From Diabrotica undecimpunctata (lineage: Eukaryota; Arthropoda; Insecta; Coleoptera; Chrysomelidae), in NCBI RefSeq assembly GCF_040954645.1, contig NC_092806.1, positions 27,243,644-27,307,643 of the forward strand: a stretch of DNA of 64,000 nt. The letters run 5' to 3'. Position 1 is the stretch's first letter. Every line of letters starts with the position of its first letter. Shown here piece after piece: positions 1-64,000 of this stretch. The translations under genes were made by a program, and so were the position numbers. The notes beneath the pieces were generated by a model that made no database searches, was not told the DNA's origin, and saw only the letters and a program-made list of their open reading frames with translations.

Positions 1-343
<343 letters not shown>

Positions 344-348
344 ACTAT

Positions 349-405
<57 letters not shown>
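344..405. repeat. (TA)n microsatellite
   Basis: A second TA-rich array of about 60 bases, beginning with an imperfect stretch. Confidence 0.9.
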
Positions 406-407
<2 letters not shown>

Positions 408-959
408 GCATAAGTTTTTGTATAAAAATAGTTCACGAAACATTTATGTATGCCCTTTGCAAAATATGTTTTCTACCTCCATGCTGACAACTAATCAATA
501 GGGCAAACTTGGCTACAAGTTGGGACTTGAACTCTAAAACGGACTGTGAGATTAATTAAATCTGTTGATACAATGCACCGCTATTTGGCAAAGGTCACAA
601 CAGCAACATAGCTCGATCGAAATCCGTAATTGGATTTTCTATATAATTCACATTTCTCTGCGTATTACGAGCAACTTCTGGAGCATTTTGTTATTCAACA
701 ACAAATTATGCTTTTCCAAGTCGAACTCGTTTCAAATTGAGGTATCTGTGATCGACTTGACTTGCTTTTTCAAATTTAATTTGTCCATTATAATATAAGG
801 TAATTTATGTTTGATTTTTATTGGAAACGAAACATATTTGAACAGTGAAAGAATGAAAGTTTATTAAAAAGAGTTCTGGATTATGGAATATGAGAAACAA
901 AAAATCATAAAAACGCTAAAAAATGTTCATTTCTCCTTCAGTTACGTTTAGTCTATGAC
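406..959. other. AT-rich DNA, nothing recognised
   Basis: Short frames only. No domain, repeat unit or terminal repeat seen. Confidence 0.5.
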
Positions 960-1960
960 TTGGGTTTACTAGTTTACTGGACTATATGTAATAATATTTG
1001 GAATTCTGATGCCCAGTTGTCATACTATTTCTTGGGTGAATCAGTCCCTTTTGTTTGGAGGTCTTCTTCAACTTTGTGCAGCCACTTTGATCTTGGTCTT
1101 TCCCTTCTCTTTCTTCTTCCTGGATTCCATTCTATTATTGCGTATGTCACTGCCCTGCATTGTCACTTCCTCCGCATTTTATTAGTTATATATTAATTCC
1201 ATCTTTACCAAGAGCTTTTCCATTTTTGCTTCTCTGTATTACTTTCTCCAATTCCTCTAATGTTACAACTTTTGAAATTTCGATGTCTACTTCATCTACT
1301 TCGTTTGCTTCTTCTTCGTGTACCACTTCCTCCTCATTATTCATTTCTTCTCCTGTTGTTTCCTCCGTCAAGAGCTCTCTGTAGTAATTAATCCCTCCAT
1401 ACTTGCTTGTATTCTTGATTCTCTATTATCACTGTTCCCTCTTTATTTTTTATTCTGTTTGTTTTGCCTTTGTATTTTTTGTTTTGTTCTTTAATCTTTT
1501 TGTAAACATTTTTCGTATTTCTGTTTGTTCTTTCCTGCTCTATTTTCTGCATTTTTTCGTCTACCTATCTTCTTTTATTTTACCTTATCACTTTCTTAGC
1601 ATACTTTCTTAATTTTTCAAATTCTTTTCTGTCTTCCTCTTTATCTGTTCTTAGCCATTTAATTCTAGCTTGCACATTTTTTCCTGTTATTTCTCTACAT
1701 TCTTGGTTATACCATTCGTTTTTTGTTTTATCCTGACTTTTACCTTCCTGCATATTTGCACCTTCTTCTATTGATTTTTTGATTGTCTCCCGCCCCGTGT
1801 TGATATCTTCTGCTTTATATTTCTCTTTTATTTGAACTGTTACTGCCTCTTCATAGTTTTCTGTTTTATTCCAATTTTAACTTTTTGTCTTATAGTAGCT
1901 GTGACCATGTAGTGGTCGGATCGGATTATAGCTGGATATATTTTAAGTAGTAAACTTTTA
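960..1960 (-). mobile_element. LINE remnant with a large internal deletion
   Basis: On the minus strand, near 1,900-1,960, the frame reads SDHYMVTATIRQKVKIG. SDH is the last catalytic motif of APE-type LINE endonucleases. Further down (1,186-1,371) comes the linker and the start of the RT domain, ending SKNGKALGKDGINI, the finger motif usually seen as NKAPGPDGI. Next to it, at about 1,000-1,185, is the C-terminal tail (IIEWNPGRRKRKGRPRSKW, then DLQTKG). The RT palm with its YADD box, roughly 1.1 kb, is missing between these parts. Stops are present. Probably RTE-like, dead copy. Confidence 0.7.
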
Positions 1961-2757
1961 TCATTGAATGGTGGGACAATGTTTTTCACAGATCCAATCT
2001 TCTTAAATAGTTGCCTTTTATTTCATCGATATGACTACTCCAGGTGAGTTTACTATCGATAGTTAATTACAAAAACTTGTAATGATCAATTCACTTTAAA
2101 TTTACTCCATTTAGTGGTATTTTGAGTATTCCTGAGCTGTTAGATCTCCTAGGGAATCGCAATGGCTTTAAACGATACCTTATTTGAACCCCATTGCCAT
2201 TAATGGTGGGGTGATTCTTACCCTAGCTTATTGGTCAAACTAAAATACTAATACTAATACTAAAATACTGGAAAAGTGTGTTCCTATTTAATCAAAAATC
2301 GACGTGTAGCTGTGTTTTTCAAAAATATTGTCGCAATTCCTGTGTTTGGTTTTCGTTAGGCCACCCTGTATAAACAAAACACTGCACTTTTGTAACATAT
2401 TTAATCACTATTAAAGCTACAATTATCCTTTGTTCCTTAATATATTATCCTTAAATCCATGAAATTCTCCTCATTATTACATTTTTCATAAATCTTTAAT
2501 GATCACAATTCGCACAAACAACGAGTTCAACATACTAAAATTTCCAGCCTGTCTGGCGCTGCTCTCGATAATTACAATTACAAATATTTAATTATCAAAC
2601 AATTCAATACCGACCCAGTGGAGCTACTCATTTTGATTTCATATCACATCTAGTCAAATATTCTATAATAGCGACATTCAATATAAGAATTTATAACACC
2701 TACAATTATTATGGTTATATGGCTGGTTGGTTAAAATTAAATTTTTAATGAGACTTC
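1961..2757. other. AT-rich DNA, nothing recognised
   Basis: No coding signal seen. A short direct repeat of ACTAATACTAAT type lies near 2,240-2,275. The phrase GGCCACCCTGTATA near 2,359 resembles ends of insect transposons, but no partner was found. Confidence 0.4.
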
Positions 2758-3060
2758 TTAAAAGTAAGAAATATGTCCTGTTTCTGCTAGATGTTTTTTG
2801 TTTAGTTTGTGGGTGACATAATCAACTGCATACATTTTCCTCCCACTACTCTCTAATACTAATCCACAGCGGCGCACCTTAACTGGCTCCCAAACTCTAT
2901 AAAACCACTTTAATTCTACGCAAATTGACTCCCAAACCCATACATGAACTGACTCCTGTCCATTAGGAAATTCCCAGAAATTAAATCTCATTCTGAAACT
3001 TGGATTTTGAGGAAAAGATGTATAATATACACCAGAAATTAGAAATGTAGTCATAAACAA
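2758..3060 (-). other. Unassigned 100-codon open frame with internal GGGAGYCA repeats
   Basis: A minus-strand open frame rich in Trp and Val (motifs NFWEFPNGQESVHVWVWES and WEPVKVRRCGL). I do not recognise a family. The DNA contains three spaced copies of a short motif (GGGAGYCAGTT-like on the minus strand), which explains the repeated WES/WEP pattern. Similar motifs occur on the + strand near 7,646 and 7,695. It lies just 3' of the MULE-like fragment on the same strand. It could be repeat DNA that happens to be open rather than a gene. Confidence 0.3.
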
Positions 3061-3091
3061 TGTATTTATTAAAGAAACTGCAACTTACAGA

Positions 3092-3560
3092 CTAAACAGC
3101 TTGATGCCTTCTTGACATATTTTTTACAAACTCAAAAGCAGTTATACGTTTTTCCTGTAAAAGACGTATTTGATTTTCAATAAGATTTCTTTTACCACGT
3201 ATTGGTTTTCGGTATATTTTTTTAGGGATACTACTACTTACTTTAATATAGGTGTCTATTTGAATATTTTTCATAACCTCCAAAAATTGGAAAATGTTCG
3301 GATGGCAAGTATAAAACAAATAATTGAATTTTGAATGGAAACTCTCGCATCCATTCGTCGTTTTTTGTAGAAACGTACTAGAAGTTAGAAACACATGGTA
3401 GTTAGAAATTTGGCGTCTTCAACAATATAGTTCTCCACCAAGAAATCTGCAAATTTTTGAACTACTGGATGTCTGGGTAAGATTGCTCCAATGTCAATCG
3501 CAAAACAATCGCCTACATCTTCGGAGTCCAAAAAAGAAAGACTAAACACGTATTTTAAGT
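3092..3560 (-). pseudogene. MULE-type transposase C-terminal fragment
   Basis: The minus strand encodes DCFAIDIGAILPRHPVVQKF, then FLVENYIVEDAKFLTTMCF and a stop. After a frameshift it reads TTNGCESFHSKFNYLFYTCH and NIFQFLEVMKNIQIDTYIK. The pattern 'T-N-x-C-E-S/A-F-H-x-x-F-N-x-L-F-Y' followed by 'H-P-N-I-F-x-F-L-x-V-x-K-x-x-Q-x-x-T-Y-I-K' is characteristic of insect MULE transposase-domain proteins, often found with FLYWCH domains. The catalytic core that should lie upstream is absent and there is at least one frameshift, so this is a decayed fragment. Family assignment is from memory of the motif and was not searched. Confidence 0.6.
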
Positions 3561-3689
3561 AACACGAAATGTCATGATTCTTTCAAATATTTCGTTGCCA
3601 AGTCCAGTTTCTGAATCTTTCGCCACCTATTTCAAATAATTAAAGTTCATAATACACTAACAATCGAATTCATAGCTATATTAGCCGAA

Positions 3690-4003
3690 TGAGTCACTAA
3701 CTAAAAATATTATTAAAGATCATACAGAATCAAATTTATAAAAAATATGAAATAGACATAAGTGACAGTCAGTTTGGATTTAGAAATGCCTTGGGAGCAA
3801 GAGAGGCGTTGTTTGCGATTTAAACACCCATTCCAAAATACGATGATTGCCAGAAAAAGGTATATCTCTGTTTTATCGACTACCAGAAGGCTTTGTATGA
3901 ACAACAGAAAATGAAGCTAGACGAAAAAAATCTGGTGTCCGACAAGGCTGTGTCATGTCTCCATTGCTCTTTAACTTGAACTCTGAATGCATATTCAAAT
4001 AAG
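3690..4003 (+). mobile_element. LINE reverse-transcriptase fragment, 5' part of a split copy
   Basis: The + strand reads DSQFGFRNALGAREALFAI, then a short spacer with VYLCFIDYQKALYEQQKMK, then SGVRQGCVMSPLLFNLNSECIFK. These are RT motifs in order: the QFGFR block, the FIDYxKAFD block (catalytic Asp intact, following residues altered) and the G-V-R-Q-G-C-x-x-S-P block. A stretch between the second and third motifs is deleted. The frame then hits a foreign block and resumes at 5,336 with the YADD-box region. The copy is dead. Confidence 0.75.
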
Positions 4004-4112
4004 TCCCCCAGATGACCAATGTTTATGGGGAATAAATGTTTGTTTTATTAGGAGAGCTATTACTTTAAGCAATTACTGTAATTTAAAGCAATAAACATTT
4101 CTGAATCTGAAT
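4004..4112 (+). mobile_element. LINE 3' tail with CTGAAT repeats
   Basis: A short non-coding stretch ending AATAAACATTTCTGAATC and then further CTGAAT units. A polyadenylation-like signal followed by a few copies of a short unit is a typical 3' end of CR1/Daphne-like LINEs. Compare the (ATTCT)n tail at 47,101-47,124. Confidence 0.45.
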
Positions 4113-4189
4113 CTGAGAGAATAGATTTTTTCCCTATCTATATAAACTGTCTGTTAATGATAATTTTTGGATTTTTTTTATTTAAACAC

Positions 4190-5005
4190 AAAACCACATC
4201 AACCGCTCAGGGTTATTAGTGGATATAACAAATACAGGAAATATTACATTAAATACAATTGAATAACTTGATGTCTTTTAAATAGCTTAACACTGTCGAA
4301 AGTTTTTTGGTGAGAACTGTCTTGAGATCATCATCTATGAATCCGTGGGATCTTCTTTTTTCCTTGAATTGACGACAGTCAAGCAGAATATGTTTGATGT
4401 TGAGTGGGTTAGATTAGGAGGAGCAGATAGGTAGTGGTTCTTTTGTTATTAAATATTTGTGTGTTAAGGCAGTATGGCCAATTCTTAGATGGTTAATAAT
4501 AACTTGGTTTCTTCTGTTTAAAGGAGTCTCCTGGACAGCATATATTTTTGAGCAAATTACATTTAATTTTTTACCTAATTTTTCCCAATGATATTGCCAT
4601 GTATTAGTACAGTGGATTTTAACTAGGTTCTTTAGATCCGTGTAAGGATATGTTTTCAATTTTACAGTATAGTTTGAGCTTATTCCACTTTTGTTTGCCA
4701 GTTGATCTGCTTTTTCATTTCCATAAATACCTGTATGATAAGGTACCCAAATAAAAGCCGCTTCCTTTCCTAATGATCGGAATGTTTCTAATTCGTTTTT
4801 TATAGTCTGTATAATGGGGTTGTTGGTATATATTTGTTTCAATTCCAGTAATGCATTTAATGAGTCTGTTACGATAATGCACTTCATCGTTCTACTCTTT
4901 TCGAAGAAAATTAGGGCTTCAAAAATAGCTGTAGCCTCACTTGTTAGTATACTGCAGTTTGTTGGTATCGATAGTCGTATGTCGTACCGTGACCATTGTC
5001 AGTTT
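4190..5005 (-). mobile_element. LINE fragment: RNase H domain and 3' UTR
   Basis: The minus strand reads RLSIPTNCSILTSEATAIFE then MKCIIVTDSLNALLELKQI, and later FIWVPYHTGIYGNEKADQLA. These are the Glu, Asp and His-...-Asp regions of an RNase H domain as found at the end of I/R1-like LINE ORF2. A C-terminal block follows (INHLRIGHTALTHKYLITKE, then after a stop NIKHILLDCRQFKEKRRSH), matching the usual zinc-knuckle tail. One in-frame stop breaks it near 4,412. The 3' UTR contains CTAATAACCCTGAGCGGTTG, nearly identical to a stretch after another RNase H LINE end at 38,868. RT and EN are missing, so this is a 5'-truncated copy. Confidence 0.8.
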
Positions 5006-5040
5006 TAAAGGCAATTTAAGAATTATTTTGAACTAGATAC

Positions 5041-5137
5041 ATCATCATCGTCAGCCTCTCTCAATCCACTGCTGGACATAGGCCTCCCCTGTTTATCTCC
5101 AAAGTGTTTTATCTAGTTGGATATCTGTTGTATCTTT
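5041..5137 (-). mobile_element. Very short 5'-truncated RTE-like 3' end
   Basis: The minus strand ends with coding like that of the LINE at 30,100-31,273 (GEAYVQQW-type end; here GLCPAVD-type in another frame) and a GATGATGAT tail. TAGATAC(A) occurs on both sides (5,034-5,041 and 5,138-5,145), a possible 7-8 bp TSD. Confidence 0.45.
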
Positions 5138-5335
5138 TAGATACAACATATTCTCGATTAAACATCAGTTGCAGAAAAAGTTTAGTAAGCATAAACAACA
5201 ATTTTATATTAAATATTTTGCAAAACATTACATTTATGAGAATTAAATCAAAATGTTGAAGTCAAGTCCATGTGAGAATGAATTAGAGGTTAGAATCTTA
5301 ATAAAAGTTTATATTATTCTCGAAAAAAAATTCAA

Positions 5336-5460
5336 ATAAGCACTAGACGGCGCCGGAATTGATATAAAAATAAACAGTAAATATATTGACAATATCAAAT
5401 ATGCAAACGATACCGTTTTGATAGCAGAAAAAATAGAAGACAAAAATAGAAGACAAATTA
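5336..5460 (+). mobile_element. LINE RT fragment, 3' part of the split copy (YADD box)
   Basis: The frame reads ALDGAGIDIKINSKYIDNI, then KYANDTVLIAEKIEDK. The YANDT is a mutated form of the YADD catalytic box (first Asp to Asn). It continues the RT frame that stops at 4,003 and then ends where a minus-strand LINE begins. Confidence 0.75.
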
Positions 5461-5464
5461 GTCG

Positions 5465-7270
5465 TTGTTGACTGTACATTATCTTTTCACCTTTTTGGCG
5501 GCCTTCCAACGGGTCTTCTGCTATACGGCTTGTTGTTTTTACAGATGTTCGCAAATCTATCTGGTCCCATTCGGTTTACATGTTCGTTCCAGTTTTTTTT
5601 TCTTGTTTTTATCCACCTGTTAATATTTTGAATTTTGCATTGTTCGCGTATACTTCTGTTGGTTTGTCTGTCTCTTTCATTTTGCTACTTTCATTTTGCT
5701 TTCCGTGGTCAGATATTTGTTTCTCCATATGGTTTCTCGGAGGCAACCACTTACTCTTGCCGCTTTTGATGCTTGCCTTGTGGTCTCTGTTCTTATAACC
5801 CTGTCACTAGTGATCTCTACTCCTAGGTAATTGAATTTCATTACTTGTTCTATAATTTTGCCGTCTATTTCTAGTTTGCATCTACGCGGCTCTTTACTGA
5901 TCACTATATATTTAGTTTTTTCTACTGATATTCTCATATTAAGTTTTTTTGCTGTGATATTGAAGGTGTGAAGGTGTTTGTAGGTCATCTTCGTTATGAA
6001 CAATTAGTACTGTATCATCGGCATAGCAAAGTATCGTGATTTTATGCGCTCCCATGTGGTATCCGTGTCGTTTTCTAACTTGGGCTGAGCGAGTCTCCTT
6101 GGCGGATTTCTCCTTTTAGTTCTATGCATTCTGTTTCCCCTGTTGGCATTATAATTCTGGTCTTGTTGTTCAGCTTGTAATAAATTTAAGATGTCATTTC
6201 GCTTCACCCTGTCAAAAGCACTTTTTAAATCTACAAAGCACATGTATACAGGTTTTCCATATTCAATAGACTTCTCTATTATTTGTCTGATAATAAAAAT
6301 TGCGTTTATTGTGCTGCGGTTCTTCCGGAAGCCTTGTTGTTCATCAGCCATGTTCGCTTTTTCCTCGATTTTATCTTTTATGACTGCCGTTAACAATTTT
6401 AATTTACTATTCATCAGACTAATGCCTCTATAATTTTCAGGATTTCTCGAGTCTCCCTTTTTATGTATCGGTAGCAGGAGACTTTCCTTCCATTCCCCTG
6501 GTACTACTCCGGTATTTATTATATCGACGAATAATTTTAGGAGCCATTTGCGTAGTGTTGTTCCTCCTGTAGTGTTGGTCCCATATTTTAGCAGTTCATT
6601 GTTTATCTTATCAGGACCAGGTGCTTTTCTGTTTTTTAATTTTTTTATTCGTTCTTGTAGCTCTTCTTATGATATTAGTACTCTATCGTCAGTTTCGTTA
6701 ATGATTTTTTCTCTGTTCTCTTCTTCTCCTTCTCCATATAATTTTGTGAAATGCTCAGTCCATTGTTCCTCAGTAATGTTATCTATGCGTACAAATTCAT
6801 TCATTTCTGTTTTTTATCTCCTTATCATCTTCCACACCTTTTTCTGGGATCCATAGGTCCTATTCTATATCTTTGGTAAATGTCTCCCAGTGTTCTTTTT
6901 TGATGTTATCTATTTCTTCGTTTACTCTATTCCGGATTCTCACGTAGTCTTCTCGTGCCTCCGGTGTCTTCACTCCTTTGTACTTTGTGTTTGCTAGTGC
7001 TTTCACCCTTTCGTCGTACCACGGTGTTTTGTATTCCCCTTTATTTCTGTTAACTTTTCTTTTACCGAAAGGTTCTTTCGCTGCTTGAAGGATACATTTT
7101 TTAATAATTTGCCAGGTTTCTTCTATATTCGTTTTAGGCTCTAGGTTATGGCTGTTTAGCTTTGCTGTTAGTCTGTTTCTTTACAAGTTTTGTGTCCCTT
7201 CTTCTTCTAAGCTTTCTATGTTTAACTTTTCTTCTACTTTTGTATTTCGCTTGCCTTGTGTGGTGATTGC
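5465..7270 (-). mobile_element. LINE ORF2 remnant: endonuclease end, RT and C-terminus
   Basis: The minus strand carries, from the upstream end: a spacer; LKNRKAPGPDKINNELLKYG; PGEWKESLLLPIHKKGDSRN; NPENYRGISLMNSKLKLLTA; DEQQGFRKNRSTINAIFIIR; YMCFVDLKSAFDRVKRND; then after a deletion and frameshift the region KLNMRISVEKTKYIVISKEP and FNYLGVEITSD, ending near AEDPLEGRQKGEKI. These are the canonical non-LTR RT blocks in order, except that the YADD box falls in the scrambled segment around 6,000-6,180. Several frameshifts make it inactive. The C-terminal layout suggests an RTE-like clade. The + strand LINE fragment at 34,775-35,300 looks like the same family. Confidence 0.8.
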
Positions 7271-7304
7271 TATATTTATTTTTTATATAGCAGTTATAAA
7301 ACTA

Positions 7305-7430
7305 AAAGAAAGACCTCGTACCTAGACCACATAATGAGAAATGACAAATATCATCTGCTACAAATAATAAGTTAAGGGAATATAGAGGGCTGAAGGGGAG
7401 TAGGAGGAAGAGCCATATCATGGCAACTTG
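7305..7430 (+). mobile_element. LINE C-terminal fragment
   Basis: The + strand reads TSYLDHIMRNDKYHLLQIIS, then after a stop GNIEG, RGVGGRAISWQLVEIIFKT. This matches the motif 'YLGHI-R---Y-LL-LI-EGK-EG-RG-GR---SWL' seen in the LINE C-termini at 47,513-48,069 and 53,955-54,435. Confidence 0.65.
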
Positions 7431-8726
7431 TGGAAATTATATTTAAAACTGTTCGCCACTAGCATGGGTTTTCCCCGTTCTCTTAACATTTTAATAGCTT
7501 GCACTTTCTACGACGATATGATCAAGTACAAGCAAGACGCAAAACTATCAGTAATTTTAAATAAGTTTGCGGCGAAAGGTATACGAATTTAACGAAAGAT
7601 AGAAAAATCCAATTTACCTACTTAAATTTCCAAGAATTTCTTCGGGAGCCAATTCACGCAAACCGTATATTGGTAGAGAGCTTATTACTTGCAAGCGGGA
7701 GCCAATTCATGTGCACCTATCCACAGATACCTACATTTTAACCGAACTTTTTTATTAAATGCTACATGATCTGATAAAAATAATTTTGCAAAAAGGCGAA
7801 GTCCCCTATTTTTAATGATTACACCACTGGAACGTGATTACATTACTAAAAACTAAGAACATGTACCTTAATAGAACGCAATAAATTTAATAAAAGTGTT
7901 AAACATTACTAAAGCTTTAATAAACCAAATTTTAATAAGTCGTAAGTCATTTTCTCAATATATACCAAACATATTATTACGCAGATAGTCATCGATAACT
8001 CCCTCTGCAAAAATATCTACTGCATTTGTTGTTGTACGTTGCTCATCGCTACATCCATTTCCCAGCTAAGTTATCAAAAATAAATCTAACTTATTCTTTT
8101 TACTTATCTTTACAAAGAACATCAAGTTCCAAGGAGCATGACCCTCGTCGCAGACTTGCATAAATATCTGCGTGCGATAATAATTCAGTTTCCTACTACC
8201 TATCGCGAGTATGATAAATGAGTTTTCGTGGCGTGTGGGCATTGCTCATATCTCGATAATGTGAAATAATATTACACGCCCAACATTACTTTTTACTTCC
8301 AGCCAAGTGCCAAGTGCAATCCTGAAACAGCCCACGGATTACCTGTAACAACGTAGGCCAGTAGTTCGAAGAAATTAGGTATAAAAAATAATTCAAATTG
8401 CAAAAGCCGTAATAATCCAAATACCCACAATATAGATATCCATATAATGTTTTTATTAAAAGTACTGCAACATGTTTTATTTTGAGAAAAAATTTTGGAA
8501 AGTGGAAATTAATCCGTCAAATTAAACGTATAATACAGGGAAATCAGAATTTTTGAGTAGTATGGAACTCTTTAACAAGAATTTATTATAGACTTAATTA
8601 TTTATTAACAAATTAAGGTAAAAAACTGTAAATTTCCGTTTTTTTTTCGCCTGTCAGCAAAAGGTGAAGATTTGAAACAAATTTGAGAGCCAGAAACTTA
8701 TAAGATATATAAAAAACCTTCAAAAT
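7431..8726. other. AT-rich DNA with two GGGAGCCAATT motifs
   Basis: No coding region seen. Two copies of GGGAGCCAATTCA lie near 7,646 and 7,695, resembling the repeats in the open frame at 2,758-3,060. Confidence 0.4.
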
Positions 8727-10035
8727 AGCGTTTTTAAATGTTTCTATAATTCCAAATTTTGGTTTTTATAAATTTTAATAACTTTTTTAAAAATAAACAT
8801 AGAACTTTCTATTAATATGGAATGCTGAAAAGTTTCTGATATTGGCATATTTCATCTTTTTATTCAATTTCAATTCTCAACAATACTAAATAAATCTCAA
8901 AACCAGATAAACTAATAATTAGTATTTCCTCCATTGGCCTGTATGCACGCCTGTAGGCGATTTGGCATGTTGCCGACTACCTAACTGACGAGCACGAGCC
9001 TAACCTTCTTCACGAGCAACGTCTTTTAGTTCTCGAAGTGTAATAGGGGGCTTCTTGATGCGTGTTTTGAGAATGTCTCAAGCATAATCAATAACGTTCA
9101 TGTCGGGAGAATTCGAGGGCCACTGTAATGTAGATATTCCTTCTTCTTCCAGAAAATTTTGTACAGCTGCTGTTCGATGAGGAGGTGCGTTGTCATCCAT
9201 AAACACAAATTCATCACCTACTGCCCCTCGGAATAGACGTACGACAGGATTTAAAACTTCCTCGATGTACACAGCACCAGTGACTCTTCTCTTCAGAACC
9301 AGCAGTGGTGTCCGTGTACCACTCATAATACCACCCCAAACCACAATACTGCTACCTTCAAATGGGACACGCGGTTGGGCTGTTTCTAGTCGGGCTTGTC
9401 GTCCTGGAGCCCCCCAAACCAATGTTCTTCGCGAATCAGATACCAAGCCAATTTTTGACTCATCAGAGAACATAACGTTATTCCAGTTAGGACCATAATG
9501 CACCATTTCTCTAGCCCATTGCAACGTTACTATTTTGTGTTGGTAGGTTAGTTTAGGAACACGTAGCGGTCTTCTACGATACAAATGTACCGCATTTAGT
9601 CTGCGTGTTATTGGTTGCCGTGAAATATTCAGTCCTTGAAGCCTAGAAATTTCTCTGGATATACCACTTGTCGATTCAAGACGATTTCTACGAGCTATCA
9701 ATGTTATTTGCCGGTCTTGTGCTGCTGTTGTACATCGACTTCTACCACTTCTGAGACGATCCTTGACGTCATTTGTATCTTGAATTTTTTTTTAATTTTC
9801 GATACGGCACTCTGAGTAACATCAACAATATTCGCGATATAACTTTGACTAAAGCCTTGTTGTAGCAAAGCAATTACTCTAGATCTGTCAAAATGAGACA
9901 TCACTTTCTAGGAATTTTTAAACAGCTCAATTCAAATTTAAACAAAGACTGAAATAATGTGTAAATACGCTAATCAGTTGAATGTGACCAAAATCATACA
10001 AAAACGATTCAATATCATTTTCATTTAAAAACGCT
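8727..10035 (-). mobile_element. Tc1-like DNA transposon with short inverted ends
   Basis: AGCGTTTTTAAATG (8,727-8,740) is the exact reverse complement of CATTTAAAAACGCT (10,022-10,035). The two enclose a decayed Tc1-like transposase gene, and the 1.3-kb size fits the family. The true ends may lie a little further out. A 14-bp match in AT-rich DNA is suggestive, not proof. Confidence 0.55.
8960..9904 (-). pseudogene. Tc1-like transposase (broken)
   Basis: Two minus-strand frames form one protein: 9,704-9,904 starts MMSHFDRSRVIALLQQGFSQ with a helix-turn-helix (QSYIANIVDVTQSAVSKIKK), and 9,078-9,701 carries a second HTH-like region and the DDE core. Catalytic motifs are FSDESK, FMDDNAPPHRT and SPDMNVIDYA. 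The third acidic residue is Asp instead of the usual Glu of Tc1 proteins, with 34 residues between it and the second Asp. A frameshift near 9,702 and a stop in place of the Trp codon after MNVIDYA (near 9,076) break the gene. After the stop the frame continues DILKTRIKKPPITLRELKDV. It would cut and paste the element in the nucleus; this copy cannot. Confidence 0.85.
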
Positions 10036-10389
10036 CTAGAATGAATATCAACAAGAGTTTTAAAACCAACATAGGCGTAGATATATTATTTGTACGTATT
10101 CCAAACTTTTAGACATGTGTGTATTCTATCTATATTTCATCATATACTTTAAAAAATGAATAAAAACAATTTTACATATTTCCTAGGACTATTTTTGGAT
10201 GAAGCTCCCTTTTTTACCCCTAGCAGCTTTCTTTTTAACAATTAACAGATCTAATTAGCTTCATTTAAAAGAACATCATTTAAAGTTTTAATGTGCCAAA
10301 TTTAAAAAAAAAATTGCCTTTTAACGGAATAATACACAAAGCTTCAAAATGTGGTCCTCAAAATCGACAGGCTCTGAGACAGTAAGCCA
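10036..10389. other. AT-rich DNA, nothing recognised
   Basis: No coding signal, repeat or terminal structure seen. Confidence 0.4.
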
Positions 10390-12040
10390 ACACAAGTTGT
10401 TTGTACTAGACATCGACGTAAAAAAGCGAAAGCGGACCAAAATATCAGAGAGGACCACAAAAAAAATGTTAAAAGATAAGAAGATCTATTAAGGGCAAAA
10501 ATAGTAAAAAGAAGTATTGGAACATGAAAGGGAGTCCTAATACAGTTTAGAGGAAGATGGCCAGTATCATTAGAGATACTGATATTGAAATACTTGGATG
10601 TTAGGAAAAAAGTTTGAGAATAAGGAGACCTGGTGGTGGTCTAACGAAGTACAAGAAAAAATAAGAGAGAAGCGAAAGTGATATAAAAAGTGGCAAAAAA
10701 ATAAGTCGGACACGGTCGCCAAAGATGAGCAAAAGCGGCAGTAGCAAAATTAGAAGCGTATAATATTCTATACGATGAACTACTTGATACCAGGGAAGGA
10801 GAAGCCAAGATTTATAAAATAGCCAAACATTGAGCAAAGAAAGCAAATTTATTTTAATCAGATTAGATGTACCTGAGATCAAAATAGTAAAGTACTAATT
10901 CACGAAAAGGATGTCAAAAGAGATGGAAAAAGTACTTTGACAGGTTATTAAATAAAGAATTTGACAGACAACCATTTGAGTTAACGTACACAGTAACAGC
11001 AATAGGGACCAAAATAGACAGACGCAATTTTCATTATTAGGCAGCTGATGGAAAAATAAAGGAATAAAGAAACAAACGCTCATATGGTATTCATTGATCT
11101 TAAATATGAATGGTAAATATGTAAAGATTGTCAGAGACATGTATGATGGAGTAACATTTAGTGTTAGAACAGGTGTGGGAGAGACTGATATATTTCATGT
11201 GAAAATAGGATTGCACAATGGCTCGGTGCTTAGTCCTTATTTATTCTCATTAGTTCTGGATCAAATAGCAGCGAAACTACAAGGTAAAAGTCCGTGGTGC
11301 TTAATGTATGCTGATGATGTAGTGTTTGTAGGAAATAGTGAAAGCGACTTACAACAAAAACTGGAATAGTGGAGACAAGCTCTTGGGGAAAAACGTTTAA
11401 AACTTAGTAGGACAAAAACATAGTATCATATGAGTTATCATAAATAGAATGATATATTTGGATGGTGAAATGATTGTGAAAAGTAATAGTTTTAAGTACC
11501 TAGAATCTACAGAGTAATGGGGTAATAGATGGAGATCCATGCAGAAGAATTAGAGTTGGATATATGAAGTGAAAATAAGCAAGTGGTGTGTTGCAAATTC
11601 TATAAAACAGCCATAAGACCAGCTATGATGTACGAAACTAAATTTTGGGCAGTTAAAAACAAAGAGGAACAACGAATGTATGTAGCGTAATGAAAATGCT
11701 TAGATGGATGAGTGGAGTGACAAAAAAGGATAAAATTCGGATTGAGTATGTTAGGAGAAGTCTAGGGGTGGCACCAATTGTTGTCAAAATGAGAGAGCAT
11801 AGGTTAAGATGGTTTGGTCATGTTCAACGTCGAGACGTTAGTTACCCAATACGAAGAATTGCCGATCGGCGGGTTCCTGAAAATAGTAGGAGAGGAAGAC
11901 CAAAAAAGACCTGGGGTTAGTCTCTTAGGGAAGACATGTTGGTAAAGGGTATTAATATTAATATGAACCAAAATAGAAACTTATGGCGAAATTTAATTAG
12001 AGAAGCCGATCCCGCATAGGGATAAAGACAAAAAGAACAA
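10390..12040 (+). mobile_element. LINE ORF2 remnant, RTE-like
   Basis: The first part (10,390-11,090) is a heavily mutated endonuclease-RT linker, rich in Lys and Arg. From 11,094 the frame reads YVKIVRDMYDGVTFSVRTGV, then a degraded SP-F block, CLMYADDVVFVGNSESDLQQ (intact YADD), then LSRTKT. At 11,690 it resumes as MLRWMSGVTKKDKIRIEYV, HRLRWFGHVQRRD and RRGRPKKTW, and ends near READPA. That order (RT palm, thumb, then a basic GRPKKTW tail with ADP end) is RTE-like. Stops and frameshifts are frequent, so it is inactive. It ends just before an AT-rich stretch at 12,041. Confidence 0.8.
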
Positions 12041-13215
12041 TGATGATATTATTTTCTAAAAAAATAAAAAAAATATTTAATATTAGAGTTCAAAAAATGA
12101 ACTGCAGGAAACATAGGTTCTTGTTATAGAGGTCCATATTACTCAAAACAACTGTCTTTTGCCTGGCCGGGTCAGTGTCATAAACAGGGTACTTTTTTTT
12201 ATTCTTCCCTGGACTAGTATTTTCAGCTGAAATTATGGATAATTCGTATTAAAGATAGTTGAGACACTATTACAATACAACACTACGTTGAGATTATCAG
12301 CTTTGTTATAAAAACTGTGTTATCAATAATTTTCAAACGGAGTATATATAACATGTATGTATATATTACGGTACATAATAATATACAAGTAAAATAGTGT
12401 AATTGTTGTTGCATAACTTTAAAAAATTAAAGATTAAAATAAAAAAGAAGAAATAAAACCGACCAAATAATAAGATAATATTTTTTTCTAGTTTTCAACT
12501 ATACTAGTTCCTACTACATAGAAAACTGAACTGATGACTATCAGTTGAGGACTGTCAAATTATTACTTGATATTGTTCTAGTGACCAACAAACAATTCTT
12601 GCTGAATTCAGTGACTGGCTTAAAATAAAACGTGAATTTTTTAAATTGGAATATAATGCGACAGTTGAAACGGCTGGAAGTGGGACTATTATCGTAAAGC
12701 AAATCTGGGATGACAAAACAAAATAATATTCACAGATTTGTTGTTAATATTCACAAAGATGTAGATAAAATAAATCAATGGTCAGAAGTAAACATGACAA
12801 TAAATGTTAATGCAAAGTCAAGCTCTATTTGTACCAACGAATATAAATGCTGAACGCCTATAGACGCTGTTTCTACTCCAAGTAATGCTAAATAGTTCAG
12901 TCTCATCAGAGAGATGGATCAACAGTATAAAAAATAAACTAAACAATTTGATTAAATTAATTTGTGGTTTATTTCGAAAATTTTTATAAAAGTTAATATA
13001 CCTGACGACTGTTTGGTACCTTTCTCTAGAAGTACTTTAAATTAAAATGTAAAAGTCTCACTATTAATGAATCTGTGGTAAGCAAATTAGAATAAATTAC
13101 TTATTAATTTAAATATAGTGCAGGGGCGTGAGGAAGTAAGTAAGGGATGCAATAAAATATAAAAATAAATAATAGCCTGGAGAAAAAGTGAAATATAATA
13201 TGAAGTATATGCAGT
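12041..13215. other. AT-rich DNA, nothing recognised
   Basis: Long non-coding stretch with poly-A and poly-T runs. No terminal repeats or frames above background. Confidence 0.4.
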
Positions 13216-13737
13216 TTTTTTAAATATTAAAATTGACTATTTCCTTATTGATAGTAGGATAGAAAGATAGAATAATTTAAAGATAGAAAGATGCTTTCGG
13301 AGAGCGGATGATACAGACTGTTATTTGGTTTTTACAAAAATTAAACAAATACTAAAAAAATATATCTCACAAGTACTGACGAAAGAAAACATTTTTTAGT
13401 TTGAAAAACTAAAAAATGTAGAAATAGAAAGGCAGTACCAACTAGAACTGGAAAATAGATTCATAGCCTTAGAAAAACTTATAGCACTGACAGCGTGGGC
13501 GAAAGATGGGACAAAATTGCGACAAACATCAAGAATGCTGCCTTGAAAACTCTGGGGAAAATAAGATGAATATAAATCGCGAACAACCTCAATTAAAGAC
13601 ATTCATGGGAAAATAACAGATAACAAAGAGATAATAAAGCGATGGAAAAAACATTTTGAACAGGTTTTCAATTTCCAAGACAGTCAAATAGAGAACCAAA
13701 CTGAGTACGAAACAGTGAAAGTGGAGCCGTCAACATT
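13216..13737 (+). mobile_element. LINE fragment: endonuclease-RT linker, interrupted
   Basis: The + strand reads LKNVEIERQYQLELENRFIA, then TAWAKDGTKLRQTSRM, then IKDIHGKITDNKEIIKRWKK, HFEQVFNFQDSQIENQTEYE. This is the linker between endonuclease and RT of RTE-like ORF2 (the 'RW-KHFE-LFN' region). It stops at VEPST, where an opposite-strand LINE has inserted with a TSD. Continuation on the far side is at 15,697 (LKNNRAPGWDKI). Confidence 0.65.
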
Positions 13738-13760
13738 CATCATCATCATCATCAGTGGCG

Positions 13761-14882
13761 TTACAGCTCTTTATGAGCCAAAGCCTTCTTCAGAACAATC
13801 CTCCATTCGCCCCTGTCTCTGGCAACTCTTCTCCATGCTCTAATTCCGATAGACTTCAAATCATTTTCTAGGTTGTCTTGGTACCTAAGTCTCGGTCTTC
13901 CTCTTCTTCGTTGTCCGATCGGCCCTCTTCGGTCAAAAACTTTTCTGACTATGACATCTTCCTCTCGTCTGATTACATGACCTATCCATCTGAGGCGTGC
14001 TACCTTAATGAATTTAACAACGTCAGGTTCTCCAAATCTTCTATACAACTTAAAATTGTAAAACCTGCGCCACAAACCTTGTTCTTTTATGCCTCCATAT
14101 ATTCGTCTTAGTATTTTTCGCTCAAAACGTTTGAGCAATTCTTGGTCATTCTGTGTTAGTGTCCAAGTTTCTGAACCATATGTTAGCACTGGTCTTATTA
14201 GTGTTTTGTATACAGTCAGTTTAATTTTTCTAGGCATTTTTGAGGCCATCTGTCTTCTTAAGCCAGAGTAACACTTATTAGCACTTATAAGCACTATTCT
14301 TCTTTTGATTTCTTCACTGACGTTGTTATCTTTGGTTAGCAGCGACCCTAAGTATATGAAGGTGTCAACACCTTCCAGTTCTAGGTCATCAATTATTATT
14401 CGTGTAGGTGTCGGGTTGCTTGACCTAGTGCAACACATATATTTGGTCTTTTTAACATTTATATTTAGTCCCATTCTGTGTGCAGATGCTCTTAACGACC
14501 GAAATACTTCAGTCAGAGATTCTGTGGACCTACCTATGATGTCTATGTCATCTGCGTATCCGACAATTTGTACTGATTTGTTAAAGATAGTACCATTCGT
14601 AGTAATCTGCGACTCTCGAATTATTTTTTCTAATGCCAGGTTAAATAAGAGACACGATAGTCCATCACCCTGTCTTAGTCCATTTTTGCAATGGAAGGGT
14701 CTTAAGAGATCGTTTTGGATTTTTACCATGCTCTCTGCACCTGTGAGTGTAAGTTCAGTTAACCGGACAAGATCAGACGGAATGCGAAATTCTACCATAG
14801 CAAGTAGAAGTTTGTTTCTATTAACGGAGTCGTATGCGGCTTTGAAGTCAACAAATATGTGGTGTATCAACAAGTTTTTCAA
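13761..14882 (-). CDS. LINE reverse transcriptase, C-terminal two-thirds (frameshifted from its N-terminal part)
   Basis: This 373-codon frame contains the RT blocks HIFVDFKAAYDSVNRNK (catalytic Asp), GLRQGDGLSCLLFNLALEKI, VGYADDIDIIGR (YADD intact), GLNINVKKTKYMCC and FIYLGSLLTKD, then the thumb and a C-terminal basic domain (RLRWIGHVIRR, GQRRRGRPRLRYQD, RDRGEWR). It copies RNA into DNA at a nicked target. The Met at the start is not a true start: the frame continues upstream into 14,848-15,306 with a one-base shift near 14,865 (DTPH joins HIFVDF). The shadow frame on the + strand is an artefact. Confidence 0.85.
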   Translation of the reverse strand: MKNLLIHHIFVDFKAAYDSVNRNKLLLAMVEFRIPSDLVRLTELTLTGAESMVKIQNDLLRPFHCKNGLRQGDGLSCLLFNLALEKIIRESQITTNGTIFNKSVQIVGYADDIDIIGRSTESLTEVFRSLRASAHRMGLNINVKKTKYMCCTRSSNPTPTRIIIDDLELEGVDTFIYLGSLLTKDNNVSEEIKRRIVLISANKCYSGLRRQMASKMPRKIKLTVYKTLIRPVLTYGSETWTLTQNDQELLKRFERKILRRIYGGIKEQGLWRRFYNFKLYRRFGEPDVVKFIKVARLRWIGHVIRREEDVIVRKVFDRRGPIGQRRRGRPRLRYQDNLENDLKSIGIRAWRRVARDRGEWRIVLKKALAHKEL

Positions 14883-15306
14883 GGATCTGCCTCACTGTAA
14901 ATATCTGGTCCGTTGTTGATTTATTAGGACGGAAACCGCACTGATATCCTCCCACTATTTGTTCGGTGTAGGGGAGGAGTCTTTTGTACAATACGTTGGA
15001 CAACACTTTATATGCCATATTGAGTAGAGTGATGCCTCTATAATTATCACACACCATCATGTCTCCGTTTTTGTGTATAGGACACATTACGCCTAACTTC
15101 CAGTCTGTGGGTGTTTCTTTCTGTTGCCAGATTGCAGTTATCAGTTTATGCATGTGTTTCATGAGGGGGTCGCCGCCATTTTTGAAAAGTTCGGCAGGGA
15201 GATTATCCGAACCGGAAGCTTTATTATTTTTCAGTGTTGCGATGGCTTCTCTAATTTCTTCTTCGGTGGGGGGTGGTTGCCGATCATCTTCATTCATTTG
15301 AAACAT
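14848..15306 (-). CDS. LINE reverse transcriptase, N-terminal part
   Basis: The frame contains EEEIREAIATLKNNKASGSD, LPAELFKNGG, TDWKLGVMCPIHKNGDMMV, CDNYRGITLLNMAYKVLSNV and GGYQCGFRPNKSTTDQIFTV. These are the finger and first palm blocks of a non-LTR RT. It runs out of frame at DTPHIC near 14,850, where the downstream frame 13,761-14,882 takes over. Upstream it stays open to the 5' truncation at 15,360, so no native start codon is present. Confidence 0.85.
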   Translation of the reverse strand: MFQMNEDDRQPPPTEEEIREAIATLKNNKASGSDNLPAELFKNGGDPLMKHMHKLITAIWQQKETPTDWKLGVMCPIHKNGDMMVCDNYRGITLLNMAYKVLSNVLYKRLLPYTEQIVGGYQCGFRPNKSTTDQIFTVRQILEKLVDTPHIC

Positions 15307-15372
15307 GGGATCCTCAATCTCGCCATCTTCGTGGTTGCCGCTAAGCAGTTCTTCAAAATAGCCGTCAACATT

Positions 15373-15696
15373 AGATAGAGTTTAAAACGGTGTAGCACGT
15401 ACATCATTCATTAAACTTAAAAAGTTTCTATGTTGTCGGGATATGAGGTAGGCCTAAGGATGCTTCGGTGTTACGTGTTCTCTACTCTTCTTTATGGCTT
15501 GGAGACGTGAACACTAAAACAAGTGCACATAAATAAGTTGGCTTCCTTTGAATGTTGCTGTTATAGAAAAATCCTGGCTTAAAAATCTTGAAGGAATGGT
15601 TTGAGTGCAGAAGTGCAGAACTATTTAACGCGGTGTGGCAGTCAACAAGGTCAGCATAGTCATGATGATTTCCAACCTTCGATAGAAGAAATTTGA
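15373..15696 (+). mobile_element. LINE C-terminal fragment with GAAGAAG tail
   Basis: The + strand reads RMLRCYVFSTLLYGLET, then LASFECCCYRKIL, and after a gap ECRSAELFNAVWQSTR, ending in GAAGAAGAAG-like sequence. This is the RT thumb (CYVFSTLLYG) and the tail of the family seen at 47,513-48,069. It appears to be inserted within the older LINE of 13,216-13,737 and 15,697-16,125. Confidence 0.6.
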
Positions 15697-16125
15697 AGAA
15701 GAAGTGCAGGTGTCCATAATCTTAAAAACAATAGGGCTCCCGGCTGGGATAAAATAGGTACCAGCGGAACTGATTAAAAATGGTGGAATTAAATTCACAG
15801 AAACCATATATGATCTAATTATAAAAATACGGGACAAAGAAAAAATTCCTGAAACATGGTCACCGGCTGTATTGTTTGTTTTGGAAAAATTGTTTCTCTA
15901 CAATAACCAGGAAATACAAACACTCACTGAAAAACATTTACTAACAAGTATTGTAGGATCCCGTAGATGAGCCTGTATAGGTCATCCTATCAGAAGATGT
16001 CCCCAGGTCATTCCCGATAGAGATTGATTGATAATGTGAAGAGAGACTTAAAAGAGCTCTTGAAACAGTAACACAGGACAGAAAGAAATAGCGAGGCTTT
16101 GTGAAGGTCAAACTTCTCAAAAGGT
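15697..16125 (+). mobile_element. LINE RT start and 3' end fragments
   Basis: After frameshift correction by eye the sequence gives LKNNRAPGWDKI, then PAELIKNGGIKFTETIYDLI, KIRDKEKIPETWSPAVLFVL, the finger region of an RTE-like RT. It then jumps to RLIDNVKRDLKELL and HRTERNSEAL near 16,020-16,090, a C-terminal tail. Most of the RT is deleted. It is probably the other side of the element interrupted at 13,737. Confidence 0.55.
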
Positions 16126-18399
16126 TATTCAGCCATCGAAAGTAGCTAATTATACATTAAATCTAATTTTCTAATTAAAATATTTTGATATTCATGCTAT
16201 AAATTTGATTATTTTCCAGCGTGGCTCTTTGTCGATCCTTTTGTTGTCATTTTTATTGTATAGATTTTTGTCACCCCTACTTTAGATTTGGTTATTACTA
16301 ATTTCAATCTCTTTTTGGCCATGTTTTTTGTCAGATTTATTTAGTTGTCACTCTTTTTATAGTTTTTTTCTTAAATATTCTTTACAATGTTTAATCACCA
16401 CCATGTCTCCTCATTCTCACTTTGTTTTTGTGGCGTTTGAAGTATTTTGATTCCAGATAAGATAGAAAGCAATTAATATTGTTGCAATTTTCATGTTTTA
16501 AACAGTCTTGTATAAAGAAGTTCGTAATATTCTTCTATAAAAACTGTAATATTGCATGCATTTTCAAATCGTTGAATTATATATAATCGTAGAAAAAAAA
16601 AGCAAAAAAAGATCTGATCGATGAAAACCATATTTAGTTGCATATATACATAAAAGTGTTTCTTCGTTTTATATTATTTTATTTAAGTATATATATTTTG
16701 ATTATTATTGGAACTTGACTATACCTTTAGCGTAGAGTACTGTATCCTACAAAGCTCTCTAATATCTTATTTTCTTACTTTGATATAAAAATAGAATTTG
16801 TCATAAAATTCTAAAGAAAAATGGTTTTCGAAAACAAAAAAAATTTTATTTACAAAATTAATTAAAAGAGTTAATTATATTTAGTAAATATATCGATTCC
16901 CTGTACAACCTTAGTTTTCCTCTTGCATTACATTCGAATTCTACATAGCCACAACACGGAGGAGAAGAGAGAATAAGAACGAACAAATCTAATCTCCATC
17001 CACCAGTGGGAATGAGCTCGTTTAAGGAAACCCAAGCTCTCCATTTTTGTATTCGAAACGGCGGAGGCGAAGAAAATTGTCGTGTTGTGTATGTACATTA
17101 GTGAACAAGACTCGTCAGCCCTCCACCATTACGAAATAAGAAATAAGAGAGGATTTTTTGTTTAATGCTCTGGAGACTGATATAGAGAAACTGGGAGTAT
17201 ATTTACCTCTGTGTGTTTTTATTATTGAGCGATGTGGGATTTTCTGAGGAACGTGTAGTAGTAAAACTGATTTGAGATAGTGTTTGGCATAATTTTCTTG
17301 AATAAGTGATGTTTTTTTCAATAATTATGGTTCGAATACCCTTTTTCTGTGGCATCTCAATTTTTGAAAATATTTATTGGTGTAAGGCTCCATAAATTTA
17401 TTGTAAAATAAGTTTTTTATTATTAAGCCAATGACTTCCAAATCGTAACTCCTCTGTCTTTATTAACTTGTCTACATTATTTAGCACACAAGACAAAACG
17501 TTCCAATTTAAGTGTATACTATAAAATAAAAAATTTCGAACATTTCATGATCCGCCTTTAAGTGACAATTAAAATGTTACTTAAATGAAAAAGTACATCT
17601 GGCGACACCTCCTTTGAAAGGTTTTTAAATACTAATTACAAAACTGTATTATAAAATCTTGATTAGAAAATAGTTACAATTTGGTAACTATCGATTTTGT
17701 CGAAAAACTTAATGACCTCTTTTCTAAAGCAAATTAACTTGTATTTAAATGTCAATCTAAAAGATAAAAGTAAAAGTAACTTGAGATTTTTATTAATTTA
17801 TTTATTTTGAATTTTAAAATGGGTTTAAACATCGCTTTCTAGCAAAAGAAATGCGGAATAGTTGTAATATATAGTGAATAATACCAGAGAAGTTCGCTAG
17901 AACTATTGTTAGTCCAGTCTTTCACGGTTTCCGCTCAAAATTCCAAAGTACCACATCGTTTGACGAGAAATTTGGTAAATACGTAGAAAATATAACAAAG
18001 AATAAAAACTATATGGCACCGATGTGTTCTTTCGCCCTGGGGGTGAGTACTACCTCTTCTCGAGAGTAATTATTTTTGAACTCAAAATATCCGGAATTAG
18101 ATGCAAGGAATGTTCTGTACAGTCTTTCTCAAAAATCCAATTCTTTTTGAGTTACTTGCGGTTGAAAATATTGATTTTTTATCTAAAAAAGACATTTTTT
18201 CGGACAGTTTGTACAAATAAGTGAAAAATCTTACAGTTGAAAAAAAAAATCATAAGAATAAAAATAAATCTAAAATTTCAAAGGGAAATTCCTAGTGGTT
18301 GGCTGTATAGCATAGCCAAAACACAATTGAAGTAAAAAACTTGTTTTTTGTAAAATTTTTATTAAAATTTTTAAAAATTATTCAAAATGGATTTATAAA
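16126..18399. other. AT-rich DNA, nothing recognised
   Basis: More than 2 kb without a supported gene. A 9-bp inverted pair (CACAACACG / CGTGTTGTG) lies near 16,951 and 17,082 around a GC-richer 140-bp patch. It is too short to call an element. Confidence 0.4.
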
Positions 18400-18443
18400 T
18401 TTTCAGAACGTTTTCGATTCTATCAGATCATCATTAGTGAAAA
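18400..18443 (-). ncRNA. Hammerhead-like ribozyme motif A (PLE-type, small stem III)
   Basis: Read on the minus strand: stem I TTTTCA, core CTAATGA (one change from CTGATGA), extra T, stem II starting GAT and ending ATC, GAA, self-complementary stem III AACGTT, C, then TGAAAA closing stem I with six base pairs. No PLE coding is seen nearby. The G5-to-A change would probably disable cleavage. Confidence 0.6.
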
Positions 18444-20424
18444 ACCTACAAATAAGTATAACCACTTAAAAATTAAAACAAAAAGATAACATTTTGACTG
18501 TTAAATTAAAAATGTGGTTAATATTTACGTCTATAAAGTATTATCCGTTCACAAATTGTTGAGAGCACGAAATGTGCCTCAAACTCATAAAACGGTCGTA
18601 AATCATAGGCATTCCTGAGGTGTTTATTCATTAAATAATAATATAATGTTTTAATACTGTTATATATAATATTAATAATATTTTAATACTAATATATTTA
18701 GCAAAAATCAAATAAAACTTTTACGGACAATGTTGGTTATTATATTATATTAATAAAAATAAGAGTTTAACCATTAACAATTTTGTAAATAAGAATACCT
18801 TATCTCTTTGAATATTTCAATACTAATCTTCGCGTTTAATCACTTTACTAGAAAAAATGGAATTCATATCCGAAGGCACTATTCGTTGCAAGATAATTAG
18901 GATGGAATTCCCCAGATTTTTAATAATATAATGGGTATAAAGATGCCGGCTTTGGCCACGTGCTTCGTCTGTTGTTTATATTCTAGTTTTATTAAGTTTT
19001 AAGTTTTATTAAAAAATAAGTACATAAGTACATAAGTACAATTTAAAAAATATATTTATTTAGTTCAAATAAATGTTTCAATCATATACTCTACGACACT
19101 GGTCGTTCATCTCTAACCATTCAAAATACCCCCGTAATAGGATTATAAGGTATTGTATTCCTTCAGATATAAGGTGGGTTAGTCGAAAACATCTTAAACC
19201 GTCAGTTTCAGGTTGGTTTTTACTATTATATCGTATTACCTATCCTCTCTGTATTTCAGTTCTCTAATTAGGGTTAAACTTGTAGTAAGCTATCGACAAA
19301 TTGTGAACCGATTATAGTTGGATAAATGGCACATAATGAGGTCAGATGATCCTTAAATTACATAATTTTGAGTAACTAACATTATGATTAATAAGACACT
19401 AGGTCGATTATAAAGGATTACATTTTTTAAGGAAACGTACAATTTCCTAACTCGAAAAAAGGACCTTATGCCCTGAGAAGTAACAACCACAGTAGACGTT
19501 TCACGCAGGTAGCTCTAGGTCAAACTAAACTAAATTTGTAGTACCGATACAAATCTTTTGATGTCGCTATACTCTATCTCTAGTCTATACTCTGCAGTTT
19601 AGGTTTAGAACCAAACTAATTATAATTGTCAATCGCCAATTGTCAGTAATTGATTTATATAATCATATTTCAGATGGTTATTATTCGTCTATTTTTGAAT
19701 TGTTTGATTTTATGGTTATTATTGCATAAAGAAATCAAACTAAACTTGGTTTAATATCTCTGGGTTATCGTTAGCATTAACCTCAAATTAGTTTGTAAAT
19801 TACAAATCACCTACCTCAGTGGTCTGTGTTTTAAATGTTCCTGGCCTTCAAATAGTATGTTGCAGATTAATAATGATTAGTGAAATACGGTTTTTCAGAA
19901 TAAACAATTAGACATGCGTTTCCAAATCCTGATATAGACATTATACGATTTAGGTGGCTTAGTGTTATAAAAAGTCCTAATTTAGATATGATGAATTCCA
20001 CAATTCCACTACAGTTTTTAAAACAAAACGAATATGCCACAGGCACGTTGAAGATAAGTTTGCTTCTACATGGAATTATAGTTTGTACCAAAATGCAATT
20101 CCCGATAACAAATAACTGATTGATTTTAGATTCCTCTTCTAATCTACATCCTAGAAGTATTTGAATGTTGTGTGAGGAAGCAAATGTAACAGAAAGTAAG
20201 TAACCCTGATATGTAATTAATAAAAATTATTTTACTTAAAGTGAATCATGGTATAAATTATTATATTAGCTTTTTGTTTTAGTTGAAAGATCTTCAACAA
20301 GTAGAGATGCACAATCTACACACATGTTTCAATCATTTGAGATACCCCATTTTAGTAAGTATTGGGAAGATAACAATTAATAATTTTCCAATTGGTTACT
20401 ATTTGATGAAACTTTTTAGTTGCA
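18444..20424. other. AT-rich DNA, nothing recognised
   Basis: No coding region above background. A short TACATAAG tandem lies near 19,020-19,038. Confidence 0.4.
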
Positions 20425-21115
20425 GAACACAATTATGCACAGGTACCAAACGAAGAGATTTTAACTGTTTAACTGCTTAAAGCCAAAGAGTTTTATAAAG
20501 AAAATAAATTGGTTGATCTTCAAAACATTAATAGAATGGCAGCTATGCTAATTCAAATTCAGTACAGAGAGAGCTGTAAAGCAAAAAAAGCTAAGACGAT
20601 TTACTCTTAATGAGAAACGTTTAACTTTGTCTTTATAAAAACAAAGTGCTCGTTCATATAGTATTCTTTCCAATCTGTTTATCTTACCCAGTAAGTCATC
20701 ATTAAACAAACTTCTGGCTCAAACTATTGGGGGCCCAGGAATTAATAAGTTAATATTTGAGTCACTAAAAGCAACAGTATTAAAAATGGAAGGAATTGAT
20801 AAGTATAAGCTATAATATTTGATGAAATGGCGATTATGCCAAGTCTTCGTTACAATGAGCATAGTAGGTGTATAGATGGTTTTGAAGACCTGGGAGATGA
20901 CAGAGATTCATATATAGCAGATCATGTTCTAGTTTTTATGATAAGAGTTCTAAGAAAATAGTGGGTGGAAATCATCTATTTCATACCAATTTTGTAGCAG
21001 AGGTGGTGCAAAAACCCCTCAAATTAAAACCGTGTTGGTAGAAGTCATTTCTAATTTCTTAGAAGCGTCAGCCTGCTATGCAATAATATCTGTTTCAAAG
21101 GAAATCAACTTAGCA
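20425..21115 (+). pseudogene. P-element-like transposase remnant
   Basis: Joining frames by eye, the + strand shows KRLTLSL, then QSARSYSILSNLFILPSKSS, LNKLLAQTIGGPGINKLIFE, then IIFDEMAIMPSLRYNEH and CIDGFEDLGDDRDSYIADHV, LVFMIR, and later AKTPQIKTVLVEVISNFLEA. The run 'LPS-xx-L--LL', 'G-P-G-I-N--L-F--L', 'DEMA-xx-x-L-x-YN' and 'G-x-E-D-L-G' with 'ADH-LVFM-R' is the core of P-element and THAP9-type transposases; the Asp of DEM is the first catalytic residue. There are several frameshifts and stops. The N-terminal THAP zinc finger and the C-terminal part are missing. The following LINE tail begins at about 21,140. Confidence 0.65.
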
Positions 21116-21139
21116 TCTTCAAAAAAAACATACTTTTCT

Positions 21140-21600
21140 TTGTTCGAGTCTCATTTTCAATATGGTCTTCTTTTTTGGGGTTCTAGAACAGCTGCCCCAA
21201 TCTGATGTTGTTTTTAAATTTCAAAAAAGAGTAATACAGTATCTTTTTGGCTTGAGTAGATATTGAAAAAGCTACTTCAAAAATCACGGGATTTTTACTC
21301 TTCCCTCTTTATATTTTTTAGAAAGTGTTTGCTTAATTCGTAAACACCTATATGTTTTTCCAGTAAGACCTAATCATGATTACTCCACCAGAAATTCAAC
21401 ATTTGATTTGTATTTACTGAACCCGACCACTAAGTTAGTAAAGACATCTATATTATATTCAGCAAATAAATTGTACAACCATCTCCCTTTGCAACTTAAA
21501 TCTTCAACTTCAACTTCAACAATTATTAATAAAATCCTATAATAGTTTCTTATACAATCATCATTAACAAATGTTAATTGAAAATGAGACCTACCGTGTT
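21140..21600 (+). mobile_element. CR1/Daphne-like LINE C-terminus (5' truncated)
   Basis: The + strand reads FESHFQYGLLFWGS, then FKFQKRVIQYLFGLSRY, FKNHGIFTLPSLYFLESVCL, IRKHLYVFPVRPNHDYSTRN, and SANKLYNHLPLQLKS. This order (S-H--YG--FWG, QKR--R--F, --I-TL-SL--LE, NHDY-TRN, K--N-LP) is the thumb and C-terminus of CR1/Daphne-like LINEs. It has one or more frameshifts. A related tail is at 46,382-46,930. Confidence 0.75.
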
Positions 21601-21764
21601 CCATTAAGAATTAAAATTATATCAAAGCACACTATACTTAAGAAATTTCCTAAAATACATCTAAATCACCGTAGACTTCCTTTACTTAATATAAATTTAC
21701 AGTTACTATCGTACAACAAAAATGAGACTAGGTGACAAATAATATTTATAACCAACTATAATAA

Positions 21765-22110
21765 AATGTGGCGATTGGACAAAAACTTACCTCGGTCAAA
21801 CTAGTAGAACTTTTAACAAACGTATATCAGAACATAAAAGGGCTATCAATAATAGAAAAACCGACTCTACGTACGCACTTCACCTTTTAGACCAGAATTA
21901 TTCTTTTAATGACGATTTTCAAATTTTTCACATCCAAAATAAAGGCCTTAAGCTATCTTTATTGGAATCTATGGAAATCAACAAATTAAAAAATACAGAC
22001 ATAATTCTGAATGACCAACTTGAGACTATAAAGTGTAAACACATACCAAAAATAGATCACTTAAGGAAGGTACTCTGCCGAAACAGCTGTGGTGATAAAA
22101 ATTTAAAATA
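21765..22110 (+). mobile_element. Penelope-like element GIY-YIG endonuclease fragment
   Basis: The + strand is open from CGDWTKTYLGQTSRTFNKRI through SEHKRAINNRKTDSTYALHL, LLESMEINKLKNTDIILNDQ, to a stop after SCGDKNLK. 'CGDC-TYLGQT-R---KRI-EH' is the YIG half of a GIY-YIG endonuclease with its Cys pair, as at the C-terminus of PLE proteins. The Glu in the ESMEI segment fits the catalytic Glu. The second Cys is Trp here (CGDW). The GIY half and the RT are absent. A degraded GAAAACAAACGTTTTC hairpin follows the stop, but no full hammerhead motif. Confidence 0.75.
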
Positions 22111-22329
22111 AAGTTTGTGGAAGTTTTGAAAACAAACGTTTTCAGTGTTTTATTGTTATATAAAATAAATTTCCATCAAGTAACAATCGAATCCATCACT
22201 TATAATAAAATACTTTCCTATTCCTCGGCGGCCTACAGTCAAATTTTGACAGATGTCTAAAACCACCTATGGGGTGGGATCCTCAATAGTAACACTAGAG
22301 GAAACATAGAGCATCAAATTACGTGCGGA

Positions 22330-22900
22330 AACCACTGTGCTAAATGGATAATTATATACAATATTTAAAGTATTTAGATAGAAATCAGAAAACAACAGAA
22401 TCAGACAAATTTCTCATAGTCACAGATTCAGTAAATTCATTTCATCTTTTATCTAAAATGTACACCTGCAATTCGATTGGTAAATTGTTAAATAAGTTGC
22501 ATCAGCTGAAGAACAAAAAAAATCTTCTTTATGTAGTTACGATTTCACACGGGTATAAGAGGAAATCAATTAGCTGATACGTACCCTAGAAATGGTCAAT
22601 AACTTAAATGTTAGACAGTATTAAACACATTAGCAGATTTTATGCCATTTTAAGAATAAACTAATCAACAAGAAAACAAATTTCTCCAAATTAAAATAAC
22701 TCAAAGCAAATTTTGAAGGTTAGTGGAAAATTTCCCTCAGTTTTCCAGGAAGTTTTCCTCAGGTAACATTTACTGGACTTTGATTAGGACACAGCAGAGT
22801 CACTAATGAATATCTCATCAAGAAATAACCTTAACCAAAGTGTACCTACAAACTGTGATTCTTTTGGAAATGTCCATTTGACTTAAAATAGACTATTTAG
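22330..22900 (+). mobile_element. LINE fragment with RNase H domain
   Basis: The frame 22,344-22,577 reads DKFLIVTDSVNSFHLLSKMY and LHQLKNKKNLLYVVTISH; after a shift GIRGNQLADTYPRN. 'IVTDS' and 'SH-GI-GN--AD' are the Asp and His/Asp regions of RNase H. Further down LGHSRVTNEYLIKK and CPFDLK match the zinc-knuckle tail. It belongs to the same type as 4,190-5,005 and 38,446-38,895. Confidence 0.7.
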
Positions 22901-22946
22901 TCGTGGTAATAGTGAAAATATGTGTGAAATGTTATAAGTAGACTAT

Positions 22947-22949
<3 letters not shown>

Positions 22950-23010
<61 letters not shown>
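22950..23010. repeat. (TA)n microsatellite
   Basis: About 60 bases of TA. Confidence 0.95.
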
Positions 23011-23014
<4 letters not shown>

Positions 23015-23577
23015 TGAGATGATTGGTGTTTAAAGAAAATAATTTATAAATTATATACTAGATAATATTAGATATTAAAAGTATTTGGTTATTTTAATAA
23101 GTTATATACTAGAAAATTTTATAAAAATTATTTATGTGAGGGCATTTTTAAGAAATTAGCATGTAATAGGTATGGGAAGTTTTTTTTAAATAGTTATAAT
23201 ATTGTAAATATATTTAAGTGAGCCATGTGCGTAGGCAACCAGATATACATACTCTGAAACTGACGTTTAAGTAATGATTACGAATATAAAGTGGGGTTAT
23301 AATAATATGTTGTTTAAAATGTGTAGTTTATTAAATTAGAGTGTTAGTTACTGATTTGAGTGTATATTCTGATCTGAAAAGCCTAAATGTCAACAAAATT
23401 ATCAATAGAAAACTAAAGAATTCTCCAGAATACAGAGTTTGACCTTTGGTTACGGTGGAACATTCACGAATATGATTATGTCTATGGATCCAAGATATAC
23501 TTTTTCCAGAACATTCATATAGGTAGGGAATAGAACAAATCGAACAGGATTTCTTGCTAGATGGTTCTGGAAGATTG
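23011..23577. other. Non-coding DNA upstream of a TATA-like site
   Basis: No coding frame. Together with 23,578-24,370 it could be the end of an LTR element, but no integrase, gag or RT is near and no second copy is in the window. Confidence 0.3.
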
Positions 23578-23660
23578 AAAAGGTATAAATACTCGGTGAT
23601 TTGGATTCAAGATGGCCAGTTTTAGTATGAAAGTTAGTTAGAGTCAGTCAATCAGTTACA
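23578..23660 (+). promoter_or_regulatory. TATA-like promoter with initiator-like repeats
   Basis: GGTATAAATACTCGG at about 23,580 is a good TATA box. TCAGT-type initiators (AGAGTCAGTCAATCAGT) follow 55-70 bases later, slightly farther than the usual 25-30. No coding region follows. A promoter of an LTR or other retroelement is the likeliest reading. Confidence 0.35.
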
Positions 23661-23693
23661 GTTCAAGATAGTGAGAAGGTCCAATTGTTCAAT

Positions 23694-23914
23694 ATATTTG
23701 GTGATTGGATATTGGTATATTGAAAAGAAGAATAAATATAATTATATAATATATTTGGTGATTGGATATTGGTATATTGAAAAGAAGAATAAATATAAAT
23801 ATATAATATATTTGGTGATTGGATATTGGTATATTGAAAAGAAGAATAAATATAAATATATAATATATTTGGTGTTTGGATATTGGTATATTGAAAAGAA
23901 GAATAAATATAAAT
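23694..23914. repeat. 57-bp tandem repeat, 3.9 copies
   Basis: The unit starts ATATTTGGTGATTGGATATT and repeats at 23,694, 23,751, 23,808 and 23,865. Copies differ by only a few bases. Because 57 is a multiple of three, both strands look open across the array (for example YLVIGYWYIEKKNKYKYII repeated). This is a by-product, not evidence for a protein. Confidence 0.9.
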
Positions 23915-24109
23915 GCTGTTTGCTGGTTTGCTTGGTGGTTTATAAATGCTTAAGATTGGTGGAAGCTGATAATTGGAAAAAGTAATTTCACAAAAACAAG
24001 GATAACCGAAGCACGTAGACATTGAGTGGTGATTAGAATCTATATAGTGGAAAACAGTTCATTTAGGCATTCAGTGACAGAAAAGTACAAAATTTTATTA
24101 ATATAATTT

Positions 24110-24235
24110 AGTTAGTGTCATTTCAATTTTGAAGATAGTTTGTTTAAATTTTACATTGTCTATAGAATTTAATTAGTTTCATTAGAATTTCAATTTAAAG
24201 ATAGTTTATTTTAAATTTACATTGGCTAGGTTAGA
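24110..24235. repeat. Imperfect duplication of about 60 bp
   Basis: TTTCAATTTTGAAGATAGTT...ACATTG at 24,120-24,160 is repeated at 24,187-24,227 with small changes. It sits just 3' of the 57-bp array and may belong to the same element. Confidence 0.5.
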
Positions 24236-24383
24236 TATATATGTGTGTTTCATAATAGATATAATAAAGATAATTTCAAAAAGTACTTACAAACTAATTC
24301 TTTGAGAACCGCGATAAAAACCCTATATATTATATTATTAAAAATACTCATTGCTCATCATTCACAAATAATACATCATAACA

Positions 24384-24384
<1 letters not shown>

Positions 24385-24456
<72 letters not shown>
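24385..24456. repeat. (TA)n microsatellite
   Basis: About 72 bases of pure TA. Confidence 0.95.
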
Positions 24457-24458
<2 letters not shown>

Positions 24459-25800
24459 TCATTTATGTTCCTTTATGTGTATAATCAATTTCACTGAACT
24501 TTTCAACCCGTTCAAATCGTTATCTCTTCAATTTCAAATCAACTCTAATCTATCATAAAGTAAGGACGTTTTATACCGTTAATATCACTTTCGTGTGCAG
24601 CGTACTGTGTGAAAAGCCAATTGTCCTGTAAATCTCCTATTTGTTCTCCAATTCCGAAGAAAAATACAAGACTTTATGTTCTTTCGATATTCCCGGAATA
24701 AATCTGCAAATGCTTGTGCAAACGGCTTGTAGGTTATAAAACTAGACGCTTAACCTGATTTTAATTGGAATATTAAAAGCATTTCCTAGTATTATCATTG
24801 TTATTGCAGGCAGTTGGTGTTGAAATAATAAACTCTTAAGATTGAATAATCCAAATATACCTACACCTTTGTGCGTGGTTTATTGCTCCTTCTAGAAAAT
24901 ACAATAAACAACGTACATGGTATACATGGTAATAAACCGAGCATAATATTTTTAATGCTTATTCTGTTTCCTTTTAAGTTTTATACAGGATAAAATGTAA
25001 CACTGGAAATGGCTTTGTCTCAACTTAAAATTTGTCTACAATGTATATACACCGTCAGAGATTTGAGTGACAAGAAATAGTTCTTTTTACATTACATATA
25101 GGTATTGTATTAAAATATAATTTACTGCTTCATTGGTAGCTTATTATTGGTGTGCCTAATAATTAAGCTGATTTCACGAATAGAATGTTTTTGTATACTT
25201 CCTTTCAAATATAACTCTTTTAGTGGGAATCTTTTGCAAATGTTTAGGTAATTTATGGATTCATTGAGCTGCTGTAGTTAGGGATCATCAATATATCTCC
25301 CTGTATGTTTTTTTAAACGGAATGATCAGCCGTGTAGAATCTGATTGGTCGTATAATTTACTGTTTACTTTTTTTTCCTGACTGTCGTTTAGTTGATGTT
25401 TTGTTGTTCGAGTATTCATTAACTAATTCTTTCAAGGCCCGATGGAAGTGAAGAAGTTAAGATGCGTTCAGATCATTTTTTGAGCTAGGAATCTGTAAAC
25501 TTAAAATATGGTTATATTCTTCTTTAACTAACTAAACACTTTTGAAAACAATAGAATACAAATATCTATGAGAGACTATATTCTGTCAAATAGAGAGTTA
25601 CACCCCTTTCAAATATTGGACGTAAGTACAATAACATTACTAGGAATAGTAAGCGATCATAAATTGATATTGTGCAAAATCCGAGTGAAAACACACGTAC
25701 ATATGTATATTGTTTGTTTTTCCCTGATCGTGAATTTGTAAATAGAAACTTTTTTAATTTCTGGGTTTGGCGGTCTGCTGTAAATAAAACATTTAATTAT
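24457..25800. other. AT-rich DNA, nothing recognised
   Basis: No coding region or repeat identified. Confidence 0.4.
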
Positions 25801-25839
25801 TGCTTAAACGTTTCGGCTATTTACCATTTTCAATAAGCA
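25801..25839 (-). ncRNA. Hammerhead-like ribozyme motif B, directly 3' of a PLE endonuclease frame
   Basis: Minus strand: stem I TGCTTA, decayed core TTGAAAA (consensus CTGANGA), extra T, stem II GG...CC, GAA, stem III ACGT, T, then TAAGCA closing stem I with six pairs. It begins only a few bases after the GIY-YIG frame ends at 25,846. This ties the motif family to PLEs. Core changes suggest it no longer cleaves. Confidence 0.65.
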
Positions 25840-25844
25840 CTTTA

Positions 25845-26060
25845 ATTATTGAACATCACTTAATACACAATTATATTTTATGTCTACACTCTTTGGTTGT
25901 TTTACATTTAAATATACATATAAAACCACCAAATGTACACTATGTTTATGTGCAACAACTCTTTTGTGTAGATATTGGTGTGTTTGCCCAATATATGTTG
26001 AATTGCAGTCTTTACAATTTACTTTATAAACAAAGCGTCTAAGCTTCCATTCCATGTAGT
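25845..26060 (-). mobile_element. Penelope-like element GIY-YIG endonuclease fragment
   Basis: The frame reads MEWKLRRFVYKVNCKDCNST then YIGQTHQYLHKRVVAHKHSV. 'VYKVNCKDC--TYIGQT---L-KR---H' contains both halves of GIY-YIG in altered form (VYK, YIG), the Cys pair and the catalytic Arg region. The C-terminal part is out of frame or diverged, and the RT part is missing. It is followed on the same strand by hammerhead-like motif B, the arrangement expected at a PLE end. A LINE fragment abuts upstream. Confidence 0.7.
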
Positions 26061-26094
26061 AGGATACTGTGTATATAGCATTTTACTATCTGAT

Positions 26095-26400
26095 ATCGTC
26101 AAGTTAAATCAAGATCTTCGTTAGTGAAAAATTGTTTCATTTTTAGAAATGAGCTTCTGGTCTGTTCTATTCTTCATTTTAATTCTTGTTCTGAGCCTAA
26201 GGTGTCATGTATCCAGCATCTTAGATATTTAGACTTTTCAACCTCTTCAATTAAATTCAATACTTTTATGTTTGGAGTATTCTTTTTCATGATTACCATT
26301 GCTTTTCTTTTCTTTGCATTAATTTTAAGACCATATTTTTCACATTCGCTCTCTTCCTTGTTCAGCATATTTACAGCAGTATTTACGTTAGCCACTATTA
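26095..26400 (-). mobile_element. LINE RT fragment (post-YADD region)
   Basis: The minus strand reads NTAVNMLNKEESECEKYGLK, INAKKRKAMVIMKKN, then VEKSKYLRCWIHDTLGSEQE. This is the segment after the YADD box ('YGLKIN-KKTK-MVI', 'KYLG---') in RTE-like RTs. It continues with decayed RTDQKLISKNETIF. Both ends are truncated. Confidence 0.7.
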
Positions 26401-27015
26401 ATGATTATCATAAATAATTTTTATATATTTTATAATTGCATTACTATTCTACGTAGGTGTCACATGTAGGTTTATTCCATATTTTGATTCTGATTTTAAT
26501 GTCGATTAGCAAATTTTAATGGTTATCGAGAAGTATGATTTTTGAATCCCATTTAACCCCTTCACCATTTCTTTAACTTTATTAGGAGTGAAATACTTTT
26601 TGATAGATTATTACAATTGAAAAGTGAAAGTTATAAAGGTGCTAAGTGCCAAAACTTTTGATATTGAGTTATTGCCATTGAAAGGTTTCTAAAACTCTTT
26701 CCCCTAAACTTTGTATAGGGACTGTAAGATGGCGTCATCGGTATGTGGCTTACCTGTTGCTTTACAAAGGTGTTATGTGCCAGAATGTCAAATTTATTAT
26801 TATTAATTTTGTTGTGATTAAAGGGTACAGATTGTTGCAATGAAGGAAGTGAAAACACAAAGAAGTAATGGTACTGGCAGTTTTGGCAAGAAACAAACAC
26901 AACTTAGGGAGGCTAACAAAGCATATAAAACTAGAAAACGTAAAGATATAGCAGCAAAACCGTTGCCAACACAAGAGGTTTGAAACATAACCTATCATGT
27001 TGCACTCTGTCTCTT

Positions 27016-27018
<3 letters not shown>
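26401..27018. other. AT-rich DNA, nothing recognised
   Basis: Only short random frames. No domain seen. Confidence 0.4.

Positions 27019-27087
<69 letters not shown>
27019..27087. repeat. (TA)n microsatellite
   Basis: About 68 bases of TA. Confidence 0.95.
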
Positions 27088-27089
<2 letters not shown>

Positions 27090-27109
27090 ATTTTTATGAG
27101 ATTTGTGCA

Positions 27110-28310
27110 AATTTAAGTATACGACTATCAGCTATCACTGGAGAAAATCCTTGTTTGAAAAGTTTTACCGAGAGAACACCAAAACTCAAGGTACTTGAGG
27201 GGTCTTCTACAGTTCCTGCGGGTTCAGAGGCATCAACATGGTACCTATGAGGTTCCGGAAGATAGTAGACGTCAAACAACAGTAAGGTACACCCTACCCA
27301 ATGAAGATGGAAACTTTGCTCGTGTGTAAGAATACATTAATAAATCCCTTTGCTGTAGCAAGAAAAAAGCTGAAAGTTCTTGTAAATAAAAAGAAACTTG
27401 GCGAAACTTCTTTCTCAGATAACAGGACGTCTCATAAAAACTCGATACGAGGGCAAAGTCCAGTAAAGAATACCCAAGCCCGGACTTGAATATTAATAGA
27501 TTGTCCAGATCTGATCAAGAGCGATATCCAGATACTAAAGTAACTCATAAATCCTATAGATCTGTTTTCAAACGCAAATTTCCAAATTTGTCTTTTCGAC
27601 GACCTCGAATGGATACATACCTATGATATATTGTACTGTGAAATCCGTATAAACAAACGTAGTAGCCATCAGTCAAAATGTCAGCTAGAACTTCACCAAA
27701 GGAAAGCCGAAAAGGCAAGAAAACTACTTAAGCAAGATATAATAGATCCACAACAACCTGGTAACAAGGTTGGCTTATCCATGAATCTGGAACAGGTCAT
27801 GTTTGTGCCAACGTTAGTTCACTCAAATATGTTCAACTTGTCACAGATATCCTGTTTTCACTTTGGAATACATGTAAGGGACACAAATATTGTCTCCATG
27901 TTCATGTCCAATAGTGGCTTTACTAACAAGGACATCCTGATTTGAAGCGACAACTGTGGTGGCCAAAATAAAAATAAATTTATTTTGTTTGTGTTGATTT
28001 TTTTGGTTTCTAGTGGCTATACAATTTTATAGGCGGCCACAGTTTGATGCCTTGTGACAGGAATTTTGCCCTATTAGAAAAACGGAAGAAAACTATGACA
28101 GCATTCGTGCCGAAAGATTTGATCAACGATATTACTTCCGCAAGATACACTCCACCTTTCGATGTCATCGGAATAAATAGCTTTGGTTTTTGGAACATCA
28201 AAGAGGCTGCTGAGAAAATGTTAAATACCACTAAGCTACAAGTTAGCAAATCAGTTAGGATAAGTGTTGAAAAAGAGAATCCTATAAACATCAAAATTAC
28301 ATAATCATTT
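27110..28310 (+). pseudogene. Degraded multicopy insect gene with an SDNCGGQNK motif (transposase-like)
   Basis: Frames joined by eye give VRYTLPNEDGNFARVCKN near the N-terminus, then DQERYPDTKVTHKSYRSVFK, RKFPNLSFRRPRMDT, then HQRKAEKARKLLKQDI, VMFVPTLVHSNMF, FGIHVRDTNIVSMFM, NSGFTNKDILI, SDNCGGQNK, and a clean final frame (28,044-28,304) starting MPCDRNFALLEKRKKTM and ending SVEKENPINIKIT. I recall a large family of uncharacterised insect proteins with this order (VCK motif, RRPR-D-C, then SDNCGGQNKN and HSFMPCDRDF). The conserved acidic residues and high copy number suggest a transposase, but I cannot name the family. Several stops and frameshifts and two internal losses make this a pseudogene. 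Confidence 0.55.
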
Positions 28311-28385
28311 TCAGAATTTGAATCATGATGTGAAACTAACGTTTTAAAAAAGAATATGACGCTAACTGATTTAAACAAAATTAAA

Positions 28386-29370
28386 TTAGTGATAATTAGA
28401 AGCTACAAAAGTTCTGTATAAAGAAAATAAAGTGTCCATTAAAACAGGAACAAGAATCATAGGAGACTTCACCACAACAAAAGGGCTCCTGCAGGGTTGT
28501 TCCACATCTTCAAACCTATTCAAAATATACTTAGAAAAAGCCTTGACTACATGGAAAAGAAATTGCAGGCATGGGAGTACCGGTACGAAACTAATACCTA
28601 TATACGTTAAGCTTTGCAGACGATCAAGTAGTGATTGCACAAGACCAAGAAGACCTCAGTTACATGATGAAGAAACTACAAGAAGAATATACCAAAGCTG
28701 GCTTAGATATTAACCTCGCGAAAACAGAGTACCTATCTACAAGTGAAGAAGACATAGAAGATCTACAGATTGACGACAACGTAACAATCAAAGGAAAGCA
28801 TAAATTTAAATACTTGGGGTTTATAATCACGAAAAAGGCAACAACAGAAGAAGAAATTAAGCAAATATTAGGACAAACAAGAACAGCAATCCGACAACTT
28901 AACTCAGTATGGTGGGATAGACACCTAAATATGAAGACAAAAACACAGATTTATAAAACATTAGTGCGAAGTATTATGACATATGGGGCTAAAAATTGGA
29001 TTATAAACAAGTAAAACAGCAGTAAGATAGTAGCAATAGAGATGGAATTCCTGCGAAGATGCTGCAGAGTAAGAAGAATGGATAGGAGAAGTAATGATGA
29101 CATAAAGACAAGAACATCAATAGAAACAGACATACTAACATATATAGAACAAAAAAGACAAAGGGGTATGGCCATGTAAGAAAAACTAGCGACAGCAGAT
29201 GGATCAAGAGAATATCCGAATGGAGCCCCATAGGAAGGAGGAAAAAAGGCGACCTAGAAGATTCTGGACGAACGAAGTAGACGACGCCATGAGTAAGAGG
29301 CCTAAACGATGAAGAATGGGACAACAGAGATAGATGGAAACGGTTGAGCGAGAGAAGGCATTGAATACTG
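28386..29370 (+). mobile_element. LINE ORF2 fragment, same family as 59,097-60,774
   Basis: The + strand begins in the RT palm (KENKVSIKTGTRIIGDFTTT, KGLLQGCSTSSNLFKIYLEK), shifts frame, then reads QDQEDLSYMMKKLQEEYTKA, GLDINLAKTEYLSTSEED, YLGFIITKKATTEEEIKQ and LVRSIMTYGAKNWIINK. The C-terminal domain follows out of frame to about 29,370. Motifs match the minus-strand copy at 59,125-60,696 closely (KGLLQGCSTS, TEYL, YKYLGFII). Stops and several frameshifts; 5' truncated. Confidence 0.8.
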
Positions 29371-29491
29371 TACAGTAAAATGTATTGGCATGTCTCGCAA
29401 AACAGAAAACCACAAAAGGTATATCGATGGAAGGCAACCGTATATACGTATTTCTGACTGACTATTGGTCGTCTTCAGTACGGTGCAGCAA

Positions 29492-29493
<2 letters not shown>

Positions 29494-29572
<79 letters not shown>
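29494..29572. repeat. (TA)n microsatellite
   Basis: About 78 bases of TA, about 120 bases after a + strand LINE whose sister copy at 59,097 ends in a short TA tail. It may be an expanded LINE tail. Confidence 0.95.
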
Positions 29573-29575
<3 letters not shown>

Positions 29576-30088
29576 TAGTTATCATGCAACCCGAAAACAA
29601 AGTTTCAGCGACCAAGAAGAAGAGCCTCTAATCAATGATAGCATACCTCAACAATCCTCAGCACGAACAGTTCTACAAAAATTTACTAGGAGTAGTTGAA
29701 ACTTCACGAAAAAACCCTGCTGAAAACACTTACATGCAAAATAATAATATATTCTCGTTACTGAAGAAAAGTAGGTGGACACGTAGTACCTTCCTATTTA
29801 AAAAAAAAAAAAAAGAATTTTCTTCTTTTTGTTTCTTTATAATATTAATATATTATTAGATTAAGTTTTTTGTTTTATTATTTACAGGTTTTTTGTATAA
29901 CTAAACAAACAAAATTAATCCTTGCGTTTTCTTAACGTTTTTACTAAATATCTCAAAACGTTGGATTTGGCACTTAGCTCATTTGAAACTTCCACTCTTC
30001 AATTAGAAACAGTAAAAATATAAAATTGTTAGAAAATTATTTGCGAGAAATTAATGTCCCTACAACTCTAAATATTGTCCGAAATAAT
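29573..30088. other. AT-rich DNA, nothing recognised
   Basis: A stretch at 29,580-29,790 is GC-richer and partly open, but I recognise no motif. A 14-base A run lies near 29,801. Confidence 0.35.
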
Positions 30089-30099
30089 GACATAAAAAC

Positions 30100-31273
30100 C
30101 CATCATCATCCAGCCTCAAGAGTCCACTGCTGAACATAGGCCTCTTGCTCATGTTTCCAACCCCGTCTATCTTGAGCCGCTCTTATCCAGTTTTTATCGA
30201 GTCTTCTTAAATCGTCAGTCCATCTTGTAGGTGGTCGACCGACGCTTCTCTTGTCTTTCTTTGGCCTCCATTCCAATAACCTCCTTGTCCATCGCCTATC
30301 TGTCATTCTGGCTATGTGTCCTGCCCATCTCCATTTTAGTCTGGCTATCTTCTCGATGAGTCAGTCACTCCGGTTCTTCTCCTGATGTCTTCGGTGGTTA
30401 TTCTGTCTCGCAGAGTTATTCCCAACATGGACCGCTCCATTCTTCTCTGCGTGACTCTCAGTTTGGTAGCTGCTGCTTTTGTTAAGGTAAGTGTTTCTGC
30501 TCCGTACGTCAAGACTGGGAGGACGCACTGGTCAAATACCTTTCTCTTTAGGCATGTGGGCAGCTGACTTTTAAAAGTTTCTCTCAGTTTTCCAAATGCT
30601 GCCCACCCAAGGCCGATTCTTCTCTTTAGTTCATGAGTCTGGTTATCCCTGCCAATCATAATTTCATGTCCTAGGTATTTATATCTATCTACTCTAAGTT
30701 CTATTTCTTTCCCACCAATACTGATGTTCTGGTTGGGTACCAATTGGTCATGATTTTTGTTTTCGAGATATTTATATTTAAACCTACATTTTCTGTAGCC
30801 ACAACGAGTTCCTGTACCATCTCTCTTGCCATACCTAGATCTTCAGCTATTATAAGTATATCATCGGCGAAACGTAAGTTGTTTAAATATTCTCCATCTA
30901 TTTTTATTCCCTTTGTCATCCAATTCAAATTCTTAAAAGCATGTTCTAGCACCGTATTAAAAAGTTTAGGTGACATGGGGTCTCCTTGTCTAACCCCCCG
31001 TTCTATTTTTATGCGATTACTGTTAGTATGTAATCTGACAGTGGTTGTTGCCTGCAGGTATATTTTGTATAATAATTTAGTATATCTATAATCTAGCCTG
31101 CATTCTTTAAGCGCCTGTAATATTTTGCTTAGCTCAACTGTGTCGAAGGCTTTGTGAAAATCGATAAATATTAGAACTAGAGGTTTATTGTATTCCACTG
31201 CTTTCTCTATTAGGGTTTTTATACTTTGTAGATGGTCATTTGTTCCGTAACTTTTTCGGATAAAATATAAACG
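30100..31273 (-). mobile_element. 5'-truncated RTE-like LINE with an 11-bp TSD
   Basis: GACATAAAAAC occurs at 30,089-30,099 and 31,274-31,284, directly flanking the element. The minus strand encodes the RT blocks LIFIDFHKAFDTVELSK, IERGVRQGDPMSPKLFNTVL, LRFADDILIIAEDLG (FADD box) and GLNINISKTKIMTN, then after a frameshift near 30,720 YKYLGHEIM, the thumb CVLPVLTYGAETLTL, and the tail SVGRPPTRWTDDLRRLD and QEAYVQQWTLEAG. It ends in a GGATGATGATGG tail. The GRPPTRW and YVQQW endings are typical of RTE-like elements. The 5' end is cut just before NDHLQSIKTLIEKA. Confidence 0.9.
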
Positions 31274-31284
31274 GACATAAAAAC

Positions 31285-32590
31285 ACAATAAGACAACAAA
31301 TTGTGACTACAGCAAACGACATGTTGGAAATTCACTTAGGCGTTACAAATATACAACAAATGCAAATGATTCCGATCCAATATGGAAGATAACAACGAAA
31401 AAATAAAAGAAAGAAAGAAAGAAAAGCGAACAGGATATGCATACATTCCTAATATGAAAAAATAAGGGGTTATAATTATATAAATAGACTTCCAAATTAC
31501 ATTCACGAAAAGTAAAATCAATTAAAGAAGTGTCAATCTGATAGATATTGAACAGTAACAAAATATTGGTTAGATGAGTAAGACTAGAAAGACATAAAGA
31601 AATTCATGAATTTATATTGTAAACAGACCAGCTACCAGATACCGAAAGTGACTTCTAGGCAAAAAAAATAATGATTCTTACAATGTTTCTTCTGAATATT
31701 TCTCATCTCTGGAGAAAAATTGGTGTGTTTATCAATTTTGTGGGTGGTACATAATATGTCAAGGGACTATTTGTTATTTATGTCCAAACCAAACATCGCA
31801 TTCTTGAATCACCCTGTACGACAAACAAATCAAATAAAGTTTCATTTTCTCTCACACTGTTCACCAAGATTTATGACAAATGATTTGCGGGCAATACGAG
31901 AACGCGCATGACTTATTTTTAATTGAATCGTTTAAACGGTCTCTCTCCTCTCTCTCACCAGAAGTGTGAATAACATTCCAAGAAAAAGATATAAAAAACC
32001 TTAACTGGCTGCTGTGCGAGACTCTTTCTCGCTCTTGTACTTATAGAACTTGCAACTGCATACATTGCGAAAATAAATCACAAACATACACCACTAAAAA
32101 TCTAAAATTAAATTGAAATTGTCGCCAGGAGTTCCACGTACAAATCGTTTGCGATGATGGAAGTGATAAGAGCTCGGTCGTTATTTTGTAACTGTTATCG
32201 ATACATTAAATTAATGTGTTCGACATTTTGTAGAAAATTGACTTTTCTACAATAGGTTTTTAATTCATAAATAATCAATAATAATTAAAATATTTGAATT
32301 TCCCGTCTTGAATAAAATTAAATTAAAATTTTAATTGAACTAAATTAAAATGCATTCTTTCTGCAGTCTCGTATCCCCTGCGCCTGTCAGTTTTTTTACA
32401 TTCAAACCATTTAACCTTTTGTTTTTTTTTTGTATCTTTTTAAATATTTTAATTAAATAAACGTTAATTGTTAAATTTTTAAGTTATTTGCCAACTTAAA
32501 TATCCAACTAAATTTTTTTTTCAGTTTTGCAGCAACATTTTAATTTTAGGATTTTTTATAGAGTACATTAAGATTTAAATTAGATATACA
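31285..32590. other. AT-rich DNA, nothing recognised
   Basis: A short GAAA-type tract lies near 31,405-31,425 and a CT-rich patch near 31,940-31,960. No gene seen. Confidence 0.4.
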
Positions 32591-33919
32591 CACTATAAAT
32601 GGCAACACTGCGCGCTGTCGACTTTCCACGAATCTCCGTTGCCCCTTCGCCAATAATTTGTCATTATACAGTGGTTGTTAAACAATAAGAGCATAAAGTT
32701 TTAATTTATTTTTATAAACAACATGTCTGTTTATATGTCCGCAGAAAAGGTTCAAATAATAAAATGGTTTTATAGTGATAATTCTGGACAACAGTGTGTA
32801 GATTTATTTTTTGTGTTTTTTGAGGGGAGACCAATTCCTTGCGTACATTCAGTTCATAATATTGTTAAAAATTTTGAGAGTTGTTATTGCCCCAAAAATT
32901 GTAGAAAATTTGTGCTACAATCGAGGTAGATTCAACACGTTCAAGTAAAGTGTTGCTAGAGAGTTAGATATTAGCAATGTTACTGTAACGAAAGTGTGGA
33001 CAAAGCACGGTTACAAGAATTTTAAATATTCGAAAACGCAGCAGCTTTATCCAGACGACTACTTTCAAAGAATGGAGTTTTGTGAAACTCTAATAACGGA
33101 GGGTAATGATGAACCCAATTTTATTAAAAAAGTTTTATTTACTGATGACTTATTTACTGATGACTTATTTTCTGTTTCGTTAGTAGGAAGACACAATCCT
33201 TTCATTACGAGGTATGGGGCGAAGGAAAACCAGTACAAAAGTGTTGTTTACCGAATTCAACGTCCTCAAAAAGTAACGTCTGGACTGGCACTTTAGAAGA
33301 CCACATAATAGGTCCATTTTCTATTGAGGGCAACTTGAATAGTAGAGTATACCTCGATTTGTTACAGAATCATGTTTTTCCCGCTATTTTCAATCTTCCT
33401 GATATAAATCCGGAGAATGTTTGGTGCCATCAAGATGGCTGTTCAGTTCACAACTCTCGAATAATTAGGGAGCACTTAAACAATACTTTCCCAAATCGAG
33501 TTATCAGTGGAACATGCGATATTAAGTGGCCTGCGCGTTCTCCAGATCTTACACCTCCTGGACTTCTTTTTTTGGGGACATTTAAAAAGCATCATCTATG
33601 ATCATACTGAGGCTAGAGCCCAAAATTTGGATGGATTAAAAAACCAAATAAGAGAAGTCTCCAATACTATAACAGTAGAAACACGTATATCTGTCCGCAG
33701 AAGTTTTTATGAAAGATTAGAATACTGTTCAGCCGTAGAAGGTCAAATATTTGAATCATTTCTGTGGGGCATAAAGAATTATTTCTTATTTTATTAGGAA
33801 TTATTGTTTATTTTTAATAAGAGTATATCTTTTTAAAGAAATGCGCCATTATTTTTAATTCAACCACAAAAAATTGTTCACCTTATTAAAAACCGATACA
33901 AATGCACCGCCTTATAGTG
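32591..33919 (+). mobile_element. IS630/mariner-like transposon remnant, DD41D spacing
   Basis: CACTATAA at 32,591-32,598 and its reverse complement at 33,912-33,919 may be the inner match of the terminal repeats. Between them the + strand shows an N-terminal part (MSAEKVQIIKWFYSDNSGQQ), then YPDDYFQRMEFCETLITE, KVLFTDDLF (first Asp; the usual TDE is TDD), HIIGPFSIEGNLNSRVYLDL, VWCHQDGCSVHNSRIIREHL (second Asp), PNRVISGTCDIKWPARSPDL and LDFFFWGHLKSIIYDHTEA. From the Asp of HQDG to the Asp of LDFFFWG there are 41 residues. A tandem duplication of about 15 bp sits at 33,139-33,170 (FTDDLFTDDLF). Frameshifts near 32,930, 33,295 and 33,560 make it inactive. Confidence 0.75.
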
Positions 33920-34774
33920 GTCAGTGTATTTTTATCGAGTTTATGTTATAAGAAATGAACCAGATATACGTAAGCAAAACAAACATCGACAGAGACAGAG
34001 GATTAGAGGATATCCTTAGACTCCTTAGGAGTCTAAGGATAAGGTGTCGGAGGAGATCGGAGAATTACAGTTACCTCGTATGAGGCAATGTTGCAGATTT
34101 TAGCGCTTTATGTAGTTTGCAATATCTAATCAAAAACTTAACGTACTCTATCGTAATTATAGATTGTGGTTTCAAATGAGCTTTTCGATCTCGGAAACTT
34201 CTTTGCATTGCGGCTTGAAAGATCTTTTGTGTATGCTCTAGATATATGTTTTATTCTAAAAGATCTAGGCTTCTAGAAAATTATATTACTAACTATTCCA
34301 GATATTTATGACGTTGGCTAACACCTGTTGCATACCTTTTTGCTTATTTTACAGAGACGCTGTCTGAGTAAGCAGTGTTCACCTAGTGAAAAATCTGTGA
34401 TTACGTCGAGAACAGTTTTCAGCAGTTCTAAGAGTATTTTTACGAACATAAGACTAATATGTTTGCTTGTCTTTAACCTGGAATATTTTCCCAGTAGGCT
34501 CTGCTAAGTCTTTACGCTTTAGCGGTTGAAAGATGCGTGTTCCGTGTAAGGCTTCTGTCAAAGATAACTTCTAGATACTTTACCTTTTCCGAAAAATTTT
34601 AGCCAATAAACGTTTAATAAAATAGAGATCATTTAATACGGCTATGCTTCACCGAAAATTTAACAAATTCTGATTAGAGGATAAAAAGCTCTCCTCTTAC
34701 AGAATCTCTTATTGATACGCATTCATATCAGTCTTATATATTATAACAACTAAAATTTTCTTTTTATGAACGAG
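33920..34774. other. Non-coding DNA containing a 31-bp palindrome
   Basis: No gene seen. 34,011-34,041 is a perfect palindrome with 15-bp arms around one central base (arm TATCCTTAGACTCCT). Confidence 0.5.
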
Positions 34775-35300
34775 ATTTTTTGGGAAGTTACGCAAACGGT
34801 GAAATATTGATAGCTCAAGATGAAGAAAGTCGGCAAAGACTAGTCCAGAGTTTTAACATAAAAGCAAAATAATCTTATATGGCAATCTCTTCTCAGAAAA
34901 CTAAAACAATGGTAATCAGCAAAGAACCAATCAGATGTACAATAGAAATGGATGGCATCAGTATTAAAAAAGTAATGGAAATAAAATACCTTGAAATTAC
35001 ACTTTCCAGCTACGGAGACCTGGACAAAGAAGTGAGAGATCAAGTATAAAAAGCAAATAGACTGACAGGATGCCTTAATAACACTATATGGCGAAACCGA
35101 CGTGTTAAAACTGAGATGAAGTCAAGAACTGATAAAGCCAGTGTAAGACCAATAATGACACATGCATCAGAAACAAGACTCGACACAGCCACAACAAAAA
35201 GACTACTGGAAACGGCAGAGATAACGAATTGCAGGAAATACGCTGAGAGATCGAAAGAGACGTGAAGACATTAGAAGAAAATGTAACATACATATTGTTA
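34775..35300 (+). mobile_element. LINE RT fragment (YADD-box region to thumb)
   Basis: The + strand reads ANGEILIAQDEESRQRLVQS (decayed YADD box), then AISSQKTKTMVISKEPIRC, TIEMDGISIKKVMEIKYLEI, ANRLTGCLNNTIWRN, MKSRTDKASVRPIMTHASET and a decayed RDRKRRED region. The blocks match those of the minus-strand LINE at 5,465-7,270 (KTKYIVISKEPRRCKLEIDG), so both belong to one family. A stop and frameshift lie near 34,865-34,880. Confidence 0.75.
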
Positions 35301-35499
35301 CATAACATACATAACAACTTTCTATACAGATATCAATTTACCAATGAAAAAGCGGAATTGCTTATAAAGAACAAAAAAAACAAAAAGGAGATATTGAAGT
35401 TCTAATGGACAAACCAAAAACTATCATATTTATTGTCTTGTTACTTAGCCTTTCCAATTTAAACTGATGTTCAAATCTATACGATAAAATTAGGGAAGG

Positions 35500-35720
35500 A
35501 TTTTTAACAATAATTTATGGATCAGATGGACCAAAAAGTAAAGGAAGTGCCATTTTTGCATTTTCCTGATTATTGTGCTATTTTTACAGTCAAGGTTTCT
35601 GCTATAAAGAAAGCAACAAGTTGGTGTGCCACTAGTTTTTGAGAAAACTTTGTAATAGTATCAAATTTGCACATAGTACTGCAGGCTATTTGTAGTCACT
35701 CATTATAGTGTATTTTTATG
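35500..35720 (+). mobile_element. Decayed RNase H fragment of a LINE
   Basis: With one frameshift the + strand reads TIIYGSDGPKSKGSAIF, then FPDYCAIFTVKVSAIKKATS, FVIVSNLHIVLQAICS. The layout 'YTDGS', 'F-AE--AI--A' and 'IVSDS---L-AI' is an RNase H domain. The acidic residues appear changed here (VSN for VSD, K for E), so the domain would be dead. Confidence 0.5.
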
Positions 35721-35976
35721 TATGAGAGAGTAATAAAACAATAAATTATGTATGCAAATCCCTAAACTGTTGATACGGGTGACTCAATGAAAAACAGATA
35801 GTAGTGAAGTATATAGGAAAACAATTTTAAATTGAGTATGACCACCAGGTATAAAGGTTGGAGCAGAATAGAATACAATAGTTGTGAGCGTTACTAATCC
35901 CTAAATAAGGTTGCCAGTGTCGGAGTGATGGAGGTTAATAGGTACTAATGAATTTGCAAGAAATGTAAGATGTTTA

Positions 35977-36161
35977 TTTTATTGGTTATATATAACCAAT
36001 AAAAGTTTAATAAGTACCTACCTATTTGCAAAATAAAGTTTAATTCTTTAGATAAAATAAAACGTTTTATTTTATCTATTTGCAAAATAAAGTTTAATTC
36101 TTTGCCTATTTGCAAAATAAAGTTTAATTCTTTAGATAAAATAAAACGTTTTATTTTATCT
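35977..36161. repeat. Cluster of three 28-bp perfect palindromes and direct repeats
   Basis: Palindrome 1 is 35,977-36,004 (half TTTTATTGGTTATA). Palindromes 2 and 3 are identical (36,050-36,077 and 36,134-36,161; half AGATAAAATAAAAC). Between and before them, CTATTTGCAAAATAAAGTTT occurs three times (near 36,022, 36,077 and 36,106). It lies about 245 bp upstream of the intact transposase gene. Confidence 0.9.
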
Positions 36162-36404
36162 GAAATGAGTGCATTCCACGAAGTAAGGGTTTCAACAATC
36201 AAACATTTAATTCGTTAATTCCAGGAATCTACGACAGTAATTGACTAGATAATTACCTTCTAAACTTATTTCACAGAAAATGTGATAGTGGGTTTTTCCA
36301 TTTTGTATATAGGAAGATCCAAGTGGCGTATTCAAAATTCTTAACAGTTCACTAAAAGTAGGTACTTCAGTTGCAAGGTGCAGTTTATTGTGTATACTAG
36401 TGTT

Positions 36405-37745
36405 ATGGAAAATTTGGAAGTGCCGTGTAAACGCCGAAAAATTGGTCCTCTAACAGTTAATGAAAAAACATTAATATTTAATTGTTTTAAATCATTTACA
36501 GACAAACGTTTATGTGAAAGTGTTGATGAGACCGTTGAGTTAGTTAGCAGTACACTTGGTGTTGGGAAATCTACGATTTACAGAGTTATTAAAGAAGAGA
36601 AATGTGGTAGTTTTCAAATGCCACGTAATGCTCCAAGGAAACCAAAATTTCAAATAGAATATCATTTTAAAGAAGGACTTCGACGGAAAGTGCATGAATT
36701 CTTCTTTAGACAAGAATTTCCAACATCGGATAAAGTTCTTGTCTCAGTTCGAGATGATAAGGATTACCCAGAAATGAGTCGAAGTACGTTATGGAAACTT
36801 TTAAAAGAAATAGGCTTCCGCTGGAAAAAGAATCCCAGAAAGTCTATTTTATTAGAAAGAAGCGATATTGTCATATGGAGAAGACATTTTCTAAGAATCA
36901 TAAAGGAAATGAGAAACCAAAAAAGAAAAATATTTTATCTTGATGAAACATGGATCAACGAGGGTCATACACCAAATAAATTTTGGCAGGATGAAACTGT
37001 TACAAGTCAAATGCACGCTTTTGTAAATAACTTATCTACTGGTTTAAACCCACCATCAGGAAAGGGACGCAGGCTGATAATAGTACACATTGGCAGTTCA
37101 GACGGTTTTGTTGAAGATGGTTTATTAACTTTTGAATCAACTCGTACCGGTGACTACCATGAAGACATGAACGCTGATGTCTTTCAAGAATGGTTCGAAC
37201 AAATGATAGATCTTCTTCCTAAGAACTGTGTAATAGTAATGGATAATGCAAGTTATCACTCCAGACTTATAGAAGGACTGCTCACAACCAAGTGTTTAAA
37301 AAATGACTTGCAGAATTGGCTGAGTTCAAAATATATTACGTACCATCCCGGATCTATAAGAAAGGAACTTTATTCGTTGTGTGCCCTTCATAAAGAAAAA
37401 TTTAAAAAATACGAAATTGATGAAATTGCCAAAAATCGTGGAATGACAGTACTTAGATCCCCACCATATCATTGTGAATTAAACCCGATTGAACTGGTAT
37501 GGGCACAGATAAAGAGTGAAGTTTCAAGAAAAAATACCACTTTTAAAATTCATGATGTTAAACAGTTGTTTTTGGAGGCCGTAAATAATGTAAAACCTGA
37601 AAACTGGGAAAAGGCAGTAAATCACACTATTAAAGAAGAGGAAAAAATGTGGAAGCTGGACAATATTACTGATAAAATGATCGAGCCAGTTATTATAAAT
37701 CTTGGTTCTGAAAGTTCATCTTCTGAATCTGATTTGGATTTGTAA
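36405..37745 (+). CDS. Intact IS630-Tc1-mariner transposase, DD82E spacing (Sailor-like)
   Basis: The longest clean gene in the window. I place the start at MENLEVPCKRRKIGPLT (36,405); an upstream in-frame ATG at 36,378 adds nine hydrophobic residues and looks less likely. The protein is 446 residues from there. Roughly residues 15-75 form a helix-turn-helix (ELVSSTLGVGKSTIYRVIKE). A second DNA-binding part follows (MSRSTLWKLLKEIGFRWKK). The DDE core has FYLDETWINEG (first Asp), CVIVMDNASYHSR (second Asp) and CELNPIELVWAQIKSEV (Glu). Between the second Asp and the Glu I count 82 residues, because an extra segment (about DLQNWLSSKY to IDEIAKN) is inserted. DD82E is the signature I associate with the Sailor group. 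The tail is acidic and serine-rich (SESSSSESDLDL). No terminal inverted repeats were found by eye. An intact frame means a recent, active or host-retained copy. Confidence 0.9.
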   Translation: MENLEVPCKRRKIGPLTVNEKTLIFNCFKSFTDKRLCESVDETVELVSSTLGVGKSTIYRVIKEEKCGSFQMPRNAPRKPKFQIEYHFKEGLRRKVHEFFFRQEFPTSDKVLVSVRDDKDYPEMSRSTLWKLLKEIGFRWKKNPRKSILLERSDIVIWRRHFLRIIKEMRNQKRKIFYLDETWINEGHTPNKFWQDETVTSQMHAFVNNLSTGLNPPSGKGRRLIIVHIGSSDGFVEDGLLTFESTRTGDYHEDMNADVFQEWFEQMIDLLPKNCVIVMDNASYHSRLIEGLLTTKCLKNDLQNWLSSKYITYHPGSIRKELYSLCALHKEKFKKYEIDEIAKNRGMTVLRSPPYHCELNPIELVWAQIKSEVSRKNTTFKIHDVKQLFLEAVNNVKPENWEKAVNHTIKEEEKMWKLDNITDKMIEPVIINLGSESSSSESDLDL

Positions 37746-38445
37746 CAAGTAGCTGTAAGTTTTATATTAATATTTTTATTCATCTATTTAACATACCTTA
37801 GACGGTTTTAAAAACTCTTTTTCTCTTTTGTAATTTTTAAAAATTAAAAAAAATGTGAATTTTTTAAAACCCTTTTTATTGTAGGCCAGTCAGTTCTAAT
37901 ATAGTGTGTGATAAAAGAGGTCACTTTTGTTTACATACACATAACACTTTATAACACTGAAATAATTCATTTATTTTTTACAATTATTCAAAGTAATTTT
38001 TCAATTAATCTTGAGCACGCCCATGGAGTGGTCGGAGCTACCAGTTAAAATTATGCTAATTACTCTCTCGTTCATAAAAATAAACTATAGATAATTTCCA
38101 AAACTCTATTTTTCTCTATATTAAAAAATTATTACATGATCTAAAATACACAAAGAAAACAGTTTCTTTACGCTGGGTTAAAAGACGCTGTGAACTGTGA
38201 ACTAATTAGAAAGGAAATTGTGGGTGAAATGGTAAAAAATATATCTGAGATATCAGAAATTATAAACATTGTCTGCTTTAAAGATATATTTCCTATTATC
38301 AAGAGTATTAGCGTGGAGGGGACAGGTGGATGTCAAAATATAAACAGATCCAGAAATCATTGCTTTACTATTCATTCATGTTTACCAAAAAGTAATCCTC
38401 ATTTCAATCATAATAATAAAGTGTATTCCCTGGAAGAACTCCCCA
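37746..38445. other. AT-rich DNA downstream of the transposase
   Basis: AATAAA-like signals lie downstream, but no terminal inverted repeat matching the upstream side was found. A 91-codon frame at 38,190-38,465 has no recognisable motif. Confidence 0.4.
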
Positions 38446-38895
38446 ACCAAGCTGTACGAAGTTGATAAAAATCATAAAAAATTCCCAAAATTTAACAATA
38501 GAAGACAACAAGTAACCTTCACTCGCCTCTGGATTGGCCATACTCGGTTAACACACGATTACCTACTAAAACGTACTGATAAACCTGTGTGTGACATGTG
38601 TAAAAGTGTCTTAATGGTAAAACATTGTTTATTGCAGTGCCCCAAGTACGATGTGCAACGCAAAATGTATAACATACCATCAACATTAAACAGTGCTTTT
38701 GGAAAAGACAGTAATACTAAAAATATTTTCGCCTTTCTCAAAGACTGCAAGCTGATATCAAAATCTAATATTTTACTGTGTACAGATCTAGGTTTATTTC
38801 TATTTATGTATTGCTATAGTTAATATTCTATTGTTAAGTTCTAACTCTGTATCACAATCCATACACGCTAATAACCCTGCGTGGTTGATGCGTCA
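38446..38895 (+). mobile_element. LINE 3' end (post-RNase H domain and 3' UTR)
   Basis: The + strand reads KLYEVDKNHKKFPKFNNRRQ, QVTFTRLWIGHTRLTHDYLL, then DKPVCDMCKSVLMVKHCLLQ, CPKYDVQRK and a hydrophobic end (LGLFLFMYCYS). 'L-IGHTRLTH-YL' and the C-x2-C...H-x4-C knuckle are the C-terminus of I/R1-like LINEs. The 3' UTR has CTAATAACCCTGCGTGGTTG, nearly identical to that of the minus-strand copy at 4,190-5,005, so both are one family. It ends in an A-rich tail near 38,900. Confidence 0.75.
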
Positions 38896-39514
38896 TATAA
38901 GGAAGAAAAAAAAGTGTATTCCCAGAATATCTTTATTTGGTTTATAAACATATCTAGGATACAAATTTGAACATAATTATAAAAAAATTATGGAAAAAAA
39001 TATTCTTGTCAATGCCATCTTTCTCTCCAACCTTTTCCAAGAATGAGAGTGTTCCATTCTTAATTCTAAGTTAAATTATAAATTTCCTCCTAATTAATAA
39101 ATGAAATTTAATCGCCATTGGATGGCTCCTTTCGTGTACCATGTAGTTGCGAGGTTTAACCTCGCAGTTAACCTTTAAGTATAGCCAGATTGATGAAATT
39201 CATGGTATCAGTGAGGACTCTCTTTATGGATTCAAATGAGGTGTTAATCAATGCGCACAGAGCATTTTTCTTTTGTGACAATATATTTTTTTGGTACTAT
39301 ATATTTTCTATGCTTTGAATCAAACAATGCAGGGAATTTATTGCGAATTTGCTGTTTGGCAGGCAAACCACCTTTTATGAAGTAGTTTTCTCTAAGTTAC
39401 AGTTCTTATATAATTATCTATTAAATACAAAGACTGGCATGTTTTGTATACACTTATGACAAATGAATGAATTGAAAAGAAAAGTATTTTGAAAGTGTGT
39501 AAAATATTTGTTCC
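38896..39514. other. AT-rich DNA, nothing recognised
   Basis: No gene or repeat seen. Confidence 0.4.
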
Positions 39515-39555
39515 TAGCTGAGAGCTTTCGGTTTGCAAAGCCATCTTCAGAGCTA
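39515..39555 (-). ncRNA. Hammerhead-like ribozyme motif C
   Basis: Minus strand: stem I TAGCT, intact core CTGAAGA, extra T, stem II closed by GG...CC, GAA, stem III AG(CT)CT, C, then AGCTA closing stem I with five pairs. All core positions fit the hammerhead consensus apart from the one extra base before stem II. Confidence 0.7.
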
Positions 39556-40789
39556 TGGTTAAAATTTAAAAAGTACCACTACGAAAGAGGGATTCCTTTG
39601 GACAAATAATACAAAATTTTTCTTGTTTCAGTTTTAACCTTTGGTTAATAAGAACAACTGAGAATATAGACGAGTTTGCAGTTATCACCTCTAACTTTTG
39701 CTGGTGGAGAAAGCATGTAAAGAAGTTAATTTGAATGACGGTTTTTTAGTCAGTTGTACAGTATTTGTATTATGGTAAGATAAATATCAATTAACTGTAA
39801 TATTTCCAAAATGTACACTGTTCAACTCTGAGAATATACCCATCTCGAGCACGTTTCCACTTAAAAATATTCCAAAGCTATTTTCGGAGTGAAAAAGCTC
39901 ACAAATATTGCGAATTTTATTAAGATGAAGAGTGATGACGGGAGTTTCTTTAATGGCTCGAATTTTATTACTCTTACATCCTAAGCAGTTTTTTAATTGT
40001 TGAAAGAAATATCCGCAATGGTTATTTCAACAATTATACTCTTTTTCCCTTTTAAAATTTCTTTCTCCGGCAGGAGTTATTGTCACAATTTAGCAAGAGA
40101 ATTCGCATTTATCAAGCATAATCCTTCTGTAGATGAAATAAAACTTGGATGGGAATTAATATAGGTAAAAAATTTAAAAAATTCAAAGCGAGTCAAAGCG
40201 TTTTAAAATAAAATATAAAAATGTTTTATTACACGAATAATTTTCTCTTGATATCATTATTTTCTCTTAATTAAATGTCTTTAAGTAAGTAAAAATATGT
40301 AATTACTGATACTCTTCGGAACTCGGAAACGAGTTCAACGTCGAGGATTCCTGTATTTTGGCAAAAGAAAAAAACCATGCAAAATGTGTTTTCTTGGAAA
40401 TGTGTTTCATAAAATCTAGTATATCTTGCATAAATAAAAAGTTTGACATAGATAAATTGAGTAAAATTTATTTTTATTTACTGGAAAAACATCAAAAATA
40501 AAATAAATATTTTACCTCTACATATTCTTGTATGCATAATTGGATGTATACCATTAAGACAGGTTTAATAATTAAAAATAAAAACTACCCAATATGGGCC
40601 TCTTATTTCTTGAAAATAAATACAATATTAAGAACAACTAATTACACTTTAATCACATTGTTTTTTCTTTCTGTTCTCTATGTATCAGAGTTAAAACACA
40701 CTATCAAAAGATGTCATGAAATAAACTAAGTTTTACTATCCTGACCAAAATTTTTAGAATGTATTGTCCATTCATCCCTAATAAACTGG
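39556..40789. other. AT-rich DNA, nothing recognised
   Basis: No coding region supported. Confidence 0.4.
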
Positions 40790-41120
40790 TGGATTTGTAT
40801 ATAAATCACCAGTCTTTTGGGTTGAACCGCGTCGATTATCATTGCGTCGAGTTTTCGACATCCTATTTGATGTCTTCTTCAGGGCTTCCGAGGTCTTAGT
40901 CTCCAGAGATCCCAGACACTACTACACTGATCACTGACCAATGCATTACTGCTACTGGGAACAGAGGACGGTTTATTTATACCGTCGATGGTAACGTGGT
41001 TTGGATGGGGGTTGGCGTGGGGATTAGTCTCTATGTCAAAAATAACCGTATGCTGTCATTTCCTTTATTTTATACAATAAAAGAGATGACGGCATACGGT
41101 CAACTTCGACATGGAGACGT
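40790..41120. repeat. Cluster of hairpins, including a 95-bp imperfect hairpin
   Basis: Around 40,788-40,814 CTGGTGGATTTG and its near complement form a short hairpin. Motif D follows (40,851-40,882). At 41,026-41,120 a longer imperfect hairpin pairs GTCTCTATGTC...CCGTATGCTGTCAT with ATGACGGCATACGG...CGACATGGAGAC around a 26-base loop. GC content is higher than in the flanks. Possibly one end of a PLE-derived element. Confidence 0.55.
40851..40882 (-). ncRNA. Hammerhead-like core D (incomplete)
   Basis: Minus strand: core CTGAAGA, extra A, a perfect six-pair stem II (GACATC...GATGTC), then GAAAAC. I could not find a stem I or a clear stem III, so it is a decayed member or a chance match. Confidence 0.45.
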
Positions 41121-42246
41121 ACGTAGATTAAAACGGTTGAACCTTTTAAAATTTACAGTCACTTCCATTGGATAAAATAGTAGCTAAATCTTCTCTTACA
41201 TACATAAAAAGTTCTGCTACATATCTGGTTTTAATATGGAATTCATTACAGAAATTTTCTTTATGGATTGCTTATTGTACTCCTTAAAATGGTTTTACTA
41301 TATAATCAGAATCTCCGAGTAACCAGCCATTTCTATTATCTCTATTTAAACTTCTTATTAAGAATACAGAATTATTTATACTTATATATTTTTCATTTTG
41401 GAGTCCTTTACTGCTATTATTTAATCATTAGCACCAATATCTTTTGGAAAACGTAAAATAATCCATTTTTTCATTATCAAGATTATGAAAACATTAAATG
41501 CTTAAACTAAGTGAAGAAAAAGAGGTAGAATACCTACTTTTATAATATTTGATTAACAACTATTTACAACGTATTTCCAGAATATAGATCACTGTCGGTT
41601 TACTTAATCTAAACCTCTTAAAAAAGTCTTATAATTCATAAAATATCATTACAACAATAAAACGGTCGATTCTGCCTCAAATATTATATTCTTGCACTTG
41701 CACAAGTTTATAAAAATTAAACAACATACTCTTTGATTTCATTAAATCTTCTAATACCGAATCCATGTGTCTCAGCTAAAATGAACAACACTATTTAGTG
41801 TATTTAGTATATTTTTGATTTCTCTATAACCTACAACATAATAACAAACTACAATAAACACAATTTATCTTCCAGATAACTTCTTATTCAGTACTTTATT
41901 TGGCAAATAAATATTTTACATTTTATCTATCATATAAGTTTATTCATGGCAGTTGGTAATTCAGATTTTTTTCCTAGGTGGCGCTAGGTGTTTAAATCTA
42001 AACTAACATAAAGCTTTACATTATTTTGTTTATTAAATCTTATCTTAAAATTACAGCAACCAATATTTTGGAAATTTTGTGAAAGAATTAACCCTATTAT
42101 CAATTTTATTAACATGTAATTAATATTATTTGTATTATTAATTAAACGTATTATTTCAAGATGGTGGTTCAGATTTATTTCCTAGGTGAAGTAATTAGTT
42201 ACCCTACCGGACAAACAGTGTAATTTGTCATCCTAGCAGTTTATAC
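41121..42246. other. AT-rich DNA, nothing recognised
   Basis: No coding region or repeat seen. Confidence 0.4.
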
Positions 42247-42295
42247 AGATAGATATTTCAAATCATGAATGTGTTGCTTGTGTGAGTCCATTTCA

Positions 42296-42827
42296 AAAGG
42301 TAAAAGAAATAATAAATTAGACTTACTTACAATCAATTTAATTTAACTAATCGGACGACCGGTTTCGCTTTCTATAATATGTAAAGCATCTTCAGGTCAC
42401 GATACAAAGTTACAATGCTGAAAATAATAATCCCATATTAGGGTGTTGTCTAATAAAGATAAAACAAAGGTAGGTGATATAAATTATATAAATTACAGTA
42501 ATTATGTCAATATTACATGTCTGTGGTTTTATAACTGAATAAAATGTTTAAGCAGACAATGTAAGACCCACAAATTGGTAAAATAGTCTATTAAACTGTA
42601 ATGAATTAATAAATAAACAAATAAATAAAACATTACTTACATGCCGGTACTCTATTAATTGATGGTTGAAAGAACATGGTTCAAACTATCTTGTATTGTT
42701 GATTGGAGAACTCAGGTCAACTATTGTAATTGTTTAACAGTAAACGGGGAAGTTCTTGAGGAGACAGATTTTATCCAATGAAGTAGAGATAGGTGAAATG
42801 TAATTGTTTGTTTCATGAAAGTAATGT
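42296..42827 (-). repeat. Left arm of the inverted repeat
   Basis: Begins AAAGGTAAAAGAAATAATAA and ends at AAAGTAATGT. It is the reverse complement of 42,943-43,474 with very few differences. Confidence 0.95.
42350..42403 (-). ncRNA. Hammerhead-like ribozyme motif E (left arm)
   Basis: Minus strand: stem I ATCG(T)GAC with one bulged base, intact core CTGAAGA, extra T, stem II GCTTT...AAAGC, GAA, stem III ACCGGT (three pairs, no loop), C, then GTCCGAT closing stem I with seven pairs. A stem III without a loop would fold better in a dimer of two RNA copies. Confidence 0.75.
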
Positions 42828-42942
42828 AATGACAACTGTCACCTTCAAAAACAAAACATAAAAATCTCAATAAATAACACACATTTCATAAATATATCTC
42901 CAGAATAAATATAAATAACTTTAAAGAACTTAATGGTATAGA

Positions 42943-43474
42943 ACATTACTTTCATCAAACAAACAATTACATTTCACCTATCTCTACTTCATTGGATAAA
43001 ATCTGTCTCCTCAAGAACTTCCCCGTTTACTGTTAAACAATTACAATAGTTGACCTGAGTTCTCCAATCAACAATACAAGATAGTTTGAACCATGTTCTT
43101 TCAACCATCAATTAATAGAGTACCGGCATGTAAGTAATGTTTTATTTATTTGTTTATTTATTAATTCATTACAGTTTAATAGACTATTTTACCAATTTGT
43201 GGGTCTTACCTTGTCTGCTTAAACATTTTATTCAGTTATAAAACCACAGACATGTAATATTGGCATAATTACTGTAATTTATATAATTTATATCACCTAC
43301 CTTTGTTTTATCTTTATTAGACAACACCCTAATATGGGATTATTATTTTCAGCATTTTAACTTTGTATCGTGACCTGAAGAGGCTTTGCATATTATAGAA
43401 AGCGAAACCGGTCGTCCGATTAGTTAAATTAAATTGATTGTGAGTAAGTCTAATTTATTATTTCTTTTACCTTT
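42943..43474 (+). repeat. Right arm of the inverted repeat
   Basis: Begins ACATTACTTTCATCAAACAA and ends TTCTTTTACCTTT, next to the right TSD copy. Confidence 0.95.
43367..43420 (+). ncRNA. Hammerhead-like ribozyme motif F (right arm)
   Basis: Mirror copy of motif E on the + strand. The extra base after the core is G here (CTGAAGAG), and a loop base of stem II differs. Stems I, II and III are kept. Confidence 0.75.
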
Positions 43475-43487
43475 AGATAGATATTTC

Positions 43488-45344
43488 TTAGATTTTATTC
43501 GATTTATCTGAGGTCAAATCCTTCATAGAATTGAGATTATTATTAACATTATCATCAACAGATTTTTGGTTTGATATAGATGAAGAACTGCATAATATAA
43601 CTGCATAACTCAATAGTGATTATACTACTAACTTGGTCAAATTCTTCCTGTAAATGCTGTTTTATATGAACGTCATAATTACAGTATTGTTAAGATTTTA
43701 TTCAAGCTCTATAAACTGAAAACTAACTTTAGGCTTAGAATTTATTTAAATAATTTCATTTTTAAAGTAGTTACTATTCCAGTAGATATCAGTGGCATTA
43801 CTGGAAACGGAATTTTCGATTTTAATGTACTACAAATGCTTCTAAGTGTTCTTAAAAGTTCTTCACTGTAAACTGTTCTTCAGAACTTTTGAGAAATAGT
43901 TAAAATAATATGTTTATAAGATCATCAGAAGGAATTTAATTTGTAATCAGAATAACTTGAATAATCTCTTTTAGAATTTCGCATTTTAAAAAATTGAAAA
44001 ATGGGCTACGCTATGAATGTGTAGTATATGTATTGTGCGTCATATACTGTTTGAAACCCACTAAAATTCATACCAAAGATATTTATTTATTGCTTACAAT
44101 TACGATTTACGACTTCATTTAATAAATTTTCAGAACAAGTAATTCAACAACATCCGCAAGATGTTAATCAAACATATAAACTTTTGAAAGCTTTTATTAT
44201 TTTCAGAACTAACCCCAAGTTCTCTTCTTCTCAACAACACTGTTACCCGACCGCAATATTAAAAATGCAACACCCCGTTTCCTCACACGGTAGCTTAGTC
44301 CGATTTTTATATTTCAATCAAAATTTTTACGACATTCGTGTCATACCTTCACATGGCAAGATATATTTGGTCGGATCATAAAAACGAAACTGCTTGTTCC
44401 GGTTAGACGCTGGAGGTAATTTAGCGAGACGCTTCCCGTCGCGACGTCGACATTTAGAGCCAAATGTCCCTTGCAGATGTCAATTTGTAGGTAGATATGT
44501 TTAATAAAAATTCTTATTGAACTTTACCTGTTAATGGTAAATAAAAAATATGTTTTACTTAAAAGATTTTTTATTATCTCGTTGGAACTACATATAAAGG
44601 AAATGTTTTGAAGTCTATATTTTTAGATAAGACATATAAATAAAACATTGAAACCTAGTATTATATAAATAGACTAGGCGGGATCTGTAGAAATTCAGAC
44701 CATAATGGACATTTTCCATAGGAAGCTATTTTTTTGCTGGAATCCCTTCAGGATGTGCCCAATATTGATAATTACGATATGCGCCAGTCGCAAACCCTGT
44801 GCTAAACTTTGTTTATTTAACAAAATCTGAAAACAATTGAAAATTTCTCATTTTTTGCTCCTATTTTCGTTTATAATTCGGAAAATATTGATCCTAGAGA
44901 AAAAATTATAAAAAGTTAAAAGTTTCGTTATTAAATTTTACACAATATTTCGTTAGCTAGAAATTGAAAATTTTATGTTTATTGTTGAAAAAATAGCAAT
45001 AATTGGAAAAAAAAGTACAAAAAATGAAGTTAATCCTTTAAATGGAATTATGGATTTATTATTTTTAATGGAAATTAACCACAATTTTTGTGTAAAATAA
45101 GCTTATTTTGATGTTTTGGATTAAATTTCGGAAATTTTAACAAAAAACGGTTTCCGAAGTGGAAATGGAAATGAAAATGCTTTTATTACTTTCATGCCTG
45201 TCGTTCGTACAAGTATTATTCAACATAAATTTTTTAAGGGTAGAATTATTAATTAAAATTCTAAGTGAACTTAAACATCATACAATTTTACACAAAAAAG
45301 GTACCCTTGGTATTTTTCTAAGTTTGTCATGAGAAACTGACATT
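43488..45344. other. AT-rich DNA, nothing recognised
   Basis: No coding region supported. A GC-richer patch at 44,200-44,480 has no recognisable motif. Confidence 0.4.
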
Positions 45345-46115
45345 TATTGATTGTTGACCGACGTTGTCGAGAAATGAGAATGTTAGACCAAATATAATAG
45401 ATTCTGGTAGACCAAGAACAATTAACAAAGAAAATATTACCTATTTTAAATTTACTTGATCGAGATCCAACAGTTAGCGTAAGGAATATGGCAAGACAAA
45501 TACATAAATATGTCTTCTTTAAGTACTTGGAGGATACTGAAAAAGCAGCAGCTACATCCTTATCATTACAAGCAAGTCCAAGAGCTCTTGTCAGAAGATC
45601 TACCGGTTAGAGTGCAATTTTTTTAAAATGCATTCTTTTTACTGACGAGGCCATGATAATGAGACTATGATAATGGGCCACGAGGCCGTGATATGTACCT
45701 TGATGTTTTAAACAATTACTTATTCAATACATTAGAAGATTTAACGCTAAACGAGCGAAGATCTTTATTTTTTATGACCGATGGAGCTCCATCGCACTTT
45801 GATAGAAGGCGTCGTAATGGTTGAATAACCATTTTCCGAATCGATGGATTGGTAGAGGTATAGAATCTCCGATTGATAGGCCTCTTCGCTTATGCGATTT
45901 TAATCTTTTGGACTACACAGTTTGGTCGTATGTTAAGGAAAAAGTTTAAGCTACAGAGGTAAATTCACGCCAAGAATTGGAAGAAAAAATTTAATGTCAC
46001 TTTAATGACATCGTAGCTGATCCCCAACTGTTTAGAAGATTAATGGATTCTTTAGAAACAAGGATAGACTTGTGTATTCGTAAAAACAGAGGACATTTTG
46101 AACTTTTACTCTAAT
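45345..46115 (+). pseudogene. IS630/mariner-like transposase remnant, related to 32,591-33,919
   Basis: Frames joined by eye: SGRPRTINKENI, then LNLLDRDPTVSVRNMARQIH, CILFTDEAMI (first Asp), FFMTDGAPSHFDRR (second Asp), LNNHFPNRWIGRGIESPIDR, LCDFNLLDYTVWSYVKEKV and ATEVNSRQELEEKI, ending LETRIDLCIRKNRGHFELLL. 'NNHFPNRWIGRG' and 'LLDY-VW--VKEKVYAT' are characteristic of a widespread insect mariner-like group. A duplication of about 20 bp near 45,650 and many frameshifts and stops are present. Confidence 0.7.
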
Positions 46116-46381
46116 TGAGTTTTATTTGATGTTCTTAGTCTTTATTTTAAGTTTCTTCTTGTGATTTGAATGAATTTTGGTAATTAATAACTTTATCATT
46201 ACTTTATACCAGCATCGGATATTACATTACGGGATAACACTCTGTATATTGTAAACATCGAAACCAATCGCCTCCTTCATATTGTGAGTAGGTAATTTTT
46301 ACTTCTTTTGTCATTATATAGTCAATATGTATTCACATTCACAATCTTCTAGTTCTTAGTTTCCATAGTTTATGTGAGTGG

Positions 46382-47125
46382 GTGAATAAGGGTTACTATG
46401 CGATCCTTCAGTTGAAAACTCTATTTAACACCAATCAATTGACAAGTGTGTACTATGCATTGGTTTATTCATATATGGCCTATAATGTTGTCTTGTGGGG
46501 AAACTCTAGAAACTCTTCTAGAGTTTTTATAACTCAAAAGAGAATTCTTAGATTGATATTCAATATTGATAATAGACAATCATGTCGTAAATATTTTATT
46601 GAACACAGACTGTTGACTTTTCATGCTTTATATATTTATAAGTGTATTATTCACGTTAAAACTAAATTTCAAAATTTTATCCTCAACTCTGACTTTCATA
46701 ATTACCCAACAAGACACGGGAGGTTGATAAGCGTGTGTAAACACTCCACAACTCTCTTTGAAACTAGGCCTGATTTTGCGGGATCTAAATTTTACAATTG
46801 TTTGCCACTTAATATAAGAAATGAAAATAATATTCAAAAATTCAAAAATAAATTAAAAGCATGCTTGATCCAATTATGCGTTTACAACCTAAATGATTAT
46901 TTTGACTTAATAAAAGACTACAGGGAATGAGGACCGACGGGTTCAGAGACGCTCTATATCGCATATCTTTTTTTTTATATATTAATCTATATTTTATTGA
47001 TTTTGTTTTATGTAATTGTCCTATATAACTTGCTGATCATGCTTTATGTACTATATGACTTGTCCTATATCACAATGTGATCTGATGGGATTAATAAAGA
47101 ATATTCTATTCTATTCTATTCTATC
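46382..47125 (+). mobile_element. CR1/Daphne-like LINE C-terminus with (ATTCT)n tail
   Basis: An open frame (46,382-46,930) reads NKGYYAILQLKTLFNTNQLT, YYALVYSYMAYNVVLWGNSR, FITQKRILRLIFNIDNRQSC, FIEHRLLTFHALYIYKCIIH, DFHNYPTRHGRLI and SKFYNCLPLNIRNENNIQKF. This is the thumb and C-terminal region of a CR1/Daphne-like RT. No ATG opens it: the frame enters from an older truncated 5' end. About 180 bp of 3' UTR follows, with TTAATAAAGAATATTC and a run of ATTCT units at 47,101-47,124, the typical tail. Confidence 0.85.
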
Positions 47126-47223
47126 AATTCTTTTTCCGTTCCGACCAAGGTCTAGTAATGATAAACGACAAAAAAGGAATTAACTCCATGCGCTGTGAGC
47201 CAGGCCAATGAGCATATGTGTTA

Positions 47224-49397
47224 CTTTCTTTCTTCAGTCTTAAGTAATCCAACTTTGGACATAGGCCTCCCCCAAATCAATCCAGTGTCTTCTATTTTGC
47301 GCCACTTGCTTCCAGTTGTGTCCTCCGATCTTCGTAATGTCATCAGCTCATCTCATTTGTGGTCTTCCTCTGCTTATCCTTAAGTCGGGCATTGTATCCT
47401 GCGAAACTCCATTTTAATTTGGCAGCATGTTCTCCTGCATCTTTTACTTTGGTTTTGCTTCTAATCCATTTGTTTGTTTTCTTGTCTATTAGTCTTGATT
47501 GATCTTTCCATCACGAAGGATTGATCTTTCCATAAGATCACGAATTGAAAAAGCGCGAAACGCGTTCAACAATATGAAAAAGTGGTTCACAAGCAAAATC
47601 TCAATGGAACTAAAATTAAGACTGGTCAAGTGTTATGTCTTCCCGGTCTTGTTCTATGGAGCATTGGCATGGACCACAACGGAAGCCACCCTGAAGAAAC
47701 TAGAATCCTTTGAGCTGTGGATATATCGCCGTATTCTTCGGATATCCTGGACAGACCACATCACTAACGTGGAAGTAATGCAGAGAATAGGCAAAACCAA
47801 AGAAATAATCTTCACCGTAAAGAAACGGAAGCTTGAGTACTTCGGACATGTCATGAGGCATACTAAGTACCGGCTGCTACAGTTAATAGTCCAAGGAAGA
47901 ATCGACAGTAGGAGGGGACCGGGAAGAAGACGACACTCATGGATGCATAACCTGCGACAATGGTTCGGACTAACATCGACCGAACTGTTCAGAGGTGCCG
48001 TAAACAAAGTCAAAATAGCCTTGTTAATAGCCAACGTCCAAAACGGATAGGGCAAAGGAAGAAGAAGAAGATCTTTCCATCGCTCTTTGTGCTTTTACTA
48101 TTTTATCCATATTAGACTTGGTAAGTGTCCACGTCTGTGAACCATACGTGAGTATAGGAAGGATACACTGATCGTAAATTCTGGTTTTCAAATATTGTTC
48201 TATTTTAGTGCTTTTCAAGATCCAACTCAGTTTTCCAAATCCTGCCCACGCTAACCTTATTCTTCTGGTAATTTCGGCAGTTTGATTTTCTTTGTTAACT
48301 TTCATTATCTGTCCCAGGTAGATGTATTCGCTTACTGTTTCTAAATTTATGTCGTTCAACATTATTTCTCTAATGTTCGGTGTATTTGTCATTATTTTTG
48401 TTTTTTCCAAGTTCATCTTAAGTCCTACTTTTTCCGAAGCTTGAAATAGTTGCGTCATCATGGTCTGTAGTTCTTAGAAACTTGTAGCGAATATAACAAT
48501 GTCATCACCGTATCTTAAATAACTGTTTTCTTCCATTAACATTTATTCCTTTATCTGTCCAGTTAATATCTTTGAACACGTCTTCCAGTCCAAGTGTGAA
48601 TAGCTTTGGTGAGATAACATTTCCCTGGCGAACTCCTCTGTTGATTGGTTTAGCTTTGGTTTTCGCATCTATTTGTATTTTCATTGTAGCTTTCTTGTAA
48701 ATATTATGTATGAGCATTCTGCATCGGGAGTCTATCCTGCAGTTGTTCATAACTCTCTCTATTGCCCAAAGTTCTATGAAGTCGAATGCCTTTTCATAAT
48801 CAACGAAGCCAATGTATAAGTTCAAGTGATATTCATTGGTTTTCTCTATTAGAGTTCTGACTGTAAGAATATGATCCGCTGTACTGTAACTCTTTCGGAA
48901 TCCTGTCTGCTCTACCGGTTGATAGCTATCGAGCTTCAACGTTAACCTGTTAGTTATTACTCTCATAAACAGTTTGTACATTTGGAACAGCAGGGAGATT
49001 GGCCTATATTTCTTCAGATCTCCCCTGTCTCCCTTTTTGAAGAGAAGTATTGTCAAACTTTCATTCCAATCATCTGGAACTTCTCCTCTGTGAAGACATT
49101 CGTTGAAAAAATTTTTCAATTCTTCGAGAATAATTTCACTCCCCTCCTTCAACATTTCTACAAGTATTCCATCTGGGCCTGGAGCCTTATTGTTCTTTAG
49201 TTGTGCCATAGCTTGTTCTATTTCGAAGGATTCTATGTTAGGGAGTATTTCTGAGTTGATATTCGTTGTCTTTCTCTTGAGATCTTCCTTTGCAGTGTTA
49301 TCTGGGTTCTTGTTTGAGGAATATAAATCACGGTAAAATGATTGAGTAACTTTTAGGATTTCGTTCTTTTCTCTTATTTCTTTTCCATCTTTATCCT
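47224..49397 (-). mobile_element. 5'-truncated LINE with a 10-bp TSD, interrupted by a second LINE
   Basis: ATATGTGTTA flanks the element at 47,214-47,223 and 49,398-49,407. The minus strand encodes the endonuclease-RT linker, QLKNNKAPGPDGILVEMLKE, WNESLTILLFKKGDRGDLKK, EQTGFRKSYSTADHILTVRT, YIGFVDYEKAFDFIELWA, INRGVRQGNVISPKLFTLGL, YGDDIVIFAT (YADD as YGDD), GLKMNLEKTKIMTN and YIYLGQIMKV. It breaks at KAQRAMERS where a 557-bp + strand LINE is inserted, and resumes at 47,500 with TNKWIRSKTKVKDAGEHAAK, LKWSFAG and the final tail. Few defects: one stop after the YGDD box and a small number of shifts. Confidence 0.88.
47513..48069 (+). mobile_element. 5'-truncated LINE nested in the 47,224-49,397 LINE
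   Basis: GATCTTTCCATC lies at 47,501-47,512 and 48,070-48,081. The + strand frame (47,499-48,050) reads SRIEKARNAFNNMKKWFTSK, LRLVKCYVFPVLFYGALAWT, IYRRILRISWTDHITNVEVM, KLEYFGHVMRHTKYRLLQLI, GRIDSRRGPGRRRHSWMHNL and ALLIANVQNG, then a GAAGAAGAAG tail. This is the thumb and C-terminus of an RTE-like LINE. At the 5' junction an extra copy of the target (GATCTTTCCAT at 47,521-47,531) is present, as if local filler was made during integration. Confidence 0.9.
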
Positions 49398-49407
49398 ATA
49401 TGTGTTA

Positions 49408-50779
49408 TACCATGCTCAAATGTTTACATTATGGTCATCATATTTCTAGGAAAAAATGTCTTTACTTTTCACATCCATCATCGTTGATGTAGTCCTCTAG
49501 ATAACTTAAATAGAGTGGTCAGTGTTTTATCAATTTTTACATAGTAAGTAATTTTTGATATATTTGTTTTTGGCTTTAATTTTTGTAATATTAAGTAGTG
49601 AATTACGCAAAAATGTAATATTTCCCTGACTGAATGGTATGTTGTATTAGGGATGAGTGAGTTGCGCAAATACTTTCGCTTGCCAAACTTTCTACCTTAA
49701 AAAAATTAAGTTAAAAATATGATCAGGCCTATTAACATTCTTAAATATAAAACTAATCCTCTTTATTTAATCGGAATAATGAATCAATTTTTAAATAACA
49801 AAAAACACTAATTAAAATGTTATTCTGTAACTATCCACTATGACTAACGAATATAAATCCCCCAATTAATCACCTCGACTTTATTAACCGAACCAAATTA
49901 ATTCGTTTATAACCATACGCATTTTGAATCATCGCAGCATGTCGTATATTGCATGCAACATGCCAATAAGTCGCGAAAAGCGGATTTCGACGAAGTGTAC
50001 ATGCATATGCTACTTTCAAATTTAAAAATACCCTTTCGTCTGATTTACAGCCACCAACGAACGACAGACACACTCGAATGACATGCAAATGCACAAGGCC
50101 TTCGACTAGATATGATCAGCAACCGATAACTCAGAAGTGACGGTAATGGTTCTCTGCGACACTCACTTTCCATCCTACACAAGATCCAAGCTTGTACCAA
50201 TCCAATTGGCAGGTTGTTTGGAGAAAATATTTGTGCAAATGAAATGAAAAGTTTATGTCGCCGTGCATATTTGTTCGTGCGATGCACGACGTACTGAATT
50301 TGCAAAAATCTTAAACTTTTCTCTATGACTATTGACTATAAATTACTTATTACTTCCGATATTATGGAATAGAATGATTTTTATATTAAATTTATTTCAA
50401 ATCATGGAGCAACAGGTAAATTTTACACTATTACAGCTGTGCGGTACTGACTAATTGCAGATTGCAGGGATTTATTTAATGTAATTATCATTAACTAAAG
50501 CATTTATGAAAACAAAATAATTTAAAGTAAAAAAGTGCATTTAGATTTTAATATTTATTGCTTCTTGTATTATTATTTCAAAAGTTCTTTATTCGGCACT
50601 GTCAACAAGAACATTCACAAACATAAAATGAGATTCACAGAACATTTACGAGTGTAGGTCAATAGTAAGATCAAGATAGCCAATTAAAGATAAAATTCTA
50701 AATAGACAAACGTAGATCTCGTGATAGGAAAGAAGACGGTACTTGCACTCAAGGTAAAAATTCCCATCAGCCGCTTATG
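49408..50779. other. Non-coding DNA, nothing recognised
   Basis: A GC-richer patch (49,870-50,305) has minus-strand frames with no known motif. They look like chance frames. Confidence 0.4.
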
Positions 50780-51830
50780 CTATGACCTCATAAAGTGACT
50801 ATGAATGTAAATGCTACCTTGAACAGCCTTAGTGACAAAATTGCGGACGTCCAACCATGAAAGGTTAAGAATTCTAAGGATTCTAGAATTCGATGGACAC
50901 TATGTTTCGTGAGCTCCGACTATAAGGGGTGCCATGCAAGCAGTTATCTCGGGGTATCGGGTTTGCATGGTCTCGATTGCAAAGGAATCGAGGCTCAGTG
51001 TATAACGCCGTTATATTGGCGGCGTCCATATCTAAAGGTACAGGACCTTTCCAGCTGATCGCAGCGTCCGCGACAAGTACCCGATCACCCTGTTGCGTGA
51101 CAAGATCAGGTATTTTCAGAGTACCATCAGAGAATCTGATTCTTGGCTCTACCTCACATATCCACCCTTTTCTTTTAGCTGCTTTTTAAAGATTCATTTG
51201 AAACGTGACGTGGCTGAAACTCTCGTTACGTTCGCATCCTATTCGCCACCTTCTCTCATGTGGGTAGAAGGTTTCCTCTGAGCTGAATTGTCTTGATGTA
51301 ATTCCTCCGCGAACCGTAGGGCGGTAGAATGTTAATCCAGACAGAGCATACGGATTGTGAAGAGCCCTGGCAGAGACCGTTACCGGTATAGCTGGCATCC
51401 AACTTTTGGCTTAACTCACGAGTGAACGATGCAAAACTACCAGCTGTTGCTTCTGTTCATTTGAACATTTTCTCCCAAATACGTGATATGTATAATAGAA
51501 AGATGGTAATTGCGGTAGCTTTAGTAACTGAGCTAATCAATTTCACCACTGTCCTTCTTATGATAGCCGGGACGTGCATGGCTAGTGGGAGCTTACCCTC
51601 TTTAGTGGGAGCATGTATATATGCATCGGCATACGTGCAATTGAGGAAAAGAATTTTCAGTACGGCTATACGCACGGCTTTGTCAATACCTCTGTTAAAT
51701 TCCTTTTCCTATTTTCGAAAATCCTCTACTATGGAAGGTTTTGATATCTGCCAGCATGGCTCTGGTCAGATAAAAGGAATAATCATTACTATTTTAGAAT
51801 ATTATCAGCAGTCTCATTACCAATAATTTC
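50780..51830 (-). mobile_element. R2-like LINE fragment: post-RT region and PD-(D/E)XK endonuclease
   Basis: Minus strand, upstream to downstream: IDKAVRIAVLKILFLNCTYA, then DAYIHAPTKEGKLPLAMHVP, AIIRRTVVKLISSVTKATAI (the 'D--VR--V--WL-L', 'A-IHAP---GGL-IP-L---IP' region after the RT of R2-type proteins). Then GCERNESFSHVTFQMNL (degraded Cys/His knuckle), KGWICEVEPRIRFSDGTLKI and PDLVTQQGDRVLVADAAISW. 'EPRIR...G...K-PDLV...VLV-D--I-W' is the restriction-enzyme-like endonuclease of R2 clade LINEs. A C-terminal ILRILNLSWLDVRNFVTKAV fits the last domain. There are several frameshifts. No 28S rDNA target sequence is recognisable at either side. The patch is GC-richer than the neighbours. Confidence 0.65.
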
Positions 51831-52707
51831 TTTACATTCACAACAAAGTTACTTTTTTACACCTGTCAGTAGCTTAAAGGACTATTAGAAATTCCAAGCT
51901 GTTGTCTACTTATAAGTTGTAGGCTTCAGAGCCTTAACTGTTTGAGGTAATAGACATTTTGGCTAAATTGAGGCATTTCTTCAGGCACTCTTGAGTTCAA
52001 AATCGATTGCTAGTAGTTCTGCTTGCAAAAATGTTTTAATATTTCCGAGGGCCATTAAAGTCTGGCTTTATGACCAGTCACCCATATTCCTACTCGGGCG
52101 GATACATTGGAAGAGAAAACCTCCCATCTAGATCCAAAATGAAGGAAAACCTATTATTTATGTCTTGTATGTCGTTTTGATTTATTTTTCTTATGTCTTT
52201 TGGTTGGTATTTTATTCGAAGTCCCCACCCCTCAAGACAAATGTCTAGATCTGCCACTGTTCCTACTTCATCTTCCATCAGTATAAAACGTGATTGCTGT
52301 ACAATTAATGGTCATATACATATGTGAAATTATTAAAATAATTTCAGAGTTTTCAAATAATATAACTTCACTAATATGACAACAGACAGGCTGTTCCAAT
52401 TTTAATATATTGTGTTTGTGTTTTAATGTTTTGTGCCGTCCAAAAAATTTTTATTTAATTTATTTATACACCCTGACACAACAGCTGTAGTGTAGACATC
52501 AAATAATATATAAAATAATAATAACATCTTACTAAATATTTATAACAACATACGTATAATAAGGTTTTAAATTCAGAATTGCGAGTAAATGTATTCCTAA
52601 AGGGGAAGGTGATTCTCAGTACCTTAGTACCCAGGAAGTACCTTAGTTTATAGAGCTTTCCTTAAGCTGATATCTTGTAGTTTTTAATACAAATAAGAAT
52701 AACGTAC
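51831..52707. other. Non-coding DNA, nothing recognised
   Basis: No supported gene. CTGAAGA-like sequence near 51,980 (minus) does not complete a hammerhead fold. Confidence 0.4.
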
Positions 52708-52756
52708 TGGGCCTGATGATGGGGAAAACATTGTAAGCCTAGAAACCGGTAGCCCA
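52708..52756 (+). ncRNA. Hammerhead-like ribozyme motif G
   Basis: + strand: stem I TGGGC, intact core CTGATGA, stem II (TGGG...GCCTA, with a wobble pair; the T can pair with the last A), GAA, stem III ACCGGT, A, then GCCCA closing stem I with five pairs. All core residues are kept, making this one of the best copies. Confidence 0.72.
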
Positions 52757-53456
52757 AAATTTACGAACTTTATTAAATAAAAACTACTTAAGATTGTGAG
52801 TATTGGTGAACAATAGATGTGGTTTACAATAATTAGGCGAGATAATTAAATGTTTACAGGTAATAGTTAAATTGTTTATAAACACTCACCAATATTACTG
52901 TTTTATACACTCTCTGTATTCACATAAGCAGGTTTCACACGCAGTGGTTTCACACGCAGTGGTTTCACGTAGAAGTTTTAATTTGTCTTTTCTTAGTGTT
53001 TGTCTGTAACGGATTCGCGGTATTATTCACATGTAAACACTGTAACCGTTTCTTTTTGAGTAGTCGTTCACTACGAGAGGAGACAAGAGCGTCTATCTTC
53101 TACGGGAACAAAATTAAAAAAGTTAAAAAACAACATTTGTTGTTCCTACAGGAACCAATAGGTAAGAGAGAGATTTTTCTTTTGCATTGTCCAAGAATGT
53201 CTTTATTTCTCGCGGTTGGAAATAAAATGAGGTAGGAGGAATTATTACTAAGGGTTACGAAGGGTATAAAACATTGTTTTTCGCGTGTGACAAAGTTAAT
53301 AAGGGATTCTCTTGTAATTTGTGTGATTACTTTTTGTGTTATCTGACACTTGTTTATAATAGATATTTTTACTTCGAAATTATGTTTTGTAGAAAAAAAA
53401 AAGATTCGTGAATGGACACAGATATCAAATGCAAGACAATTATTCCATATTGCAGA
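52757..53456. other. Non-coding DNA with a 15-bp tandem repeat
   Basis: GGTTTCACACGCAGT is present 2.6 times at 52,931-52,970. A GC-richer stretch near 53,000-53,230 has no recognisable coding motif. Confidence 0.5.
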
Positions 53457-53635
53457 CAGTGACGGATCCAGAAATTTTTGTCAGGGGAGGTCATGGGTCT
53501 TGAGGGTGATTTTGATACAGGATTTAAATTTTTGTACCTTTCAGTGGCTGATCCCCAGAAATTTTGTGTCGGGGGAGGGGGGTCATGGGTCTTAACCGTG
53601 ATTTTGATATATGATTTAGATTTTTGCACCTTTAC
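53457..53635 (+). repeat. Tandem duplication of an 85-95 bp G-rich unit
   Basis: A unit starting CAGTGACGGATCCAGAAATT at 53,457 is repeated from 53,542 (CAGTGGCTGATCCCCAGAAA) and includes GGTCATGGGTCTT and GATTTTGAT in both. CAGTGGCGGATCC-type ends are common at insect repeats. A related G-rich phrase on the other strand is at 55,510-55,551. Confidence 0.75.
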
Positions 53636-53954
53636 CCTACGGGTGCAAAGAAGGGTACGACATTAAGAGGTCTTAAACTTATACAAAAAAAATAATTTAA
53701 ACCCACATACTCTATGAGAGTAAAATCAAGTGTACAAGACCATTAAACGAAAGGAAAGTTAGAAAGATAATTAAAATATAAATACTGAAAAATCAAGGAC
53801 TAGAAAGGACTAGGACAAGGAATTTAAACTAGGTATTTTAAAGACAATTAATTTAAACCCACCTATCGTATAGCTACCAAATCAAGAACAAACCAAGGAT
53901 AAATAAGTATAAACCAAAGTTAAGTAATTCAAATGCAATAACGCAATGTATGTG

Positions 53955-54435
53955 TAAATATTCCTAATAAACTCTATCTTATCGATGGATATCCCATATC
54001 AATTTGTAAAAACATTTATGCCTTATTGCGATATGGAGTGGAACATGGACTCTCGGAATTACAAGTATGAGGCGTATAGAAGCCTTTGAAATGTGTGTTT
54101 TTCGAAGAATGCTGAAGATTTCGTGGACAGAGTACGTGACTAATAATGAGGTGCTAAAAAAATGAGGACTGAGAGAGAACTCCTAAATATTGTAAACAAC
54201 AGAAAAACGAGTTATTTAGGACATATTTACAGAGAGGAAAAATATAACTTTCTGCGACTCATAATGGAAGGGAAAGTAGAAGGAAAAAGAGGTCCAGAAA
54301 GAAAAAAATGCTCCTGGCTGAAGAATGTAAGAGACTGGACAGGCATGGGCACACATTCGATACTAAGAACAGCTCAAAATAGAGAGCAATTTGCTGTAGT
54401 TATAGCCGCTCTTCCGCAATGAAGAAGAAACCTTA
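53955..54435 (+). mobile_element. 5'-truncated LINE C-terminus
   Basis: The + strand reads LLRYGVE, then SMRRIEAFEMCVFRRMLKIS, WTEYVTNNEVLKK, and in the frame 54,162-54,422 LNIVNNRKTSYLGHIYREEK, YNFLRLIMEGKVEGKRGPER and SWLKNVRDWTG, ending VVIAALPQ, then a GAAGAAGAAA tail. It is the same C-terminal domain as at 47,513-48,069 and 7,305-7,430. One frameshift near 54,160. Confidence 0.8.
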
Positions 54436-55480
54436 AGAATAAGTGTAAACAGCATTTTGTTTAAATTAATTTATTCAACAAAAAACATAATATAATTAAG
54501 GAACAGTTATTTCTATAATTAGGCATATTAGGCTATAAGTGAGTGAAATATTTTTTTACTCGGTATTGAAATTTTTCTCACCAATTGTCAGCAACAGCCG
54601 GAAACGAGTGGTAAATAAAATTTCAGTGATTAAAAATACCTACTATAAGAATAAGATAAGTAAATATTATATAATTTTATAAAAATCGCAAAAATGCCTT
54701 TATAAAAAGGTATCTTCAATTCAATGTCTAGTTGTTCAGGTATTTGTTTACTTCATAGTAAAGTTTGCTAAAAACAGATTCAGCATTTGATCTTTTATTT
54801 TGAAGAATGCATTTAGTGTTCTATATGGTCTCAGTAGCCTACTTAAAATCTAATTTTGGTCACTGAAGAAGACGAATAAGTGATACAGTTTTACCTAAAA
54901 CATCACTAAGACAAACTACTGTTTCACAATTTCACAAATACCTTGGACAGCAGCCCCCAGTTCCTTTATTTGTATTCACTAACGTATCAGACATAGCTAA
55001 TGCAACAACAATATTCACTTTGATATTATTTATAATAGATAAATTATAAAATGTAGCACATAGTCTCAACAATTATAATACATATTCAAATTACAAACAA
55101 CCAATTCGTAGACAAAACTGAAGATAAGAAAAACCTAATACAAAATAAAAATGTGCTGATTTTCTTGCGAAAAGTCAAGTCATGTACATTGAATGAGCAA
55201 TAATGTATGAGCGGTAATTCTATCTCATCGATAATCGAACGATTCTCTGGCACTCAAATGACGAATTGACAAAATTTGAAAATCGTCTAACTCTGAATTC
55301 GTGGAAGTCTTAGTCGAGCTAGACTGTATTTAGAATTGTTGATTTTTTTAAAGAGCAATTTAAAAAGGCTTCCGTATAATTCTACACTAACCCCTAGAAT
55401 AAAGGAGTTTAAATCATTTCAACTCTTGACTTCCTGCTTATAGGGTTGATGGGTTTTAAATTATTTTTTTGGGATTATTT
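54436..55480. other. AT-rich DNA, nothing recognised
   Basis: No gene or repeat seen. Confidence 0.4.
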
Positions 55481-55551
55481 GATTGATATTTAATTGTTGT
55501 TTTGGGGGTGGTCATGACCCCCGTGACCCATCCCCCCCCCCCCGCCACTGA
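55481..55551. repeat. G-rich/C-rich repeat with a 13-base C run
   Basis: GGTCATGACCCCCGTGACCC followed by a run of about 13 C and GCCACTG. On the minus strand this reads CAGTGGCGGGG, the start of the unit duplicated at 53,457-53,635. Confidence 0.6.
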
Positions 55552-55632
55552 TTGCAGAAGATCGAGAAGCCTTCGCAATGGTGATCGCCAACGTTGGATA
55601 GTTCTGATATGGCACGCGAAGAAGAAGACGTA
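55552..55632 (+). mobile_element. LINE 3' end (very short)
   Basis: EDREAFAMVIANVG and then RRRRR with a GAAGAAGAAGA tail, the very end of the family at 47,513-48,069 and 53,955-54,435 (compare ALLIANVQNG and VVIAALPQ). Confidence 0.6.
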
Positions 55633-56924
55633 AGATCCAGCATTGTTTTTAAGGCTGCAATGGGAAACCACAGCATTGCACCTTTGACTCATACACAAGC
55701 GAGACTTTCCTTTTGCAATTCTATTATTGCTTTTTGATCCGTTGACCGGACCACAGCACAGCATAAGTAACTATGGTCTGATGACAATGAGCAATATATC
55801 ATTTTAGGTTTCAGACTATATGTTTTGCATAAAGCATACGGTCCAAGGAGCTCTTGTTGTGATGAGAATATCTCGCAAATTTCTTATCTAAGATAACTCA
55901 GAGATCCAACATAGTGTGTTTCATTCATGTTAGAGGTTAAATAATATTTTTTTTCCTATTTGTAAATGAAACAAATGTCTTTTTATTAGAATTTACCGAA
56001 AGTCCTTTTTTCACAAACAATATGTACATGTTAGACAAAAAATAAAGCAAATTCAAGTCGAGTCCTGGAATGACAAAAATGACAAAACAAAAGAAAAATG
56101 AATGTATTAAGAGCTACAAACGTATAAAACTAATAGGTGGAAGTAAAATGAATATATTAAAAAATAAATGTTCGATGGAACAAAAAGATCAGACACTTGA
56201 ACCCATATAGTGCAAAAATATGAAGAGGACGACTTCAAATAAAATGGAGCTGTGATATTAAGGGAAATTTTGGTTCAATGTGGTAAAACAAACTGAACAG
56301 AAGTAAATTGAGGCGAAAAATATCAAATAGTATTGTCTTTAAACTGAAGTTTTTTTACTTTAAAAGCTTTCACTTCTGCAAAGTATTTTTCAACTATATA
56401 TTTTTTGTAAAAGCTAGTAAAACCAATTTATTACTTCCGCCTTTTCTATTTCGTAACCACACATCAAATTTTCTCTTTTTGAAGTAAAATATAGTCCGTT
56501 TCTATAAAATATTTGAATACTGCAACACTGAAGTTATTTACGACATTGTCCTCCGGCAATCTTCTGATTATTACTGGTATCGTATTTCGAGGCTGATAGC
56601 ATCCCATCTCGGAAGTAGATCATGTATGTTGTATTAAAAATTAAGTGTTTTCTTCTATCTGACATCTGAACGCAAGAAATAACTATAAATTACTGGTGGA
56701 GAGAAAGTCTTTGTTGCAAAATAATGTTATCAAATATTATATCAGAAAAAAGAGATAGACTTAAAGGTGGATATAAATATTTGAGATTTGTAACTGCTGT
56801 TAATTTTGAATACAATATCAATGATTCTTTATTAGAACTGTTAATTTTGATTACAATACCAATGATTTTTTTTAGAATTTAATTAAAATTAAAAAATAAT
56901 GTTTTAGATCTATTACATCTTTCA
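55633..56924. other. AT-rich DNA, nothing recognised
   Basis: A short direct repeat (TAACTGCTGTTAATTTTGA / GAACTGTTAATTTTGA) lies near 56,790-56,850. No gene seen. Confidence 0.4.
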
Positions 56925-57140
56925 GAACTTGACACCAAGGACATCCAGACTACTAAAAATCTGTATTGGAATGTGGAATATATTGTGGAATAAGTGGAAC
57001 AGCCCACATAAAGTGTAGATATGGTGAGTCAAAATATAACCATTTCTTTTCTAGAGGGGTTAGATAGGGCTGCATACTTTCGCCACTGCTTTTCAATCTA
57101 TACAGGGAACAAATATTTCTAGAAGTGATATAAGGTTGAA
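56925..57140 (+). mobile_element. LINE RT fragment
   Basis: The + strand reads LDTKDIQTTKNLYWNVEYIV, then, after shifts, GVR-GCILSPLLFNLYREQIF. 'GVRQGCILSPLLFNLYSE-IF' is RT block B', with the Q codon mutated to a stop here. Related to the fragment at 3,690-4,003 (GVRQGCVMSPLLFNLNSECI). Confidence 0.65.
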
Positions 57141-57206
57141 TGCTCGAATAAATTAATTTTAATCAAATAAAAGGCAGATATACAGCACAGTTTTTTTATT
57201 AAATCT

Positions 57207-57245
57207 TGTCCAAGTACTTTCGCTCCTAGAGCATCTTTAGGGGCA
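57207..57245 (-). ncRNA. Hammerhead-like ribozyme motif H
   Basis: Minus strand: stem I TGCCC with GGACA (four of five pairs), core CTAAAGA (one change from CTGAAGA), extra T, stem II GCTC...GAGC, GAA, stem III AGTACT, T. Probably a decayed copy. Confidence 0.55.
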
Positions 57246-57919
57246 TCTGAAATAAACCAAGAAACGTTTTTTCAACTGAAGAAAAATTAAAAACTCGAAG
57301 TTGATGGTTGATAAAAAAATTATGAAATATAACGTTTTAGACTTACTTCGTCAAAATTGGGCTATCCAACAATATATGGAGAATGTCATAAACATCAAAT
57401 GATATATAACACATTACGACACAAGGACAAACAGTTTAAAAATTATTAAAAATCAACGAAGCTACATATTGGGTGGCATCAGGAGAGAGAATGGCTTCTG
57501 GTCTTAACGAAAATGTTAAAGTGACATCTGACATATGACAACTTGTATGGACACTCACAATCATGGTGATATGATTTGCACATTTCAAAATTCTATGAAA
57601 CTGAGCATTGACCAAAGATCCAACTGACACTACTATAGGAAATCAACTGATGAAATATGAAATTATGTAGATTACTTTAAGTAGATTGCATAATACCGAT
57701 CTCACACTCAAACCTGTCGGTAATAGTTAGGGTGTTAGTTTGGGGCAACTGCAATGGACGTAGAGTATAAATGCAAGAAATAGACTAAAAAATCTATTAG
57801 ATAGTGGGTGGTTGACAACAATAAAAAAGTCTACCAATCACTATCAATACTGTAGAAAAGAAGAAGAACTATAAAACTGAAATACTAAAAATTTAAATTC
57901 AAAAGTGAAAGCAGTGTGT
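57246..57919. other. Non-coding DNA, nothing recognised
   Basis: No gene or repeat seen. Confidence 0.4.
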
Positions 57920-57933
57920 ATAAATGGGGTATA

Positions 57934-58774
57934 CTACTACTATTAGTTCACAGCGTTCTCCGGCGCCTTCCGACTCCTAACCGCCTTTATTTTCTATTTA
58001 ACCATAGGCCTGGAGGGATTTCTCTTTCCTCTAGTTCTTTTTCAATTCCCTCTCTCCAGCTTCTTCTCGGCCTTCCTCTTTTTCTTCTTCCTTGTGGTGT
58101 CCACGTCAAAATCTGTTTCGGAATCCTGTCATCTGGCATTCTCTGTACATAGCCGTACCATATTAACTGTTTTGTTTTTATGTCATCAACTATTGTAAGC
58201 TTGACGCCCATCATTTCTCGTATTCTCTCATTTGGTATCCGATCTCTTCTTGATTTGCCTGCTGCTCTTCTCCAGAAGTCCATTTCTGTTGCTAGTAACA
58301 GTTTCTCCGTTCTTTGTATCATTGGCCAAACTTCACTGCCATATGTGATTACACTTTTAAGTATGGTGTTGTATATGAGTTGTTTGTTCGCTTTAAATAT
58401 TGTTTGGTCCCACAGAATGCCGTTCATCATGGATATGGCTTTTCTACTCTGTATGTTTCTGTCTTTTATAGCAGCATCGAGTGTTCCATCTTAAGTTATC
58501 TTCATACCCAGGTACTTGTATTCATCACAGTGTCTAATTTCTACCCCATCGTCTAATATAATGGACTGCTTTGTCCCTCCAATACACATGGTTTCAGTTT
58601 TCTTAATGTTGACTTCAAGACCCCATTTGTTATATTCTTCTATTAGCTTCCGAATCATGTAACTCAAGTCGTCATGATCCTGAGCAATCAGTATTTGGTC
58701 ATCAGCGAAACATAAGGTGTACAGTATAGTCTCGTCGTTGAGAGGGATTTCCATGTCATTACATTTTCTTTTCC
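57934..58774 (-). mobile_element. 5'-truncated LINE with a 14-bp TSD (one mismatch)
   Basis: ATAAATGGGGTATA (57,920-57,933) and ATAAATGGAGTATA (58,775-58,788) flank the element. The minus strand reads MEIPLNDETILYTLCFADDQ, ILIAQDHDDLSYMIRKLIEE, WGLEVNIKKTETMCIGG and YKYLGMKIT, then after one stop AIKDRNIQSRKAISMMNGIL, SVITYGSEVWPMIQRTEKLL, RDRIPNERIREMMGVK, YGYVQRMPDDRIPKQILTW and RRKRGRPRRSWREGIEKELE, ending DRKRWRLGVGRRRRTL after a shift, with a TAGTAGTAGTA tail. FADD box present. Only two or three defects, so fairly young. Confidence 0.85.
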
Positions 58775-58788
58775 ATAAATGGAGTATA

Positions 58789-59085
58789 ACGAGTGTATAA
58801 TAGTTCAGTTAAACTGACCAATAGTGGGAGATGTTGAAATATACAACTGTGGAGATGGTATATCGAACTTACGAAGAGATATGGAAAGTGTGATCAACGC
58901 CAAATATAGATCAATTGATCCTGAACAACCTAGTTTTGTAAATTATTGAAGAATAATATAGTAATATTAATCAAAATACGAAATTAATAAATTTTTAATG
59001 GATACACTCAGTGCAGAAAGTCTAAACAGCCGAGCTGGGTTCCTTACGAGGTAAAGCTGCAATAAAGTTTTTAAAAATAGGTTTA
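58789..59085 (-). other. Likely continuation of the PLE 3' flank
   Basis: On the minus strand this sequence would join the PLE end at 60,786 once the LINE at 59,097-60,774 and one TSD copy are removed. It has no coding and no hammerhead-like motif. Confidence 0.35.
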
Positions 59086-59096
59086 AATTTAGTACA

Positions 59097-60774
59097 TATA
59101 TATATACAAGGATTTCCACAGTTTTCACTGTATTCCTTCACTCAACCGTTTTCTCCAATTTTTCCTGTTTAGCACGTCCCCTTCCTGTAGGTTTCTTCTA
59201 CTCATTGCTTCGTCCACCTCATCTCTGAAAGATCTTCGGGGTCTGCCTCTCTTTCTTCTTCCTATCGGGCTCCACTCTGTTATTCTATTTATCCACCGAT
59301 TTTGGTCTGCACTTCTGACATGTCCGTACCAGGTTAACCTCTTCTGTTCGATGTAGTCTATTATGTCGGAGTTCATGCCCATTCTCCTCTTAATCTCCAT
59401 GTTATTTATCCTATCTCTTCTTCTTACTCTGCAGCTTCTCCTTAGAAATTCCATCTCTGTTGCTCTTATTTTGTTTTTGGTTTTCTTATTTATTGTCCAA
59501 TTTTCACACCCATAAGTGAGGATACTTCTTGTCATGGTATTAAATATTTTTTTCTTTGTTTTCATGCTGATGTTCTTATCCCATAGTACCGGGTTCAATT
59601 TTCGTATGCAGTCTCTTGTTTGTCCTAGTCTATTTTTTATATCTTCCTCCGTTGTTCCTTTGTTTGATATTATGAAACCTAAATACTTATACTTGTCTGT
59701 TCCTTTGATTTGTTTACCTTCGTCTATTTCCAGCTGTTTTATTTCTGTATTCTCCGTTGTTAGGTATTCAGTTTTCTTTAGGTTTATTTCCATCCCATTC
59801 TTTGTATATTCCTGCTCCAGTTTTCTCATCATAAAACTGAGGTCATCCTCGTCTTGTGCGATCACTATTTGGTCGTCGGCAAAACTTAGCGTATATAGAT
59901 ATTCGTTCCTTACTGGTATACCCATTCCTTCGCACTTTCTTTTCCATGGTTTCAGGGTTTTTTCCAGGAATATTTTGAACAGGATGGGGGATGTGGAGCA
60001 ACCCTGTAGTAGTCCCTTTGTCGTCTTAAATGGACTGCATATTCTATTGCCCGTTTTGATAGCTACTTCGTTATTCTTGTAGAGTGCTTTTACCGCGTTT
60101 ATTAATCTTCGTGGAACTTCGATGTTTTCCATTGCTTCCCATAGCTTGGTTCTAGGTATTGAGTCATATGCCTTCTTAAGATCAACAAAAGCCAGATGGA
60201 CGGATCTATTTTTGGCCATTCTTTTTTCTATTAGTTGTTCGACCGTGTAAATGTGATCTAAGCATGCTTTCCCCGCTGTGAAACCTGCCTGGTCTTCTCC
60301 GATTTTATCTTGTACATATATTTCTAATTTTTCCTTTATGGTCTTTCCATACAGTCTGCCTATAGACGATATAATGCTGATTCCCCGATAGTTTTCGCAG
60401 TTTTTTCTATTTCCTTTCTTGTATATTGATGTCATATATGCTTGGGTCCATTCTGCCGGTAAGTCTTCTCCATTCAGTGCTCTCTCAAACATTTTATGTA
60501 TCATACGGAATAACTTTTCCGATCCGTTTTTTATCAATTCATTTGGTATTCCGCCGGGACCTTCTGCTTTTTTGTTCTTTAGAGTTTTGATCGTTCTTTT
60601 TACCTCTGCTAGGCTTAATTCGATTTCGTCATGTGTGTAGATGTCTATTCCGTCTATTTCTGATTGTTTGAATTCGGGGCGGTCTTCGGTTAGCAATTTT
60701 TTATAGTATTCTTGCCATTCGTTTTCTTTGATTGACCGATCTTGATTTTCTCTGTCTTATTTCTTTGGAGCGAG
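59097..60774 (-). mobile_element. 5'-truncated LINE inserted into the PLE 3' region, 11-bp TSD
   Basis: AATTTAGTACA is at 59,086-59,096 and 60,775-60,785. The element ends with a short TA tail (59,097-59,107) just after the ORF2 stop. The coding frame is open up to about 60,760, where it meets the truncation. It contains a single uninterrupted 523-codon RT frame. Confidence 0.9.
59125..60696 (-). CDS. LINE ORF2 protein, RT plus C-terminal domain (open, 5'-truncated)
   Basis: 523 codons without a stop. The apparent Met is internal: the same frame continues upstream (SIKENEWQEYYKKLLTEDRP). Order: linker; TLKNKKAEGPGGIPNELIKN; AEWTQAYMTSIYKKGNRKNC; NYRGISIISSIGRLYGKTIK; EDQAGFTAGKACLDHIYTVE; VHLAFVDLKKAYDSIPRTKL (first catalytic Asp); TTKGLLQGCSTSPILFKIFL; LSFADDQIVIAQDEDDLSFM (FADD, the catalytic pair); MEINLKKTEYLTTENTEI; YKYLGFIISNKGTTEED; thumb SILTYGCENWTI; and a basic tail IGRRKRGRPRRSFRDEVDEA. 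Role: target-primed reverse transcription in the nucleus. The endonuclease is missing, so it cannot move on its own. The fragment at 28,386-29,370 is a sister copy. Confidence 0.9.
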   Translation of the reverse strand: MLTEDRPEFKQSEIDGIDIYTHDEIELSLAEVKRTIKTLKNKKAEGPGGIPNELIKNGSEKLFRMIHKMFERALNGEDLPAEWTQAYMTSIYKKGNRKNCENYRGISIISSIGRLYGKTIKEKLEIYVQDKIGEDQAGFTAGKACLDHIYTVEQLIEKRMAKNRSVHLAFVDLKKAYDSIPRTKLWEAMENIEVPRRLINAVKALYKNNEVAIKTGNRICSPFKTTKGLLQGCSTSPILFKIFLEKTLKPWKRKCEGMGIPVRNEYLYTLSFADDQIVIAQDEDDLSFMMRKLEQEYTKNGMEINLKKTEYLTTENTEIKQLEIDEGKQIKGTDKYKYLGFIISNKGTTEEDIKNRLGQTRDCIRKLNPVLWDKNISMKTKKKIFNTMTRSILTYGCENWTINKKTKNKIRATEMEFLRRSCRVRRRDRINNMEIKRRMGMNSDIIDYIEQKRLTWYGHVRSADQNRWINRITEWSPIGRRKRGRPRRSFRDEVDEAMSRRNLQEGDVLNRKNWRKRLSEGIQ

Positions 60775-60787
60775 AATTTAGTACAAT

Positions 60788-62500
60788 TTAACTTAATTTG
60801 ATTATTAAGTGAGAGTTTTCATTTGTTTCCCTTGTAATTTCCAAATCTTCCAATAAATCCAACTCCACGTAGTTTTTCTTTCTACTAATGTCATGTAAAA
60901 TAGATGAACCAGTAATGATGTTAAAGTTATGTTTACTGGATAATAAATGCTGACAAAAACTTGAAGAGTTTGGTCTTTTCAAATGTTCTGCAATTCTAGT
61001 AGATAACTTTCGAATGGTTCTACCTACATAAGGGGCATCACAATCATCACATTAAAATTTATAAATACCACTTTTGTCACGTGTGTTCATCCTATCTTTG
61101 GTGTTGATTAAAAAGGAACCTAAAAAGTTTTGATCTTTTTTTGGAAATGTTGCTGATATACGTAAAGGAGAAATATCTGATTTTTTTTGTAGCATTGGGT
61201 TAAAGCCAGGATTGTGATGAATAAGCAAGCTTTTCTTCAATTTAAGTTTAGCTCTATTTAGAAGCTGATGGGTAATGTTGGGATCATAACCATTATTGAA
61301 AAAAATTTGCTTGAGAGTATTAAGTTGTAAATTGAAGTTATTATTAGAAAGTAGAAATTTGAGTAGCCTATAAATGTAACTGTTGAAAGCAGCCATTTTA
61401 TGTTGGGTTGGATGATTAGATGATTCATGTATAACATGATCTGTTTGAGTAGGTTTTCTGTAAATATTGTACTCTAGAGAATCTTTTTTACGAGATATAG
61501 TCATATCCAAGAAGTTCAACTTATTGTCAGGTTCTGGTTTCAGTGTAAAAGAGATGTTAGGATGGAGGTTATTAAGATCATCCAGAATCAGCATCTTGGG
61601 TCCCTGTATGAGAGCTATACAATCATCAACATATCTTTACCAAAAAGCTATTTTGTTGTTGTTACCAAATTTCTGTTCTAAGCTGTCTAAGAAAATATCA
61701 GCTAAAAAAGGTGATAATGGTGATCCCATCGCTAAACCTGCTTTTTGTTTATATATTTTTTTATTAAATTGTATGAAGTTCTGATCAAGACAAAATTTAA
61801 GCAATAGTTAAGATGGCATCTTTGTCTTTTGCTGGTACGTTGCAATTTTTTAGAAGGTTGTGTACTAAAGGTAATGTTTCATCTCTTGGTACATAAGTAA
61901 ACAAATTGGAAAAATCAAAAGAAACTAAATAAAAACTCTCTTCTATTTTAATGTTATTTAAACGTTCTATTGGATCTAAAGAATTTGTAATGGAGAACTT
62001 AGGTTTAAAATTAGTAATAGATTGAATTGTGTTGTAAATAAACTCTGATAATATAGAAACTGGAGTGTTACAGAAACTTACAACAGGCCTTATGGGACAA
62101 TTTTGTTTATGGATTTTAGGAAGTCCATATAACCTAGGTGTTATAGGATTAGATAAAGTTAACTTTATGTTGTTATATTTAGTAATAGTATCATTAAACA
62201 ATTTAACCATTGCTTTTGTTTTATTAATAAAGTTGTTAAGTGGATTTTTTCCAAAATTACAAAATTGTTATCTGAAAGGAAAGATTCTACTTTCTCTATG
62301 TGTTGAATTTGTTTTAGGATTACAATACAATTTCCCTCATCAGCCTTGCTAAGTACTAGAAAATCTCTATCAATTTTTTTTAAAGAATTGGTCATTTCTA
62401 TGAAAATTATGTTTGTACTTACATTGTTGTTGTAAAAAAATATTTCTAGAGGCACTGGAAGAACCAATGAAGGCATCACGATTAATGGCGTACCAATAAG
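60788..62500 (-). mobile_element. Penelope-like element: RT and GIY-YIG endonuclease (5' truncated)
   Basis: Minus strand from 62,480: LKKIDRDFLVLSKADEGNCI, VILKQIQHIEKVESFLSDNN; then ITPRLYGLPKIHKQNCPIRP, VVSFCNTPVSILSEFIYNTI, FYLVSFDFSNLFTYVPRDE (first catalytic Asp); after a frameshift near 61,800 AGLAMGSPLSPFLADIFLDS, then RYVDDCIAL (YVDD box, preceded by a stop); then KLNFLDMTISRKKDSLEYNI and YRKPTQTDHVIHESSNHP; finally KDRMNTRDKSGIYKF, a stop, CDDCDAPYVGRTIRKLSTRI, AEHLKRPNSSSFCQHLLSSK. 'YGLPKIHK', 'MGSPLSP--A', 'YVDD', 'FLD' and GIY...YVG with a Cys pair are diagnostic of PLE proteins. One frameshift and two or three stops. A LINE sits in its 3' region at 60,775. Confidence 0.9.
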
Positions 62501-62514
62501 CACTTTTCGATATG

Positions 62515-62840
62515 CAGATAAACGATTTACAGATAATGCTCAACATATTAAACACTTCAGGCAACCAATTTGGACTAAAGATTAACACAAAGAAAACTTT
62601 TGGTGATTAGTAAAAAGAACATTCAAAATATCGATTTGCAAATTAAAGCCAAACATATTGAAAGAGTATACTTATTCAAATCTCTGAGATACACAGTAAA
62701 TGACGAGTGGGACTCAGACATAGAGATTAAGACTTGAATTGAAATAGTAAGAAGCAACCGCAACCTAAACCTTAGAGTCCGATGGCGAGCTACGAAATGT
62801 TACATACTCTCTACATTGCGGAGTGTCTCATTTCTCAATG
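62515..62840 (+). mobile_element. LINE RT fragment (post-YADD region)
   Basis: The + strand reads QIMLNILNTSGNQFGLKINT, KKT, then VISKKNIQNIDLQIKAKHIE (frameshifted), RVYLFKSLRYTVNDEWDSDI, EIKT, NLNLRVRWRATKCYILSTLR. This is the segment after the YADD box, including 'FGLKIN-KKTK', 'F-YLG--VND' and 'CYI-STL'. It probably belongs to the 47,513-48,069 family. Truncated at both ends. Confidence 0.7.
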
Positions 62841-62926
62841 GTATCCTTTAATATCAATAAACACCAAGTAACAAATACAAGATATATAAAACAATTGTTT
62901 AACGTTTTATTGCCTACAACAGTGAA

Positions 62927-62931
<5 letters not shown>

Positions 62932-62962
<31 letters not shown>
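62932..62962. repeat. (GA)n microsatellite
   Basis: About 15 GA units. The Arg-Glu frames across it are artefacts. Confidence 0.95.
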
Positions 62963-62966
<4 letters not shown>

Positions 62967-62984
62967 CATGAAAGGTATACGCGA

Positions 62985-63150
62985 ATACTTGAGAATGGAT
63001 TTTTTGAGATATTCGACATGGAAATCGAGATTGAAGAAAGTAACCAATAAAAAAATAAGGAAAACCATGGGAGAAAAATGCACAATAGATGAAACTATTG
63101 GTATACAGGAACTCAGATAGTAGAGACATGTCCAAATAGTGCTTGAAAGT
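62985..63150 (+). mobile_element. LINE C-terminal fragment
   Basis: The + strand reads RMDFLRYSTWKSRLKKVTNK, KIRKTMGEKCTIDETIGIQE, LR, then stops and RHVQIV. It fits the C-terminal 'EMDFLRRS-R-SR---V-N--I---M----TI-D-I---QL-WYGHVQR' region of RTE-like LINEs (compare 57,934-58,774). Confidence 0.6.
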
Positions 63151-64000
63151 ACTCATATCGTATAAATATTTAAATATTTGACAGTACTACAAGAAATATA
63201 CTATACATGTATTTACTACAATATATACTACTAGACAGTCCAATCAAATTAAGTCGTCTAATATATTTCACACTTTTTTCAATGTAGAGTTATATCTGAT
63301 CGTCACACTGTTGGCTTCTCGCATAGTACTCATATAAATATTTATATATGCCTCTAAAAAAAATTTAATTGATCATAATGTGCACATACCTGTATGTCAG
63401 CCAATAGCGCTAAAAATTGATAACAGCTGATCTACTGTACTGTCTGTTTAGTAACAACTAACACTGAGTTGTTCCGGTACATAACTGCCTACCTCTATTT
63501 TAACGCAAAAAAATAATTAAAAATATTTAGACAATAAATAATCCGTCCTATATAGAGCATTATTTATTATAGTTTGTCAATAGCTGCGGTATAAAAACTT
63601 GTGGGTGCATTACTTTCTAACGTTATTTATATTTTTATTAATGACGTTAAAAAGTGGGAAAATGTTCTTGAAATCTTTGGACAATAATAATTGTTGATAA
63701 GATTTATGAGTGAAAAAATTTACGTGTTTTTTATATACTCCTGTTTAAAATGATTGCACCACTAGGTGCACCTGAATTTAATATTAGGATAGTGTAAGAT
63801 AGTAAGGATATTTAAACAATATTCCAGTAAAAAATATTTATTTTAATTTAAATTTATAAGAACCCTGCAAAATTTAACTACAAGGTACAAAAAATTGAAC
63901 AGATCGACAAATCTCAAAACCCTTTGTTACCTCTTGTTCTTCTTCTTTTTATGTAGACTGGGTCTGTTTTTCAATGTGCCTCCAGTAAGTTATCGTTCCA
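63151..64000. other. AT-rich DNA, nothing recognised
   Basis: No gene, repeat or structured motif seen up to the window end. Confidence 0.4.

Follow-up and report, generated by a model that had tools for sequence, protein, structure and literature searches.

Eight hammerhead motifs (A to H) were confirmed by a sequence check in the window, the whole 64-kb stretch of DNA that was analysed, at the coordinates and on the strands listed here together with remains of Penelope-like elements (PLEs). Scores are those of the grammar scan, and E-values those of the covariance search unless another program is named.

18400..18443, minus strand: hammerhead motif A with broken core CTAATGA and stem III AACGTT; score 27.0
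21752..22108, plus strand: PLE GIY-YIG endonuclease remnant EN2 (Pfam E 0.008, below the cut-off; tblastn E 1.7e-7 with the window's other PLE endonuclease as query)
25801..25839, minus strand: hammerhead motif B with broken core TTGAAAA and stem III ACGT; score 21.3, E 0.006
25933..26031, minus strand: GIY-YIG endonuclease remnant of B's PLE copy (tblastn E 8e-4 and 1e-4)
39515..39555, minus strand: motif C hammerhead, core intact, stem III AGCTCT; score 26.5, E 0.11
40851..40882, minus strand: motif D hammerhead, core and stem II intact, stems III and I lost; E 6.5e-5
41027..41118, no strand assigned: fold-back of PLE ORF-end sequence beside D, scored by Rfam as a miRNA precursor below the cut-off
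42247..42259, no strand assigned: E/F element, target site duplication on the left side, AGATAGATATTTC
42260..42292, minus strand: AC-rich tail of 33 bp, at one end only of E/F
42293..42817, minus strand: left arm of the E/F pair, inner border approximate
42350..42403, minus strand: motif E hammerhead, core intact, stem III ACCGGT; score 31.0, E 0.001
42958..43474, plus strand: right arm of the E/F pair, inner border approximate
43367..43420, plus strand: motif F hammerhead in the second arm, core intact, outward-facing; score 31.0, E 0.024
43475..43487, no strand assigned: E/F element, target site duplication on the right side, AGATAGATATTTC
52708..52756, plus strand: motif G hammerhead, core intact, stem III ACCGGT; score 32.8 (best in the window), E 4.8
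57207..57245, minus strand: motif H, decayed hammerhead, core CTAAAGA, stem III AGTACT; E 0.28
60755..62344, minus strand: PLE coding in broken form, pieces of reverse transcriptase followed by GIY-YIG endonuclease (tblastn against the L057 ORF)

Both strands of the window were scanned with a grammar consisting of a stem I of at least 3 pairs, CTGANGA with at most 2 changes, 0–1 extra base, stem II, GAA, a stem III of the form A..T, a non-G base and the closing strand of stem I; its score was devised after the motifs had been seen. Control sequences (2,117 redrawn windows) were generated block by block (2 kb each) with a first-order Markov chain. The scan recovered six of the eight motifs (A, B, C, E, F and G) and one further match at 35940, which was at chance level; D and H do not satisfy the grammar and were placed by covariance score or homology. 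Five matches reached a score of 26 or higher; the redrawn windows had on average 0.017 such matches and never more than 1, with 30.0 as their top single score. At a score of at least 20, six were observed against a mean of 0.49 (maximum 4), and at a score of at least 16, seven against 2.6 expected, which is near chance. Three stems with kept pairing and an open stem I were found throughout, D and H being without parts. Cores were intact in C, D, E, F and G, core and stems were both kept in C, E, F and G, and the core changes in A, B and H hit positions that we take to be essential.

A covariance model was built on 15 hammerheads from elsewhere in the genome; window sequences were kept out of it, as were all rows from the D, E/F and H families. 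D ranked first in the window (26.3 bits), followed by E, B, F, C and H. A (E 1.7) and G (E 4.8) were not significant in this search, the model having 4-nt stems III only. Another match at 47540-47569 (E 0.2) has a broken core, lies inside an open frame (47499-48047) and was taken as chance. Rfam gave no hammerhead match in the window, neither at gathering nor up to E 10.

Genome-wide, the core pattern had 85,979 matches compared with 22,528 for the reversed pattern, a count inflated by coding, since 3 of 100 listed matches read by eye resembled zinc-finger linkers. Core plus stem II was present in 45 of 100 listed matches, which scales to roughly 39,000 copies. For an assessment of pairing, 45 distinct sites were picked solely on an intact core and a stem II of at least 4 pairs, stems I and III not being used; a palindromic stem III was found in 38 of them, with a stem I of at least 3 pairs as well in 30, and the same selection yielded 0 sites on reversed sequences. 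Stem III is very short and in most cases a palindrome of 4, 6 or 8 nt with no loop; of 36 distinct rows, 28 have one extra base (T or A) after the core. Covariation was scored with five measures on rows picked by the pair-requiring grammar, and two of these, those for pairs in which both sides had changed and for further pair types, did not exceed shuffles.

The original prediction of eight motifs of one layout was right as to their places, whereas only six fit the grammar and the cores of A, B and H are broken; nor are they eight separate cases, because E and F are the arms of one inverted repeat. Its claim that pairing is kept agrees with the counts for stems III and I and not with the two covariation measures. 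The randomised windows came out in its favour, and the covariance search did so for D, E, B and F (E up to 0.024), but not for A and G, nor did the Rfam hammerheads.

Twenty loci of 9.9 kb were sampled from the same 1.74-Gb genome. PLE endonuclease coding was located approximately 280–590 bp upstream of the hammerhead on the same strand in six of them (L049, L057, L058, L067, L054 and L063), the last part of a PLE ORF was upstream in L051, PLE coding was on the strand opposite to the hammerhead in L060, and no PLE coding was found in the other 12. Reverse transcriptase gave Pfam matches in L049, L057 and L058. Both domains were present in a single ORF in L049 (RVT_1 E 1.2e-12; GIY-YIG E 0.0011), the GIY-YIG Pfam score being under the curated cut-off there as in all other cases. 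Coding copies have the order reverse transcriptase (where present), GIY-YIG endonuclease, the 280–590-bp interval, hammerhead and element end on one strand, and the end is often at (TA)n: of 29 hammerheads, 16 had a (TA) run in the 200 bp downstream and 1 had one upstream, and such runs were present in 3.4% of random stretches. Five hammerhead families outside the window, including that of D, follow PLE endonuclease coding; the searches of the sampled loci yielded no coding copy of the A, E/F, G or H family.

Within the window, B and D also stand next to PLE sequence. The GIY-YIG remnant sits 93 bp upstream of B, which ends that PLE copy, and D aligns (79% over 238 nt) with the terminal region of L049's coding PLE. 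D had been described as lacking stems I and III, and it is indeed a decayed copy in which both were lost through small changes: L016, a relative with identical stem II, has stem I GCC/GGC and stem III AGCT. H matches L009, whose core is intact (89% over 98 nt), and L056 (86% over 121 nt), and copies elsewhere share flanking homology in the D, E/F and H families. G matches L012 at 86% over 42 nt, a span that is the hammerhead itself. A joins the L038/L060 family (61% over 328 nt, E 1e-14) under permissive scoring only, with no family match under default scoring, and homology searches found no relative of C among the fetched loci. The broken PLE at the end of the window matches the L057 ORF over 60830-62344 (tblastn E 2.4e-51); a LINE (57990-60756) separates it from H. 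Downstream of EN2 (22100-23100) no convincing hammerhead was found, the best match having 7.9 bits (E 0.25).

E and F form a single inverted repeat (42293-43477), with E located 57 bp in from the outer end of the left arm, and this element carries PLE hallmarks: inverted arms, a one-sided 33-bp AC-rich tail and a 13-bp target duplication. The same arrangement recurred in the sample. Among 12 pairs of same-family neighbours up to 2.6 kb apart, 11 faced outward, one inward and none was tandem; many of the sampled blocks were just 0.6-2.5 kb long, and two of the outward pairs, at C1:2499355 and C1:2564088, have the same flanks and appear to be a single locus that was duplicated. Such outward pairs, to which 22 of 50 sampled hammerheads belong, are head-to-head inverted copies with a hammerhead close to each outer end. 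A target duplication and a one-sided tail were present in five of eight inverted elements examined, including E/F; where ends were readable, the duplication measured 10-13 bp and the tail, at one end only, 23-40 bp (the duplication of L018 is T-rich and weak). The start of several truncated copies lies within stem II or at it, as in both arms of L058 (4.1-kb palindrome) and of L051 (172-bp palindrome), with further such starts in the L029 copy, one arm each of L061 and L023, and a diverged L063 copy. None of the breaks listed was at the predicted cleavage site; many of the listed breaks mark where homology between families stops, so they are not truncations and were left uncounted.

The motifs are very probably, judged from sequence, minimal type I hammerhead ribozymes of PLEs, with C, E, F and G as intact and A, B, D and H as decayed copies. 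This reading holds because PLE endonuclease coding lies upstream in six of the 20 loci and because of the hallmarks of E/F. The original prediction that such hammerheads mark mostly non-coding PLE copies was supported by the five families elsewhere, by B and D in the window and by the tail, target duplication and arms of E/F; by family, the link does not extend to coding copies for A, E/F, G and H, C is without relatives, and G is tied in mainly by the 42-nt hammerhead. The tandem dimer, one of the forms it suggested for a cleavage assay, does not match the inverted layout of the sample (0 of 12 pairs tandem).

Three other explanations were weighed. Short stems and a 7-base core might arise by chance in an AT-rich genome, and the lower-scoring part of the scan is indeed near expectation and A and G are poor in the covariance search; for the set, chance is refuted and keeps next to no probability, given the five high-scoring matches, the copies of the D, E/F and H families with flanking homology and the absence of control sites on reversed sequence. 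That the motifs instead belong to non-autonomous retrozymes, small circular-RNA elements mobilised by others and unrelated to PLE pseudo-LTRs, is very improbable. Type I hammerheads do occur in animal retrozymes (PMC7229834), and 13 of the 20 loci have no PLE coding upstream on the same strand; yet animal retrozymes are described as tandem repeats with RNAs of ~170-400 nt (PMC7229834), no head-to-tail repeats of that length bounded by hammerheads, and no same-family tandem pair at all, were seen in the neighbour-pair sample, and five families in the loci, plus B in the window, follow PLE endonuclease coding.

DNA transposons (MITE or fold-back) whose terminal inverted repeats contain hammerheads by accident would account for target duplications and for symmetric inverted repeats such as L010, which is just 229 bp long and has two hammerheads. 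This origin is disfavoured as extremely improbable: the ends are unequal, with a 23-40-bp tail on one, in five of the eight elements examined, and the head-to-head order is also found in the PLE-coding copies L049, L057 and L058.

Minimal PLE hammerheads are of a kind already known; the sampled layout here is mostly inverted pairs and not tandem as described for others. Minimal hammerheads occur in PLE pseudo-LTRs (PMC7761336), the type I form having been reported by Cervera and de la Pena 2014 and by Lunse, Weinberg and Breaker 2017 (via PMC7761336, PMC6155905), and tandem copies able to form cis dimers are reported for other PLE hammerheads (PMC7761336). The present motifs resemble those in having the same core, a stem I that is open, a stem III of very few pairs, a link to pseudo-LTRs and a dispersal in thousands of non-coding copies, but differ in having outward inverted pairs as sampled neighbours and perhaps in the loop-less palindromic stem III and the extra base. 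In the layout of copies they resemble Adineta vaga Penelope (PMC3846280), in which pseudo-LTRs are inverted, the head-to-head order is commonest, a 31-bp tail is on one and target duplications are 8-10 bp; the optional one-sided tail, AT-rich targets and palindromes at inverted junctions are shared, whereas 'hammerhead' is absent from the main text of that paper and some junctions here lie within stem II of the hammerhead. In Anolis carolinensis, Poseidon PAc (PMC11167929) likewise has a hammerhead at the ORF start, an AC-rich reverse-transcription start site and an AT-rich target; its hammerhead is described with stems I and II and was cleaved only with protein present. Animal retrozymes (PMC7229834) share the type I hammerhead and high copy number, but not, in the sample, the tandem repeats that yield circular RNAs.

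PLE RNA made from the pseudo-LTR would carry the hammerhead just ahead of the ORF start, with cleavage predicted after the base following stem III. Because most stems III are palindromes of 4-8 nt with no loop, efficient cleavage probably requires two RNAs pairing via stem III. Since same-family pairs were outward or inward and none tandem, a cis-tandem dimer is not encoded there, and in an outward pair the hammerheads are on opposite strands, so the stem III partner must come from another transcript. A PLE enzyme has been described that cuts and extends both strands (PMC11167929). Inverted pairs may form as the element inserts, through self-priming or through copying that starts at each of the two cut strands.

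It is possible, though we consider it rather unlikely, that in this genome the hammerhead contributes to PLE insertion chiefly through its fold and less as scissors. Stem II would then stop the reverse transcriptase or prime a turn-round giving head-to-head pairs, the templates would be uncleaved RNAs, and any catalysis would depend on partners in trans. The in vivo activity and role of PLE hammerheads have been called still a mystery (PMC7761336); the many copies and families, outward pairs and base-mappable junctions are material on whether cleaved or uncleaved RNA gets copied, and on whether the ribozymes of this genome can act solely in trans.

The extra T was considered as part of a start codon (A9-T-G), and this was dropped as a general rule because the frame closes after ~11 codons in copies read by eye. 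A 3' splice site was found just before stem I in 8 of 39 distinct copies compared with 3.7% of random stretches, which is suggestive only.

All eight hammerhead-like stretches named in the original prediction (motifs A–H, between 18400 and 57245) were present in the window, which belongs to contig C4. The genome spans 1.74 Gb, is split into 2,867 contigs and, by our reading, looks animal in its size and in the mobile elements it contains. They are minimal type I hammerheads of Penelope-like elements (PLEs), some decayed, a known kind, and their original identification as PLE hammerheads was right; added to it here are a layout of outward pairs, its consequence for dimer cleavage, and breakpoints at stem II. 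A purpose-written hammerhead grammar recovered six of the eight motifs in the window, with one extra hit at chance level. Five window hits scored at least 26, where Markov-chain redraws (2,117 windows) averaged 0.017; the scoring was devised after the motifs were seen, and the control is not an exact dinucleotide shuffle.

For covariance analysis, 36 distinct hammerheads were pooled from loci fetched elsewhere in the genome. The first alignment omitted eight rows (seven of window families and one chance-looking, score 22.0), and the second dropped 13 further rows with longer stems III, leaving 15. In this alignment, whose rows were preselected by a pair-requiring grammar, 85.9% of cells were paired versus 14–49% with the partner strand slid by 1–3 columns, and two-sided changes were found in 39 cells versus 14.8 in shuffles; pairs changed on both sides (7 vs 6.3) and further pair types (13 vs 12.1) showed no excess over shuffles. 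The window was searched with the 15-row model, filters off and E up to 10, which gave 24 matches, all eight motifs included.

Covariance E-values of the motifs in the window
motif D, 6.5e-5
motif E, 0.001
motif B, 0.006
motif F, 0.024
motif C, 0.11
motif H, 0.28
motif A, 1.7
motif G, 4.8

Stems I and III were tested at sites in the fetched loci (L009–L068) and the window that were picked only for an intact core and for four or more Watson-Crick pairs in stem II. Among 45 distinct sites, 38 had a palindromic stem III (4, 6 or 8 nt) and 30 had this plus a stem I with three or more Watson-Crick pairs. Reversing the sequences left no site with core and stem II. Small loci were drawn from the core-pattern list largely for a paired-looking stem II, so site density here is not a genome estimate. 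Genome-wide, CTGANGA-N4-34-CGAAA had 85,979 matches versus 22,528 for the backwards-read pattern. The 100 matches listed cover the opening 2.9 Mb of contig C1; stem II had at least 4 pairs in 45 of them and in 2.4% of controls combining halves of different rows; applying the listed fraction to all matches gives a rough 39,000 genome copies with core and stem II.

PLE coding was sought in 20 loci of 9.9 kb around listed core-pattern matches, using window PLE pieces and, in a second round on all loci, frames of three of the 20 as queries. GIY-YIG endonuclease coding ended about 280–590 bp upstream of a same-strand hammerhead in six loci (L049, L054, L057, L058, L063 and L067; five hammerhead families). 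L051 held just the last part of a PLE ORF upstream of its hammerhead, L060 had PLE coding on the strand opposite to the hammerhead, and none was found in 12 of the 20. Frames of L049, L057 and L058 matched Pfam reverse transcriptase (E 1.2e-12 to 4.6e-7), and those of L049 and L067 matched GIY-YIG just under cut-off; in L058 the PLE ORF begins where the hammerhead ends. In the window, motif B lies 93 bp downstream of an endonuclease remnant and motif D is in a 238-nt alignment to the end region of the L049 PLE; among the window's hammerhead families, coding copies were seen for that of D only. By our reading, a TATA-like box and an initiator-like sequence precede the hammerhead in the D-family end region (L016 550–760; window 40851–41000, minus strand), and in L016 the hammerhead is closely followed by an ATG, then GTGAGT, a possible 5' splice site. 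A pyrimidine-rich YAG directly preceded stem I in 8/39 distinct hammerheads of L009–L068 versus 3.7% of random stretches; a 3' splice site immediately before the ribozyme is possible from sequence.

Motifs E and F form the arms of an inverted repeat (42293–43477, non-matching centre about 140 bp), bracketed by a 13-bp direct repeat and with 33 extra bp, containing GGACTCACACAAGCAACAC, at one end only. A 10–13-bp direct repeat abutting an arm at one end and a 23–40-bp tail at the other were found in five of eight inverted elements examined (E/F, L012, L013, L018, where the direct repeat is T-rich and weak, and L019). No target duplication was found in L009 and L010 of these eight, and L011 terminates in (TA)n. 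(TA) runs of at least 8 lay within 200 bp downstream of 16/29 hammerheads and upstream of 1/29; 3.4% of random stretches hold one. These features agree with Penelope elements described from a rotifer (PMC3846280).

Neighbour orientation was scored in 227 kb of merged C1 loci (37 blocks, many merely 0.6–2.5 kb), some fetched because the listed matches included both pair members. Fifty hammerheads scored at least 22. They formed 15 pairs of neighbours no more than 2.6 kb apart, of which 12 were outward (on opposite strands, facing away from each other), one inward and two tandem. Same-family pairs by stem II (n=12) comprised 11 outward, two of which look like a single duplicated locus, one inward and no tandem; E/F is an additional outward pair from the window. 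PLE hammerheads are described in tandem and as capable of acting as dimers (PMC7761336). A transcript across an outward pair carries one of its hammerheads in sense and the other in antisense orientation, so that dimers would require two separate transcripts. RNAcofold energies favoured dimers in 14/14 cases, with margins of 1.4 to 12 kcal/mol; most predicted dimers were extended duplexes, with a double-hammerhead form for L024 and pairing via stem III for H.

Several rearrangements break at stem II. A 4.1-kb palindrome in L058 (99.6% identical) and, in another hammerhead family, a 172-bp palindrome in L051 are centred on it; one L029 copy begins inside its loop, a diverged L063 copy (74% identity) at the G following it and, by our reading, one arm each of L061 and L023 at CGAAA. 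Stem II may arrest the reverse transcriptase or serve as the primer for turning round, as judged from few loci. The E/F centre is not at stem II, and another palindrome (L052/L043) turns upstream of a hammerhead, near a putative transcription start. The list of 5' breaks, which combines truncations with ends of between-family homology, held none at the cleavage site, the nearest being 8 nt before it (L063). Any copy that retains sequence upstream of this site derives from RNA left uncut there, in parallel with the Poseidon element PAc of Anolis carolinensis, for which use of unprocessed RNA was reported in vitro (PMC11167929). A stem-II junction scan gave three forward matches, all of known families, versus two on reversed sequence, and so is not proof by itself. 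No recognised stem II-junction link was found in titles and abstract beginnings of literature on PLE inversion, self-priming and hammerheads, a survey with subscription papers mostly outside.

Other features of the window and loci were as follows; part of the set of LINE-like pieces was scanned individually.

13764–15381, minus, LINE-like reverse transcriptase piece
23691–23914, minisatellite, 57-bp unit, 3.9 copies, 98% matches
28013–29371, plus, LINE-like reverse transcriptase piece
36345–37742, plus, DDE_3 transposase (Pfam E 9e-14), open frame, about 455 aa
41027–41118, palindrome, Rfam mir-515/mir-489 precursor, E 0.002, below cut-off
48027–49395, minus, LINE-like reverse transcriptase piece
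57990–60756, minus, LINE-like reverse transcriptase piece, separating motif H from the broken PLE
L058 8355–8978, minus, C2H2 zinc-finger frame beside PLE copies

The palindrome at 41027–41118 is folded-back PLE sequence and might lead to wrong miRNA annotation. Short inverted and direct repeats lie at 35977–36164, just before the DDE_3 frame. Similar zinc-finger repeats, spaced about 84 bp, occur in other C1 loci, and zinc-finger linker codons also fit the hammerhead core pattern.
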